Source: Closterium sp. NIES-65 (Eukaryota; Streptophyta; Zygnematophyceae; Desmidiales; Closteriaceae). Taken from it: DNA of 64,000 nt. The notes beneath the pieces were generated by a model that was not told where the DNA came from, searched no databases, and saw only the letters and a list, made by a program, of their open reading frames with translations. This document shows positions 1-64,000 of this stretch, piece by piece; positions within the stretch are counted from its first letter, which is position 1; every line of letters begins with the position of its first letter. The translations under genes were made by a program, and so were the position numbers. The DNA lies in contig CANXME010002160.1 of assembly GCA_948144175.1 (NCBI GenBank), forward strand, positions 2,551,501 to 2,615,500. The letters are read 5' to 3'.

Positions 1-2100
1 AGGCAAGCCTGGAGAGTGAACTGATCCATTTCGGTAAGCGGTTGATGCGAAGGAAACTTAGGTCACTGCCACAGAGGGAAGAAGAGAAGGGGGAGTGAGG
101 CCAAGCACACCCCTAAGATCCCGCTGAGCCCCGCCGGTGCAACGATGGGGAAGTCTTGATGGTTCGATATTAGGACCTACGCACCCTAAAAAAGAAGGAA
201 TGTTTGTTCTCATTGAAAGGAAGTACCTAAGAGGTATGCGTTGCTGCTAATCTCGACTGTGTTGCAATGATACAAATATGAGATGCGTTGCGTTCAACAC
301 GCAAGCACATGCCCAGGAGCTAACCTGGCGCATGTCGAATATGATAGCAATCGTTGTGCTTTGGTGGTTACCAAACAAGGGATTGAACAATACAAGGCAT
401 GCACTCAAGGAGCAGGGAAGTAGATGAAGAGACTTACAGAAGGCTCAGTGAAGTAAGTGCAGAGAGAGAGGAAGGAAGCTCTCCAGCAGTCAGGTTGAGA
501 TTCGAGAGGGTGCTGAGGAGAAGTGAGCATGAACGACAGAGAAGCACAAGCGAGGATGAGAGGCAATGGTGGAATGGCGTTGACACTCGACTTGAGAGCT
601 GAGAAGCAGGGAGAGAGTGCGAGTGAGTGAGGCCTTGAAGAAGATGCACAGGCTTTAGCCTAAACCTATAACCCTAAACCCTCACAAGCATGGACATGTG
701 GAATGGAATGTGGGAGAGTGGGGCTCTTGGGTGGGTGGGTGTCCCGCGTTTGTAGGAAGATTTGATTTTACTGAGCAATGAATAGGTAGTAGAAATACTC
801 ATTGATTCCACGAATGAGATGGCTTCTCAGTCGACTAAAAAAAGCCACTTAGATGGGTGTTGTGTGGTTAGCAAGAGGGCTTGATTCCATGAGTGATGCT
901 GCTGATGAATTGACTTTCAAGCATTGAAGAAGGACTAGCACTGGCAAAGCGAGAGGGGGAGGCGGGCAGGGATGAATGAGAGGGGAGGGGAAGGATGGTA
1001 GGGATGACGTAGAGAGGAGAGAGTACAGCATCTGGAGGCGGGTAAGTGGGGCGAGACACGAGAGGTCGTCCATAGAGCCTTGCATCACAAGGGGACCCAT
1101 GGTTGACTGATTCACGGGAATGCTTCTGCGAGAGAGACAGGCAGCAGGGGGAAGGGATGTGGAGTTGCATGATTGGCTTTCTGCGGTTTGCGTTTGAAGC
1201 AGCGTGAAAGGTCACCGTAGCAGCAGTAGTTGCAGCAGGGGTAGAGCATGGGTGCATGGATAAGTGAGCACGTGGGATTGAGCAGGGTGGAGAATGAGAG
1301 GCATTGAGGGGCGCGTGAATGGAGCAGCTTGGACCGCACGGCTGGCATTGTCTTATTATGAGCTGCCCTGTCGCACTGTGCCCTTCAGAACAAGGTGCTG
1401 ATTCGTATTGTACTAATCAGGGTGCTGTGCATCGCAGTAGCAAGGACTAGCATCTCAAACATCGCATGAACCACCAAATACCTGCCCACACAAAATACAG
1501 CCAGCCACCCTTGTCATGCTGGTACAGCTGTTGCAAGTATCTTGCACACACCATGCAGGGATGCACAATGGCATTCACCATGACTTGCACCAACACTCAC
1601 GGGTAACAAGAGCCCCCAACGTGCCCAGCCCATTCAACACACTGTGTTGGGTAATCCTCAACATATGGATCAGGATTGGGCTGATCCGGATTGGGCTGAT
1701 CAAAACTGGGCTGAGGGATCTCAATGGGCCTGCACATTTGAGTTGAGCCATGCAGTGAAAGGGGAAAGGGCGTGGGTTTTAGAGTGGTCTGTAGTGAAGG
1801 GGGCGCATGCGGCAACAAAGACAGCGAATTCCGCAACACCCGTTCAGCGCCGGCTGTATGCGGGCTGTCAAGAGCATCATGTCATGTCATGGATGACCCA
1901 GCAACATACAACTCGGCTCACAGGCGACATGCACGCTGGAGGAGTTGCATTACGAGGGTGAGCATGACGGGTTGCAATTGCAACGGGTGCTTGAATTTTC
2001 CAGCATTCACTCGCTCATAGCACCCCTTTTCTAATGAACTATTATGGAGTGCACTTTAGGTAACCCACTGTTGTGGAAGCAAGAATGTCCCAGTGGGTAC
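1..2100. other. No gene recognised
   Basis: The short open frames here have no recognisable domain, biased composition or splice-consistent continuation. The sequence is AT/GC-mixed with purine-rich runs near 900-1030. Apart from a short three-copy repeat at 1668-1712, I see no structure I can name. Confidence 0.6.
1668..1712. repeat. Three 15-bp tandem units
   Basis: Units of the form GATCmGGATTGGGCT occur three times in a row, the last copy diverged. It is a small minisatellite with no visible coding role. Confidence 0.7.
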
Positions 2101-2551
2101 CTTTGGTCTTAGTGGTCGCGGGTTCAACTCTCATCGGCAGCACCTTCTCTTCTCATTATGCCGAACATGACACTCCCACACTCCACCACACTCACCCACA
2201 GTGAAGTGTGGTCACAGTTGGCATTGCCATCTGTCCACCCATCCCATACTCACCTTGTTGGCTCCTATGGTGTGCCACATGCTGCCATATAGGCTGTTGT
2301 TCCAGCCTGGCCTACATGTGCAACATGTGGCCTCAATTGCTAGCTTGGCAAGGTTGGCTAGCCCTGCCCTCAGCTTTGAGGTGCTGCAGCTAGCCTCAAG
2401 AGTTCAGCCACATAAATGTGGCTTCCCACTTCTCTAGAACTCATCCTTGGAAAGGACATTGCTCTAGCCTTTCAGGCTTGTACCATCTTCCTACTAAGGA
2501 TATATTGTTCTTCTCTCATTGTGCCTCAAGTTCACCGATCCTCATTCTACA

Positions 2552-2563
2552 TGGTATCAGAGC
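2552..2563 (+). other. Copia-1 primer-binding site
   Basis: TGGTATCAGAGC is the standard initiator-Met tRNA primer site of plant copia elements. It directly abuts the inferred LTR end and lies 34 bases before the gag start. Confidence 0.85.
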
Positions 2564-2596
2564 AAGGCTTCTAGCTTAGTGAACGTTGCACACTTC

Positions 2597-5500
2597 ATGG
2601 CTCAAGTTGAAACGCCTCTCGGTCGGCACACCCTTCCCATCTTGGAACCAGATGGTTCCAACTTCATTCCATGGAAGAAAAAGATCTGCTACATCTTCAA
2701 TGTCCTCGGGCTGATCTCCCTCCTTGGAGATCCCAAGGTTGCTTCGCGTCCTTCAATCTCCTCTTCCACAACCAGCGGTGGAGAGACTACCGAAGGCAAC
2801 AGCGGTGCAGCCCCTAAGACAGCCCATTCGATTGCTTCGCTGCCGGATGAAGAAAAAGAGGAGCATGCATACTATCTTCTCATGTCAGCCGTCCATCCTC
2901 AACTATCGCTCACTCTTGCTCAAGCCAACACGACAAAGGATATGTGGGGATGCATCATGGCGCGGTTCGACTGCATGGGCAACCATGCACAAGTGGCTCT
3001 CCTCCGGGATCTCATCACTACACGGATGGACCCAACAACAAGTCTTCGCTCCTACTTTGATCGAGTTGGAAACCTTACACACCAACTCAAATCTGCCGGC
3101 TTTGAGCTACCATCATGGGTGGTGGTAATCTCCATCATCCTCGACCTTCCGGACTCGTTCAAGACCCTTACTGAAACCATTTGCACCGTGAAAGACATAA
3201 AGTCTATGACGGTTGAATACCTACAGTCACGCCTACTCGATGCCGATTGGGAGCGGTCACAATCTGGTACAAGCCGTAACATGGAGGGTGCATACAACCT
3301 CAATTCCCAGCCCTCCCACCCTCTTCGCTCCGGTTCACGCCAGTCGCCCACCTGCCGTTACTGCAAGAAAACGGGTCACACCATCGATGAATGCTTCAAA
3401 TTGAAGAAGAAGAAAGAGCTTGAAGAAAGCTCTAAACGGGAGAAATCCGTCTTCCAACCCTCGGTGCATGTCTCCACCAGCTCCTCTGCTGAAGCTACTC
3501 CGACCCCCACACCACCTCCTGCCCCATCAACCCCTCAGTCCGTACCTGATTCCCGGTACGTGGACATTGCTGTCAGCACCAGCCACCACCCCATCTTCTC
3601 CACATGGACTCCTCTCGTCGCTGCTGTCTTCATTCTCACCATCCTCCTTCTCCTCCTCCTCTTCCCTTATGGGGCTCCCTACGCATCGGCATTCACGGCC
3701 TCCTCATTCAATATGGAGCGGACTTCGTCGTGGCTGGTGGACAGCGGCGCATCCTCCCATATCTGCTCGGATCGTTCGCTATTTTCGTCTCTCAAGAAGC
3801 CCAACAAAGAGATCCTTGTTCGTTTTGGTGGAGGAGAGACTTACAAGGTCTTGGGAGTCGGCACGGTGGTGGCTACTCTTCGGTCACCAACATCGGAAAC
3901 CACCATTCAGCTTGACAACGTTCTATTTCTCCCTTCATCAGTTCACAACCTGCTCTCTGTTCGTGCGCTTGGTGCTGCCGGCGTTGCCGTCTCGTTCCCC
4001 GCTGCTGGGCGCGTTGTTCTCACATCTGATGACGTTCCTATTGGCGAGGGCTACACCCGCAACAATCTGTTTTATCTTCAACTGCATCATGGGAGCAGTG
4101 CTGCTCCTTCTATCAAGCCAACTGCATATCCAGCCTCCACCACCACCTCCTCGTACCTCTGGCATCGTCGTTTCGGGCATCTCAACATGCAGGCCTTGTC
4201 AACACTTCATCGGCAGCAGCTGGTCACCGGTCTTCACCTCTCCTCCACCTCGATTCCCCCCTGCATCTCGTGCTATCGTGGGAAACAAACACGTCAGCCA
4301 TTTGGCGTGTCCCATTCTCGCACCACAGCCCCACTCCAACTCATTCACTCAGATATTGCTGGACCGCTTTCATATGGAACTACCATTGGCGGCGCTCGCT
4401 ACCTTCTCACCTTCATCGACGACTACTCCCGCCACATTACAGTGTATCTCCTACGCCACCGGTCGGAGGCACTTTCATGCTTCAAGGCTTACATCACTCG
4501 GGTGCACAACATGCATTCCCCACACACCATCAAAACCTTTCGCTCTGACGGTGCCTTGGAGTTCACTTCCAAAGCCTTCACTTCATTCCTCACAGCTCAT
4601 GGCATCGCCCGCCACCTCTCCACGCCATACACACCTGAGCAAAATGGAGTAGCTGAGCGGGCCAACCGGACTTACTTGAGATGGTCCGTTCCATGCTCCA
4701 TGATGCACACATGGACAAAGGCTGGTGGGGTGAAGCCGCTCTTACTGCTGCCTATCTTCGTAATCATGCCATTAGTCGGGGTGGTTCAACTTCTAAGACT
4801 CCCATGGAACTATGGACCGGTGCACGTCCGGATGTATCACACCTCCGCATCTTCGGTTCACCCGTCTCGGTCCTCATTCCTTCCCAACGGCGTTCTAAGC
4901 TCGACGACCGAAGCACGGCCGGCATCATGGTTGGATATGGTCATCTCGACGGCACCAAAGCTTACCGCATCTATATCCCATCTCAGCACCGTGTCATCCT
5001 TTCTCGTGATGTCATCTTCATGGAGCCCTCTGCACCGCCTTCTGACGACTCTCGCGACCCTCCATCGTCATCTCCACCCACATCCTCCTCACTACCTCCT
5101 CCTACACACCCTTCTTCCTTGGACCCAATCTCCCCTCCCTCTCCTTCCCCCACCATACCTTCCTCCACCAACCCCCACCCACAATCCCCAAACCTGCCCG
5201 CACCAGCCACATCTTCTCCTCCTCCATTGTTTTCCAACCTTCCTCTGCCCTCGACGCCGCAAGACTTTCACCTTCCATCCTTCTCTCCTCCCTCTTCGCC
5301 TCCCCCTCCCCATTGCACGACTCGCTCCTCCCCGCCATCCCCTTCAGCTCTTCCTGATCCTTCCCTTTTCTCCTTCCTCAAGGTCTTACCATCCCCTTCC
5401 GAACCCATTGACTTCACTCTTCCTCCTCTTTCCAACACCTCTGCCAATGCTGCCCTTCACCATCATTACGAACCTCAAACCATTCATGAGGCTCGTACCG

Positions 5501-5898
5501 GCCCTGATGCTGCCGAATGGATCAAGGCTGCTGATGCGGAACTCGCTGCCCTGCACGCTAATGACACCTACAGCATTGTTCCTCGACCACCCAAGTGCAA
5601 GCCGATTCCATGCAAATGGATTTTCAAGGTCAAGGAGAACCCTGATGGTTCTATTGAACGCCGCAAAGCCCGCCTTGTTGTCAAAGGCTTCAAGCAACGT
5701 GATGGTGTTGATTTTCATGACACCTTTGCTCCTACCGTCCGCTTCGCCACCCTCCGCTTGTTTCTCACCATAGCTGCCGCTTTCAACCTGGATGTCCATC
5801 AGCTGGACATCTCCAACTCCTTCCTCAACGGCACCCTTGATGAGATTCTCTACATGATGCAGCCTCCGTGGTTTAAAAGGGCTTATAACTATACTTGA
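2597..5898 (+). pseudogene. Copia-1 gag-pol, frameshifted and truncated
   Basis: I chose the ATG at 2597 because it is the first one after the primer site and opens a typical copia gag. In order: gag; a CCHC knuckle (CRYCKKTGHTIDEC, about 3352-3393); a strongly hydrophobic stretch (about residues 334-358); aspartic protease (DSGASSH, near 3743); the His/Cys pre-integrase finger (WHRRFGH ... CISC); integrase core with the D,D,E spacing and a conserved NGVAERANR stretch; then the start of reverse transcriptase. One T appears to be missing near 4672, moving the frame by -1: the frame read from 2597 carries gag to integrase and the frame read from 4681 carries the integrase C-terminus and RT. The protein ends in unrelated sequence at 5898, before the catalytic YVDD. 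It is therefore dead by frameshift and truncation. Confidence 0.85.
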
Positions 5899-7277
5899 GA
5901 AAGGAACCCCCACACAACCCACTCCTTTCATTAATAAAGACAGAAGTCAAGAAGAGGAGAGGGGAAAGTTTTAGGAAGGAGGGGACGGGGAAGGGAGTGA
6001 ATTAAGATTGAGTCTTGGAAGTTGGATAACGGGTCCTAAAGTGGTAGGTTGTAAACTGCCTAATCAGGTCCTTGAGATGCACTCATAGATGCCATGCCAC
6101 CAAACGCCTGCCCATACACAATCTAATCTTCTCCCATATGACAATGCTGCAGCTTATGCAAACACCAAAATGGCCATTAGCACCATGCTTGCACTGCCAG
6201 GCAGCAAGAGCCTCATCCCAACATCTCCATCAGTCTCTCTCTCACTCTGGTGGTACGTTGTAATCTGCACCAATCATCGAGTAATCCATCGGAGGTAGAC
6301 CAATGGAGCTGCAAGCTGGGGGCCGTGCATAGGTATGCAAAAGGAGGTGGGGAAAGGGGTGCTCATGCAACAAACTGACTGGTGCTGTGCTATTCGAACA
6401 AAGAGCAGCAACGGTTGGGAAGTGGAGAAAGCTCAAAGCACGAAGCACAGACAGTAAGCGATGTACATGGAAGCAAGGATGTGAAGAGGAGAGAAGCGAG
6501 GTTTAGAGAGAAGCAAAGATGTGAAACAAGAAGAAGAAGAAGAAGAAGAAGAAGAAGGAGACGGTACAGGGTTGTGAGTGCAGTGAGGCGGCTGATGTTG
6601 CACAGGTGACTTCCATTGAGAGCTGCGCCCATGAGGTAACTGGGCAATATTCGAGGGAAAAAGAATCACGCACACACCCATGAGGTAACAGGAATCACGC
6701 ACGCACGCACGGTGCACGCACGGGCGCGAATGTGCACGCGCGCGTACACACATACACAACACACGCGCTCGCTCACATTCACACTACTGGCATGCCTGCA
6801 TTAGTTTCTCCAATGCCTTCCCTGTGTCACACGAAAGGCATGCAAGTTCACCCCACAATAATCCCAGCATGTTCCCATGGCACAGCCACTTTGCCCTTGC
6901 AGTGTTCCCTCTCTTCTACTATCCATGATGCACTGCATGCACTGCCCCGCTCTTCAACTATCTCCCCATTATCACTTGCGTCCACTGGAGCGAACTCACA
7001 GGGAAGTAACCATGCCTTGTGGATTACACTCCGCACATGCGTCCTCTGTCGCCCACTCATCGCACATCGCACTTGATAGGTTGTGCTTCAACAGACCCCA
7101 TTCTCCGTCCAGGGCTAGCAGCGCTTGCACTTGGGGAGGCGTGGTAGAGGAAGTGGATACAAGAAAGCAATGAAGAGCTGAATTCAGTGCTCATCTACCA
7201 GCCTTTCAATGATAGCTTTTGTGAAAATCTATCGCTGGTTGTTCCTAAAGCATTGTCGGTTCAACCGATAATTGTAA
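5899..7277. other. No gene recognised
   Basis: Between copia-1 and the left end of transposon 1 there is an AAG microsatellite and CA/CG-rich stretches near 6680-6780, but no supported gene. Confidence 0.6.
6529..6561. repeat. AAG microsatellite
   Basis: About eleven consecutive AAG triplets, with no coding context. Confidence 0.9.
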
Positions 7278-7303
7278 CATCACAAAAATCCTGCGTCCGG
7301 AAA
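7278..7303 (+). repeat. Transposon 1 left inverted repeat (tentative)
   Basis: CATCACAAAAAT followed by TGC and GGAAA matches the reverse complement of 35992-36018 at most positions. The core resembles the transposon 2 terminus (ACATCrCrAAAAA in both). Confidence 0.45.
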
Positions 7304-7334
7304 GCCGATAAAAAGAGTTGCTTTGGAGCTTTGT

Positions 7335-7440
7335 CGAATGATTTATAAACGTAATGTTTTGAACGCTTTTTTGAGAAAGTATAGGGCGCTTTCCAAATGC
7401 TTTGTCGAACGCTTTTCAAATGCTTCTGCAATGCTTCTCT
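7335..7440 (+). repeat. Left subterminal repeats of transposon 1
   Basis: About six copies of an 8-10 base motif, roughly rATGnTTT or ACGCTTTT. The reverse complement of 35841-35900 carries the same kind of motif, as expected of subterminal transposase-binding arrays in CACTA-like elements. Confidence 0.45.
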
Positions 7441-8145
7441 GTTCAAACCTACCAGGTGAAAACCTTCGGCAGAAGTTTGGTTCGAGTTTCTGCAGAGCAA
7501 TTTCGGGGATCGGATATCATTGCAATGTACTCTTTATGGACTTTGAGTTTCATTAAAATAAGCTTAGATTAGAGGCTTGCAAGACGTTACATGTTTAAAA
7601 ATATGTTTAGTTGCCTTATCCTTGCATTCAAAATAAACATAATAGAAGCTTAGGTAAAAGCATATTATTCACACCTAAACATGCACATAAAACAACATCC
7701 TAATCCCACCCTGACTAGTCAAACATACCGCTCGGTAGGTTGATATGCATCATCCTACAACCTGCTTCTCATGCTCCTGTACACTATGTCTCCCACTCCA
7801 CCCCAACTCTCGTGCTCTAGGCCGAGCGTGCCCCTGCGTCCACTGCTTCCTTGCATGTTCTACCCTCTCATGCGTCAGCTTCTCCGCCCCTGGCGCTCTC
7901 CAGTCATGCCTTCACTGCTCCTTGCTTTGTCCTCTCCATCCATGCCTAACCTGCTTGCCCCCTTGCGCCACTACCGTCTTTAATGCTGCCCCCCTTTCTC
8001 TATCCGCTCGTGCCTTTTCTGCTGTCCCCCTTAGCTCTCTCCACTCATGCCTGTTCTGCTGCACCCCCTTGCTTTCTCCTCCAGTTGCCTCGTGTTTTGC
8101 CCCCCCTTGCACACTCCTCACATTGCATCTCCTGCTGCCCCCCAT

Positions 8146-8345
8146 GCTGACTCCACTCTTTTGCCTCTCCTGCTGCCCCCCATGCTGACTCCACTCTTTT
8201 GCTCCTCCTGCCCCCCATGCTGACTCCACTCTTTTGCCGTGGGGCTGCCTCCCATGCTGACTCCACTCTTTTGCCTCTCCTGCTGCCCCCCATGCTGACT
8301 CCACTCTTTTGCCTCTCTTGCTGCCCCCCAAGCTGACTCCACCAA
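8146..8345. repeat. 35-39-bp tandem repeats
   Basis: Five to six imperfect copies beginning CTGACTCCACTCTTTT lie just beyond the 3' end of gene C1. Long open frames across them are repeat artefacts. Confidence 0.85.
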
Positions 8346-8559
8346 TGCCTCTACCTCCGTATTGATGTCTCCTCGCAAGTATGTGCTGCCTCTCTTGCTG
8401 CCCCCCTTTGTAAACTCCACTCATGCCTCATCTGCTGCCCCCCTTGTTTGTCACCCCACCTCTTGGCCCTCTTGCCTCCCCATCTTTTGCCACTCTTGTG
8501 TCTTTTGCCCTTCCTCCGCCCCTGGCCCCCCTGCTTCTCATCCTCATCCTCATCATCTT

Positions 8560-8810
8560 CCTCCTCTTCCTCCTCTTCCTCCTCTTCCTCCTCTTCCTCC
8601 TCTTCCTCTTCCCTCCTGCCTCCCTTGCCTCTGCCTCTCTTGTGCGTTCTGCCCTTCCTCCGCTCACGCCCCCTCTGTTTCTCATCATCCTGCCCCTCCT
8701 CTTCCTCCTCCTCTTCCTCTTTCTCTTCCCTCCTGCCTCCCTTGATTTTCCCTCTCTTCTGCCTTCTGCCCTTCCTAAGCCCTTGCCCCCCCCGTTTCTC
8801 ATCCTCCTCC

Positions 8811-8845
<35 letters not shown>

Positions 8846-8997
8846 CTCTTCCTCATCCCTCTTGCCTCCCCTGATTTTGCATCTCTTGTGCCTTTTGCTC
8901 TGCCTCCGCTCCTGCCCCCACTGTTTCTCCTCCTCCTCCTCCTCCTCCTCCTCCTCCTCCTCCTCCTCCTCCTCCTCCTCCTCCTCCTCCTCCTCGT
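8560..8997. repeat. CTC/CTT trinucleotide arrays in gene C1
   Basis: Several TCC/TTC arrays, the longest at about 8925-8997, encode the poly-Glu tail of C1 on the minus strand. On the plus strand they give spurious poly-Ser and poly-Leu frames. Confidence 0.85.
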
Positions 8998-9699
8998 CAT
9001 CCGTCTCCATGTCCTCCCTGTCATACACCTCCTGCTCTTCCTCCTTCAGGTCCTTCCTCTCCTCATCAGGCTCGGCCGTCCCCTGGAACGCCTCAAATCC
9101 TGACTCGTGAACATACAGCCCACGGTCGCCCCACTTGAAGCCCTGCACGTCTGTGTTGTACACGGGGGTGTGGCATCTAAAGTGGTCTTTGATGATCCAC
9201 CGCACATTACGGTGCAAACCCGTCATCCATTCAGTGTTTTTCCGGTGGGAGTTGGAGACGTTCAAGTCAGTCTTCTTAACCTTTGCCAAGCCCTGGTCAT
9301 CTGAAAAAGCATAGCAAGGTATGGGAAGGAGGGGAAACAAAGACTTCAGTGGACACTCGCGTGCAGAGTTTACGGGCTGCGCAAATAGCCCCACATACCA
9401 TGCCGGCGGGCTAGTAGAGCATGCCAAGCTAGAGCATACTGATAGTTGAGCAATAATGTCTTACCACCATGATTGACCAGGCTATGTGGTAGGCTTTGAC
9501 GCACACCCGGCGCCCGACACAGAGATTCCGAAATGATTCCCGGACCGCATCTACAAATCGGCCGTTGGTGAACGGGAGCCCTTCTCTGTTGTTGCCCCAC
9601 GAGCTGACCCGCTGATTCCTTCCTGCATGCACGCATGACAATGTGTGGCAGCATGTGACATGCGTGATCATGCATGGCATGGTTAGGGGTCGTCCATAG

Positions 9700-10150
9700 G
9701 GTATGGATAAAGGGGAGGGCGGTATAGAATGAATGGAGGGAGGGCGGGAGGGCGGGAAAGAAGGGGAGGGCGGGAGAGAAGGGGTTTAGGGAGAGAAGGG
9801 GAGGGTGGGAGATTTCGGGAAGGGCGGGAGAGAAGGGGAGGGCGGGAGAGAAGGGGAGGGCGGGAGAGAAGAGGAGGGCGAAAGAGAAGGGGAGGGTGGT
9901 AGAGAAGGTGAGGGCGGTAGAGAAGGTGAGGGCGGGAGAGAAGGGAAGGGCGGTAGAGAAGGGGAGGGCGGGAGATTAAAGGGGGGGCGAGAGAGAAGGG
10001 TAGGGCGGGAGAGAAGGGGAGGGCGGTAGAGAAGGGGAGGGCGGGAGAGAAGGGGAGGGCGGGAGATTAAAGGGGGGGCGGGAGAGAAGGGTAGGGCGGG
10101 AAGGAAGGGGAGGGCGGGAGATTAGAGGGGGGGCGGGAGAAGGGGAGAGT
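9700..10150. repeat. Purine-rich minisatellite in C1 intron
   Basis: Imperfect units of about 19-21 bp, GGGCGGGAGAGAAGGGGA, fill the intron between the 9622 and 10361 exon ends. The array is strongly strand-asymmetric: G/A on plus, C/T on the transcribed RNA. Confidence 0.85.
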
Positions 10151-11036
10151 GGGAGAAGAACCAACGTATTGCTGTCATGCGAATGTGTTTGCACATGCGC
10201 TACAAGCTTGGCCAAGGAGCTATGGTATGTAGTTGCATGCTACCCGCCTCATTCACCGCACTTCATGGTATGTACTTCATCATTGTGGGGCATGCACGAG
10301 GGGTGCATGAGCAGACATGTCGATAGGGGAAGTAAAACAGCAACAGCAGTAAGTACTCACTCGGTTGGTATTTTTTCCACACCTTCTTCTTCTTGGTGCC
10401 CATCCAAAGATCGCGGGCACGCAGGCCTTCCACCTTCTTGCCGAAAGTTACGAGCACTCTGCGCTTGAGGTGGAAGCCACGATCGTTCTTCCATGACGTC
10501 CAAGCGCGTTTAAAGACGTCGACGATGTTTTTCTCCTCCATAGCCTCTCGCAGCTGCGTCATGTTGATAATGTGCGTCTCGCTCATAACTTGATACAAAA
10601 CCTGCAGGCGCTGTTCGAGCGTTGGGTAGAAGTCTATGGCATTGTCTGGCCATTCTAGGCACATCCGGTCCCGCCCCACGACGAAATGAACCTATGACGG
10701 ACGGGTGGATTGGAAAAGTAAAATCGAATGATGCCTCCGAATGAAGGGCGGAATTCTGAGGTTGAGAGAGAGGGCTATTGCTATCACTGCGCCGCATGCC
10801 ACCTACACCAACAACAGCACCATGAACAGGAGCTCTGGTTGAGGTAAGGGAGTGATGGGAGAGAGAGGGGGGAGAGAGGGGATGAAATCGTCCAAGTGAA
10901 ATCATATGGGAGAGGGGGGCAGAGTGTGAGCACCGTACGCCCAGCGTTGTTGTTCATGTTTTCCTCTTACAAGGTGTCACAACCCCCTCTGCAGCCCGGC
11001 CCGCTACACGCTGCGCCGCATGCCACACGCGCGACA

Positions 11037-11257
11037 AGCAGCACCGTTAGGAGGGGCTCTGGAAGAGGAGGGAGAGGGATGGGATAGAGAGGGGAGGGGG
11101 GAGCGGCGGAAAGAAGGGGTTGGGCGTGTGGGGTTCACAGCGAAGGCTGCTGCTATCTCTGCGCCGCATGCCCCTGCATGAGACCAGCAGCACCGTTTGG
11201 AGGGGCTCTGGAAGAGGAGGGAGAGGGATGGGATAGAGAGGGGAGGGGGGAGCGGCG
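11037..11257. repeat. 149-bp tandem repeat, left part
   Basis: Units start with AGCAGCACCG at 11037 and 11186, a 149-bp period. The array continues beyond copia-2 with units starting at 18946, 19095 and 19244. More diverged related sequence lies at about 10760-11036 and 19310-19500. Confidence 0.9.
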
Positions 11258-11262
11258 GAACG

Positions 11263-12093
11263 TGTTGGTGCAACCCTACGGTTTGCACTCGGCTTGTTGT
11301 CCGTGTGCGTGCATGTGTGTGTGTATGGAATGGTATGAGGGCATGGGATAATATATATTTCATGCTTATAATTGTGTGTGAATGTTGAGTCATGATGTCG
11401 AGTGTATGTGTCGAGTCAATAGCGAGTTATCGCTAGACGCGTGTTACGCGGTCGTTTGTGTCTCGCGCGCGGTTTCTATTTTTGTCGTGCGCGGTTTCTA
11501 TTTTGTCCTGTGTCGAACGTTCGGTGTGTCGCAGGTGTGTGCAGCAGACCCATCAAGAACTCAAGGATGAGTTTGTGATGAAGAGCCTGAGCCTTGGTGT
11601 CAAGCCTCAAGTGATTTTGAAGCTCGCCAAAAGGGTACACCTCAAGATATTGAAGATAGTTACATCACTTTGTGTAGTGTAACATTTCACTTGGTGTAGG
11701 CCCTAGTGAAGGGTAGTTTCGAGACCCTTCGTGGTTGGGGACAGTGTGGCACTGTTCCACATCACTGTACCTCGGCTCTTGGGGTTTGTAGGAGCTGGGA
11801 GTCATTCCCAACTCGTAAACTCTTCATATCTCTTCCTATTTTGTGTTCTAAGACTATAGTGGCTGCCATAGTGCTGTTCGTTCAAACCGACACTGTGTCG
11901 TCAATACTTGGTGAAATTGTGCGATCTAAATTGCGTATTGTAGGCGACGTTCACACGCTCCAGATCCAAGTTGAATCAGGTCATTTAAAGTTGTGACCAG
12001 AACGCTATGAACGTTTGAAGCCGCTGTGCAGAAATCCGGCTGTGCACTCTATCTTTCGTTTTAGGCACATTGGAGCCTATTGTGACTATAACA
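11263..12093 (+). repeat. Copia-2 5' LTR
   Basis: 831 bp, TGTTGG...ATAACA, matching 18038-18868 at the same length. The primer site starts two bases after it. Confidence 0.95.
11348..11360 (+). promoter_or_regulatory. TATA-like box in copia-2 LTR
   Basis: ATAATATATATTT lies about 85 bases into the LTR and is conserved in the 3' LTR at about 18122-18134. It is the most AT-rich point in the LTR and a plausible U3 promoter element. Confidence 0.5.
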
Positions 12094-12095
12094 AG

Positions 12096-12107
12096 TGGTA
12101 TCAGAGC
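12096..12107 (+). other. Copia-2 primer-binding site
   Basis: TGGTATCAGAGC, initiator-Met type, directly after the 5' LTR. Confidence 0.9.
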
Positions 12108-12127
12108 CCCTTGGAGCAGTTTCGACA

Positions 12128-15100
12128 ATGGCTGGACCTGAGGAAAGGGGTGGTAGAGATGCTGGTGGCAAAGGAGAAGCCCAAGCTCAAGGCCAACCCC
12201 GTGATTCAGCCATGGCGCCTGTGCAATCAAGTGTTGGCCCATCTAGGGATGAGCCTAGAGTGTTTGGCCTTGACAAGTTCAATGGTGACAACTTTGCTGA
12301 GTGGTCCTTCAGAATGGAGAACATATTTGACCACTATGACCTGCTGGAGGTAATGGAAGGAACGGAGAAGCGTCCCGAGAACGACCCGGAGAAGAGCCCG
12401 TGGGTGCGAAAGAGCGCACAAGGCTACCTCCTACTTGGGCAAGCGTTGGGGAGCAGCCAAATCCGTCACATCAAGCCTTTCCAGCATGGACCAGAGTAGG
12501 GACCAAAGGCATGGGCTGCTCTCAAGGGTGTACACGCTCCTGCAATAGCGGCGGTAGCTGTGGTGTTGGAACGGCAAATGGCGACACTACGAATTGAAGA
12601 GGATGAAGCGGTTGAAGAAGGGGTGCAGAAATTCTTCGACTTGTTGACGCGGCTTGAGGGAGCTGATTTGAACTATAGTGAGCTCCAAAAGAAGACCAAG
12701 TTGCTGGCCCTACTCCCTGAGTCATGGTCCTCGCTCATCATCAACCTTAATCGCGACTTGCCCCGCCTCTCGCTTGAAGACGTGAAGCGAGCTATCCTTC
12801 AAGAGGATTTCCGCCGCCGTGAGTTGGTGGGTGCGGATGGCGCTGGGGCAGCGAGCATCGGCCGTGGATATGGTCGAGGAAGAGGTAGAGGACGAGGGGG
12901 AGGAAGGTTTGGTGGCAGCAACTTCGGCGGAGGCCGCGGGAGTGGCGGTTACGGCAGCGACGACAAGAGCTACGGACGCGGTCGCGGCCGATTCGACGGC
13001 GAGTGTCACTATTGCCACAAGAGCAGACACATGTGGCGCGACTGCTACAAACTCCCTGATGGTTGGACCCTTGCTCAAGGCCAAGAGGGTATAGGAGCAG
13101 GAGGAGGGAGAGGAAGAGACCGTGGAGGCCGTGGCGGTCGCGGTGGTGGAGCTGCAAACATGAAGAGCGGAGACAACGACAAGGACCCGAGCAACGATCG
13201 GTACCCGGGTCCATTCTACTTCGTGTCGACGCAAGTACCGACTGGTCCAGAGAAGGATGAAGGCTTCGAGGAGCCAGTAGCTGTGGGGAAGGTGACTCTA
13301 CACCCTCTGGACTATTGGGTGATCGATAGTGGCGCTACCTATAGCATGACACCTCGCCCGGACTTGCTCACCGAACTCGAACCGTCACCGGTGAAGCATG
13401 TCACATCAGCTTTGGGGCAGCGAGCGGAGGTGAAAGGCATGGGCAAGGCCATGTTTAAGGGTGCTGATGGGAAGATAGTGGGCCTCAAGAATGTGCTTTG
13501 GGTGCCCAGCCTTGCTGCCAACCTGATTTTTGTGCGGCGGTTGGCAAAGGCCGGCATGGACACGAACTCAAAGGGAGCCAAGACCTACACCGCAAGGCTT
13601 GGCGATCGGATTCTTTGGGACCTTCATGAGGACAGAGATGTCTACAACGAGATGTGGCAGATCCCTGTGGTCCCAATGCCTAAGGAGAGGCAAGTGGCAG
13701 CAAGCGTCAGCACCAAAGGTGGAGCGGTTGGTAGCGGCGATTGCGCGGACGGTCGCGCTAAGGAGAAGGAGTCCAAGAAGTGCAATCTTGGAGGGACCAG
13801 CAAGCTTGGTGAACCTATGGAGAGAGGTGCAGCAGCCAAGGAGCAGCAAAAGGGTGAGGAGAACCCCGAGGCCGCAGCGGAGGAGGACTACGGAGAGAGT
13901 ATGTGGGGCGCTATTGCGAGCGCGGCATTCTCCAATCCAACTTCGGCTACGGGGGAGTGTGATTGGCTCACCTTGCATCGGCGCATGGGGCATGTGGCCC
14001 TGTCCATCTTGCAGCAGCTAGTAAAGAATGAGATGGTTGCTGGCATACGTGTGAAGGGGGAGCCCGATGAGGTACTTGGCTGCCCGACGTGCATGCAAGC
14101 CAAGTTCACCCGTTTCCCATTCTCTAGTTCGGAGGCAACGGCTAAGGCACCACTTGATGAGGTGGTGATGGACGTGGTGGCCCCCTTGAAGCTTGGAGCT
14201 GCTGGAGCTGAGTACTTCCTCACTATTGTGGACGTCTACACCCGTATGACTTGGGTGTACGTGCTGGCCAAGAAGAGCGACGTGGCTGAAACGTTGAAGG
14301 GGGATTGGTTCCCGATGGTGGAGCGGCAACAAGACCATCTAGTCAAGTCAATCCGCACCGATCGAGGGGGGGAGTTCCTGAGCAAGGAGTTTGGGTTGTG
14401 GCTGAAGAAGAATGGTATTCGGTACTCCCTCACCATGCCATACTCCCCTGCAATGAACGGCATCGCCGAGCGAGCGAACCGCACAATCACGGAGGTGGCA
14501 CGCGGGTTGCTCATTAAAGCCGGGCTACCCGACTATTTCTGGCCTGATGCGGTGCGGAGCGCGTTTGTGGCCAAGAACCGAGCCTTGACTCATGTGGGAG
14601 CAGACAAATGGGTGCCCTATGTGGAGTGGCTAGGAAGGAAGCCAAAGGTGGATATGCTTCGGGTGTTCGGGTGCATGTGCATGGCGCTCGTGCCTAAGCA
14701 TCTTCGGCACAACAAGCTTGGTGCCAAGGCGGTGTGGGCCATGCACTTGGGCATGGCTCAAAACAGCAAGGGATGGCTTCTTTGGGACCCATTCACCAAG
14801 AAGTTCTTGGTGAGTAGGGACTGCAAGTTCATGGAGAACTTCATGTACAAAGATTGGAAGGCGGAGAATGAGGCGAAGATAGGCGTGCGGTTTGGGGAGG
14901 TGAAGAGTTCCGGTTTGGAGCATGTGGAGCTGCCTTTGGAGCTGAGCAGCGGCAGCACAACCACAAGGCAATCCTCCTTTGTGAATGGGGGAGAGGAGGC
15001 CAATGATGCAGAGGAAGAAGAGGAGGAGGTGCAGCAAGTGAGCGAGCGTGCACCGTCACTCCCTTCCCGTACTACGAGTGCTCCACGGATTCGAGCCACA

Positions 15101-17960
15101 CCGCAGCAACGCCAAGGCCTTCAAGTCCCTGCAGCTGAGGAGGAAGGAAGAGGCAAGAGGAGAGTTCAACCCCCTGATAGGCTGACCTATGATGCGCTGG
15201 GAAAGCAGGGAAAGACAGCCCTGGCCGGAGCGGCAATGATGGTCGGAGACGACGAGGAGAGTGACTACGAGGAGTGTGCCTTCGCGTTCTTCTCTCCGGT
15301 GGAGATGCCGGGAGAACCAGCAACTCTCAAGGAGGCTTTGGAGAGTAGTGATGCTGAGGAGTGGAAGAAGGCCATGGAGAGTGAGCTGAAGAGCATCAAG
15401 GAGAATGACACATTTGAATTGGTGGAGCTACTGGAGGGGTGTACGGCGATAACGTCCAAGTGGCTCTTCAAAATCAAGTCGGATGCCAACGGCAAGATCG
15501 TGTTGGTGTAAGGGCCTAATAAACTCAAGCTATTAAGACTTTATCACACTTAAAACCTCTCCTCGGGGTCACCTCCAAGGGTCCTTGGGTGCCTGGTACA
15601 AGACCAGCCCCTATCCTCAGGTCCGAGTTTGTAGAGAGAGGGATCAAGAGGGACTTAGTCAAAACAGCAAGAGTACCTTGAACGTCGCGCAGCGTATTGT
15701 GCAGACCGTTGATCGGATTAAGCTGAGAATTTACTATATCGAAGCTCGCTCCAAGAGCTTTAAAATGAACCAAATTGCCTTACGAAAAGTTCTGCCATTA
15801 CGAAGTTATGGCTCGGACAGCGTTTGCCTAGCATTCGAGTGCTAGCGTACTAGCGTTTGACTCAGGTAGCATTCCGCCGTCGCACCGCGTAGAAAGGAAA
15901 TTCCAGCAAGGAAGGAATTCGCTTGAATCAATTTCACTATATCCAGGTACAAACAGAGAAGGAATAAATAGTTCTAGCTAGCAAGGACCTTGGGAATAAA
16001 CCTGGGAACAACCAAGGATGATCCCAAATAATTCCAAGCAACAGAACCAATCTGGCTGGACAAAACAGCAGGTGGTAGGTTGGTAAACAGCCTCTGGTTC
16101 TGTTTTTCCAACCTGGGAAAACAACAACCAGGTTCAGGTCCTAAAAACAGAACCTGTTTTGTCTTTGCCCAACCAGCCAATTGCTGGTTCCGCTGGTTTT
16201 CCCTGGCCCTGTAGCATGCAGATACAGACAAACAACATCCAACCTTCACCTAAATTGTACCCCTATAGTGCCTGCCCTGCAACATTATAGTCAACCAAAC
16301 AAAACAGTACAATTTCGAGTTGGATAGAACTGAATCTGCGCAATCAAGTAAGCCGAACCGCAAAGCTTCCATCTTGGGTTCCTTTGCAAGCTCGTCCTTT
16401 CTGCTTGTACTGTTCATAGCGCGTACAATGTTATGCCGAAGCGCACAATGCGCGAGTACCTGCAAATGCTTCAAGCAAAAATTGCGAAAGCAAACAAACA
16501 CACGAACATTCCATTCATACCCAAATGCATTCGCACACGCATACTCGTACAAAGTGACGGCAGGATGTTGTGCAATGTGAATTTGCACCCAACAGATCGA
16601 GCGCTACAAGTCTAGGCTTGTAGCCAAGGGGTACCAGCAGAAGGAGAAGGTGGACTTCAAGGAGCTGTTTGCCCATGTGGTGAAGCCGACGACGCTGCGA
16701 ACCCTATTCGCGGGAGCCGCCATCAAAGGATGGGTAGTAAAACAAATGGACATCGTAACGGCATTCCTTAACGGCATCCTTGAGGAGGAGATTTTTATGG
16801 CGCAGCCAGAGGGGTTTGATGATGGTAGTGGCAGAGTGTGGAAGCTGAAGAAGGCCCACTATGGGCTGAAGCAGGCCCCTAGGCAATGGTACATGAAGCT
16901 GCGCGAAGTGTTGGAGGGGATCGGCTTCACTCCCTCAACGGCCGATCACTCCTTGTTCATGCTTGGCGAGGGGGAGCAGAGGAGCTTCATGGTGGTTTAT
17001 GTGGATGACATTCTTATATTCTCACCCTCCTCTGACCTTGTGAAGGAGGTGATGCTGAAGCTGCATGACAAGTTCAAGTGCAAGTCCCTTGGTGACTTGA
17101 GCTTCTACCTTTGGCTCCACATCGAACGAGACGTGGAGAAGCGGAGCATGCGAGTGCACCAACGGAAGTACCTGGAGGCGTTGGCTGCCAACTTTGGCCA
17201 GAGTGAAGGTCATGTGGCTACTCCCTTTCCCTCTGGGTTCAAGTGTGTGAAGGGACCAGAGGAGGAGAGCGTTTGTGAAGAGGAGAGGCGCCGTTTTCAC
17301 TCGTTGGTGGGCAGCCTCATGTATGCGGCGGTAAACACCCGACCGGACGTCGTGTTTGCTACCGAGCAGCTGGCTAGGGTTGTGCAATGCCCTAATGAGG
17401 AGCAGGTAGCTGCTGGAATGAGGGTGGCCAAGTATCTTGGCCAAACACCGACCGTTGGGCTGCAATACTCGGCGGCGGCACAAAGGCGCCAAAAGGGCGC
17501 GGATGGTGTTGAATCCGGGCGTTTGTTCCTCACCGCCTACTCGGATGCGTCATATGCATAGGAACCAGAGGACATGACAAGTGTGGGAGGCTTCATATGC
17601 TGTGTTGGTGGAGGCCCAACTGCTTGGGAGAGCAAGAAGCAGGTTGACCAAGCTTTGAGCTCGGTGGAGTCCGAGTACATGGCACTCTTCCGTGCCGTAC
17701 GGGAGATTGTGTGGCAGCGGCGTTTGTTGGCTGAATTGGGGGAGGAGCAGCAAGGACCTACCCCACTCTACTGTGACAGCCAGGGTGCCATTGCTCTTGC
17801 TAAGAACCCTGTGTTGCATGGACTCACAAAGCCCATGAGGGCGAAGTGGCATTGGACGAGGAGCATGATGACCGCGGGTGAAGTTGAGTTGCGGTACGTG
17901 AAGACCACGAGGCAGCCGGCTAACATGATGACTAAGAGGCTGGTGGAGCAGCAGCATTAG
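12128..17960 (+). pseudogene. Copia-2 gag-pol polyprotein, interrupted
   Basis: The frame opens at ATG 12128, shortly after the primer site. In order: gag; an Arg/Gly-rich box (12850-12990); a CCHC knuckle (CHYCHKSRHMWRDC); protease DSGAT (near 13325); the His/Cys integrase finger (LHRRMGH ... CPTC); integrase core with NGIAERANR; an acidic linker; reverse transcriptase from about 15320, resuming after the inserted solo LTR at 16600; catalytic YVDD (near 17000); and RNase H ending at the TAG at 17958. The three breaks are a TAG at 12497-12499 (codon 124), a 1,094-bp solo LTR with its own stop (15509-15511), and a TAG at 17559-17561 in RNase H. The frame is the same on both sides of both TAG codons, so they are point mutations and not shifts. 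Confidence 0.92.
15501..16594. mobile_element. Solo LTR nested in copia-2 reverse transcriptase
   Basis: The insert begins TGTTGGTG and ends CACCCAACA. It is flanked by perfect GATCG duplications (15496-15500 and 16595-16599), and its removal would leave the RT frame continuous. No second LTR, primer site or coding region is visible inside, so a solo LTR left by recombination is the best reading. It contains a hairpin with 12-base arms (16096-16107 and 16143-16154). The parent family is not in this window. Confidence 0.88.
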
Positions 17961-18026
17961 AAGTGTTGCAAGCTGGCTGGGATGGCTCTGAACTGAGAGA
18001 GCAACATATCCTAAGGCCAACAATCC

Positions 18027-18037
18027 GAGGGGGAGTT
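18027..18037 (+). other. Copia-2 polypurine tract
   Basis: The purine-rich run CCGAGGGGGAGTT ends directly against the 3' LTR, the usual plus-strand priming site. Confidence 0.75.
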
Positions 18038-18868
18038 TGTTGGTGCAACCCTACGGTTTGCACTCGGCTTGCTGTCCGTATGCGTGCATGTGTGTGTGTA
18101 TGGAATGGTATGAGGGCATGGGATAATATATATTTCATGCTTAAAATTGTGTGTGAATGTTGAGTCATGATGTCGAGTGTGTGTGTCGAGTCAATAGCGA
18201 GTTATCGCTAGACGCGTGTTACGCGGTCGTTTGTGTCTCGCGCGCGGTTTCTATTTTTGTCGTGCGCGGTTTCTATTTTGTCCTGTGTCGAACGTTCGGT
18301 GTGTCACAGGTGTGTGCAGCAGACCCATTAAGAACTCAAGGATGAGTTTGTGATGAAGAACCCGAGCCTTGGTGTCAAGCCTCAAGTGATTTCGAAGCTC
18401 GCCAAAAGGGTACACCTCAAGATATTGAAGATAGTTACATCACTTTGTGTAGTGTAACATTTCACTTGGTGTAGGCCCTAGTGAAGGGTAGTTTCGAGAC
18501 CCTTCGTGGTTGGGGACAGTGTGGTACTGTTCCACATCACTGTACCTCGGCTCTTGGGGTTTGTAGGAGCTGGGAGTCATTCCCAACTCGTAAACTCTTC
18601 ATATCTCTTCCTATTTTGTGTTCTAAGACTATAGTGGCTGCCATAGTGCCATTCGTTCAAACCAACACTGTGTCGTCAATACTTAGTGAAATTGTGCGAT
18701 CTAAATTGCCTGTTGTAGGCGACGTTCAGACGCTCCAGATCCAAGTTGAATCAGGTCATTTGAAGTTGCGACCGGAACGCTATGAACGTTTGAAGCCGCT
18801 GTGCAGAAATCCGGCTGTGCACTCTATCTTTCGTTTTTGGCACATTGGAGCCTATTGTGACTATAACA
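18038..18868 (+). repeat. Copia-2 3' LTR
   Basis: 831 bp, same ends as the 5' LTR. The target duplication copy AAAAG follows at 18869. Confidence 0.95.
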
Positions 18869-18873
18869 AAAAG

Positions 18874-19305
18874 AAGGGGTTGGGCGCGTGGGGTTGACAA
18901 CAAGGGCTGCTGCTATCTCTGCGCCGCATGCTCCCGCATGAGACCAGCAGCACCGTTTGGAGGGGCTCTGGAAGAGGAGGGAGAGGGATGGGATAGAGAG
19001 GGGAGGGGGGAGCGGCGGAAAGAAGGGGTTGGGCGCGTGGGGTTGACAGCGAGGGCTGCTGCTATCTCTGCGCCGCATGCCCCCACATGAGACCAGCAGC
19101 ACCGTTTGGAGGGGCTCTGGAAGAGGAGGGAGAGGGATGGGATAGAGAGGGGAGGGGGGAGTGGCGAAAAGAAGGGGTTGGGCGCGTGGGGTTGACAGCG
19201 AGGGCTGCTGCTATCTCTGCGCCGCATGCCCCCGCATGAGACCAGCAGCACCGTTTGGAGGGGCTCTGGAAGAGGAGGGAGAGGGATGGGATAGAGAGGG
19301 GAGCT
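18874..19305. repeat. 149-bp tandem repeat, right part
   Basis: Three further near-identical units resume exactly where copia-2 ends, confirming that the element split a pre-existing array. Confidence 0.9.
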
Positions 19306-21196
19306 AGGAGAGGTGGGGCAGAGTGTGAGAGTATCGTACCCCCAGCGCCACCTCCCTGAAGCGAGGCGTACTGGGAGTGTCTATCCCACTATGGCCATGC
19401 CGCTATCACTGCGCATAATGCCACAAACACGCTGACCAGCAGGAAGAGGTGGAGGAAACTTGGGGTTGAGAGAGGGAGCTGCAACTATCTCTGAGTCCCA
19501 TGCCACCCATTGCGTAACACTAAAACATACTCACCTTCAGCAGCTTGGGTGTGGGCATCCCACGCGTTCGACGGACCGGTACGTCGACCGTCGCTGGGCT
19601 TTCTGGCGCCATGCCTGGATCGAGCCCCCCTGCAGATGGGCCGCTCGACAGAGACGCTAGAGGAGGAGGCCTAGACGGAGGGGTGCAGGGTTTGACAGGT
19701 CCTTTGGAACCTGCCCGTGCCTTGAGTGCAGCAATTTTGCGATCCCGCTGGGCAAGCTCTCGCATGAGCTGCTCCACAGTCTTGCCGCCAGCCAAATCGG
19801 GCCGACTGGATGCGCCAGGTGTACCCATGCTCTCTCCCCTCCCCTCCTTAGTCACCGGATCCATTTTCGCGTCTCCTCCTTCTCCCCTGCTCTCTCGTAC
19901 ATCCCACATGGAGCTTTCCACACCGCCGCCACATTCACCCAAGGCATTCGCCCACACACCTCATCCCACACCGTCATTTGCTGCTGCAGCGGCAGAGGGT
20001 TCGTGCCGCTTCGTTGCCCCTTCGATTTTCACATGAACTGAGTGACCCCCCGTATGCTTGGGGGGCGGGTCTGTCGCTTCCCTGCCAAACCGCGCTGACC
20101 CCCAAGCCATCGGATCTCCCTTCCCAGCCGAATCCATCGGCTCGCGTAACGCAGCGTACGGGTCCGCGGCGTTCCGATCATGAGAGCTTGATCGACATCG
20201 TAGCCCCATGGACTCGTAAAAATCCAACTCCCGCCTCGCCTTGCTACGCACACCCACAATTTTAGCTTCGAATCAAGGTCTCTAGCGCTTGCCATGTGGT
20301 TTGGCACGATGCACACTCTGCTTACAGCTTTTCACCCGTCCTGTCTCCGATTTTCGCTCTCCGTTGCCCTTCTTGGGCTTCCGCACACTCCTCTTCAAAG
20401 GCCGAGCCTTCTCCTCATCCTCGCTCTCCGGCTCCAACTCCTCATCCTCCTCTTCCTCCTCCTCCTCGTCCTCGTATACTTCGTCACTCCCGGATGAGTT
20501 GCCTGACTCGCTGTCGCTGGATTCCTCGTCCGAACCCGACGAGCTCGAAACATACTGTTTCGGGCCTTGTCGAGCTTGTCTCGCATTACGGTCGCGACCG
20601 GCCAAGTCCACAGCCTTGCGACGTTTGTAAGGAATCATAGCTTCACGTCCGTTTTGTTTCCCATCAGTCACTGCTTCTGGCTCGTCCTCATCATGATCGT
20701 TACCGCCACGGCATTCATGCTCGGCATGTTCCTGCTCATCGCCACCAGTCACATCCTGCGCGTGCCTGCCCGAGGGACTGCCTTTTGGCGCCGCAACCCT
20801 GCCGCCGTTGCGCTTTCCACTACCGCTAACTTCATGCTCGGCATGTTCCTGCTCGTCGCCACCAGTCACATCCTGCGCGTGCCTGCCCAAGGGACTGCCC
20901 TTTGCCGCCGCAGCCCTGCCGCCGTTGCGCTTTCCACCACCGCGTTGGCCTGCGCGCTTGCTTGCCGACCCAGACAAGAAGGCGGACATTACAGGTACAT
21001 TAGATACACTGTGCAAGTTTAACTTATACTGTGCAATATGCGACGACGTTGTAATGTGTAACGTGAATGTTAGAAACCGTCGAGATCACACCCACAGCGT
21101 ACCTAAGCTGACAGGTCCCCCGTCCTTGTCCTCCTCGTCGCCTTCAGACGCAGTAGTTTCCTCACGATGTGGACGAGTGCCTCTTTTTCTTGAACG

Positions 21197-21375
21197 TGTC
21201 AGAATGTTATGCTCTAGCCTGTAGTGGGGTGCTCTATAGCGAGTACAACCCTTCTAGGGTTTGCTATTTGTATCCCCATTCTTGCTAGTGCAATCCTCTT
21301 TTGCCTAAATTGTCTCTTGCCCAGCTAGGACTCTCCTAGCTATGGCTCCTACTTCTTCTACACCTTATTTTCACA
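21197..21375 (+). repeat. Element A 5' LTR
   Basis: Begins TGTCAG and ends TTTTCACA, closely matching 22580-22755, 39430-39605 and 40897-41072. Confidence 0.93.
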
Positions 21376-22579
21376 TGGAATCGGAGCTATATGCTCCTGG
21401 CCTGTGGGCCCCACTTCACTGCTTCCGCTGCTACTGCTACTCCCTATCCGCCGCGCGCCCCGTGGTGCGCGGCGTCGAAATTAGGGTTTTCATCCCGCCG
21501 CGCGCTCGGAGCGTGCGGCGGTTTTCTGCCCGCCGTGCGCCCCGAGGCGCGCGGCGGTTCTCTGCCCGCCGTGTGCCCCGAGGCGCGCGGCGGGTTTCTG
21601 CCCTGTCACACCGCGCGTTGCTCCCGGGAGGTGCTGCAACGGGCGACGGGGACCCGCGCGTCGCCCCCCGTCGCCCGTCGTGGCCTGCGCGCGGCTCGTA
21701 CAGCCGGCGCGCGGCCCGTACGGGCTGCGCCAGGCCCGCGCGCGGCCTGTACGGTCTGCGCCAGGCCCGCGCGCAGCCCGTACGGGCTGCGCCAGGCCCG
21801 CGCGCTGCTTTGGCCGCCTGCGCGCGGTTCGGGAGGCTGTGCCAGGCCCGTGGGCGGCCCGTTCTTTGCTGCCCGTGTCCTCCCCGCTGTCCCCCGTGCT
21901 TTTGAAGGCGCCCCACCCCTCCTTCTGCCCGTTCTCCTGGATTAGGGTTTGGGGGTGGGGGGTATGGGGGTGCAGCTTCTGTGTGCCATTCCCTGCTCCT
22001 CCTCCTCCTCCGTCTCCCTGTGCTGTAGCTGCCGCTGAGGGGGGGTGGACCTGTTGGAGCTGTCGGAGTGGTACTAAGGGGGGGTGAAGGGGGAGTGGAG
22101 CTAGGGGTGAAGCAGGGGGTGTGTGTCAGGGGGGGTGGTACTGTTTGGGGGAGGTTGAACGGAGGTTGCCGTCGTGTCGCCAGCAGCACCTGTAGTCCGG
22201 GGAGTTGCTCCGGTAGCCCAGTCGTAGCCACCTGTGCCAGTCGCCTGTGGGTCCGTTGCTCGTCTGCCGCTACTTTTAGCCGTGGGGCCAGTTACTCCAG
22301 TAGTCCGGAGCGCTGTTCCGGTAGCCGCTGTGCCAGTGTGCCTCCTGTTGCTCGTGTGTCTGCAGCTTCAGCCGTCGCCTCCTATCTCCTCTCCTCTCAC
22401 TGTCCCTCCTCCTCCTCACTTACCCGTTGTGACTACCACTAGCTTTGCTCATAATTGTGAACTTTAAACTATTGCTTCTTGAACTTGTGCTCAGAATGTG
22501 TGGTGACATTGTGATCCACCTTGAGCTTGTTCTGCTTTGCTTGCTCTGCTGATTACACCCCACTTTGGCTATGGGGGTG

Positions 22580-22755
22580 TGTCAGAATGTTATGCTCTAG
22601 TTTGTAGTGGGGTGCTCTATAGCGAGTACAACCCTTCTAGGGTTTGCTATTTGTATCCCCATTCTTGCTAGTGCAATCCTCTTTTGCCTAAACTGTCTCT
22701 TGCCTAGCTAGGACTCTCCTAGCTATGGCTCCTAAGACTACTCCTTACTTTCATA
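22580..22755 (+). repeat. Element A 3' LTR
   Basis: Begins TGTCAG; its final CA has changed to TA. GAACG follows directly. Confidence 0.92.
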
Positions 22756-23625
22756 GAACGGTGCTTACGCCCCCCCCGGTTGTGACGCGTGTCCGCTGAC
22801 ACTGCTATGAAAATACAATTGGAGAGACAGTATAGGCTAAAAATCAGACTTGACTGCAAGCATCGTTCAATGCATCTAGCTGTGATACAACTTAATACAC
22901 GTTGAATAATCAGCATCTGATACCATAATCACGTACCTTTCTGGCCGGCTATGGGAACGAGATCATCCAAGCGCTTCACACGCTTATCCCTTGGTTTCGG
23001 AGGGGATGATACGCCCTTGTTTGCGTATGGCTCAACATTGCAGTCGCTGTTCTATTTGTCACCGGATGAAGAGTCACGTCCAGACTCGACTACTTCTCGC
23101 GCCGACGACGCATTATTTTTGCGATACTCGTTTACGATCTCGGCGGTCTTATCTGCTGCTACTAACTCGGCATATATTTTTTTGTCGAGCGATTTAGACA
23201 AATCAGCCAGTACGATCGCCCCATCGGGCCCCTTCATTGTTTGACTACCCATTACGATGTCTAGCTTTCCATTTATGCAGTATTCTGAGGTGGCGAGTCG
23301 TTATACCTTTATGAACCTGACAGACAGGCTTCGAGCACTAAGAATTGGTTGAGCAGAAACAGGGACGAGGCAAAGGCGTGGGGCATAGAGCAGACGATTG
23401 TCACAGATGCAGGCACGCAAAGGGAGCCCGGAGGTGATGAGGGTTTGAGTGTTTCCTCGTCTGGTGTACGTTGTGAGTCGCGACAGCCAGGTCCCCCGTT
23501 TCCGCCAACAACCAATCGCGTGGTGGTTGACGTGTATAAGGAAAAAAATTGATGAACTGCATTGGCAAGATTCAGTGGGAGCGTGCGTGCTTAATTGAGT
23601 ATCCGTCAATGAGCGGCAAGGTGCG

Positions 23626-23769
23626 TAACTTTTGTTTAATGTGGCGGTCAAATGCGCCAGTGTATCTGGGTTTGCGAGAGTCATACTGTTTACAATAACT
23701 TTTGTTTTAACGTGGCGGTCAAATGCGCCAGTGTATTTACTCTGCCCGCACGGTCATACTGTTTACAAT
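23626..23769. repeat. Direct repeat of about 72 bp, two copies
   Basis: Both copies contain ACGTGGCGGTCAAATGCGCC-like sequence and end GTCATACTGTTTACAAT. They are adjacent. Confidence 0.8.
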
Positions 23770-24075
23770 GAATGCCTCGCGTGCCACACGAACCTTCACA
23801 AGCGTCACGTCAAGAGTCACATAGCCACTGCGGAGAAATAGCGACGCACAATCGCAGCAATTCGTATAGTGATGCGACAGGACCACACGAAGCCGTTGTG
23901 GAACGCCTGCGATAAAAAATGCAGACTCTTGAGTTACTTGTGTGTGGTTGCGATTGGGTCGCAAGTCGGTGAGATTCGCGTACGTGGCATAGCGCCGAGT
24001 TGAGTGGAATGGCGCAGGGTGGGGCACGTAAGGACACACTGCTTTGCAAAGCATCAATAGTGTGGTGTACGGACA

Positions 24076-24735
24076 TGATAAAAATTACTATCAAAGGGTT
24101 GTGTAGTCTACAAAACCCATTTGCATACTGACAAGTATGCAACATAACAGTGTAAAACCTGACACCTCCTTGACAGAACATGCCAATAACAGTTTGATGT
24201 AGAGCACTCACGCTGATACATCGATTGATTAGTAAGTAGGGTCTATTTAATTGCTGTCATGTTGTCGTGATGCAACTAGCTGCCTCATCACAACTCGAGA
24301 GCTATCGGTATGTCATTTGAGGTGCAAAATCGCTAGAGCCAGACACGAACTCCCGTTCTGGGGCTTGTCTGCTCTCATGTCATACACAGGGCAGCCGGTA
24401 TGCAGTGATAAAAATTACTAGCAAAGGGTTGTGGAGTCTACAAAACCCATGTGCATACTGACAGTATGCAACATAACAGTGTAAAACCTGACACCTCCTT
24501 GACATAACATGCCCATAACAGTTTGATGTAGAGCACTCACGCTGATACATCGATTGATTAGTAAGTAGGGTCTATTTAATTGCTGTCATGTTGTCGTGAT
24601 GCAACTAACTGCCTCATCACAACTCAAGAGCTATCGGTATGTCATTTGAGGTGCAAAATCGCTAGAGCCAGACACGAACTCCCCTTCTGGGGCTTGTCTG
24701 CTCTCATGTCATACAGGGCAGCCGGTATGCAGTGA
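24076..24735. repeat. 330-bp direct duplication
   Basis: Two adjacent copies starting TGATAAAAATTACTA (24076 and 24406) and ending near GCAGCCGGTATGCAGTGA. They differ at only a few positions by eye, so this is a recent tandem duplication. Confidence 0.9.
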
Positions 24736-25139
24736 CCTAAGAGCTTGCTGTGTTGTATGTGCGTGTTTCATGCTAGAAAGGAGGTGAGAAACACATGCTT
24801 TTCGGTCACAAGAGTTGTAGTGACTAGGAAGACCGTTTTGCAGCATCACCCTGACGCATCGTGTGTTGTTTGTAGACATGTCAAGCTGGACCGGCAGTGA
24901 CAAACACATCCCTATGGGTAGTGTTCTCTAGTCATGCAGGACTGGAAGTGACGAACACTCCCCTATTGGCCACACTTGTTGTCTCCTCATGCAGGACTGA
25001 TTCGAAGCCTCTCCCTTGCTTTTTGTGTCATGCTTGTAGGCATGTCAAGCTGGCAGGACGGAGGGACAGACAGTTCCCTATTGCTCTTGTTGTCATCCCC
25101 CCATGCTACTCGCTTCGCTGTTATTAGCTCACCAACTTT

Positions 25140-26230
25140 TTCCTCCCACTTACCCACCTCATTCCCTCCTGCTTCCTGCCTCATTCCCTCCTGCTTCCCA
25201 CCTCATTCCCTACTGCTTCCCGCCCCACACCCCATAGCTACCCGCCGCTTCCCCCTTCGCACACCGCCTCGTTCCCCCCACAGACTTGCCAAATCCCCTT
25301 CAGCTTCCCGCCTCATCCGCCCTCGTTCACCGCCTCCTCCCCCCTTGCTACACGCCTCATCCACCCTTGCTCGCCGCCTCATTCCCCCTTGCTACCCGCC
25401 TCATTCCCCCTTGCTTCCCGCCTAATTCCCCCTCGCGTCCAGCCCCATTCCCCCTTGCACCCCGCCTCATTACCCCTTGCTACCCGCCTCATTCCCCCTT
25501 GCTACCCGCCTCATTCCCCCTTGCCACCCGCCTCATTCCCCCTTGCTACCTGCCTCATTCCCCCGCGCATCCCGCCTCATTCCCCCTTGCTACCCGCCTC
25601 ATTCCCTCCTGCTTCCCGCCTCATTCCCTACTGCTTCCCGCCCCATTCCCCATAGCTACCCGCCGCTTCCCCCTTCACATACCGCCTCGTACCCCCCATA
25701 CACCTGCCAAATCCCCTTCAGCTTCCCGCCTCATCCGCCCTCGTTCACCACCTCCTCCCCCCTTGCTACCCGCCTCATCCCCCCTTGCTCGCCGCCTCAT
25801 TCCCCCTTGCTACCCGCCTCATTCCCCCTTGCTTCCCGCCTAATTCCCCCTCGCTTCCAGCCTCATTCCCTCTTGCTACCCGCCTCATCCCCCCTTGCTC
25901 GCCGCCTCATTCCCCCTTGCTACCCGCCTCATCCCCCCTAGCTTCCCGCCTAATTCCCCCTTGCTATCCGCCTCATTCCCCCTTGCCACCCGCCTCATTC
26001 CCCCTTGCACCCCGCCTCATTCCCCCTCTCTACCCGCCTCATTCCCCCTCGATACCCACCTCATTCCCCCTTGCTACCCACCCCATTCGCCCTTTCTACC
26101 CGCCTCATCCCCATTCGCTCACCCGCTCATTCTCCCATTCAGGACTCGCCTCAAACCCACCATTTCAACCCTCCTCAATCCCCTTTGCACCGCCCCTCAC
26201 CCACCCCTGTGGTACCCGCATTATGCGAAT
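25140..26230. repeat. 22-bp pyrimidine-rich minisatellite
   Basis: Roughly fifty imperfect units of CATTCCCCCTTGCTACCCGC plus CT. A higher-order duplication of about 424 bp is visible (about 25204 onward and about 25628 onward). Repeats are contiguous without spacers. Open frames here are artefacts of a 22-bp unit without stops. Confidence 0.92.
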
Positions 26231-26261
26231 GTCCCCGGCCCATTACCAGCTTTTCACCGCC

Positions 26262-27162
26262 TCATGCACCACCTCCAACCTCCACCATTGTCTTTGCCCG
26301 AAAATACACAGACCACTTCCTCAAATCGCGACGGTACTGACGGCGCCAATTGAGTGGCGTCCCCACAAGCTCACACGCCGGTAGTTTGTGGAAACCATCC
26401 TCGACCAACGTGTGCATCACGCGCATCGTAAACACACCACAGTCGTTCTCATTGGCCTGCAGTGGAATCTGGAAAAACATAGGGTCAATGATGGCGTGGT
26501 AAGGCCTCGTACGGGATTGCGGTTTCGGTATGGAAATCGCGACGCTAAAAAGAGAGATGCGATTGTTTCGGAGCTCGTACAAACAAGGCAATAGCGCACA
26601 CCTTGACCTGCAGTAGCGGGATGCTCGCAGCCCATGCATCTGCGTCCGAATCAATGATCCATGCACAGCATCTTATCACCTTGTTTCGTAAGTACCTGCA
26701 CATCGGGAGTCATTGTTTCAATAATCTCGTCACCCCGACCTTCTGTACGAGACAATAGCAGACTGCCATTTAAGAGAGAGTACCTGCGCAACGGGGCGTC
26801 GACACCGGCATGGGTACCGTACGAGTCAGCGTGCCAGAGCACGCAGTTCATGGGAATCGGGTCATCAGGTCTTGGGATGATCTCGATCACGATCAGGCTC
26901 CAGTGACTCCTAAGGCATACATGAGATCTACCATCAGTAACTCCAACGTTATACTACCGAATTACATATGGTGCAACTGCTAGATGCGACGAGTACTCAC
27001 TCGGTATTTATCAGAACGAGTAGATATGTGTAATCGAAAATACCCAATCCGAAAGTATAGGCGTTTTCACGCCTCGAGGTGTTCTTCTTAGCGTAATCCC
27101 AGAAATATGATCCACTGTAAAGCCATTTGTTGCGGTTGCGACCGTGTTCGTACTGCAGCATC
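26262..27162 (-). CDS. Gene U1: Ulp1-like C48 cysteine protease (C-terminal part)
   Basis: Ulp1-family proteases cleave SUMO-type isopeptide or precursor bonds, normally in the nucleus. Four GT-AG exons on the minus strand join with agreeing phases: 27162-27001, 26909-26784, 26762-26696 and 26468-26262. The triad is visible: His in SHWSLIVI, Asp in HADSYG, Cys in NDCGVF, with the oxyanion Gln six residues before Cys (QANENDC). The first exon carries the usual aromatic stretch before the catalytic core (WLYSGSYFWDY). The N-terminal exons were not identified; a leftover base at 27162 shows at least one is missing. It lies head-to-head with gene T1. Unlike U2 it has no AP2 domain. Ulp1-like domains are known passengers of several plant and fungal DNA transposons. 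Confidence 0.8.
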
Positions 27163-28460
27163 CTGCGCATGCGCATAATTATGCCAAATGAAACGCATGA
27201 GAGAACCGTGACGAATTGGTCTAATGATTACCTAACTATGATACTCACACACCGAGCCAATCGATTACGATTCCGCTGACCCATTCACCGGGTCATAGCG
27301 AGTTGGCGTGTTCCACGCTTATGTCGAGCCAGCCTCCGCCGTAGGGAAAGGGCATGGAAATTGGATGAAAGGCGATTTTACCATCTAAACTAGGAGGAGC
27401 CATGGCTGAACATTTACGACTTAAACTTGCGTGCGGCACTTGGGGATATTATGGGACACGAGCACCGATTCGGAATCTGGGTCACGATACTATGAGTCAC
27501 GAGTTACTGCGGATGTTGTTACAAATGTCGTCAATTTTCACCATAGGGTCCCGAGCCTGCCTGGTCCAAACAAATTTCGCAATCGCATGAGCGAGAACAA
27601 TCGAGAGTCGCCAGAGGGCCCCCACTTGTCGGGGCTCATTGGCAATGGTCACTCTGATTCCCAACCTGCTGACTTTGCAGATACAGCCCCCTTTACCGAC
27701 GGGTTGGCCAATCAAAACACCTCGCTGACGAGGTGGAACTGCTTTTCGGGGCTAGGAATTCCACGCGTGAGGCTTTCACCGGTACCTTGTTGGCAACTCA
27801 TGAATGTGCCCTTCTACCCGCACAGTGCAAGGGGCATGTACAGCGAGGTTATGGTGCGCATAGGTCCTCTCCTCAGTGTTCACACGTTCACGACCCCATG
27901 TTCTTGGCGTAACAGTGTTTGTCCCGTGTATGAAATTATCAGTGCTGGTAATCTACGGTCAGATAGCTAGGACAGAATGATCTCTGCTGGCTGTTTAGGG
28001 TTCCGCGTTGTCTGCCTAGCACACTGCTTGCGCGACGCAGCGTGATTGGTCGAAACACAGGGAGCTGTCAGAATCAATTGGTGAAAGTGTTGGTGGAAGT
28101 TTGGCCAACCAATCATCGATGCAGCCGTCGCTTAGGGTACAAGGGCGTCAACCCTGGCAATCAAATGATATTCCAGCTTTGAGATTCAAGGCGTGAAGAA
28201 TGGTATGGTCACCATATAAGATTAGATATATCGGTTCAGTGCTTCAGGAGTTCTAATCCGCCTGTTCTAGGTCACTGGTGGTGAGACGCCTCTATGCACG
28301 CCCTAGACAACCTGAGTAATGCGCGACATTCAAATGCCTTTCCCGCCAACCCATCAGATCCAGAACTCAACGATGGGTGATCATAGAGCTCTAAGTTGCT
28401 ATGGGCTTTATTTCAGGAGTGGCTATGCTGCCCACTCTTATGTGCTATTGAGTCGTAACA
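27163..28460. other. Spacer between divergent genes U1 and T1
   Basis: It should contain the missing 5' exons of U1 and the promoters of both genes. I could not assign exons or a TATA box with confidence. Confidence 0.4.
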
Positions 28461-29734
28461 ATGAAAGGCCAGGTGTGTGGCTGTGGTTATGTTGCCTTCT
28501 GCTATAAGACCCTTAGGAGCCACCAAGTGAATGGCGACGAAACTTGCAAGCTCAAGCAGAAGCGTAAGCTGGTTCTCAAGCAGTCGAGTCCGAAGCACAA
28601 AAGGCTAGGTGGTGCTTCGAATTCTGGCGCCATTTTGAACCTTGCACCGCTTCCTCGTCCGTACTTGCAGCTGCCACTGACCGAAAACGCGTACAAAGTT
28701 GAAACGCCATCAGAACCGAGCGAACAAGTGAGGCAGATCGTGGAGGCGCCCTGCGAAGGCTCTGTTGTGGTGGAACCTGTTGCTGAAGAAGAACCGATTG
28801 ACTTGAAGGCCGAGATTTTCATATTGTCACGGAAGCACGGCCTTACGAACGGGGCTATAACTGACCTTATAGACCTGTTCCAAATTCCAAACCTTGATAT
28901 AGAGCAGTTACATGGCTGGACGACCTACAGAGACCTTGAGAAGTACAAAAGCAGCTTCGAGTTGGGACCGGAGCAGTCTTGGCAAGTGGCAGAAATAAAG
29001 GTGGATCATGAAGTGGGATACCTCACCTTCAGATTTCGCGATATTAACGTGGTGCGTCTCACGCGATTGAACGTTCTTTGTATGCGTTACTACCTGCGCA
29101 ACACGGACCAAGTTATTTCTGCAGCGCCCCTTATCACTCACAGGTGTTAGTCAACAACTCATTGAATGGCTGCGTCCACTATGCACCAATAAAACAATGC
29201 CCATCCCGCTTTGCAGTTGGCACAGGCAATGTTCAAGAAGATGTCCGCAGTACGCGGATTCATCATCGAGCCGAAAGAGTGGAAGGTGGAGGGTGAAAGA
29301 CGCTACAGCACTCCCGGCAACACGGACTGGATGCTAAAGGCTTGGGTTAGTGAGCATCCAAAGCACGATGTCCTTTGCCATTGGTCTTCGTCGCCCAGTG
29401 CTCGTTGTTCGTCGCCAAACACCGTACTTTCCTCTCTTGATCACTCAGATCACCGACATTTGTTCACTCATCTCTGCCATCTGCTAGCCGATGTTGTCCC
29501 TATGCTCTCCAATCTCCGCCCCCTGTTCGCTGATTTCGTCCATTTGCTCTCTAATCCCCGCCCTCTGCTTACTTGTTTTGTCTCTTTGCTCTATAATCTC
29601 CACCCTTGTTCATTGATCTCCCGCCCTTTGCTCGCTGATTACGACCCTTTGCTCGATGATCTCCATTCTTTGCTATCAAATCTACGCCAGTTTCTGTCCG
29701 ATCTCCTGCCTTTTGCTCCCTGATCTCCTGACCT

Positions 29735-29965
29735 TTGCTCTCTGCTCTCCCGCCCTTTGCGAAGCTGCTCTCTCGCCCTTTGCTCTCTGCTCTCCCGCCC
29801 TTTGCTCTCTGCTCTCCCGCCCTTTGTGAAGCTGCTCTCTCGCCCTTTGCTCTCTGCTCTCCCGCCCTTTGCTCTCTGATCACCCGCCCTTTGCTCTCTG
29901 CTCTCCCGCCCTTTGCTCTCTGCACTCCCGCCCTTTGCTCTCTGCTCTCCCGCCCTTTCCTCTCT
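29735..29965. repeat. 22-bp minisatellite in T1 intron 2
   Basis: About ten units of CTCTCTGCTCTCCCGCCCTTTG; a looser version extends back to about 29480. Pyrimidine-rich on the transcribed strand. Confidence 0.88.
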
Positions 29966-31772
29966 ATTCTTGGCCAGAATCTCCCTAATCTCCGCCTTTT
30001 GCCATCCTGAGCTCATGAGTGTTGGTATCTGTCGATAATCTCGTGTGTTCTGCCCATCGCCCTTTGCTCGTCTCCCTTTGATCGTTTTGTAACCCTTGGC
30101 TTTCACTTTGATCCCCGCCCTGTGCTCCCTTTTTTGTGCCCGTGCACTTTCCCCTTCGCCCGAGTTCACCTAACCATTCTCTATCCTCTCACACCTAACA
30201 GGACCGCGTCCGTAAAGTCGGTGCAATTGTCCTGGCGATCATTCTCTATTCGGATCAAATGAACTTGTCCAACAATGGCAGACAATCAGCTCACCCTTTC
30301 GTACTGGCGTTCGGTAACACACCGGAATGGGCGCGTTGGTTGGACGGCAGCACCGAGCTTGTGGGGCTCTTCCCTAACATCCCCTCCGACCTGAAACTAG
30401 AGGAGAAGATTAGGGTCTTCCAACTGGCGGCGGAATACATGCTACAGCCTCTGAAACGCCTTTCCAAGCTCCGCAGGTACGCTGCTCCTTTAAACTCCTC
30501 ACCTACAAGCATGCGCACATGTCATAGCTTTGTGCATCATACGCTTGTGAAATCTCCCCGCCATGTATTGCGTGATCGGTTATATGGAGTGCATATTTGA
30601 ATTGCTGCCCCACTCGGCGTGCATTGTTAGTATCCACTTATCCGTTTCCCACTCGTCTCGTTTCCGTAACGTACAACCCCTTGCAACATTGCTTCCATGC
30701 TCTCAGTCTGATTTCCTCACCGAAAACCAACATCATGGCATGCCTCCATGTTTGGTCGCGCAGAGGGGGCTTGAAGGTCGAGGACAGCAACGGGGTTGAG
30801 TACGTGGCCATCCCGCTGTTGTACTTAGTCGTGAACGACCATCCCGAGTCTAACAAGGTCTCGTGCACCATGTCATGTAGCTCCTACTGACCTTGCTCCA
30901 TCTGCATGGTCACGAGAGATAATCTTCGGGACGTGGATGACCATATCGTTCCACGCACCGTGCGGGACCAGAAAGCAGTGTACAAGAAAATGGAGGGAGC
31001 GGAAACCAAGAAGGAATTGACCCGTCTGAAGAAGTATTCGACCCACTTCGTGAAGGTACCAGTTGTTGTTTGCGTACGTTTGTATGGCTCCGTGGTCCCA
31101 TAGTCCCACCCCTATTCTCCTCCCACCGCACTTGGTTCCAAATTAATTTATCCCGACCCCACTGCTCCTTCGTGAGTCCCACGCTCACAACACCCATGCC
31201 TCCACCCCAACTCACGCCGCCCCTCCATCTTGTGCTGGAGGTGGACACCTCGCCATGTTCCACCCTTGGACAGGCTTGCTCCCACACCTCACATGATCCC
31301 GCCCTCGTCCATCGAATCCTCACACCCCCACCCTATTCTTGCGGTCCGTCCAGCTCACACTCCTACCCTCCCCATACCCCGCCCACCCTAAATCCTGGCC
31401 CACAATCCCACCCTAGTCGTTCTTGGCCCCCTTTTCTATCCAAATCCCTAAGGCCCCCTTTTTTTCGTTCCGCGTGCCTCCCCTTGCTGCCAGACATTGC
31501 TGTGGGATTGGGAGTTCTCCAAAACCAAGTGGGGCAACACGTACCTTGCCCAAATACCTGACATCATGCACATCATCGAGGCCGGGCTCTGGCTTCATGC
31601 AATGAGGTGCCTCGTGAAGAAACTGAAACCCTCTGAACGAAAGATACTTCTCGAGTAAGTTTCCCTTTTCCCCCAGTTGGGCGAGAGTCATAGGTGCAAG
31701 AGAAACGGGCACCGAGGGGGAACAAGATGCAGAGAGAGGGGACGAGGGGCAGCGAGAGGGAAAGTGGCACTA

Positions 31773-31775
<3 letters not shown>

Positions 31776-31864
<89 letters not shown>
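31776..31864. repeat. AG dinucleotide microsatellite
   Basis: About 44 uninterrupted AG units within T1 intron 5. Confidence 0.95.
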
Positions 31865-31868
<4 letters not shown>

Positions 31869-32950
31869 GCAGAGTGAGGAGAAGTTAGGCAGAGAGAGGG
31901 AATTCGGGGCAAGGAGATGGAAGGAGGGGCAATTGGAGGGAAGGAGGGGCGGTGGGGTGGAAGGAGGGGCAGATATAAGTGAATGCAGGGCAAAGAGAAG
32001 GGGGAAGGCATAGAGAAGCGAGTTCAGGGAAGAGTGAGAGAAGGCGGAGCGTGAAGAGGGAATGACGGTGAGAGAGAGAGAGGGGTATTGGGGCAGAGAG
32101 AGGGGAAGATGGTCAGAGATAGGTAATTTGGGGCACATTGAGGGAAGGAGGGGGAGATGGATGGAAGGGGGGGCAGCGATAAGCAAATGCGGGGCAAAGA
32201 AGGCAGGAGGTGCAGAGAGAAGTGACTTCGAGGCAGAGTGAGAGAAGGAGGTGCATGAAGTGGGAACGAGGGACAGAGAGAGGTAAGGAGGGGAATGGAC
32301 GGGGACAGTGGGGCAGAGAGAGTTAGGGAGGGCGGGGCAGAGAGAGGGAATGCGGGGTAGAGAGAGGGTAGGAGGGGCAGAGAGAGTCCATGAGGGGTAT
32401 CTAGCAGGAATGGAGGGCGCTGGAAGAGAGAAAGATAAGGGGCTAAGGAGGAATGGCAGGTAGAGAGAGGGAAAGAGACTGAGAGGAGGAGGAAATGCGG
32501 GGTAGAGAGGGAGCACATTAGGAGGAATGTAGGGAAGAGAGAGGGAATTAGTCGCAGCGATGGAGGAATGCGTCAAGTATAGAGCTAGGGAGGAATGAGG
32601 GGTGGAGAGAGGGGGAAGTGGTGCAGAAAGAGGGAATTCGGGACAGACAGGGAGGGAGGGGCAGAGAGATGAAGGAGGGGCAGCGAGAAGTGATTGCTGG
32701 GCAGAGAGCAGGCAGGAGGGGCAGAGATGGGGTAAGGTTGGGCAGAGAGAAAGGGAGATTGCAGCTGTGAGAGGGCAAGTGGGGCAGTGAGAGGGAAATT
32801 GGGGAAGAGAAAGCGAACGAGGGGCGGAGAGGGGAGAACATGGGGCGGAGCGAGGGAACGAGGGGCAGAGAGAGGAAAGGCGAGGCATAGAGTATGGGAA
32901 AGTGGGGCATAGGACGGAAAGGGATGCACTGAGAGAGAGACAGCGGGGAG
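31865..32950. repeat. Purine-rich degenerate minisatellite in T1 intron 5
   Basis: Units of about 20 bp resembling GGGGCAGAGAGAGGGAA repeat for over 1 kb with strong G+A bias on the plus strand. The antisense open frames (Leu/Ser/Pro-rich) are artefacts. Confidence 0.85.
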
Positions 32951-33459
32951 ATGAGGTGCGATCTGATGCACCTAACTACTAAACCCCCCCGCTCCCCCCA
33001 CCCTCCCCCGCCCCCCTCCCTTCCCCACCCCACCCGCCTCACACCCCCAAAACCGACCCTTATTGCATCTCGTACGTGCAGACGCTACAAGATTCTCAAG
33101 GCAGTGACTCCTGCGTCTCTGCTGCGACTCCCATCCGCATGGGCGTACTTCACCACGACGGCCTGCTTCTCAGCGTCGGAGCACCGTGCCATGATGCAAG
33201 TGCTGCCCCTCATCATCGACCTCCCCAAGCGCGCCGATATTCGACATGCCGTCACGATCATGTCGGAATGGTACAAGGAGTTTATCCGGGCAGAGTATCA
33301 TACCGATGCCACGCTTGAGCACATGGAGGAGGTCTCTTGCGAGTAAGTCTAGTGTGAATGGATATGTGTGCCTTGCGCACAGGGAAGGAGGGACAGTAAG
33401 GCTGAAGGGATCAAGAGAGGGATTAAGGGGCCGTGTGTGGGAAATAAGGGGCTGAGAAA

Positions 33460-33740
33460 GGGGGAAGAAGGGCAAAGATAAGGAAAGGGGGGCAAAGTGA
33501 GGGAAGCAGGGGCAGAGCGAGGGAAAGAGGGGCCGGGAGAGGGAAAGAGGGGCCGGGAGAGGGAAAGAGGGGACGGGAGAGGGAAAGAGGGGCTGGGAGA
33601 GGGAAAGAGGGGCTGAGGAAGGGAGAGATGCGCTGATAGAGGGAAAGAGGGGCATAAAGACGAGAGGAGGGGCCCAGAGTGAGGGAATGGAGGGGCAGTT
33701 ACAGGGAAGGAGGGGACGAGGGAGGGGGGGGTGGGGGGGA
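33460..33740. repeat. Purine-rich minisatellite in T1 intron 6
   Basis: Units like GGCCGGGAGAGGGAAAGAGG, about 20 bp, related in style to the intron 5 array. Confidence 0.85.
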
Positions 33741-35840
33741 GGAGATGAGAGGAGGGGTGAGGGGATGAGAGAGGGTAGTAACTCTTGAGAGTGGGGTTGG
33801 GGCAATGTATGTTGTTAGTAGCTCGAATGTATGTATTATGTTTAATCACTCTAAACACCGCCCCACCACCCCAATGCCCCAATCCCGTATCTTTCAATCC
33901 ACTCGAACACATCCCATTCAGGATGGTCGATGCGCTTGTCCTAGCGTTTGACAACCAGAAGTCGAAGTGGCTTATTATCAAGGTACATCTTGTATCGCAC
34001 CTGCCACCGACGATCCGTGCATGGGGATTGCCACAGGAGTACTCGTCGAACCGGTACGAGCAGTCCCACAAGACAACAGTGAAGCGCCCTTCCCGTGGCA
34101 CCAACTGGAAGGGTGTGGAAGATCGCATTGTGAAGAAGCATATCGAGCAAGCCGTTGTTCGACAGCTGTCTAGGGCCTCCGGCGGGGACAAAACCTACGA
34201 GACAGCCATGAAGGAGGTGAGCCTGTGTACACATTGAAATCGATCTTGCCCACCAAAGGTCCCCGCAAGCTCCTTCCGCATGCTACCCTCTATAACCTAT
34301 TGTTTTGGCCTAAACACTGCCTCTACTCCTGAGCCCAATTGGTCCCTCCTCTTGCTAAGCTGAACCATTGGCATTCCGTCTTGAAGCCCTGCTCCCACAC
34401 TTGTTAACTAGTGGACCTTCCTCCAGCTGCCCGCCTTGACATCCCGTTCCGTGTGGACATGCTCCCCATGTCGTCCACCCTAACCCTTCCTCCAACTGAC
34501 CCCTTTGACATCCCGTTTTGCATCCACATGCTTACCATCTTGTCCACCCATCAACCTACCACTAGCTGCCACCCTTCACATCCCGTTTTGCCACCACATG
34601 CTCCCCCACTTATCCACCCATGACCCTCCCCCGGCCCCATCTGTTATCCATCGTTATGCCCCCCAATGCTCCCCCACTAGTCCACCCGTGAACTTCCGTC
34701 CTGCTAAACGCGTAGCCCCCTCGTTCTCCCCCCCATAAACCCATCTGTCCATCCATGACACTTCCTGAACCCTCCTGCCCATTTGTCTTTCCTTCGCCCT
34801 CCCTTGATTTCCACTTGTCCACCTATGCTCCCTCCTCTTGCTGCACCCTTTGACCTCTCGAATTCCCCCACTCCACTCTCCCGTTTGTCCCTAATCCCTG
34901 CTCCCTCTCACTGCTGCCCCCATTGTACTCAAGTGCTACCCCTATCTTGCTGCCCCCCATGTACATCATGCATCCATCACCCTCCTACCCAGGCTTGCAT
35001 GCTTGGGCGTCGGGCGCTGACCAAGACACACAAGAAGATGACCGTGGGGCAGATCACGGATGATGTGTTCAGGAGCTATGTCCTTGTTCACGGAGATGAA
35101 GCGATGGGCTGCTTGAAGAAGCGGCTGGCCAAGGAGGGAATCCGCGACCAAGTGCTCAATGTGAGAATCAATACAGAGCACAGTGCAATGCAAACTGCCA
35201 CTGCCACATAGTCCTGTTAAACGCGGGCAGCATCGTTGTAATGGGCCCAAACCAGGCATGTCATCCTGTTGTATCAACGCACCAGTCAGCACCCCATCCC
35301 TAAAAACCCTAACACAACCTTCCATTATTGTGCTGCGATCCCTGCTTGCCTATTCGCAGGTGCACACTGCCATGGCAATCCCGCCGCACGACAAGATGGA
35401 GTGGACCGAGAAGGGGCAGTTTGTCAAAGCAAGCCCTTCTAAAAAGCACTTTTCAGATGTAGCCATAAATCCAGCTGGCAAGGGGGCCAACTGGTACGGC
35501 CGCTGCTTGATGTTGTTCCATTACGTGAAAGATGGCATGGCAAAAAAGGCCGCCTACATCGAGTATTACACGGAGGATCAGCGTGTCTGCCGGTACACTG
35601 GCTGGAAACGACTGTTGCTAAAGAAGGGCCCCTACAACTATGCAGTTGTAGATGTAGATTGCATTCTTAGCATCGTGCATGTTGTCCCATGTTGCAAAGA
35701 CTCTGATGTGAAGCTTCTCAATAGGTTCATCTGGTGATACAAATAAAATTGCTACAGTGTCAATGACCTATAACCTATTTTGATTGTGATACGCACTTTT
35801 AAGCAAACTTATTATTGTCTCAACAATTAACGTCTGACAA

Positions 35841-35900
35841 ACAAACCATTGAAACATTGCAAAACCATTACCAAAACATCCGCAAATCATTTGGTCTGAC
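35841..35900 (-). repeat. Right subterminal repeats of transposon 1
   Basis: Read on the minus strand, ATGATTT, ATGTTTT, ATGGTTT, ATGTTTC and ATGGTTT follow at short spacing, mirroring the motifs at 7335-7440. Confidence 0.45.
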
Positions 35901-35991
35901 TAAAATGCTATACAATTGATATTCAGATGGTTCCTGGATGATTGTCAAACGATTTTTGGAGACCTGCATTAAAAAAAAAATGGTCAGATAA

Positions 35992-36018
35992 TTTCCAGAT
36001 GCACACATTTTTGTGATG
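35992..36018 (-). repeat. Transposon 1 right inverted repeat (tentative)
   Basis: The reverse complement reads CATCACAAAAAT, then TGC and GGAAA, matching 7278-7303. Confidence 0.45.
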
Positions 36019-36514
36019 AAATTAAGTTTGTGACTGACGATTCTGTACTAAGTCGTTTGTTGGGGCTCGTTTGTATCTTCATACGACTTCAACACTAATC
36101 ACAATATTTCTTCATTGCTCTTAAGCATGACTCCCGTTGCAAACAGAAGCGACTTCTTTATACCCCCCTCCACTCCACACCCCCCCCCCCCCTCCCCCGC
36201 CCCCCCGCCATGATCGCGGAAACGGCAATCTGCAATTCTGGGTGTTCATAAGTTATGAGCACCTGAAGTCGCAACACTGCAATTCTCCTTCTAAGCCAGT
36301 TTTGAGGTGAAAACGTTGAAAATCTACGTTCAAACAGGAACTTGCAAACAGATCAAGTGCCACATGATTCGTATACAGATGGTGATGCATCGTCGACCAC
36401 AATCTCTGTATGAATTACTACGTTTGCACAACTCAACAACACCTTTTTTCGTGAAAAGGCTACTCCGTGACGGACCCATTGACTCTCGAATGACCAGGGC
36501 GCGTGACACAAAGG
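36019..36514. other. Spacer between the two transposons
   Basis: No gene. A C-rich tract at about 36162-36208 includes a run of 12 C. Transposon 1 ends and transposon 2 begins within 500 bases of each other. Confidence 0.5.
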
Positions 36515-36537
36515 TGACCTACATCGCGAAAAAGGGC
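36515..36537 (+). repeat. Transposon 2 left inverted repeat (tentative)
   Basis: TGACCT followed by ACATCGCGAAAAAGGG; the inverted partner is at 57741-57765. Confidence 0.5.
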
Positions 36538-36549
36538 TAACCATAAAGC

Positions 36550-36850
36550 TGCGAGAATGTTGCAAAAAGGATACTTTTTGGATACCTTCGTTTTGCAACT
36601 TTCCAGTTATGGTCAAATGTTGCAGAAATGCGGATTGCGAAATTCTTGCAAAAAAGTTGCCCTTCCGCAACGTTTTTGCAACTCTCTTGCAACAAACCTG
36701 CAAACCTGCAGCCACCATTCCGCAACATTCCGCCCAACTTCAAGTCACTAACAGCCTGCCGTGCAGTTGCGTGCATGTTGCCGAAAGATCACCTCCATGT
36801 TGCCACCGATTAGTTACAACATGGCGCCACCGTGGCAACGAGAACCGTAC
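36550..36850 (+). repeat. Left subterminal TTGCAAC-type motifs
   Basis: More than eight copies of TTGCAA or GTTGC variants occur in both orientations within 300 bases. The right end shows fewer copies at about 57680-57715. Confidence 0.45.
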
Positions 36851-37774
36851 TCGGATCTGATCCCGTACGCTGTAGGCCATGAAACGTACACCAACCAGGC
36901 TCCAGCACGTGTGTGCTATCTACTGGCACACGGCATGGTAACCCCGCTTCGTCCACCACTTTACTGCATACGCGGACACCTTCGTGCACCACTAGCGCGC
37001 ATTCGCGAACCTGACAACGCCCAATCCCAGCACGACATCAAACACTACCGCGCGCGTCACGGAGCACACTGTTGGGCTGCATGTTCCGCACACCACCTCC
37101 ACGCCCAATCAAGCCGCAGTAGAGCGTAACGCAGTGACATCACTGGATACCGGGATTGGCTCCAACCGCCGTCGCCCGCGTATTTCGCTCCATCGCAACC
37201 CCACTGTTTTCCGCACACTCCTCACACGCCACCCAATCAGCGCGCACTCCGAACACTGCCGGATACTTCGCCGCAAAGTTACCCACGCCTCGTACACCCA
37301 ATGTGCCACATTGCACACACGGGTCACGCATGCATCCTGGCTTCATCTCAACTAGACGGCGGTATTGGCGGCGTGAATACCAACCGTCGATCCCACCGCT
37401 GCGCGCCGTCGTACCACCACCCGATCGCGACACGGTAAGGTATCCGTTTACTGCCGAATTGTACGCGCTATTGCGAGCTTTGCGCGCTGCTTGCGCGCGT
37501 ATAGCACACCATGTTACGCCACACAAGTATGTGCGCTTACAAGTGATTTATTCAATGTCGCAATACACCACAACATCGCACACATCACACCCAGGTTGCT
37601 ACACAACAGACCGTCGCCAATTATGTCCACACACTACCGCTTGACGCCGTCTTACTACATCCCCACCCCGTCGAACGCTAACCCCACAAACGTATATCCT
37701 TCTAACATGCATGAAATACAAAGAGTGGAAGCCCATGTCCATGTACAGGGTTTAGGGACGCCTCACTACCAACT
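36851..37774. other. No gene recognised
   Basis: Sequence between the left end of transposon 2 and the 3' end of gene C2; open frames are short and without domains. Confidence 0.5.
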
Positions 37775-39429
37775 TCAGTCAGTGCCCAGAGAAACCGAAC
37801 CACCGTCTTCCACGATTGGCGCCCTCTGCGCGTAACGGCCTGGAATCAAGTGCTCTAGCCCGCACGAGGACAGCATCAGCCCGTGCTCCCCCCATACCCA
37901 CGCCTGGGCATCAGCATCGTACTTGGGCTTGAAGTCTTGGATCGCCTGCGCCACTGCCCCCTCAGCGACTTGGTGGAGGCCGTTCACCACCTCCGCGTTG
38001 CCACCAGCAGAGTTTGATAGGCGGGCCTTGCGCTTGTCCCAGTTAAGAACCGTGTCGGTAACCTGCGTGAAACAACAAACATATCCCACACACACATCAC
38101 TCCCGCGCACGGGTGGGCTGAACGGGGATTGAGATGCAACTCACCACATGCTCGAGCCACGCCATCTGGTACAGTTTCACGGTCACCGCTCCCGTGACCT
38201 TCTTGGGCTGGAAGGCGGTCACGGCACACGCCGTGAACGCTCCCGACGCAAAGATCATTCCAGTCCTGCTCTCGCTCCAGGTTGACAACGTCAGATCTTC
38301 TGCCCACACACATGTACAACGTAACACACCATCAGCTGAGCTACACACAGGAACCCTGGATGTTGACAACCCACCGCATACCGTTCACGTCGTCCAGCAC
38401 GCGATACCGAAGCCGAACTTCGGCTGCCTCTCTGCGCTTCTTGCGTGCCCACGGGCTTTTCCTGTCTCGCTCGTTGCGCCATAGGCCAATGCGCGGCAGC
38501 GCAATCTCTCGAACGCGGCCCGTCACCTCTGTCTTCCACTGGCTGAGTGCCTTGTTCAGGTCAGCGCATCGCGCCTTGTCAGCCGCCAGTGCGAGCCCCG
38601 CATAATTCATCGTCAATCGTGGTATGACCCGGCATAATCCAAGCGTCTTGTCGTGGCTGCTTGGGTAAAAGGTTATGACATCATTGGCCCGCTCGATGAA
38701 CAGGAACTCCCGCACATGGTCGCACGTTCTCTGCCATGTCCACGACACGGCACACACCAAGGTTTGCCACAGAACAAGAACGCACAAACAGCAGCGCGGC
38801 AGACATTAGACCACCCGCAATGCATATTTTTGAGTATGTGTCCCCATGTCCTAGGGCGCTCACCTTCCATGCTTTGCCGGACGGCAGGAAATCAAATGCC
38901 TCCTGAAGTATGGGTGAGCTCAACACTGTCATATAGCGCCGCCGGACCACACGGCGTGCCCTCACTGGCTCCGCCTCCGCATCTTCTTCCTCTCCCTCCT
39001 CCGATGTCGCGTCCTCCGAGCCCGATTCGACCCGCCTGCGCTTGCGCGGCCGCGCATCTCCCTGCGCCCGTTCCTCCCTCGGACCCCTCGGCCTCTTGTT
39101 ATGCGTTTCCCTCTCGTTTATGGCCAGCAGTAGCGCCTCCAGCCGCGCAATCTGACACTCGCCCTCGTCTCTCGCCGTCTTCAGCGCCTCGAGGTCGGCG
39201 CGGCTAATCACGACGGCGTCATCACCAACCGTCTCATCCCGACGAGATCCACTTGCCGGCTGCGCAGATGCGCAGGGCATTGCCTCAAAGGGGTTGTCAG
39301 CCACCGGTTTAGGCGGAGACGCCGCAGCCTTTCCTTTTGCCGCGCTAGGCTCTTCGGCCATAACGGAGGCAACAGCCTTGGATCGGACAAGCGCAGCCTC
39401 CCCTTCGCCATCGCTACCCACATCCTCAT

Positions 39430-39605
39430 TGTCAGAATGTTATGCTCTAGCCTGTAGTGGGGTGCTCTATAGCAAGTACAGCTCTTCTAGGGTTTGCTAT
39501 TTGTATCCTCATTCCTGCTAGTGAACCCCCTCTTTGCCTAAACTGTTTCTTGCCTAGCTAGGGCTTTCCTAGCTATGGCGCCTTCTTCTACTACTTATTT
39601 TCACA
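39430..39605 (+). repeat. Element B 5' LTR
   Basis: TGTCAG...TTTTCACA, 176 bp. Confidence 0.93.
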
Positions 39606-40896
39606 TGGTATTGGAGCAATATGCTCCTGGCCTGTGGGCCCCACCTCACTGCTTCCGCTGCTACTGCTACTCTCTGTGTTGCACGCCCTGTGGCGTGCAA
39701 CAGATTTTTCATCCCGCCACGCGCTCGGAGCGTGTGGCGGTTTTCTGCCCGCCATGCGCCCCGACGCGCGCGGCGGTTTTCTGCCCGCCATGCGCCCCGA
39801 GGCGCGCGGCGGTTCTCTGCCCGCCGTGCGCCCCGAGGTGCGCGGCGGGTTTTTGCCCCGTCACGCAGTGCGTCGCTCTCGGGAGGCGCTGCGACGGGGG
39901 ACGGGGACCCGCGCGTCGCCCCCCGTCGCCCGTCGTGGCCTGTGCGCGGCCCGTACAGCCTGCGCGCGGCCCGTACGGGCTGCGCCAGGCCCGCGCGCGG
40001 CCAGTACGGGCTGCGCCAGGCCCGCGCGCGGCCCGTACGGGCTGCGCCAGGCCTGCGCGCGGCTCGTACGGGCTGCGCCAGGCCCGCGTGCGGCCCGTAC
40101 GGGCTACGCCAGGCCCGCGCGCGGCTCGGGCCGCCTGCGCGCGGTTCGGGCGGCTGTGCCAGGCCCGTGGGCGGCCCGTTCTTCGCTGCCCCTGCGTTGC
40201 CCGCTGTCCCCCGTGCTTCTGATGGCGCCCCACCCCTGCTACTGCCCGTTCTCGTGAATTAGGGTTTGGGGGTGGGGGGCATGGGGGTGCAGCTTCTGTG
40301 TGCCGTCCCCTGCTCCACCTCCTCCTCCGTCTCCCAGTGCTGCAGCTGCCGCTGAGGGGGGTGGACCTGTTGGAGCCGTCGAAGTGGTACTAAGGGGGGT
40401 GAAGGGGGAGTGGAGCTAGGGGTGAAGCAGGGGGTGTGTGTAAGGGGGGGTGGGACTGTTTGGGGAAGTTGAACGAAGGTTGCCGTCGTGTCGCCAGCAG
40501 CACCTGTAGTCCGGGGAGTTGCTCCGGTAGCCCAGTCGTAGCCACCTGTGCCAGTCGCCCGTGGGTCCGTTGCTCGTCTGCCGCTACTTTTAGCCGTGGG
40601 GCCAGTTACTCCAGTAGTCCGGAGCGTTGTTCCGGTAGCCGCTGTGCCAGTGTGCCTCCTGTTGCCCGTGTGTCTGCAGCTTCAGTCGTCGCCTCCTATC
40701 TCCTCTCCTCTTACAGTCTCGCCTCCTCCTCCTCACTTGCCCTCTGCGATAGCCTCTAGCTTTGCTCATAATTGTGAACTTTAAACTATTGCTTCTTGTA
40801 CTTGTGCTCAGAATGTGTGGTGACATTGTGATCCACCTTGAGCTTGTTCTGCTTTGCTTGCTCTGCTGATTACACCCCACTTTGGCTATGGGGGTG

Positions 40897-41072
40897 TGTC
40901 GGAATGTTATGCTCTAGCCTGTAGTGGGGTGCTCTATAGCAAGTACAACCCTTGTAGGGTTTGCTATTTGTATCCTCATTCCTGCTAGTGAACCCCCTCT
41001 TTGCTTAAACTATTTCTTGCCTAGCTAGGGCTTTCCTAGCTATGGCGCCTTCTTCTACTGCTTATCTTCACA
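40897..41072 (+). repeat. Element B 3' LTR
   Basis: TGTCGG...CTTCACA, 176 bp, followed by CTCAT. Confidence 0.93.
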
Positions 41073-41886
41073 CTCATCGCCCGCACCGACGCTAGACGCG
41101 ACCGCCGCATTCGGCGAGACTTGCGATGCACCATGGGCCGCACTAGCCACACCTGAGCGCAATGTTCAAGCAACACATGCGAGTCACATCAGAGAACAAG
41201 GAAACTCCGTAATGGTGAACATGCGCTGAAAGCAGGGCGGCAAAAGCAACGTGACGCAACTGAATCCCCACGCGTTGTACCTTCTACTGGGACACACTTC
41301 TGCTTTTCAACCCTAGGCCGCTTGTATTGCCCCGCGTTGCCTCGCACACATTTGACTTCACGTGTTCGTTTACCGGTCAACTTATACTCCTTTCGCAGAT
41401 ACTCAGGCGGTCGTTTGGGCCTACGCGACCGGCCTGCGGGCAATTCCTCCGACGTCCCCAAAGAAGTCTCCATTCCCGAAAGTCAAACCTAAACAACTTC
41501 TGCTACCGCACACCATGTAGTGAAAGTATGCGCATTCCGGCTGCAAGCCCTCTCAGTTGCAGGTATGCGCACAGGATGTAACGTCTCAATCGCCAAAGGG
41601 CGTGCGCAGGTCCGCAATCTCGTCAGCCAATCGGAGACGGTATACTGTTGCATCACCGATCTCAAGACACGCGTGAGCCACTCATTGTATCCCTCGCGAT
41701 CCTACCCATCCACATCACCCACTCAACTGCCTTTGCAAATATGGCTGTCACACAAGCGCGGAGCCGTTTGTATTCGTTACACAATCGACATGAACCCAAC
41801 GCCCAAATAGACTATATCATGCATAGCTACAAAGTAGGTATCACCTAATCTACTATATCATGAATTGACACAAAGTAGGTATCACC

Positions 41887-42262
41887 TGTCAGCAGATCTG
41901 CACTGTGGATGCCCGATAGATCCTGGAGAGAGTTACAGGCGCGTTCGCCTGGGGGGGTTATGGGCGCACTAACCCGCTACTGAAACAAGCCCTTTTATCC
42001 CAATGGTCTAGTGGTTGGGATTCTGACATGGTATCAGAGCGGTCTCGGGTTCGTTTCCCGGTGTATGCACATGTAGGCCGTTGCCACTGTGCTGAGTCCT
42101 GGGCCTCCCAGTGTGGGGGGGTGTTAGTAGATCTGCACTGTGGATGCCCGATTGATCCTGGAGAGGGTTACAGGCGCGTTCGCCTGGGGGGTTATGGGCG
42201 CACTAAACCGCTACTAAAACAAGCCCTTTTATCCCAATGGTCTAGTGGTTGGGATTCTGACA
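41887..42262 (+). mobile_element. 376-bp TRIM element with tRNA-like promoter boxes
   Basis: Two LTRs of 142 and 141 bp (41887-42028 and 42122-42262), TGT...GACA, flanked by perfect TCACC duplications (41882-41886 and 42263-42267). The primer site TGGTATCAGAGC (42029-42040) abuts the first LTR and a G-run (42114-42121) abuts the second. The interior is only 93 bp and non-coding, the definition of a terminal-repeat retrotransposon in miniature. Each LTR carries a perfect A-box-like TGGTCTAGTGG (first copy 42003-42013), and the interior has a near B box, GGTTCGTTTCC (42048-42058). Read together they resemble a tRNA gene split by the LTR border. No autonomous partner is visible here. Confidence 0.95.
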
Positions 42263-42305
42263 TCACCTACTCCGGCTACAACAGGCAAACAACTTCACTC
42301 CACAA

Positions 42306-44955
42306 TCACTCCATCTTCACCGCCTCTAGGTCTTTGTCGAACAACGCCCCCTCAAATGCATCTCCCAGAGCCACCTCCGTCCTAATACCCTCGTCCGCCA
42401 CACCACCCATCGCTGCAGCAGCGTCCTCATTGAGTTCATGAGGTGTGCCCCGCCCGGCCGTTCCCTCTGCGTCGCCCAACCCTTCCCCATCCAACTCAAT
42501 CACCTCATCTCCTTCCTCCACGGCACATCCAGCTGCATCCCCCGCATCATCGTCTTGCGAGTCGGAGTGCTCATCGCCGTCCCCTGCTGTCTCCTCCTCC
42601 GTGCAGTCCACTAGTGTCGTCTCCCACTCCTGCCATCGGAACCACTGACGGCTCCTAACCAGCCGCTTGACAGCTGCCAACGTGCACCCCTCCAGCATAC
42701 CCTTCTCCTCATCCGTCAGCTCCACCGTGCCTGACACGCGCTTACCATCTTTGACCACGTGCACCGCTGCTGCGTACGTCGTGGCAGCCTCCAGCTCCTT
42801 ATTGTACACACCCAGCCTCATCTGCGTCCGCTTCTTCTTATTCTTCTCTCGGAACAGAATCTTGGCGCTCCACCCTGCGCACACCCTTGTACTGTGAACT
42901 ACGACCTTGTCCCTTACCCTTGCTCTTGCAAGCAGTAGCGCCGCCCTCAGCATCCGCCCCCGACGCATGCGGGTCTTCTCGTTTCCTCTTTGCCGGCATA
43001 GCCAGCACCACGGGCCTTGCTCCACATGCATGAGCCACCGCCGGCTCTGCCTGGTGCGTGACGTGCATACTTCCCTCTGTGCCGTTTATCGACCACCTCG
43101 GAGCGGCAGGCACGGGTAGCACGCAGGGGCTGGGATGAACCACCCCTAGCTCGACTGTGCCACTGCCTGCACCGTCCAGTGCTACGCTCTTAGCAGATCC
43201 TCCTTTGGAACCGGGGCTGTCGGTAGTGCAAGGCCGCGCTGCTGCACGGGGGTTGGGGGTGGAGGGTGCAGTGGACCGGCTGCCCCCAGGTGTCGCCGCG
43301 CCCCCTTCAGAACCTTGCGCCTGCAAGACGTGTGCAGCTGTTGCAAGGAGTTGATCGACACTGTAACCCATCGCCGCTCCGACGGCGGTGACTGCTGCTT
43401 TCCAGATCGCAAGATCCCTCTTCATGCCGTAGTGCTCCACCTGCATCCGTGTCAACTTTGTATTGTGATCCTCCACTCCAGAATCCACGACGGCTCCATG
43501 CTTAGTGACCCTAGCCGCGGGTTGATTAGGTACGACCACACCCATCTTCACCAGCGCCGGTATAAGGTCAGAAGCCGCATGCATGCATAGGTCGGCCCGC
43601 ATGCCGCGCCGGAACTCCGTCGCACTCATGCCCTCCAGGTACAGGTACGAGCGCAAATTCTTGAAATCAGTATCCACAAGGACTTTCATATAGTGGCATA
43701 CAAAAATGCCACAGTCGTGTTTGTTGTCCTGCTGCTGCACCTTATGTTTCTGCACGCACGTTAGAGGCCACAACATGCCGTTACCACACGCTGACATAGT
43801 GTGTCAACACATCTCAGTTTGGGGAGCAGGACCCACCTTCATGGGAAGCGGCTTCGCATCTCTCAGTGTGTTCACGAGAGTCGTTGCGTCACACTGAGGG
43901 TGTAGGGCCTTGGCGGTTAGTTCCAATAATTTGGAACGCAAGAAATCCGGACATTTGGTCAGACATTCTCGTAGTGTATTGTCGAATTCACTAACACGCC
44001 CACAGATGTATGCAGCAGCTTACCGTTTGACGCCATCAAACACCGTAGGGTCGTCACGGTGCGTGCCATAACTGTCGAGAAGAATCAGTTCCAGAGGTCC
44101 AGTCACTTCCTCAGACGTTCCTCCCAGCAGTCTCTTAGGGCACGGAACTATCATAAGCGAGTAGTGTGAGCTGCAACATATCGCATAAAACAGGCACGCG
44201 CGTCATATTATTGCAGCGACTCGTGCCGCCCTGAATGAAAACCAAAGCGTTCAATCAACAGCACGCACCTCTTGAAGACGGGAATGGCCAAGAAGTCAAC
44301 GTAAAAAACTCTGGACCCATTGCCCATAAAGTATGGCTTGCCGAAAGTGTTCACGTAGTCGAAAGCCTTGCTGTCGACCGCGGCCCAAGAAGTGCCGTTG
44401 GGCGTAGTGGGTTGACGGATGCTCAACAGTCTGCGCGCAGTCAGGCGATTGTCCAGTCAAGGAACGGGTGACAATCATGGACACAAGGCAGGCCATGACA
44501 CATCGCCTTAAAAAAACCGACGAAATCGCTCACACGTTGTGGAAGTCCACGATCGCGTCGGAGACACACTTCCCGTCAGCGATGGTTATAATGTCTGACG
44601 CCTCCACGACACAACCAACGCCATCCGCGTTGAACAGCGTCATTTGCTCCATCTGTTGTGGTTGCTTGGCAGTCCGTAAGCGATAGACCAGATCATGCGG
44701 CTTGGGAAGTTCCGTCTCCGTCTCCAGCTTCGTCTGGTACCGCTGGGCTAGGAGTTTGCTGCCGACCGAGTCGATGCCTTCTTTAAGAGCTGTGTTGCCG
44801 CTGGTCGATTGCCTCCTTCCGCTACGGAGGGAGCGCACAATAGCACTGACATCCGTCACGTCTCCGTCGCCCCTTGCGTCGCCCTCCTTAGCACCGCGCG
44901 TGGACCTGCCCTTGGAAGCACACTGCTTGTTGCGGGCGCGCCTAAGAGGAGACAT
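42306..44955 (-). pseudogene. Gene U2: Ulp1-like C48 protease fused to an AP2 domain
   Basis: A SUMO-protease-like gene with an added plant DNA-binding domain. Exons on the minus strand: 44955 to about 44530 (basic N-terminus), 44430-44269, 44172-44024, about 43960-43838, and 43749 to 42306. The triad is visible: His in HYSLMIV, Asp in LLDSYGTH, Cys in KHDCGIFVCHY with Gln six residues earlier. About 200 residues after the Cys, following a low-complexity Pro/Ser/Ala linker and a basic KRKRE patch, an AP2 domain starts at QYKGVRR (near 42885) and continues as GWSAKI, RLGVYNKELEAATTYAAAV, ending in an acidic tail. A frameshift near 42876 (one extra or two missing bases) separates the two halves of the AP2 domain, so this copy is probably broken. 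It is divergent from T2, as U1 is from T1. Confidence 0.75.
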
Positions 44956-45495
44956 GTCTACGATCGTTCGTCAAGCTCAAGGAAAACTGCGCAAAGGTAA
45001 TGAGGGAGTATGCTGGAGTGCCCGTCCTATGAAAAGAAGGTTGATTCAACCTCACACTTTAGAGGGGACGTTTTGGCAGGACATCGAGGGTGAGAGGGGG
45101 CGTTGATGACGATGTGTGGATCTGAAGTACTTGTGGCGCGAACTCATAAGTGCATGCCATTTGTCGCGTCACCGTGACATGCACATCATGTCATGGCATG
45201 CACTTCGCGTATTCGTTATGAACGAATACGATGTACGCACATTGCATTTTGTGCGTGTTCTAGGCTTACGTGATTCCTAGCGAGAGTCATTGACCCGCAT
45301 GGGATCCGATAACCACAGCCGACCTAGCCGAGCGGTGTACTCGATGATTTCAACAAATGACTCGCATATGTTAGACAGCATGACCTGTATACAAACAGGT
45401 CATGCGTTTATAACGTGCACACAGTGAGTGTGGATTTCTTTCGCGCAAAGGTATACTAACTCCGATGACCCAAAGTTAAGGTTTGCGGTGGTATC
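44956..45495. other. Divergent spacer between U2 and T2
   Basis: 540 bases between two head-to-head start codons, presumably a bidirectional promoter region. A CATGACATG-type palindromic stretch near 45170-45200 is visible; no TATA box is convincing. Confidence 0.4.
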
Positions 45496-47667
45496 ATGGG
45501 TGGCAACGTGTGCGGGGGGTGCAGAAAAACGTTTCGTGACGACAACAGGCTGCAGTCGCACTTGGCTAGAAGCGCGGCATGCAGGGAGGCGATTCTCGGT
45601 CGTGGTAGAGCCCTCCTCGCAGAGGCATATCTGGAGGCCCGTCAGGTGTTTTTCCGCATCCCTGCCCATACACCCGCCGCCACTGCCGCCAGCGCTGGCA
45701 CCAGCGAGAGGACGGCGGAGAAGAGACCAGCAGCTCCTACAGCCGCCGAGGTAGAAGCTAGTGATGATGACGACCATTCTACCTATAGTGAGCAGAGTTC
45801 GGACGGGGAGATCTTTGACACTCTCACCGCAATATATCTGTTCATTAGGGACGCGGACCTCTCGCGGCGCGAGGTCAACCGATTGCTGCATATCTTCAGA
45901 AATCCGCGATTCAACCTGCGTGCATTGCGTTGCTGGCGCAATTGGCTTGACGTGAGGCGATGGGGGGAAGCCAGGGCGCCGCCAAACATGATACCGTGGC
46001 TGTGCGAGGAGATAGTGGTCAGAGGGCCTTGCGGTCAAACACAGAAGCTCCCCCTGCATTATCGGAACACGGAGGAGGTACGTGCAATATGTTATGAGCG
46101 TAATATGCATCCTGAGGGGGTGCTGCATACTGATGTTGATGGTACACGCAGTCACAGCAAGCTTTGACTCCTACGCAGCTCGTGAAGAAGCTCGTGCGCA
46201 TCTTTGGCGGCGTCTAGGGGCTCGTTACAAAGCCACGGGTTGTTGTTGACCCCAACACAAACGAGCGGATTTACTCCGGCCCTGAGACGGCAAAATGGCT
46301 GGAAGAGGCTTAGGTATGCGATGATTCTCCAGAGGACATGCCCCGCTGCGCTGATGTTTTGGCAGACGTACTCAAGAGCACGAGTTTGTATGTGGCAGAA
46401 GGAGGTGAACGACCCATCAGCCTGGGTGATTGGCGTCATTGTCTACAGCGACGGCACCAACGCAACACGCAATGGGCGCAGGCCATTGCATGCCAATGTT
46501 GGCCGCAGAGTTGGGTGCTTGCTGTCACTGACCGCATCTTTGATTTGCGTGTTCGTTTCTCCGACGGGACGTGGCATGATCGACCGGCTGGTCGAGATTT
46601 TGCCGCAGGCGTATCCGGATCATGCATCGCATTGGCGCTTTCCAAAGATTACATGATTGTCCGCATGCTGGACAATGTGATCATGCGCGGAATGCCGCAC
46701 CACTACAGCACGGAGATGTGGGAGCATACCCACAAGGGGACGGTCAAGATCCCGGTCAGGGGCAGCAACTGGAAGGACATCCCCCGACGCATCGTGGAGG
46801 AGGAGGTGCAGAGAGAGATCTGCAGGGAGGTGGCACAGGACGCGGGTGGCGGGCGTGAATATGCGACGGCGCTGCGCGAGGTGAGACTGTGCGTAGCATA
46901 TCCCTTGCATGACCGTATGATCGTTGGACACGTCAATACCGCGTGACTTGTCCGCGGACACGATCGCAACATACTCTTTGCCTTCCACACCCGCAGGCTG
47001 TTGAGACGATGAAGCCCGTGCTCACGAGGAAGGGACTCACAATGCGGCCGGCGGAGGAGGGAGATGCGGTGATGGGTACCTACCGTACGGCACTTGGCGA
47101 CCTCATGGATGCGCTACCAGGCAGCATGGTGGCTGCCAAGATCACCGCATCTGAGGTCGTGGTGCGTACACATGTGCAAGTGTATCCTCCACCAAGGTTG
47201 CTGTTGTTGAGTGCTTAGGCTCCGTATGTGTGCGTATCGAGTATACACCCGATCTTGCTCCTTATCCCAATGCCCCACTCATGCAGGCCCACACCGCGGT
47301 GGCGATTCCGCGCACCAAAGGCGGAGCACTGGTCCCCAAGGGGGCGTTCATCAAGGCAAGCCCCAAGGAGAAGTGGTTCACTGACTTTGCAATGAAGTCA
47401 GGCAAGAAGGAGGAGTGGTATGCGAAGGCGCTGTGTATTTTCAAGGTGGCGACGACAGAGGGCGACCGGAAGGGGTTTGTGTACATGCGGTGGTATGAGA
47501 GGGCAGGCATATGCCCCCTCACCACCTGCGTGCAGTTGACACCGTCACGCAAGGACACAAGGCACGCAGTGATTGAGGTGGAGAGCATTCTGCGAGTTGT
47601 GCACATTTGCCGCTCTTTCAGCAACCCTGCAGTGTTGCTGCTGAACAAGTTTCTTCTGTGTGAGTGA
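45496..47667 (+). pseudogene. Gene T2: Plavaka/KDZ-like transposase, core deleted
   Basis: Homologous to T1 exon by exon at the ends. Exon 1 (45496-46077) has a Cys-x2-Cys...His...Cys finger (CGGCRKTF) and the LLHIFRNPRF block. Exon 2 (46179-46313) carries TAG at 46215-46217 and a second TAG where T1 has Trp at its end. Exon 3, from 46399, has the first acidic motif VYSDGTN. Then about 125 bases separate it from the block matching T1 exon 7 (ending 46880). Exons matching 34993-35160 (46997-47161) and 35360-35737 (47287-47667) follow intact. The parts equivalent to NDHPES, PDIMH and EHRAM in T1 are absent, so the catalytic core has been lost by internal deletion. Confidence 0.72.
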
Positions 47668-48302
47668 TTTTGAGGTGAGGGTGTGAGGAGGCGTTTGAGG
47701 GTTGTGGTTTGCATATGCTGCAGTTATTTTCACAGCTAGCTACTCAAACTGTAAACTTACACGCCCTAGTCGCATGATGAAAGACCGGTTGTCACTTGGG
47801 CGATCTAGAGACCGACACATAGAGCGCCATGACCGCAACTGTAGTGCCGTGGTGTTTACATGCTTATGCGATCTTTGTAGCTGTTATTTGAACACTCTAG
47901 TTTCTTTGAATGGTGAGTGTACTTAACTTATGCGAGACGATGGGGTATGCTGTATTGCGCACTGAGTGAAACTGCAAACCCCCCTGGGGGGCGCGGTTTG
48001 GTGTTGCAAGTTACAGGTACGTGGCACGCCCGCGTTCCGGCGAGGGACGGAGTCACGGTTGGGGCGTGGGTGTAATCAGAAAGACGCACAACCATTGGTG
48101 CGCAGGTTCGTATCATTGGTGGACACTATTGGGGGGTGTACCAAGTGCGATTGCTTCCTGGGTACGGGGTTCCAATGGTATGCTGATGTGGCACAAGTGT
48201 GGCCTCAGTTGTTAATACAGCAAGAACCGCGAAGCACAAAGAAACCCATGCACTTGCCGGGATTGTGTTTCACCCAGCGTTGCAGCATACTTTTTTGAAG
48301 AA
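47668..48302. other. No gene recognised
   Basis: Spacer between T2 and D. Any N-terminal helix-turn-helix exon of D would be expected here but none is convincing. Confidence 0.45.
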
Positions 48303-49619
48303 ATGGCGTCCCTGGTATCCCTCCTTGAGGCACTGAATGCACCGCCCGAAAAGGTGTTCACTTTCACGGAGTTTCCGTTAATCCCCACACGGGTGCCGTT
48401 AGGCACGTGTGTGGACGAGCGTGAGCAGCTGTCGCGGGAATGGCACATGCCCGTATGCTTTGTGTACAACGCCATAGGACGTGTCCGCAAACCGCCGATC
48501 GTTGTTCTACGACGGGACGACAAGAGGCCAGTACATGAGGGGCGCAAGAAGAATCATGACGTGAAAGTGCGCTACGCCAAGAATGGGCGCTTTTCTAGCG
48601 AGGTGAGCGGGTTCAAAGCTGGGGTTTGTAGGTTGATCGTCGTTGTTTATGAGGTGCAATTTTGGTGGCCATCGTTCTGTACTCATGTTGTCACCACGGA
48701 CATCCGCCGTGTTGTGTGCGCAGTTGTTCACTGAGTTCGTCGACGAGTTAAACGGGGAGTTGCATGCGAAGAACGAGAAGGCGGTGGTGCTGGTGCACAA
48801 CCCTTCGCACACCCTCACCGGGTGTGTGAAACGGACAAGCACGGTGGAGGGGTTTGTCGTGGAGGAGTTGACACGGGTGAAGGTTGTGCAGACATTTGGC
48901 TTGATGCCGGCTGCTGCGTTTTCTGCGATAAATGGTGTTGTGGACACATGGAAGGCAGTTTTCCGGACGTGGTTTCTGCGAACGGCTGTCACGAGAACGG
49001 AGTGGACCCGTGCGGGCATTTTTCCACGGCCGCCGCGGCACGATGTCCTGTACAAGCTGTTCATGGCGTGCAAGTTGACGATGCCGGGGACAATCCAGAG
49101 GATTTGGTGGCGGGCCGGTAGCGTGCCGAAGGGCTGGCTGTCGCGGATGGACAGCTTGAAAGGGAAAGTTGCGGCAGGGATGTTTGACGGTCTGGTGCTG
49201 CAGTTGACAAGTCTGCAGCTGGTGATTGAAGAGTTCAAAGGCAAGTGCAGCAGCACGGCGTTTATGACGGCGTGGGATTTCGTGGGGTGTGACGAAGGCC
49301 TTATTGAGAAGTGGGCGCCAGCGAGGGGTTTGGAGGACGAGTCCGAGGATGAGATTCCGGCATATTTTTGCATTCCGGAGGGGCCGCTAATGCGAGACAG
49401 CCGTAGCTGTCGCTGCGTGAGCCGCATGGTCCATGATGGTTTTGTGAAGCAGGCGGAGGCATTGGGTATTCCACCGCGCGACGTGCCAGAGGAGGCCGGA
49501 GTGGTGAATGAGGAGGTGGTGAGCCGCCTTCGACGCACGCCCACTAAGCGCAACCGGACGGGCCGCTCTAGTGATGAGGGGATCACGTCTGACGCGTCGG
49601 ATGAGGCAGGCCAATCCTG

Positions 49620-49744
49620 TGATGAGAAACGAGAATGAGTGCATAGAGCAGAATGAGGAGTACAAGTGGTAAACCCTAAAGTGTTGTACCCCATATGAAC
49701 TGCCCCACTACAGCCTACACAGACTATAGCATATATGCCTGACA
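49620..49744 (-). repeat. Copia-4 3' LTR
   Basis: 125 bp, TGTCAGGC...CTCATCA read on the minus strand. Confidence 0.93.
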
Positions 49745-49943
49745 CACCCCCATAGGCAAAGTGGGGGAGAACAAGGGGTCACAAGACCAGTCAAGCAAAG
49801 CAAGGCAAGCTCAGGGTGGATCACAACGTCACCACACAGTCCGAGCACAAGAGCAGGGCCACAAGGCCAGTTCACATGCAAGATCATATCTATAAAGGTA
49901 AACAAGCAAGTGCAGGTATAGAAAGAGTACAGTACAAACAAGG

Positions 49944-52900
49944 TCAGGAAGTGAGCAAATGAGGCCAAGTAGGCACAAGACCTAGCATAGCACAGAAGCG
50001 CTGATGATCACAAGGCGGAAGGGCCTTGGTAAAGATATCAGCAGTGTTGGCCTCAGAGGCCACGTAGGTGAGGCAAAGCTGACCACGCTGCTGCAGCTCA
50101 CGAGCCAGGAAGTAGCGAAGAGCAATGTGCTTCGTTCTATGCTCCAATCTGTGCTCCCGACACAAGGCCAGCATGGCCTTGTTGTCTACGTACAGCACTA
50201 GAGGAGAACGAGGCGGCTCTCCTAGGTCAGTCAGCAGGTAGGTGAGCCAGCGCAGCTCCTGTGCAGCCATGGCCCCCGCGTAGATCTCAGCCTTACAGCT
50301 GGAGGTGAGAACAGAAGACAAGCGGGTAGACTGCCACAAAACAGAGCCGGAGCCAAGGCTGAAGGTGTAACCCTGTGACGACCGCTGTGTCGGCTGGTCG
50401 TCAGCCCAAGAAGCGTCTGCGTGAGCAATGAGGACCACTCGGCGTCGCCCTCCAAGCCCTAGCCCCATGCCCGACGTACTGCACACGTAGCACAACACCC
50501 TCTTTGCCGCAGCCATGTGCTCTGGTCGGTGTCTCCCAGGAGCAACATAGCGTGCCAAGATGCTACGACGGTATGCAAGGTCAGGTCGTGTGCAGGTCAT
50601 CAGGTACATGAGGCAGCCAACAAGCTCTGGGTACGGGCCACTCGGCTCTACGGACTCATCCGAAGGCAGAGCTGAGAGCGAGTGGCGAGTAGACAGAGGA
50701 GTGGCCTGAGGCGAGGAGTACGTGAAGTCGAAGCGCTGAAGGACCTGCTGCACCATGTGAGACTTAGTCAGGGTAATGGTGCGCTGTGCTCTGTCCCGGG
50801 TGATCTGCGAGCCAAGGTAGCTGCGCAGTTCACCCAGGTCTGTGCACGTGTGTCTCTTCTGCAGCTCAGACTTCACGTGGGCGAGTCCAGCAGTGTCAGC
50901 AGTGACAAAGACCAAGTCGTCGATGTACACGAGGATGTAGAACGGCGGCAAAGAGGTGTCGGTGCGCAGAAACAGCGACGGGCCGGCTGTAGAAGGAGCA
51001 AACCCAAGAGCCGCAAGTGTAGTCCTCAGTGTGTCGTGCCACTCACGTGGCGCCTGGCGGAGACCATAGACTGGCCGCCGGAGGCTCCACTGGGTACCAG
51101 GAGGAAACAACCCAGTGAAGCCAAGTGGGCGGCGCATCCAGATCTCCTCATGCAGACTGCCCTGCAGGAAAGCAGTGCTGAAGTCAAGAGAGTGAAGCTC
51201 GTAGTCGCGCTGAGCGGCTATGTGCAGCAGCACCCGAAGAGTGGTCATCTTCGGGGTGGGAGAGAAGGTCTGAAAGTAGTCAACTCCCTGCCGCTGACTG
51301 AAGCCTCGAGCCACGTAACGCGCCTTGAAGATAGGCGGAGAACCCGGCGGCCGCTTCACCCTGAAAATCCACATGCCACTGACGATGTTCGCCCCAGGTG
51401 GGGGAACCTCGTCGACGTAGGTGCCTGTGGACTTCCAGGAAGCCATCTCTGCGTCCATGGCTGACTGCCATTGAGAGGAGTAGGGACCCTCGATCGCCTC
51501 AGCGTACGATCGAGGAGTCGGGATGTCTGGTGCATCCGAGTCTCCCTCAGGGGAAATCAGCGTGGACACGAGATGAGGCAAAGCAGCAGCAAAACACTGG
51601 AACTCCTCCTGCCTGTCCTCAAGGACGTCCGTGCTAAGAGCACACCCACCCCCGACGGACGGAGGACAGACAGACTCGGACTCAGCAACAAGACTAGTGG
51701 CGTAGTCTAGACGACAGCGAGCAGCGAAGTCGACAAGCTCAGCCACTAAGGCAGACGCAGTAGTGGACTCAAAGGATTGGTCAGTGACAATAGTGGCCAG
51801 GAGACGCGTGACAGTAGGACTGGCAGCACGAAGAAAGTCAGACTCAGGGTCAGGAAGGATAGGAAGAGAGGACTCTGGAGGAGACGGCAACGGGACACGA
51901 AGGGGAGCAGTGGGAGGACGCAGTGCCATCTGGTGTGTGCCCGGAACCGCAGGAGGACGCGGACGCGGAACACGAAGACTAGTGCGAGCAGTGCAAACAG
52001 GCGACGCAGGACAAGACGCAGGCTCACGACGCTCAGCAAGACCTCCAGTTGGACCAGTGTAGGGAGAAGGAGCAGGTAGAGGGGAGGCGGGCTGTAACTG
52101 TGACTGCGACTGGACAGGCTGTGGACACTCTAAGGGAGGAGCAGGACCAGTAGAAGGCGGGAGACCAAGACCCTGCTCAAGGAGCGGAACGAAGTACGGC
52201 CGTAGCCGCACAGCGCCTCCAAAACCAGCAGGGACAGCACAAGTACCCCCAGTGGCGGCACAAGCGCCAGCAGCACCTCCAGCTCCAACAGCGCCAACTC
52301 CAGCACCCTCAAACGCACAAGCGCCAGCAAAACCACCAGCGCCAACACCCCCAGCAGCTCTAGCTCCAGCAGCTCCAGCAGCACCAGCTCCAGCAGGACC
52401 GGCAGCTCTAGTACCGCCAGCAGTTCCAGCACGACCAACTCCAGCAGCCCCAGTAGCACCCCCAGGCCCAGCACCTCCAGCACCGCCAGTACGAGTACCT
52501 CCGGGACCAGTAGCAACAGTAGTACCTCCTGCTCCAGCAGCACGGCTCCAGCGCCAGGCAAACCACTCGCGCAGCTCTTGTGGAGAGAGTGGCTCTCGCC
52601 TCGACGAAGCACCGCCGGCGGCCACACGAGCAGACCCAGCGCCCTCAGGCTCCGCACCCCCAGACTCCGCACCCCCATGCTCCACACCCCCAGGCTCAGC
52701 ACCTCCAGACTCAGCACCCCCACACTCAGCACCCCCAGTCTCAGCACCCCCAGGCTCAGCACCCTTAGACCCGGCACCCGCAGGCTCAGCACCTCTAGCA
52801 GCAGCAGAGTCAACACCTACCTTGACACGCTCGACTGCGTCTACCTGGGACACACCTGACGGGGCAGGACCCTGAGGGTGGAGGGGGTCTACCGGGGGAG

Positions 52901-55859
52901 GACCTGGTGCAAGGAAGAGCTGCGGCCGGGGAAGGGGCGCGGCACGGTAGGGGAAAAGACGGTAGTAAGGCACCGACTCGTCAAAGGTGACGTCTTGGGA
53001 GGACAGAACACGGCGCAAGGCGGGGGGGTAAAACTGCCAACCAGGCGCGTCAGGGGGGAAGCCAAGGAAGACGCAAGGAACAGCACGGGGGGACAGCTTG
53101 TCCGCAGACAAGTCGCGGACAAACGCCCGAGATCCCGAGACCCGAAACGCAGACACATCGCCAACCTTCCCCGTCCACCGCAAGGTGGGGGAGGTCTCTG
53201 GCAAGGAGACCCGGGGCTGAAGGTTGAGCTGATGCGCCGCGTGCTGAACCGCAAACGGCCAGAGAAAATGGGGGGCAGCCGCATGGATCATGGACGTACG
53301 AGCGACGTCCATGACCATGCCAATGCGGCGCTCAGCAATCCCATTTTGCTGTGGAGAGGCCAGAAGCGTGAAGGTCTGGCGGATGCCCTGTGCACGACAC
53401 AAGGCTCCCAGACGGGCAGAGGAAAACTCCCCGCCTCTGTCAGAGTGCAGACGCAGAACACGAAAGTCGGAGCCGGAACTCTCTCTGAGCTGGAGACGAG
53501 TTGCGCGGATCCAGTCGATCAACACCTCAGTGACGTCGCCCTTGCTGCGCAAGGGGAAGACCATGGTGTAACGCGAGTAGTCGTCAACCACCAACAGGAA
53601 GTAACGCTCGTGACCCTGGCCACGGACGCGGGCGGGGCCCCACACGTCCATGTGAAGAGTCGGCAACGGAGCCTATGTCGGAGGAAACTCGGAGGAGTGA
53701 GGGGCGGCGCGCTGTCGCCCCTCGACGCAGGGGACGCAGGTAGGGGCAGGCCCCGGAGGTAGAGGAGGGAGAGACCGGGGGAGACCAGAGACAAGGACAC
53801 GGGAGGCCATGCCTCGGAGACGAGGCAGGGAGGGGTGACCAAGGCGGTGGTGCCAAAGGAGAGTCTGGTAAGACAGGAGACGACACGAGCAGGGAGCAGA
53901 CTCAGGACTAGACCTGGACGCTGCAGCAAACCCCTGACTCGACGCAGCGACCTGACCAGGCTCAGCAGCCGGAGGAGACTCAGTAGTGAGGGTGTACAGG
54001 CTCGACCCCGGCCGACGGGTGAACGTGGCCAAGTGTTTGCCTGTCCGAGCACACGTGCAGTGGGTCACCCGCTGACTCGGAGGAGTGAACTGGTCAACCC
54101 CCCTATCCTGTAGATCAGCGCCACTCACCAAGTTCGTAGAGAACAAGGGGAGGTAGAGACCTGACAGGGTGCCAGAGGGGGCTGCCAGACACGGTAAGAC
54201 AGTGGAGAAACGAGCAAGGACAGGACCCCCAGAGGGGTCCGCTAGGGAGACCGCAACCGGCCGACTAAGCGGCGTAAGTGTGGTGCGGTCTCGAAAGAAG
54301 GAGCGGGAAGCACCCGAGTCAAGGGGGAAGGTGTGTAAGGCCTGAGCCGACGTGGTACCTGAGAGGGCAGACTCACCAGCACCTGGGGCAGCAGACGCGC
54401 TAGCACCTAGAGCAGCAGCCTCACCAGCACCTTGAGCAGCAGTCTCAATGCCCGGGTCAGGCGGAACACACAGGTAACAGTCACCCTCATAACTATCAGC
54501 AACAGCATACATGGCAGTAAGAATAGCATCAAAGTCAAGATCAAAGATAGCAACCCCCGCCCTAGACAGCTCTCCCCAGCGAGGGATCTCAGAGGCCTCA
54601 GGGAACTGGTGACGCCACGCATCCATCAAGCGGCCGAAACAGCGCTGGGTGGAGTGCGGGCCCCCGCACTGCTCACCAGCGCGGTCGCCGGTGCGGAGAA
54701 CGTAGGTGCAAAGACCCGTACCCCAACCGCGCTGACGCGCAGCGTACCACTCACGAAGCTGCTGAGGGGACAGGGTCTCACGACTGCGCTGCTGCTGCTG
54801 GCGCGTACCTCCACTGGAGCCACTCCTCTGCGCAGAGCTGAGACCAGGTCCATTGCTGCCGCCGCCGCCTCCGCCACCTCCGCTGCCTCCGCCGCCTCCA
54901 CCACCTCCGCCGCCTCCGCTCCCTCCGCCTCCGCCGCTGCCTCCTCCGCCTCCACTGCTGCCACCGACACCTCCACCCCCGCCACCACTCCCAGCACCAC
55001 CCCCACCCCCTCCACTGCCTCCACCACCACCTCCACCGCCCCCGCTAGCCCCTCCAGCGCCCTTGCCCCCCTTGCCCTTGCCGGTGCGGCGTCTCCCGCT
55101 AGGGGTAGACGCAGCGCCGACCGACTCAAAACCAGCGAGGTCGGCCGCAGCAGCAGAAGCAATAGAGGGCAAGAGGGGGGAGGGGGAACACCCCTCAAAG
55201 ACGGGGGTGCGAGGGTCACTGCGAGAGGCTCCTACAGCGACTATGCTCTTCTTTGCTGCTAGGAGGCCCTTCTCAAGGAGGCCAACGGTGAGAGTGGTGG
55301 GGCAAACTGAGAGGAAGTGGTCTCTGACTACGCGAAGAGAGTCAGGGAGCCAGGTGACTATGTAGTAGAGGGTGATGTACATGGGGGGGGGGGGGGAGTT
55401 CTTGGCGCAGAACTCAGCAGGAAGCGCAGCGCGGTAGCGAGTGTCACTAGTGCGGAGGTGCATAATGAGGTCAGCGAGTGTGGGAAAGGCAGCAAGGTCA
55501 GGGAAGAGGTACGGTAGCATGAGGCGGCTCAGTGCAGCAGTGGCAGGGGAAGAGTAGCGTGCAACTACAACGTCGTACAAGGTCTGAGCACTCTTGTACT
55601 GGCTAAAGTGTGCACGCTCAGTGGTCGGTAATTGGGGACGCACAGCAAGGCGAGCAGCAGCATCGCGTGTGGCCCACTGTGAACGACTAGTGCTGTCAGC
55701 AGTGGCAAGCGGGGCAGGAGAGACACCAAAGGTGAGATCGAACAGAGAGAGTCCGTCTGCCCTATCGCACTGGAGAAATAGCTAGAGGTCATCGACCCAG
55801 ACCTCAAAGTCAACGGCACGGCCCTCAGCATCAAAAGTAAGGACACTGGGGGTAGCCAT
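49944..55859 (-). pseudogene. Copia-4 gag-pol polyprotein with two nonsense codons
   Basis: A single frame of 1,972 codons from ATG at 55859 to TGA at 49944. In order: gag; a basic patch and a long Gly-rich linker (about 55080-54850); a Cys/His motif C-x13-C-x3-H-x4-C (near 54700) in place of the normal CCHC knuckle; protease LDSGAS; His/Cys integrase finger (LLWHHRLGH ... CVPC); integrase core; a linker of GGAEP-type pentapeptides; RT with YIDD (near 50925); RNase H with DNKAML and the conserved C-terminal ADIFTKALP. Stops: TAG at 55784-55782 (codon 26, Gln in copia-5) and TAG at 53675-53673 (codon 729, Glu in copia-5). Otherwise intact, so it decayed recently. Confidence 0.93.
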
Positions 55860-55929
55860 GACTGTAGTGGCCTAGCAGGAAGTGAGCTCACCAGTCCGAG
55901 GAAGGAGGGCCGGGGAGTACCGGTAGGAA

Positions 55930-56870
55930 CAGCAGCAGCTCGGCGGCTCGGCGGCAGGGCGGCTCGGCTGCTCGGCGGCTCGGCGGCTCGGCGGCAGGGT
56001 GGCTCGGCTGCTGGGCGGCTCGGCTGCTGGGCGGCTCGGCGGCAAGGCGGCTCGGCTGCTGGGCGGCTCGGCGGCAGGGCGGCTCGGATGCTGGGCGGCT
56101 CGGCTGCTGGGCGGCTCGGCGGTAGGGCGGCTCGGCTGCTGGGCGGCTCGGCGGCAGGGCGGCTCGACTGCTGGGCTGCTCGGCGGCTCGGTCGCTGGGC
56201 GGCTGAGCAGTGACAAGGCCGCTAGGGGAGGGCGACGGGGCCGCAGGTGACGGCAACGGGGCCGTAGGTGGCGGCGAGGCCGCAGGTGGCGGCTGCGTGG
56301 CCGCAGGTGGCGGCGACGGGGCCGCTGGTGGCAGCGACGGGGCCGCACGTGGCGGCGACGGGGCCGCAAGGGGCCTAGACGGGGCCGCGGAGGGGCCGTA
56401 AGGGGCCGAGACAGGGCCGTAGCGGGGCCACAAGGGGCCTAGACGGGGCTGCGGAGGGGCCGTAAGAGGCCTAGACGGGGCCGTAGCGGGGCCGTAAGGG
56501 GCCTAGACGGAGCCGCGGAGGGGCCGTAAGGGGCCTAGACGGGGCCGTAGCGGGGCCGCAAGGGGCCTAGACGTGGCCGCAGAGGGGCCGTAAGGGGCCT
56601 AGACGGGGCCGTAGCGGGGCCGCAAGGGGCCTAGACGGGGCCGCGGAGGGGCCGTAAGGAGCCTAGACGGGGCTGTAAGGGGCCGGAAAGGGCGCCGCGA
56701 GGGGCCGAAAGGGGCCGCGCGAGGGCCGTAAGGGCGACGCGAGGGGCCTTACGGGGCCGTAAGGGGCCGTAAGGGCGGCGCGAGGGGCCGTAGAGGGCGG
56801 CGCGAGGGGCCGTAAGGGCGGCGCGAGGGGCCGTAAGGGCGGCCAAAGGGGCCGTGAGAGGGGCCACTAA
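55930..56870. repeat. GC-rich minisatellites in copia-4 leader
   Basis: Two arrays in the untranslated leader: GGCGGCTCGGCTGCT-type units at about 55930-56200 and GGGGCCGTAAGGGGCCTAGAC-type units at about 56330-56870. Confidence 0.88.
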
Positions 56871-56986
56871 GGGCGGCTCGAAGGTAGGGAGGGCACACAG
56901 AGCGCGACTCGCGCAGGAGTGAAGCGCGCTCCGGGCAGGAAAAAAAAGTATCGTGGTGGGCCCTAGGTAGCGTTCCCACTAGGGAA

Positions 56987-57000
56987 CCTGCTCGATACCA
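56987..57000 (-). other. Copia-4 primer-binding site
   Basis: TGGTATCGAGCAGG on the minus strand, directly next to the 5' LTR; identical to the copia-5 site and different from the TGGTATCAGAGC used by copia-1 and copia-2. Confidence 0.8.
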
Positions 57001-57125
57001 TGATGAGAAACGAGAATGAGTGCATTGAGCAGAATGAGGAGTACAAGTGGTAAACCCTAAAGTGTTGTACCCCATATGAACTGCCCCACTACAGCCTACA
57101 CAGACTAGAGCATATATGCGTGACA
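57001..57125 (-). repeat. Copia-4 5' LTR
   Basis: 125 bp, matching 49620-49744. Confidence 0.93.
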
Positions 57126-57187
57126 TCCCGGAAGGGGGTGGTGCTGTTCCCAGTGGAGGATGACAAAGAGAGCGTCGTACGCTTGGT

Positions 57188-57740
57188 CTAGGGCTATAGG
57201 GTGGCTATGCTTTATCTTAGTGGTATGGGGGGGCTGAACATAGGGAGCACTATGCGACGATGGCGTCACAATGTTTCAGCTAATGTGTGTGTTCGGATTG
57301 CATGAGCTGTGAATTGGGCGATATTATTTCCATCTGTTGTGTTTGCTACTCAATAACGAATGCACTTATGTATCACGTGTGTTGTTTTGTCGGTTAGCGT
57401 TTAGTAGTTTGGGGATAGGCTGCAAACCCTAAGGGGATCGTTCTCGCGGCAGTGTACAAACACATAACGCAAAACACAAGCGAGTGTTCCTTGTATGCGG
57501 TGCCAAGGTATGCTTTTTCGTCGAACCGCGTCTGCCAATGTGCGAGATTTCCCGAGCCGCTCTGGAATTTGGACGTTCCGAAGCGCAAACCGCCTGGCAT
57601 CCGGCTGCCTTTCTCAGTGTGCGGGACTTAGTGGCATTTTGGGTAAGATGCAATTTCGGGTTGTTAATTTTCGGATACTATTCTGCAGCTTTTGTGCAAC
57701 TTTCCTGCAACTCTGATACTTTAACTCGAAAATTGGCCAA
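57188..57740. other. No gene recognised
   Basis: 3' flank of gene D up to the right end of transposon 2. A few TTGCAAC-like motifs near 57680-57715 are the only structure seen. Confidence 0.5.
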
Positions 57741-57765
57741 ACCCTTTTTCGCGATGTACAGGTCA
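57741..57765 (-). repeat. Transposon 2 right inverted repeat (tentative)
   Basis: The reverse complement gives TGACCTGT and then ACATCGCGAAAAAGGG, matching 36515-36537 apart from a GT insertion. Confidence 0.5.
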
Positions 57766-57800
57766 ATTTAGGGTTAGGTTGGGGTAAGAAGATTTTGCAG

Positions 57801-57983
57801 ACATCCCACCGAGTCACGCTCATTTCGTTCAACGTGGTCTGTAACCACTGCACAGCCATACAGGATCATCCGGAGACAATGCTCACGTTGCGATGGTTGG
57901 AGCTTGATGCGCGCCTGGCTCGGCGTTACGTACGCGGCAGCTTGGACTCCAGCAACAACTGGGAGACCATCCGCCGGTACACG
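57801..57983 (+). pseudogene. Orphan exon of an unknown gene
   Basis: A 61-codon open stretch bounded by a good acceptor (GATTTTGCAG) and a donor (GTAGGC), phase 0 on both sides. It contains CNHC and a charged stretch (RWLELDARLARRYVRG). I cannot connect it to any flanking exon. It lies 36 bases outside the right end of transposon 2, directly before a large AGT array, and could be a remnant of another cassette or a host gene. Confidence 0.35.
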
Positions 57984-57991
57984 GTAGGCAC

Positions 57992-58312
<321 letters not shown>

Positions 58313-58896
58313 CAGCGGACGCGAGAAGCATGACGACGACCAGCACGCGACAGACAAAGCACAGGAAGAGTTTCGAGTTTCGCGCCATAACAGTTGAGCC
58401 TCGACTGGGGAAAAGATCTGGCGGGTTGCAAATGTCTCCTAAAAGGTTTCTGCTAGAAACCTGCTGTCCTAAAACGTTTTCTCACAAAACCAACGTTTGT
58501 GTTGTTGTGACAGAAACCAGGAAGCTAGTGCGGGTTGTTTTTGCCTCAACTGACTAGGTCCAGCCCAGTCAAGTCAGGTCAGGCTTCATCGGTTACGGCA
58601 GAATCGGGTAATTACATTCTGGGTAACCAACATTAAGCCCGCTGACATCAAAAGTCACTTACGTGGCTCGATGGTACCCGTCAGATCATGCGCGCCCCTT
58701 GGTGGTACCCATCTTCCCTCCGTGGTACCCATCTTCCCTGCGTGGTACCCATCAACTGTGCGCGAATTCCCTGACTGGTACCGCAACATTTCAACTGAGT
58801 TGTACACCGTACAACAAGGGTTTCAATGCGTTTTTAACTATATTGTCTTAACGTTTACAAGCTCAATAGAGTCCGAAGCCCGAAGTGCCAAATAAT
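58313..58896. other. No gene recognised
   Basis: A short run of GGTACCC-containing repeats near 58670-58750 is visible; nothing else is supported. Confidence 0.55.
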
Positions 58897-59017
58897 TGTC
58901 AAATTATAATATTGTGTAGGCTATAGTGGGGTAGCCTATATGGGGTACACATTTCTAGGGTTGCATATTTGTATCACTTCCATTCTTTAGTCAATCATTT
59001 TCGTTCTACTTTCCTCA
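58897..59017 (+). repeat. Copia-5 5' LTR
   Basis: 121 bp, starts TGTCAAATT and ends TTTCCTCA. Alignable with the copia-4 LTR (shared GTGTAGGCT and AGTGGGG blocks) but clearly diverged. Confidence 0.8.
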
Positions 59018-59031
59018 TGGTATCGAGCAGG
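59018..59031 (+). other. Copia-5 primer-binding site
   Basis: TGGTATCGAGCAGG directly after the LTR. Confidence 0.8.
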
Positions 59032-59119
59032 CTCCCCCGTGGGAACTGTGCCTAGGGCCCACCACATCGATCTTTTTTTTCCTGCCCGAAGCGCGCTCAG
59101 CCCGAGTCGCGCTCCGGGC

Positions 59120-59365
59120 TCTCACCTCTTCGAGCCGCCCTTCTCAGCTGCCCCGCCGCCCTTCTCAGCGGCCCCGCCGCCCTTCGCTGCAGCCCCGCCG
59201 CCCCACATTGCGGCCCCGCCGCCCTTCTTCGCGGCCCTGCCGCCCTTCGCTGCGGCCGCGCCCCCCCTCGCTACGACCCCGCCGCCGTTCGCTGCGGCCC
59301 CGCCGCCCGTCTCAGCGGCCCCGCCGCCCTTCTTCGCGGCCTCGCCGCCCTTCGCCGTGCTGCTG
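59120..59365. repeat. GC-rich repeats in copia-5 leader
   Basis: Units of about 21-24 bp like GCGGCCCCGCCGCCCTTCGCT in the untranslated leader, a different unit from that in the copia-4 leader. Confidence 0.8.
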
Positions 59366-59464
59366 TACTGCTAAACTGCCCGACCCGCCCTGTCTGGTGA
59401 GAGCAGCGCTTCTGTCACTGCACTGCCCCTGTCCTACAGTTGGTACTGCTAGTCTACTGCTGTC

Positions 59465-62400
59465 ATGGCTACCCCCAGTGTTCTCACTTTTGACGCTGAG
59501 GGTCGAGCCATTGACTTTGAGGTTTGGGAAGATGACCTGCAGCTTTTCCTACAGTGCGATAGGGCAGACGGTCTCTCCCTCTTTGACCTCACCTCTGGCT
59601 CCTCTCCTGCCCCTACTGTTGATGCTGACCCCACAGTTCGCTCTCAGTGGGCCACGCGCGATGCTGCTGCACGTCTTGCTGTGCGTCGCCACCTGCCTAC
59701 CACTGAGCGCGCGCACTTTAGTCAGTACAAGAGTGCTCAGACCTTGTACGACGCTGTGGTTGCACGCTACTCTTCCCCTGCCACTGCTGCACTGAGCCGC
59801 CTCATGCTACCGTACCTCTTTCCTGACCTTGCTGCCTTTCCCACACTCGCTGACCTCATTACGCACCTCCGCACTAGTGACACTCGCTACCGCGCCGCGC
59901 TTCCTGCTGAGTTCTGCGCCAAGAACCCCCCCCCCCCCCCCATGTACATCACTCTCTATTATATAGTCACCCGCCTCCCTGACTCCCTTCGCGTAATCAG
60001 GGACCACTTCCTCTCAGTCTGTCCCACCACTCTCACTGTTGACCTCCTAGAGAAGGCCCTCCTAGCAGCGGAGAAGAGCATAGTCGCTGTAGGAGCCTCT
60101 CGTGGTGACCCTCGCACCCCCATCTTTGAGGGGTGTTCCCCTTCCCCCCTGTTGCCCTCTGTCGCCTCTGCTGCTGCGGCCGACCTCGTTGGTCTTGAGT
60201 CGGTCGGTGCGGCGTCTGCCCCTAGCGGGAGACGCCGCTCTGGCAAGGGCAAGGGGGGCAAGGGCGCGGGTGGAGCTAGCGGGGGTGGTGGAGGTGGCGG
60301 TGGAGGCGGCGGAGGGAGTGGAGGTGGCGGTGGGAGTGGTGGCGGGGGTGGAGGTGTCGGTGGCAGCAGCGGAGGCGGAGGCGGCGGAGGTGGTAGCGGT
60401 GGGAGCGGAGGCGGCGGTGGTGGCGGAGGTGGAGGTGGCGGTGCTGGAGGAGGTGGAGCTGGTCGGGGTGGTGCTTCGCAGCGGAGCGGCTCTGGTGGTG
60501 GTCAGCGCCAGTAGCAGCAGCAGCAGCAGCAGCGTTCTCGGGACATCCCCCCTCCTCAGCAGCTCCGTGAGTGGTACATGCAGCGTCAGCGTGGTGGGGG
60601 TTTTGGCCCGTGCACCTACGTCCTTCGCTCCGGCGACCGCGCGGGTGAGCAGTGTGGGGCTGCCCACCCCACCCAGCGCTGCTTTGGCTGCCTGACGGAC
60701 GCTTGGCGTCAGCAGATCCCGGAGGCTAGTGAGATCCCCCGCTGGGGAGAGCTGTCTGGGGCAGGTGTCGCTATCTATGATCTTGACTTTGATGCCATCC
60801 TTGCTGCCATGTATGCTGTGACTATTAGTGATGAGGGTGACTGTTACCGGTGTTTCCCGCCCGACCCGGGCATTGGTACTGCTGCGCTAGGTGCTAGTGA
60901 GGCTGCTCCTCTAGGTGCCAGCACGTCTGCGCCCTCAGGTACTGGTGAGGCTGCGCTCTCAGGTACCGCGTCGGCTTCGGCCTCCCTCACCTTCACACTT
61001 GACTCGGGGGCTTCTCGCTCCTTCTTTCGTGACCGCACCACACTCACGCCGCTTGGTCGGCCGGTTGCAGTCTCGCTGGCAGACCCCTCTGGGGACCCTG
61101 TCCTCTCTCACTTCTCCACTGTCCTCTCGTGTCCGGCTGCCCCCTCTGGCACCTTGTCTGGTCTTTACCTCCCCTCGTTCTCTACGAACTTGGTGAGTGG
61201 TGCTGACCTGCAGGATACGGGGGTTCACCTGTTTACTCGTGCGAGTCAACGGGTGACCCACTGCTCGGACGCTCGCACAGGCCGGCACCTGGCCACGTTT
61301 ACACATCGGCCGGGGTCGAGCCTCTACACCCTGACTACTGGGTCTCCTCCTGTCCCTGCGTCTAGCGAGGTAGCTGCGTCGGGTCAGGTGTTTGGTGCAG
61401 CGTCCAGGTCTGGTCCTGAGTCTGCCCCCTGCTCGTGTCGCCTCCTGTCTCACGAGACTCTCCTGTGGCACCACCGTCTTGGTCACCCCTCCCTGCCTCG
61501 TCTCCGAGGCATGGCTTCCCGTGTCCTTGTCTCTGGTCTCCCCCGGTCCCTCCCTCCCCTTCCTCCAGGGCCTGGTCCTTCCTGTGTTCCCTGCGTCGAG
61601 GGGCGGCTCCGGGCTACCCCTCACTCCTCTCAGTTTCCCCCGACAGAGGCCCCGCTGCAGACGCTTCACATGGACGTGTGGGGCCCGGCCCGCGTCCGTG
61701 GACAGGGTCACGAGCGCTACTTCCTGCTGGTGGTTGACGACTACTCGCGTTACACCTCAGTCTTCCACTTGCGCACCAAGGGTGATCTCACTGAGGTGTT
61801 GATCGACTGGATCAGCGCAGCTCGTCTCCAGCTCAGGAGCAGCTTCGGCTCGGACTTTCCTATTCTGCGTCTGCACTCTGACCGAGGCGGAGAGTTCTCC
61901 TCTTGCCCTCTGCGAGCCTACTGTCGTGCGTGAGGCATCCGCCAGACCTTTACGCTTCCGGACTCTCCACAGCAAAATGGGATTGCTGAGCGCCGCATTG
62001 GCATGGTCATGGACGTCGCTCGTACGTCCATGATGCATGCGGCTGCCCCCCATTTTCTGTGGCCGTTTGCGGTTTAGTACGCGGCGCATCAGATCAACCT
62101 TCACCCCAGGGTCTCTAGGCCGGAGACCTCCCCAGCCTTGCTGTGGACAGGGAAGGTCGGCGATCCGTCTGCGTTCCGTGTCTGGGGATCTCGGGCGTTT
62201 GTCCGCGACTTGTCTGCGGACAAGCTGTCCCCTCGTGCTGCTCCCTGTGTCTTCCTTGGCTTCCCCCCAGACGCCCCTGGGTGGCAGTTCTACCACCCCA
62301 CCTCTCATCATGTTCTGTCTTCCCAGAACGTCATGTTCGACGAGTCAGTCCCCTACTACCGCCTCTTCCCCTACCGCACTCCTTCCCTCCCCCTGCCACC

Positions 62401-64000
62401 GCACTTCCTTGTGCCAGATCCCCCCCTGGTAGACCCCCTCCCCCCTCAGGATCCTGCCCCTTCAGGTGTGTCCCAGGTAGACGCAGTCGAGCCGGTCGAG
62501 GTTGCTGGTGACTCTGGTACTGCTGCAGGTGCTGAGCCTGGGGGTGCTGACTCCGGGGGTGCTGCGCGCGTGGGTGCTGAGCCTGAGGGTGCTGAGTCTG
62601 GGGGTGCTGCGACTGGGGGTGCTGAGCCTGGGGGTGCTACGACTGGGGGTGCTGAGCCTGGGGGTGCTACGACAGGGGGTGCTGAGCCCGAGGGTGCTAC
62701 GACTAGGGGTGCTGAGCCTGGGGGTGCTGCGTCTGGAGCTACTGAGCCTGGGGGTGCTGCGTCTGGAGCTACTGAGCCTGGTGGTGCGGAGCCAGCGGCC
62801 GCTAGACCTGCTCGTGTGGCGCCTGGCGGTGCTGGGCCTGGAGGTTTTCCGGGTGCTTCGTCTCGACGGGAGCCACTCTCTTCACAGGAGCTGCGGGAGT
62901 GGTTTGCCCGGCGCTGGAGGTGTACTGCTGGAGCTGGAGCTTCTTGAGCCGCTGCGGGTGCATGTGCCGCCGGTCCCGGAAGTGCTTGTCCTGGGAGTGC
63001 TGGAGCTGCTGGGCCTGCGGGTACGACTGGAGCTGGAGCTGCTGAGGGTGTTGGCGCTGAGGCTACTGCTGTCAGTCCTGGCGGTGGTCCTGCTGCGGGT
63101 GCTGCTGGTACTACTGGAGGTCCTGCAGCTAGAGGTACTATTGGCGCTCGTGCTGCCGCTGAGGGTGCTGGTGTTGTCCCTGCTGTGTCTGGAGTCGCCG
63201 CGCGGCCTCGGCCGTACTTCCTTCCGCTCCTTCAGCAGGTTCTTGGTCCTTCTCCTCCTGTAGAGTGTCCACTGCCTGTCCAGTCACAGTCACAGTTACC
63301 GCCCGCTTCCCCACTGCCTGCTCCCTCTCCTTACACTGGTCCTACTGGAGGTCTTGTTGAGCGTCGTGAGCCTGCGTCTCGTCCTGCGTCGCCTGTTCGT
63401 GCTGCTCGCACTAGTGGTCGCAGTTCGCGTCAGCGTCCTCCTCCTGTCCCTGGCACGCACCGGATGTCTCTGCGTCTGTCCACTGCTCCTCTACGTGTCC
63501 CTTTGCCTTCTCCTCCTGAGTCCTCTCTTCTTGCACTTGCCGACCCGGAGTCGGACTCTCTTCGTGCTGCCAGTCCTACCGTCACGTGTCTCCTCGCTAC
63601 TGTCGTCACTGACCCCTCTTTTGAGTCCACTGCTGCGTCTTCTCTTGTTGCTAAGCTCGTCGACTTTTCTGCTCGCTGTCGTCTAGACTACGCTGCTAGT
63701 CTTGTTGCTGAGTCTGCGTCTGTCTGTCCTCCGTCCGTCAGGGGTGAGTGTGCTCTTGACACGGACGTCCTTGAGGACAGGCAGGAGGAGTTCCAGTGTC
63801 TGGCTGCTACTTCACCTCATCTCGCGTCCGTACTGCTTACCCCTGAGGGAGACCCGGATGCACTAGACATCCCGACTCCGCGCTCTTACGCGGAGGCCGT
63901 AGAGGGTCCCTACTCCTCTCAGTGGCAGGCAGCTATGGATGCAGAGATGGCTTCCTGGAAGTCCACAGGCACCTACGTTGACGCGGTTCCTCCTTGTGGG
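59465..64000 (+). pseudogene. Copia-5 gag-pol with multiple nonsense codons (partial)
   Basis: The frame opens at ATG 59465 and stays the same to the window edge. Domains match copia-4: gag, poly-Pro run, Gly-rich linker, the C-x13-C-x3-H-x4-C motif (near 60615), protease LDSGAS (near 61000), integrase finger and core, a long GGAEP/GGATT pentapeptide linker (62500-62800), and the first part of RT. In-frame stops are TAG 60512-60514, TGA 61931-61933, TAG 62075-62077 and TGA 62945-62947. Where copia-4 is open it has Gln at the second and third of these positions. The region 62950-63700 keeps the composition of the linker but is hard to follow. Confidence 0.9.
59927..59941 (+). repeat. Poly-C run in copia-5 gag
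   Basis: About 15 consecutive C encode a Pro run in gag. The same place in copia-4 is a run of about 14 (55384-55397, minus strand). Confidence 0.9.

Follow-up and report, generated by a model that had tools for sequence, protein, structure and literature searches.

Why does one set of genes occur twice, side by side, in the genome of the streptophyte alga Closterium sp. NIES-65? Repeats are reported to make up 47–64% of Closterium genomes (PMC10407611). The stretch of DNA analysed here (the window; 64,000 nucleotides) had been proposed to hold two adjoining transposons, each carrying genes named C, U and T in the same order and on the same strands (minus, minus, plus). This description was borne out: three homologous gene pairs are present, with pairwise matches at E=3e-19 and 5e-18 for T exons and at E=1e-5 and 4e-6 for C exons. 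The two elements, E1 and E2, very probably represent two families of a Closterium lineage of Plavaka-type (CACTA/EnSpm-related) cut-and-paste transposons, in which C, U and T form the core and a fourth gene, P, is present in E2-type elements.

The initial annotation placed the outer ends at 7278 and 57765, which is almost exact: the ends are 7278/36018 for E1 and 36522/57756 for E2, with a gap of 503 bp between the elements. The elements, their terminal inverted repeats (TIRs) and the retroelements nested in them are as follows.

7278–36018, 28,741 bp: E1, Plavaka-type transposon, inverted termini CATCACAAAAAT, flanking repeat AA/AA
7278–7289, plus strand: left TIR of E1
11263–18868, plus strand: copia A, LTR retrotransposon nested in E1, LTRs 97.5% identical
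21197–22755: TRIM-like element nested in E1, 5-bp duplication GAACG
36007–36018, minus strand: right TIR of E1
36522–57756, 21,235 bp: E2, Plavaka-type transposon, inverted termini CATCGCGAAAAAGGG, flanking repeat TA/TA
36522–36536, plus strand: left TIR of E2
39430–41072: TRIM-like element nested in gene C2, 5-bp duplication CTCAT
49620–57125, minus strand: copia B, LTR retrotransposon nested in gene P, LTRs 97.6% identical
57742–57756, minus strand: right TIR of E2

Without the nested retroelements, about 19.6 kb of E1 and 12.1 kb of E2 remain. Thus, the elements are large, but the 20–29 kb first given for them is inflated by nested copia and TRIM-like insertions, and the native size is about 12–20 kb. 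Copia A sits within a 149-bp tandem array of E1, and no 5-bp duplication was seen at its edges. The 5-mers flanking copia B agree at four of five positions, and its site is empty in a further copy of the element (E4, see below) and at locus L019; the site of the TRIM-like element in C2 is likewise empty in E4, as it is in the frames that encode proteins P0009, P0010, P0011 and P0013. ORFs at 2.5–5.9, 12.5–18, 50–56 and 59–64 kb, linked by BLAST and considered as T genes, are copia retrotransposons.

The termini are distinctive. The 11-mer CATCRCRAAAA occurs four times in the window (0.06 expected), each time at an element end and facing inward, and all six elements for which both ends are known, here and elsewhere in the genome, have 2-bp target duplications (AA, TA, CC or CCC, TG, TC and CA). 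PlavakaB, a fungal transposon of the CMCT clade (Kojima 2025), is described as having the ends 5′-CATCA..TGATG-3′ and duplications of 2–3 bp (PMC12730594). The terminus of E1, CATCAC, contains CATCA exactly, and that of E2-type elements, CATCGC, is one base off.

The genes of the two elements are as follows.

8354–10691, minus strand: C1, putative helper gene, in stretches of about 10691–10266, 9720–9465 and 9376–8354, homologous to C2
26265–27403, minus strand: U1, Ulp1/C48-type protease, H-D-Q-C residues kept
28461–35734, plus strand: T1, Plavaka transposase, nine exons in the model, in-frame TGA at 30888–30890
37778–41473, minus strand: C2, putative helper gene, with a TRIM-like element inserted in one of its exons
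42309–44955, minus strand: U2, Ulp1/C48 protease with an AP2-like domain, the AP2 part split across two frames
45496–47664, plus strand: T2, Plavaka transposase with an internal deletion (gap at about 46483–46500 relative to E4)
48303–57191, plus strand: P, related to DDE_1 (pogo), second exon interrupted by copia B

An exon of T1 scores 26.9 bits on the profile PF18759 (cut-off 26.3), and P0001, one of five protein models related to T, scores 96.1 bits and maps in nine stretches onto the T1 gene model. In the Plavaka/CMCT clade, the D-D-E residues are accompanied, between the second D and the E, by C(2)C and H(3-4)H. T1 and P0001 show the full set (with H(3)H), and these catalytic and zinc-ligand motifs can also be read in the transposases of E4 and of a further copy, E5. 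T2 is without the second D, C(2)C and H(3)H, i.e., three of the five motifs, and the three T2 ORFs scanned gave no match to PF18759. Of the initial assignment to a “KDZ/Plavaka” type, the Plavaka part stands; no KDZ profile (Zisupton, Dileera, Kyakuja) was matched among the ORFs scanned, and the duplications are of 2 bp, not the 8 bp of Zisupton. Because T1 has a premature stop, T2 has lost its core and C2 is interrupted by a TRIM-like element, neither E1 nor E2 looks autonomous, and both window copies are likely to be non-autonomous.

Gene U has at least seven relatives among protein models. On the profile Peptidase_C48 (cut-off 20.7 bits), U2 scores 26.9 bits and the related P0051 48.4 bits, whereas U1 scores 14.7 bits, under the cut-off. 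The protease-site residues H, D, Q and C are common to U1 and U2 and are also kept in E4 and E5. U1 is 75–98% identical by stretch to protein P0053 of strain NIES-53, and U2 is 99% identical to P0054 of NIES-65 across 181 amino acids. A profile built from the AP2-like part of the relatives of U2 matches the ORF at 42309–43085 with E=8e-51. Its likeness to AP2 is tentative: P0010 scores 29.3 bits on the AP2 profile PF00847, under its cut-off of 33.3, and matches the solved structure of the TEM1 AP2 domain at E=2e-4. A profile search of E1 for an AP2-like domain found nothing. The C-U-T set is common to E1 and E2 as first described, but it is not uniform: E2-type U adds the AP2-like domain and E2-type elements add gene P.

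Gene C belongs to a family with at least 43 matches, every one of them, among the matches listed, from Closterium. C1 is 60–86% identical by stretch to P0025 of NIES-65, and C2 is 86–98% identical by stretch to P0006, P0009 and P0010. None of four proteins scanned matched an NCBIfam profile, and two structure predictions for C were of low confidence (mean pLDDT 42.7 and 41.5). A search of the C sequence against solved structures yielded DEK alone, at E=0.14 and 0.17, and this match was set aside. Sequence of the U tail or AP2 part precedes C in nine of the 43 listed C-family protein models, and P0007, P0010, P0012 and P0013 join U and C. A U–C fusion gene was tentatively set aside: the C models P0009 and P0015 start with similar sequences (METS/MDTS), and U and C are therefore treated as two genes.

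Gene P stands at the T end of E2-type elements, and is absent from E1, which counts against a uniform set of four genes. P of E2 scores 16.4 bits (E=0.0068) on DDE_1 (PF03184), under the cut-off of 22, whereas P of E5 scores 28.2 bits; between E2 and E4, P is 91–95% identical. When catalytic aspartates were looked for in P, the stretch that would correspond to the DN motif of pogo had VHN in the window copy and TIH in that of E5.

Are E1 and E2, then, copies of one another? Outside the retroelements, no nucleotide alignment between them was found at E up to 0.01, their flanks, whose comparison had been suggested at the outset, do not align, and their proteins are only about 25–42% identical. 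By sequence, they are distant relatives, not recent duplicates. The matching exon structure first claimed for the pairs holds in part, as judged on our own splice models of the exon borders: two T introns lie at equivalent codons, one U intron lies just before SHxSL in both elements, and one C intron is at nearly the same place, but the remaining introns are unmatched.

Further copies, sought in the same assembly as had been suggested, were found. In the 874-Mb genome, three more TIR-bounded copies (E3, E4 and E5) carry C, U and T in the same order, plus P; E3 and E4 were chosen from TIR pairs alone. A fourth element, E6, derives from E5.

E3: 27,426 bp, duplication CC, all four genes, arranged as in E2
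E4: 30,914 bp, duplication TG, all four genes, arranged as in E2
E5: 13,366 bp, duplication TC, gene order P-T-U-C
E6: 7,050 bp, duplication CA, a deletion derivative of E5, 99.6–99.7% identical to it

The whole of E2, from one terminus to the other, is collinear with E4 at about 96% identity, whereas their flanks differ, and E2, E4 and the loci L019 and L027 stop at the same base, again with different flanks. These independent copies support the proposed family of giant transposons that carry several genes, among them a protease and a putative helper. None of the TIR-bounded copies found in the genome was a second full-length member of the family to which E1 itself belongs. The terminus pattern occurs 742 times in the genome and its reversed control 352 times; the control is about half as frequent, and many such sites are therefore due to chance. 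C, U, T or P lies within 10 kb inward of CATCGCGAAAAA sites in eight of 20 examined, and none of the four genes is near the other 12 terminus-like sites. The near-identity of E5 and E6 suggests recent activity.

It could be that the transposase and the ends are real but that U, C and P are captured fragments of host genes (transduplication, as in Pack-CACTA or in Mutator elements that bear Ulp1) with no role in transposition. Plant transposons are reported to capture Ulp1 domains often (PMC2528002, PMC13317346), and E6, which has kept C, retains its ends despite missing U and part of T, which demonstrates that gene loss occurs. Against this, E2, E3 and E5 all keep C, U, T and P together in one order and orientation despite identities of only 30–37% for P and 36–82% for stretches of T, and the protease-site residues are preserved in U1, U2, E4 and E5; capture without a role is thus an unlikely account. 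The same genes might instead be chance neighbours, two or more independent smaller transposons, one with C and U and another with T or with T and P. The numbers of protein models (at least 43 for C, at least seven for U, five for T) favour such independence and count against the best explanation, but the searches behind these numbers were not equally sensitive, two of them extending to about 8,000 candidates; moreover, in E3, E4 and E5 all genes are enclosed by the outer TIR pairs, and E2 and E4 are collinear end to end, so that chance neighbourhood is very improbable. An endogenous virus or Polinton-like element, which the large size and the protease gene might recall, is hardly credible. The Plavaka transposase and the 2-bp duplications speak against it; a Pfam scan of selected ORFs revealed, retrotransposon genes aside, neither capsid nor polymerase nor packaging genes; and of the stretches of viral contigs that matched T and C patterns (44 and 65), none was confirmed as a relative.

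If E1 and E2 are multi-gene Plavaka-type elements, T would bind the element ends, then cut and join DNA. U, as a SUMO-type protease, could be recruited to element DNA through its AP2-like domain and strip SUMO off silencing or repair proteins, so that the element would be protected or licensed. Such targeting would not be universal, because no AP2-like domain was found in the U of E1. An anti-silencing role for U is quite possible, if tentative; a part in releasing the transposition complex or in processing proteins of the element is more doubtful. C and P may be DNA-binding or structural partners, perhaps at subterminal repeats. Repeats rich in TTGCAA lie directly inward of the left TIR of E2; TTGCAA is strongly enriched at that end only and not at the right end, which counts against a general role. 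The window copies would move, if at all, using proteins produced elsewhere.

Giant EnSpm/KDZ elements with several genes have been described before, as have CACTA elements that bear Ulp1; the literature searched yielded no example of a Plavaka transposase combined with C, U (Ulp1-AP2) and P. PlavakaB resembles the Closterium elements in profile, motifs, termini and duplications, on which the likeness was judged: these have a Plavaka-family transposase, CATCA-type ends and 2-bp duplications. However, PlavakaB is described with a TET/JBP dioxygenase where the Closterium elements have C, U and P (PMC12730594), and the main text of that paper does not mention Ulp1, protease or SUMO. The EnSpm-Plavaka of Auxenochlorella is likewise a Plavaka in a green alga, but no accessory genes are named for it in the accessible text (PMC12636532). 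The giant repeats of Amoebidium are also very large and have a Plavaka transposase, but their cargo is reported as gene clusters with many tyrosine recombinase genes (PMC11244446). The giant EnSpm/KDZ elements of brown and red algae share a size of 10–30 kb, accessory genes, nested insertions and decayed transposases, but carry other accessory genes; Ulp1 and AP2 are not mentioned in the main text (PMC12477816).

CACTA-ULP of grapevine and rice likewise has a Ulp1 domain within a CACTA-group element, but with a Tnp2-type plant CACTA transposase, and C or P genes are unmentioned in the accessible text (PMC2528002). Copies in which the protease adjoins a DNA-binding-like domain, found in an alga that can be cultured, would make the anti-silencing idea testable, and bear on why plant transposons so often carry Ulp1. 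VANC and KIU, the anti-silencing proteins of VANDAL, are similarly transposon-encoded and are reported to be sequence-specific, with a Ulp1 domain in KIU; VANDAL belongs to the Mutator group, unlike the Closterium elements, and the comparison covers the proteins outside their DNA-binding parts (PMC5735166, PMC13317346). The targets of VANC and KIU are often tandem repeats (PMC5735166, PMC13317346).

Four matches to the motif CATCRCRAAAA occur in the window, where 0.06 are expected from shuffled sequences, and they lie, all pointing inward, at the four ends of two Plavaka-type DNA transposons, E1 and E2. Both contain a putative helper gene (C), an Ulp1/C48-type protease gene (U) and a Plavaka transposase gene (T), and in E2 a fourth, DDE_1 (pogo)-related gene (P) follows the transposase gene T2.

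Transposons and copia retrotransposons of the window
2.5-5.9 kb (2498-5895), copia outside the E1/E2 pair, flanking it
7278-36018, E1, flanking duplication AA/AA
11.26-18.87 kb, copia A, inside E1
36522-57756, E2, flanking duplication TA/TA
49.62-57.13 kb, copia B, inside E2
58.96-64 kb (58959-64000), copia flanking the pair, related to copia B, opposite orientation

The largest open reading frames of the window belong to these four whole or partial copia retrotransposons. There are also two TRIM-like elements, one in E1 and one in E2, with perfect 5-bp duplications; once these, copia A and copia B are subtracted, the remaining lengths are about 19.6 kb (E1) and about 12.1 kb (E2). The initial annotation had proposed two adjacent giant transposons and had called for alignment of their flanks, and its proposal stands: the flanks of E1 do not align with those of E2. 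Outside the retroelements, nucleotide comparison of E1 with E2 gave no match at E up to 0.01. Fungal PlavakaB is described with termini 5'-CATCA..TGATG-3' and duplications of 2-3 bp (Kojima 2025, PMC12730594).

Further copies were found in the 874-Mb genome assembly, in which the window lies at C1862:2551501-2615500. The pattern CATCRCRAAAAA occurs at 742 places, compared with 352 for a reversed control pattern, which is thus about half as frequent. Among the matches listed, 26 places have the form CATCGCGAAAAA, including three inward-facing pairs, each on a single contig. Whole-element retrieval covered two of these pairs (E3 and E4); inward-facing pairs of other terminus forms also occur, e.g. 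on contigs C32 and C202. The ends of the third pair (contig C233) are 97 kb apart, with C within 10 kb of the left end, L027, and no genes of the set within 10 kb of the right end, L028.

Further copies (contig coordinates)
E3, C120:26009-53434, 27,426 bp, CC duplication, C, U, T and P in mirrored order relative to E4
E4, C442:66306-97219, 30,914 bp, TG duplication, C and U minus strand, T and P plus strand
E5, C212:683786-697151, 13,366 bp, TC duplication, P-T-U-C in 13.4 kb
E6 (locus L020), C191:215348-222397, 7,050 bp, CA duplication, deletion derivative of E5

Outside E3 and E4 there are 22 CATCGCGAAAAA places among the matches listed, and 20 of these were examined for 10 kb inward: genes of the set are present at eight and absent from the other 12, and at the eight the first gene from the terminus inward is always P or C. 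To locate the far ends of E5 and E6, nine stretches were searched for the terminus, allowing at most three mismatches (E5 twice, as locus L023 and as a longer stretch); this yielded one candidate each for E5 and E6 and none in the other stretches. E6 is 99.6% identical to E5 over 3.3 kb and 99.7% over 3.7 kb; the 6.3 kb between are absent. P, C and the final part of T are retained in E6, U and the remainder of T are gone, and the junction lies at a 3-bp overlap. T is present in two of the eight 3-kb loci accompanying the genome pattern search. In one locus, L005, the pattern sits inside T, and this candidate end was rejected as a chance match. At L001 (contig C3, about 107,068), a T-like transposase lies near a CATCACAAAAAA terminus, an arrangement resembling E1, and P was not seen in the 3-kb locus; L001 perhaps represents another E1-like family.

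E2 and E4 are collinear. From the left terminus to 49617 they match in six blocks of 95.4-98.0% identity (96.3% overall, over 11,095 aligned positions), and the match resumes at 57125-57756 (95.3 and 96.6%). Neither copia B nor the TRIM in C2 has a counterpart in E4, where both sites are empty and show the overlap left by target duplication; locus L019 is likewise empty at the copia B site. Near its P end, E4 (L014-L015) contains a separate copia, at the site equal to E2 57399-57403; this copia is 82% related to copia B, inserted at a different site, and further copia-like sequence lies inside T of E4. The terminal sequence is common to E2, E4, L019 and L027, and divergence starts at the very next bases.

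All five protein-database matches to T (E up to 0.001) are from Closterium. Against the Plavaka profile PF18759 (cut-off 26.3 bits), the T1 exon at 30199-30597 scores 26.9 bits and P0001, a Closterium relative of T1, 96.1 bits. Nine stretches of P0001 map onto the exons of the nine-exon T1 model, and D1, D2, C(2)C, H(3)H and E are all present in both; T1 has one in-frame TGA (30888-30890), at a place that is open in P0001. D2, C(2)C and H(3)H are missing from T2, and comparison with E4 shows that its sequence between 46483 and 46500 has been deleted. P matches DDE_1 weakly in the window (E=0.0068) and above the cut-off in E5 (28.2 bits). It adjoins T in E2, E3, E4 and E5 and at L020, L021 and L022, and is the sole gene of the set within 10 kb at L019. 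E1 has no room for P at its T end, because T1 stops 284 bp short of the terminus.

For U, at least seven protein-database matches (E up to 0.001; about 8,000 best candidates scored) were found, all seven from Closterium. Over the C-terminal 181 residues, U2 shares 99.4% identity with P0054 of NIES-65, which is probably the strain that the window comes from. U2 scores above the cut-off of the Peptidase_C48 profile and U1 below it; the two align at the protease-site residues H, D, Q and C. Relatives of U2 have an AP2-like domain behind the protease (P0010, 29.3 bits, cut-off 33.3), which the AP2 structure of TEM1 matches with E=2e-4. This part is broken across two frames in U2 of the window, and none was found in E1.

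A C1-C2 profile matched at least 43 proteins (E up to 0.001; scores for the best 8,000 candidates by shared words), 43 of 43 from Closterium. U-tail or AP2 sequence precedes C in nine of these 43 models (in one over just 38 residues), which places C behind U in four strains. One C model and one U model of NIES-64 are each on a 293,566-bp contig, and a second such pair, in NIES-65, each on a 5,436,613-bp contig. A TRIM interrupts C2 at a place through which the models P0009, P0010, P0011 and P0013 read. The C reading frames of the window have no known Pfam domain above cut-off, structure predictions for C gave no confident fold, and 50 C- and U-type proteins compared with Pfam gave only C48, AP2, Phi_1 and DUF3301, in one to three members each.

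Giant multi-gene elements, Ulp1-bearing CACTA and algal Plavaka are already known. From brown and red algae, giant EnSpm and KDZ elements are reported that carry accessory genes and nested insertions and whose transposases are decayed (PMC12477816); CACTA-ULP is reported from grapevine and rice (PMC2528002), and Plavaka from Auxenochlorella (PMC12636532) and from giant repeats of Amoebidium (PMC11244446). The C-U-T(-P) set was not found in titles and abstract openings on Closterium transposable elements, giant transposons and Plavaka in streptophyte algae; nor did the literature searched, mostly outside subscription journals, yield a paper on Plavaka together with Ulp1.

Transposases of Plavaka and of the CACTA group move DNA lying between inverted ends by cut and paste; the ends, duplications, gene set and copies are all observed here. 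U would act as a targeted SUMO protease. P and C might conceivably be end-binding partners, a guess from their position and, for P, its descent. KIU members have an Ulp1 described as being of unknown role (PMC13317346), and VANC of Arabidopsis VANDALs is a transposon-encoded anti-silencing protein (PMC5735166) and the nearest tested parallel for the proposed role of U. VANC targets are often tandem repeats, and short tandem repeats are likewise abundant in the Closterium elements, most of all in E1. Several long minisatellite arrays of E1 lie in introns or between genes of the models built here.

Minisatellites of E1
9717-10175, unit 18 bp
18793-19318, unit 149 bp
25087-26380, unit 22 bp
31700-33700, unit about 20 bp

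A long AGT microsatellite (57990-58315) lies immediately beyond the right end of E2. E1 and E2, of different families and in the same orientation, are separated by 503 bp (36019-36521), by coincidence or by local preference, both being possible. The TRIM-like elements and copia B have a common polypurine tract and LTR start (22558-22605, 40875-40922, 49719-49766), and the former may be non-autonomous relatives of the latter.
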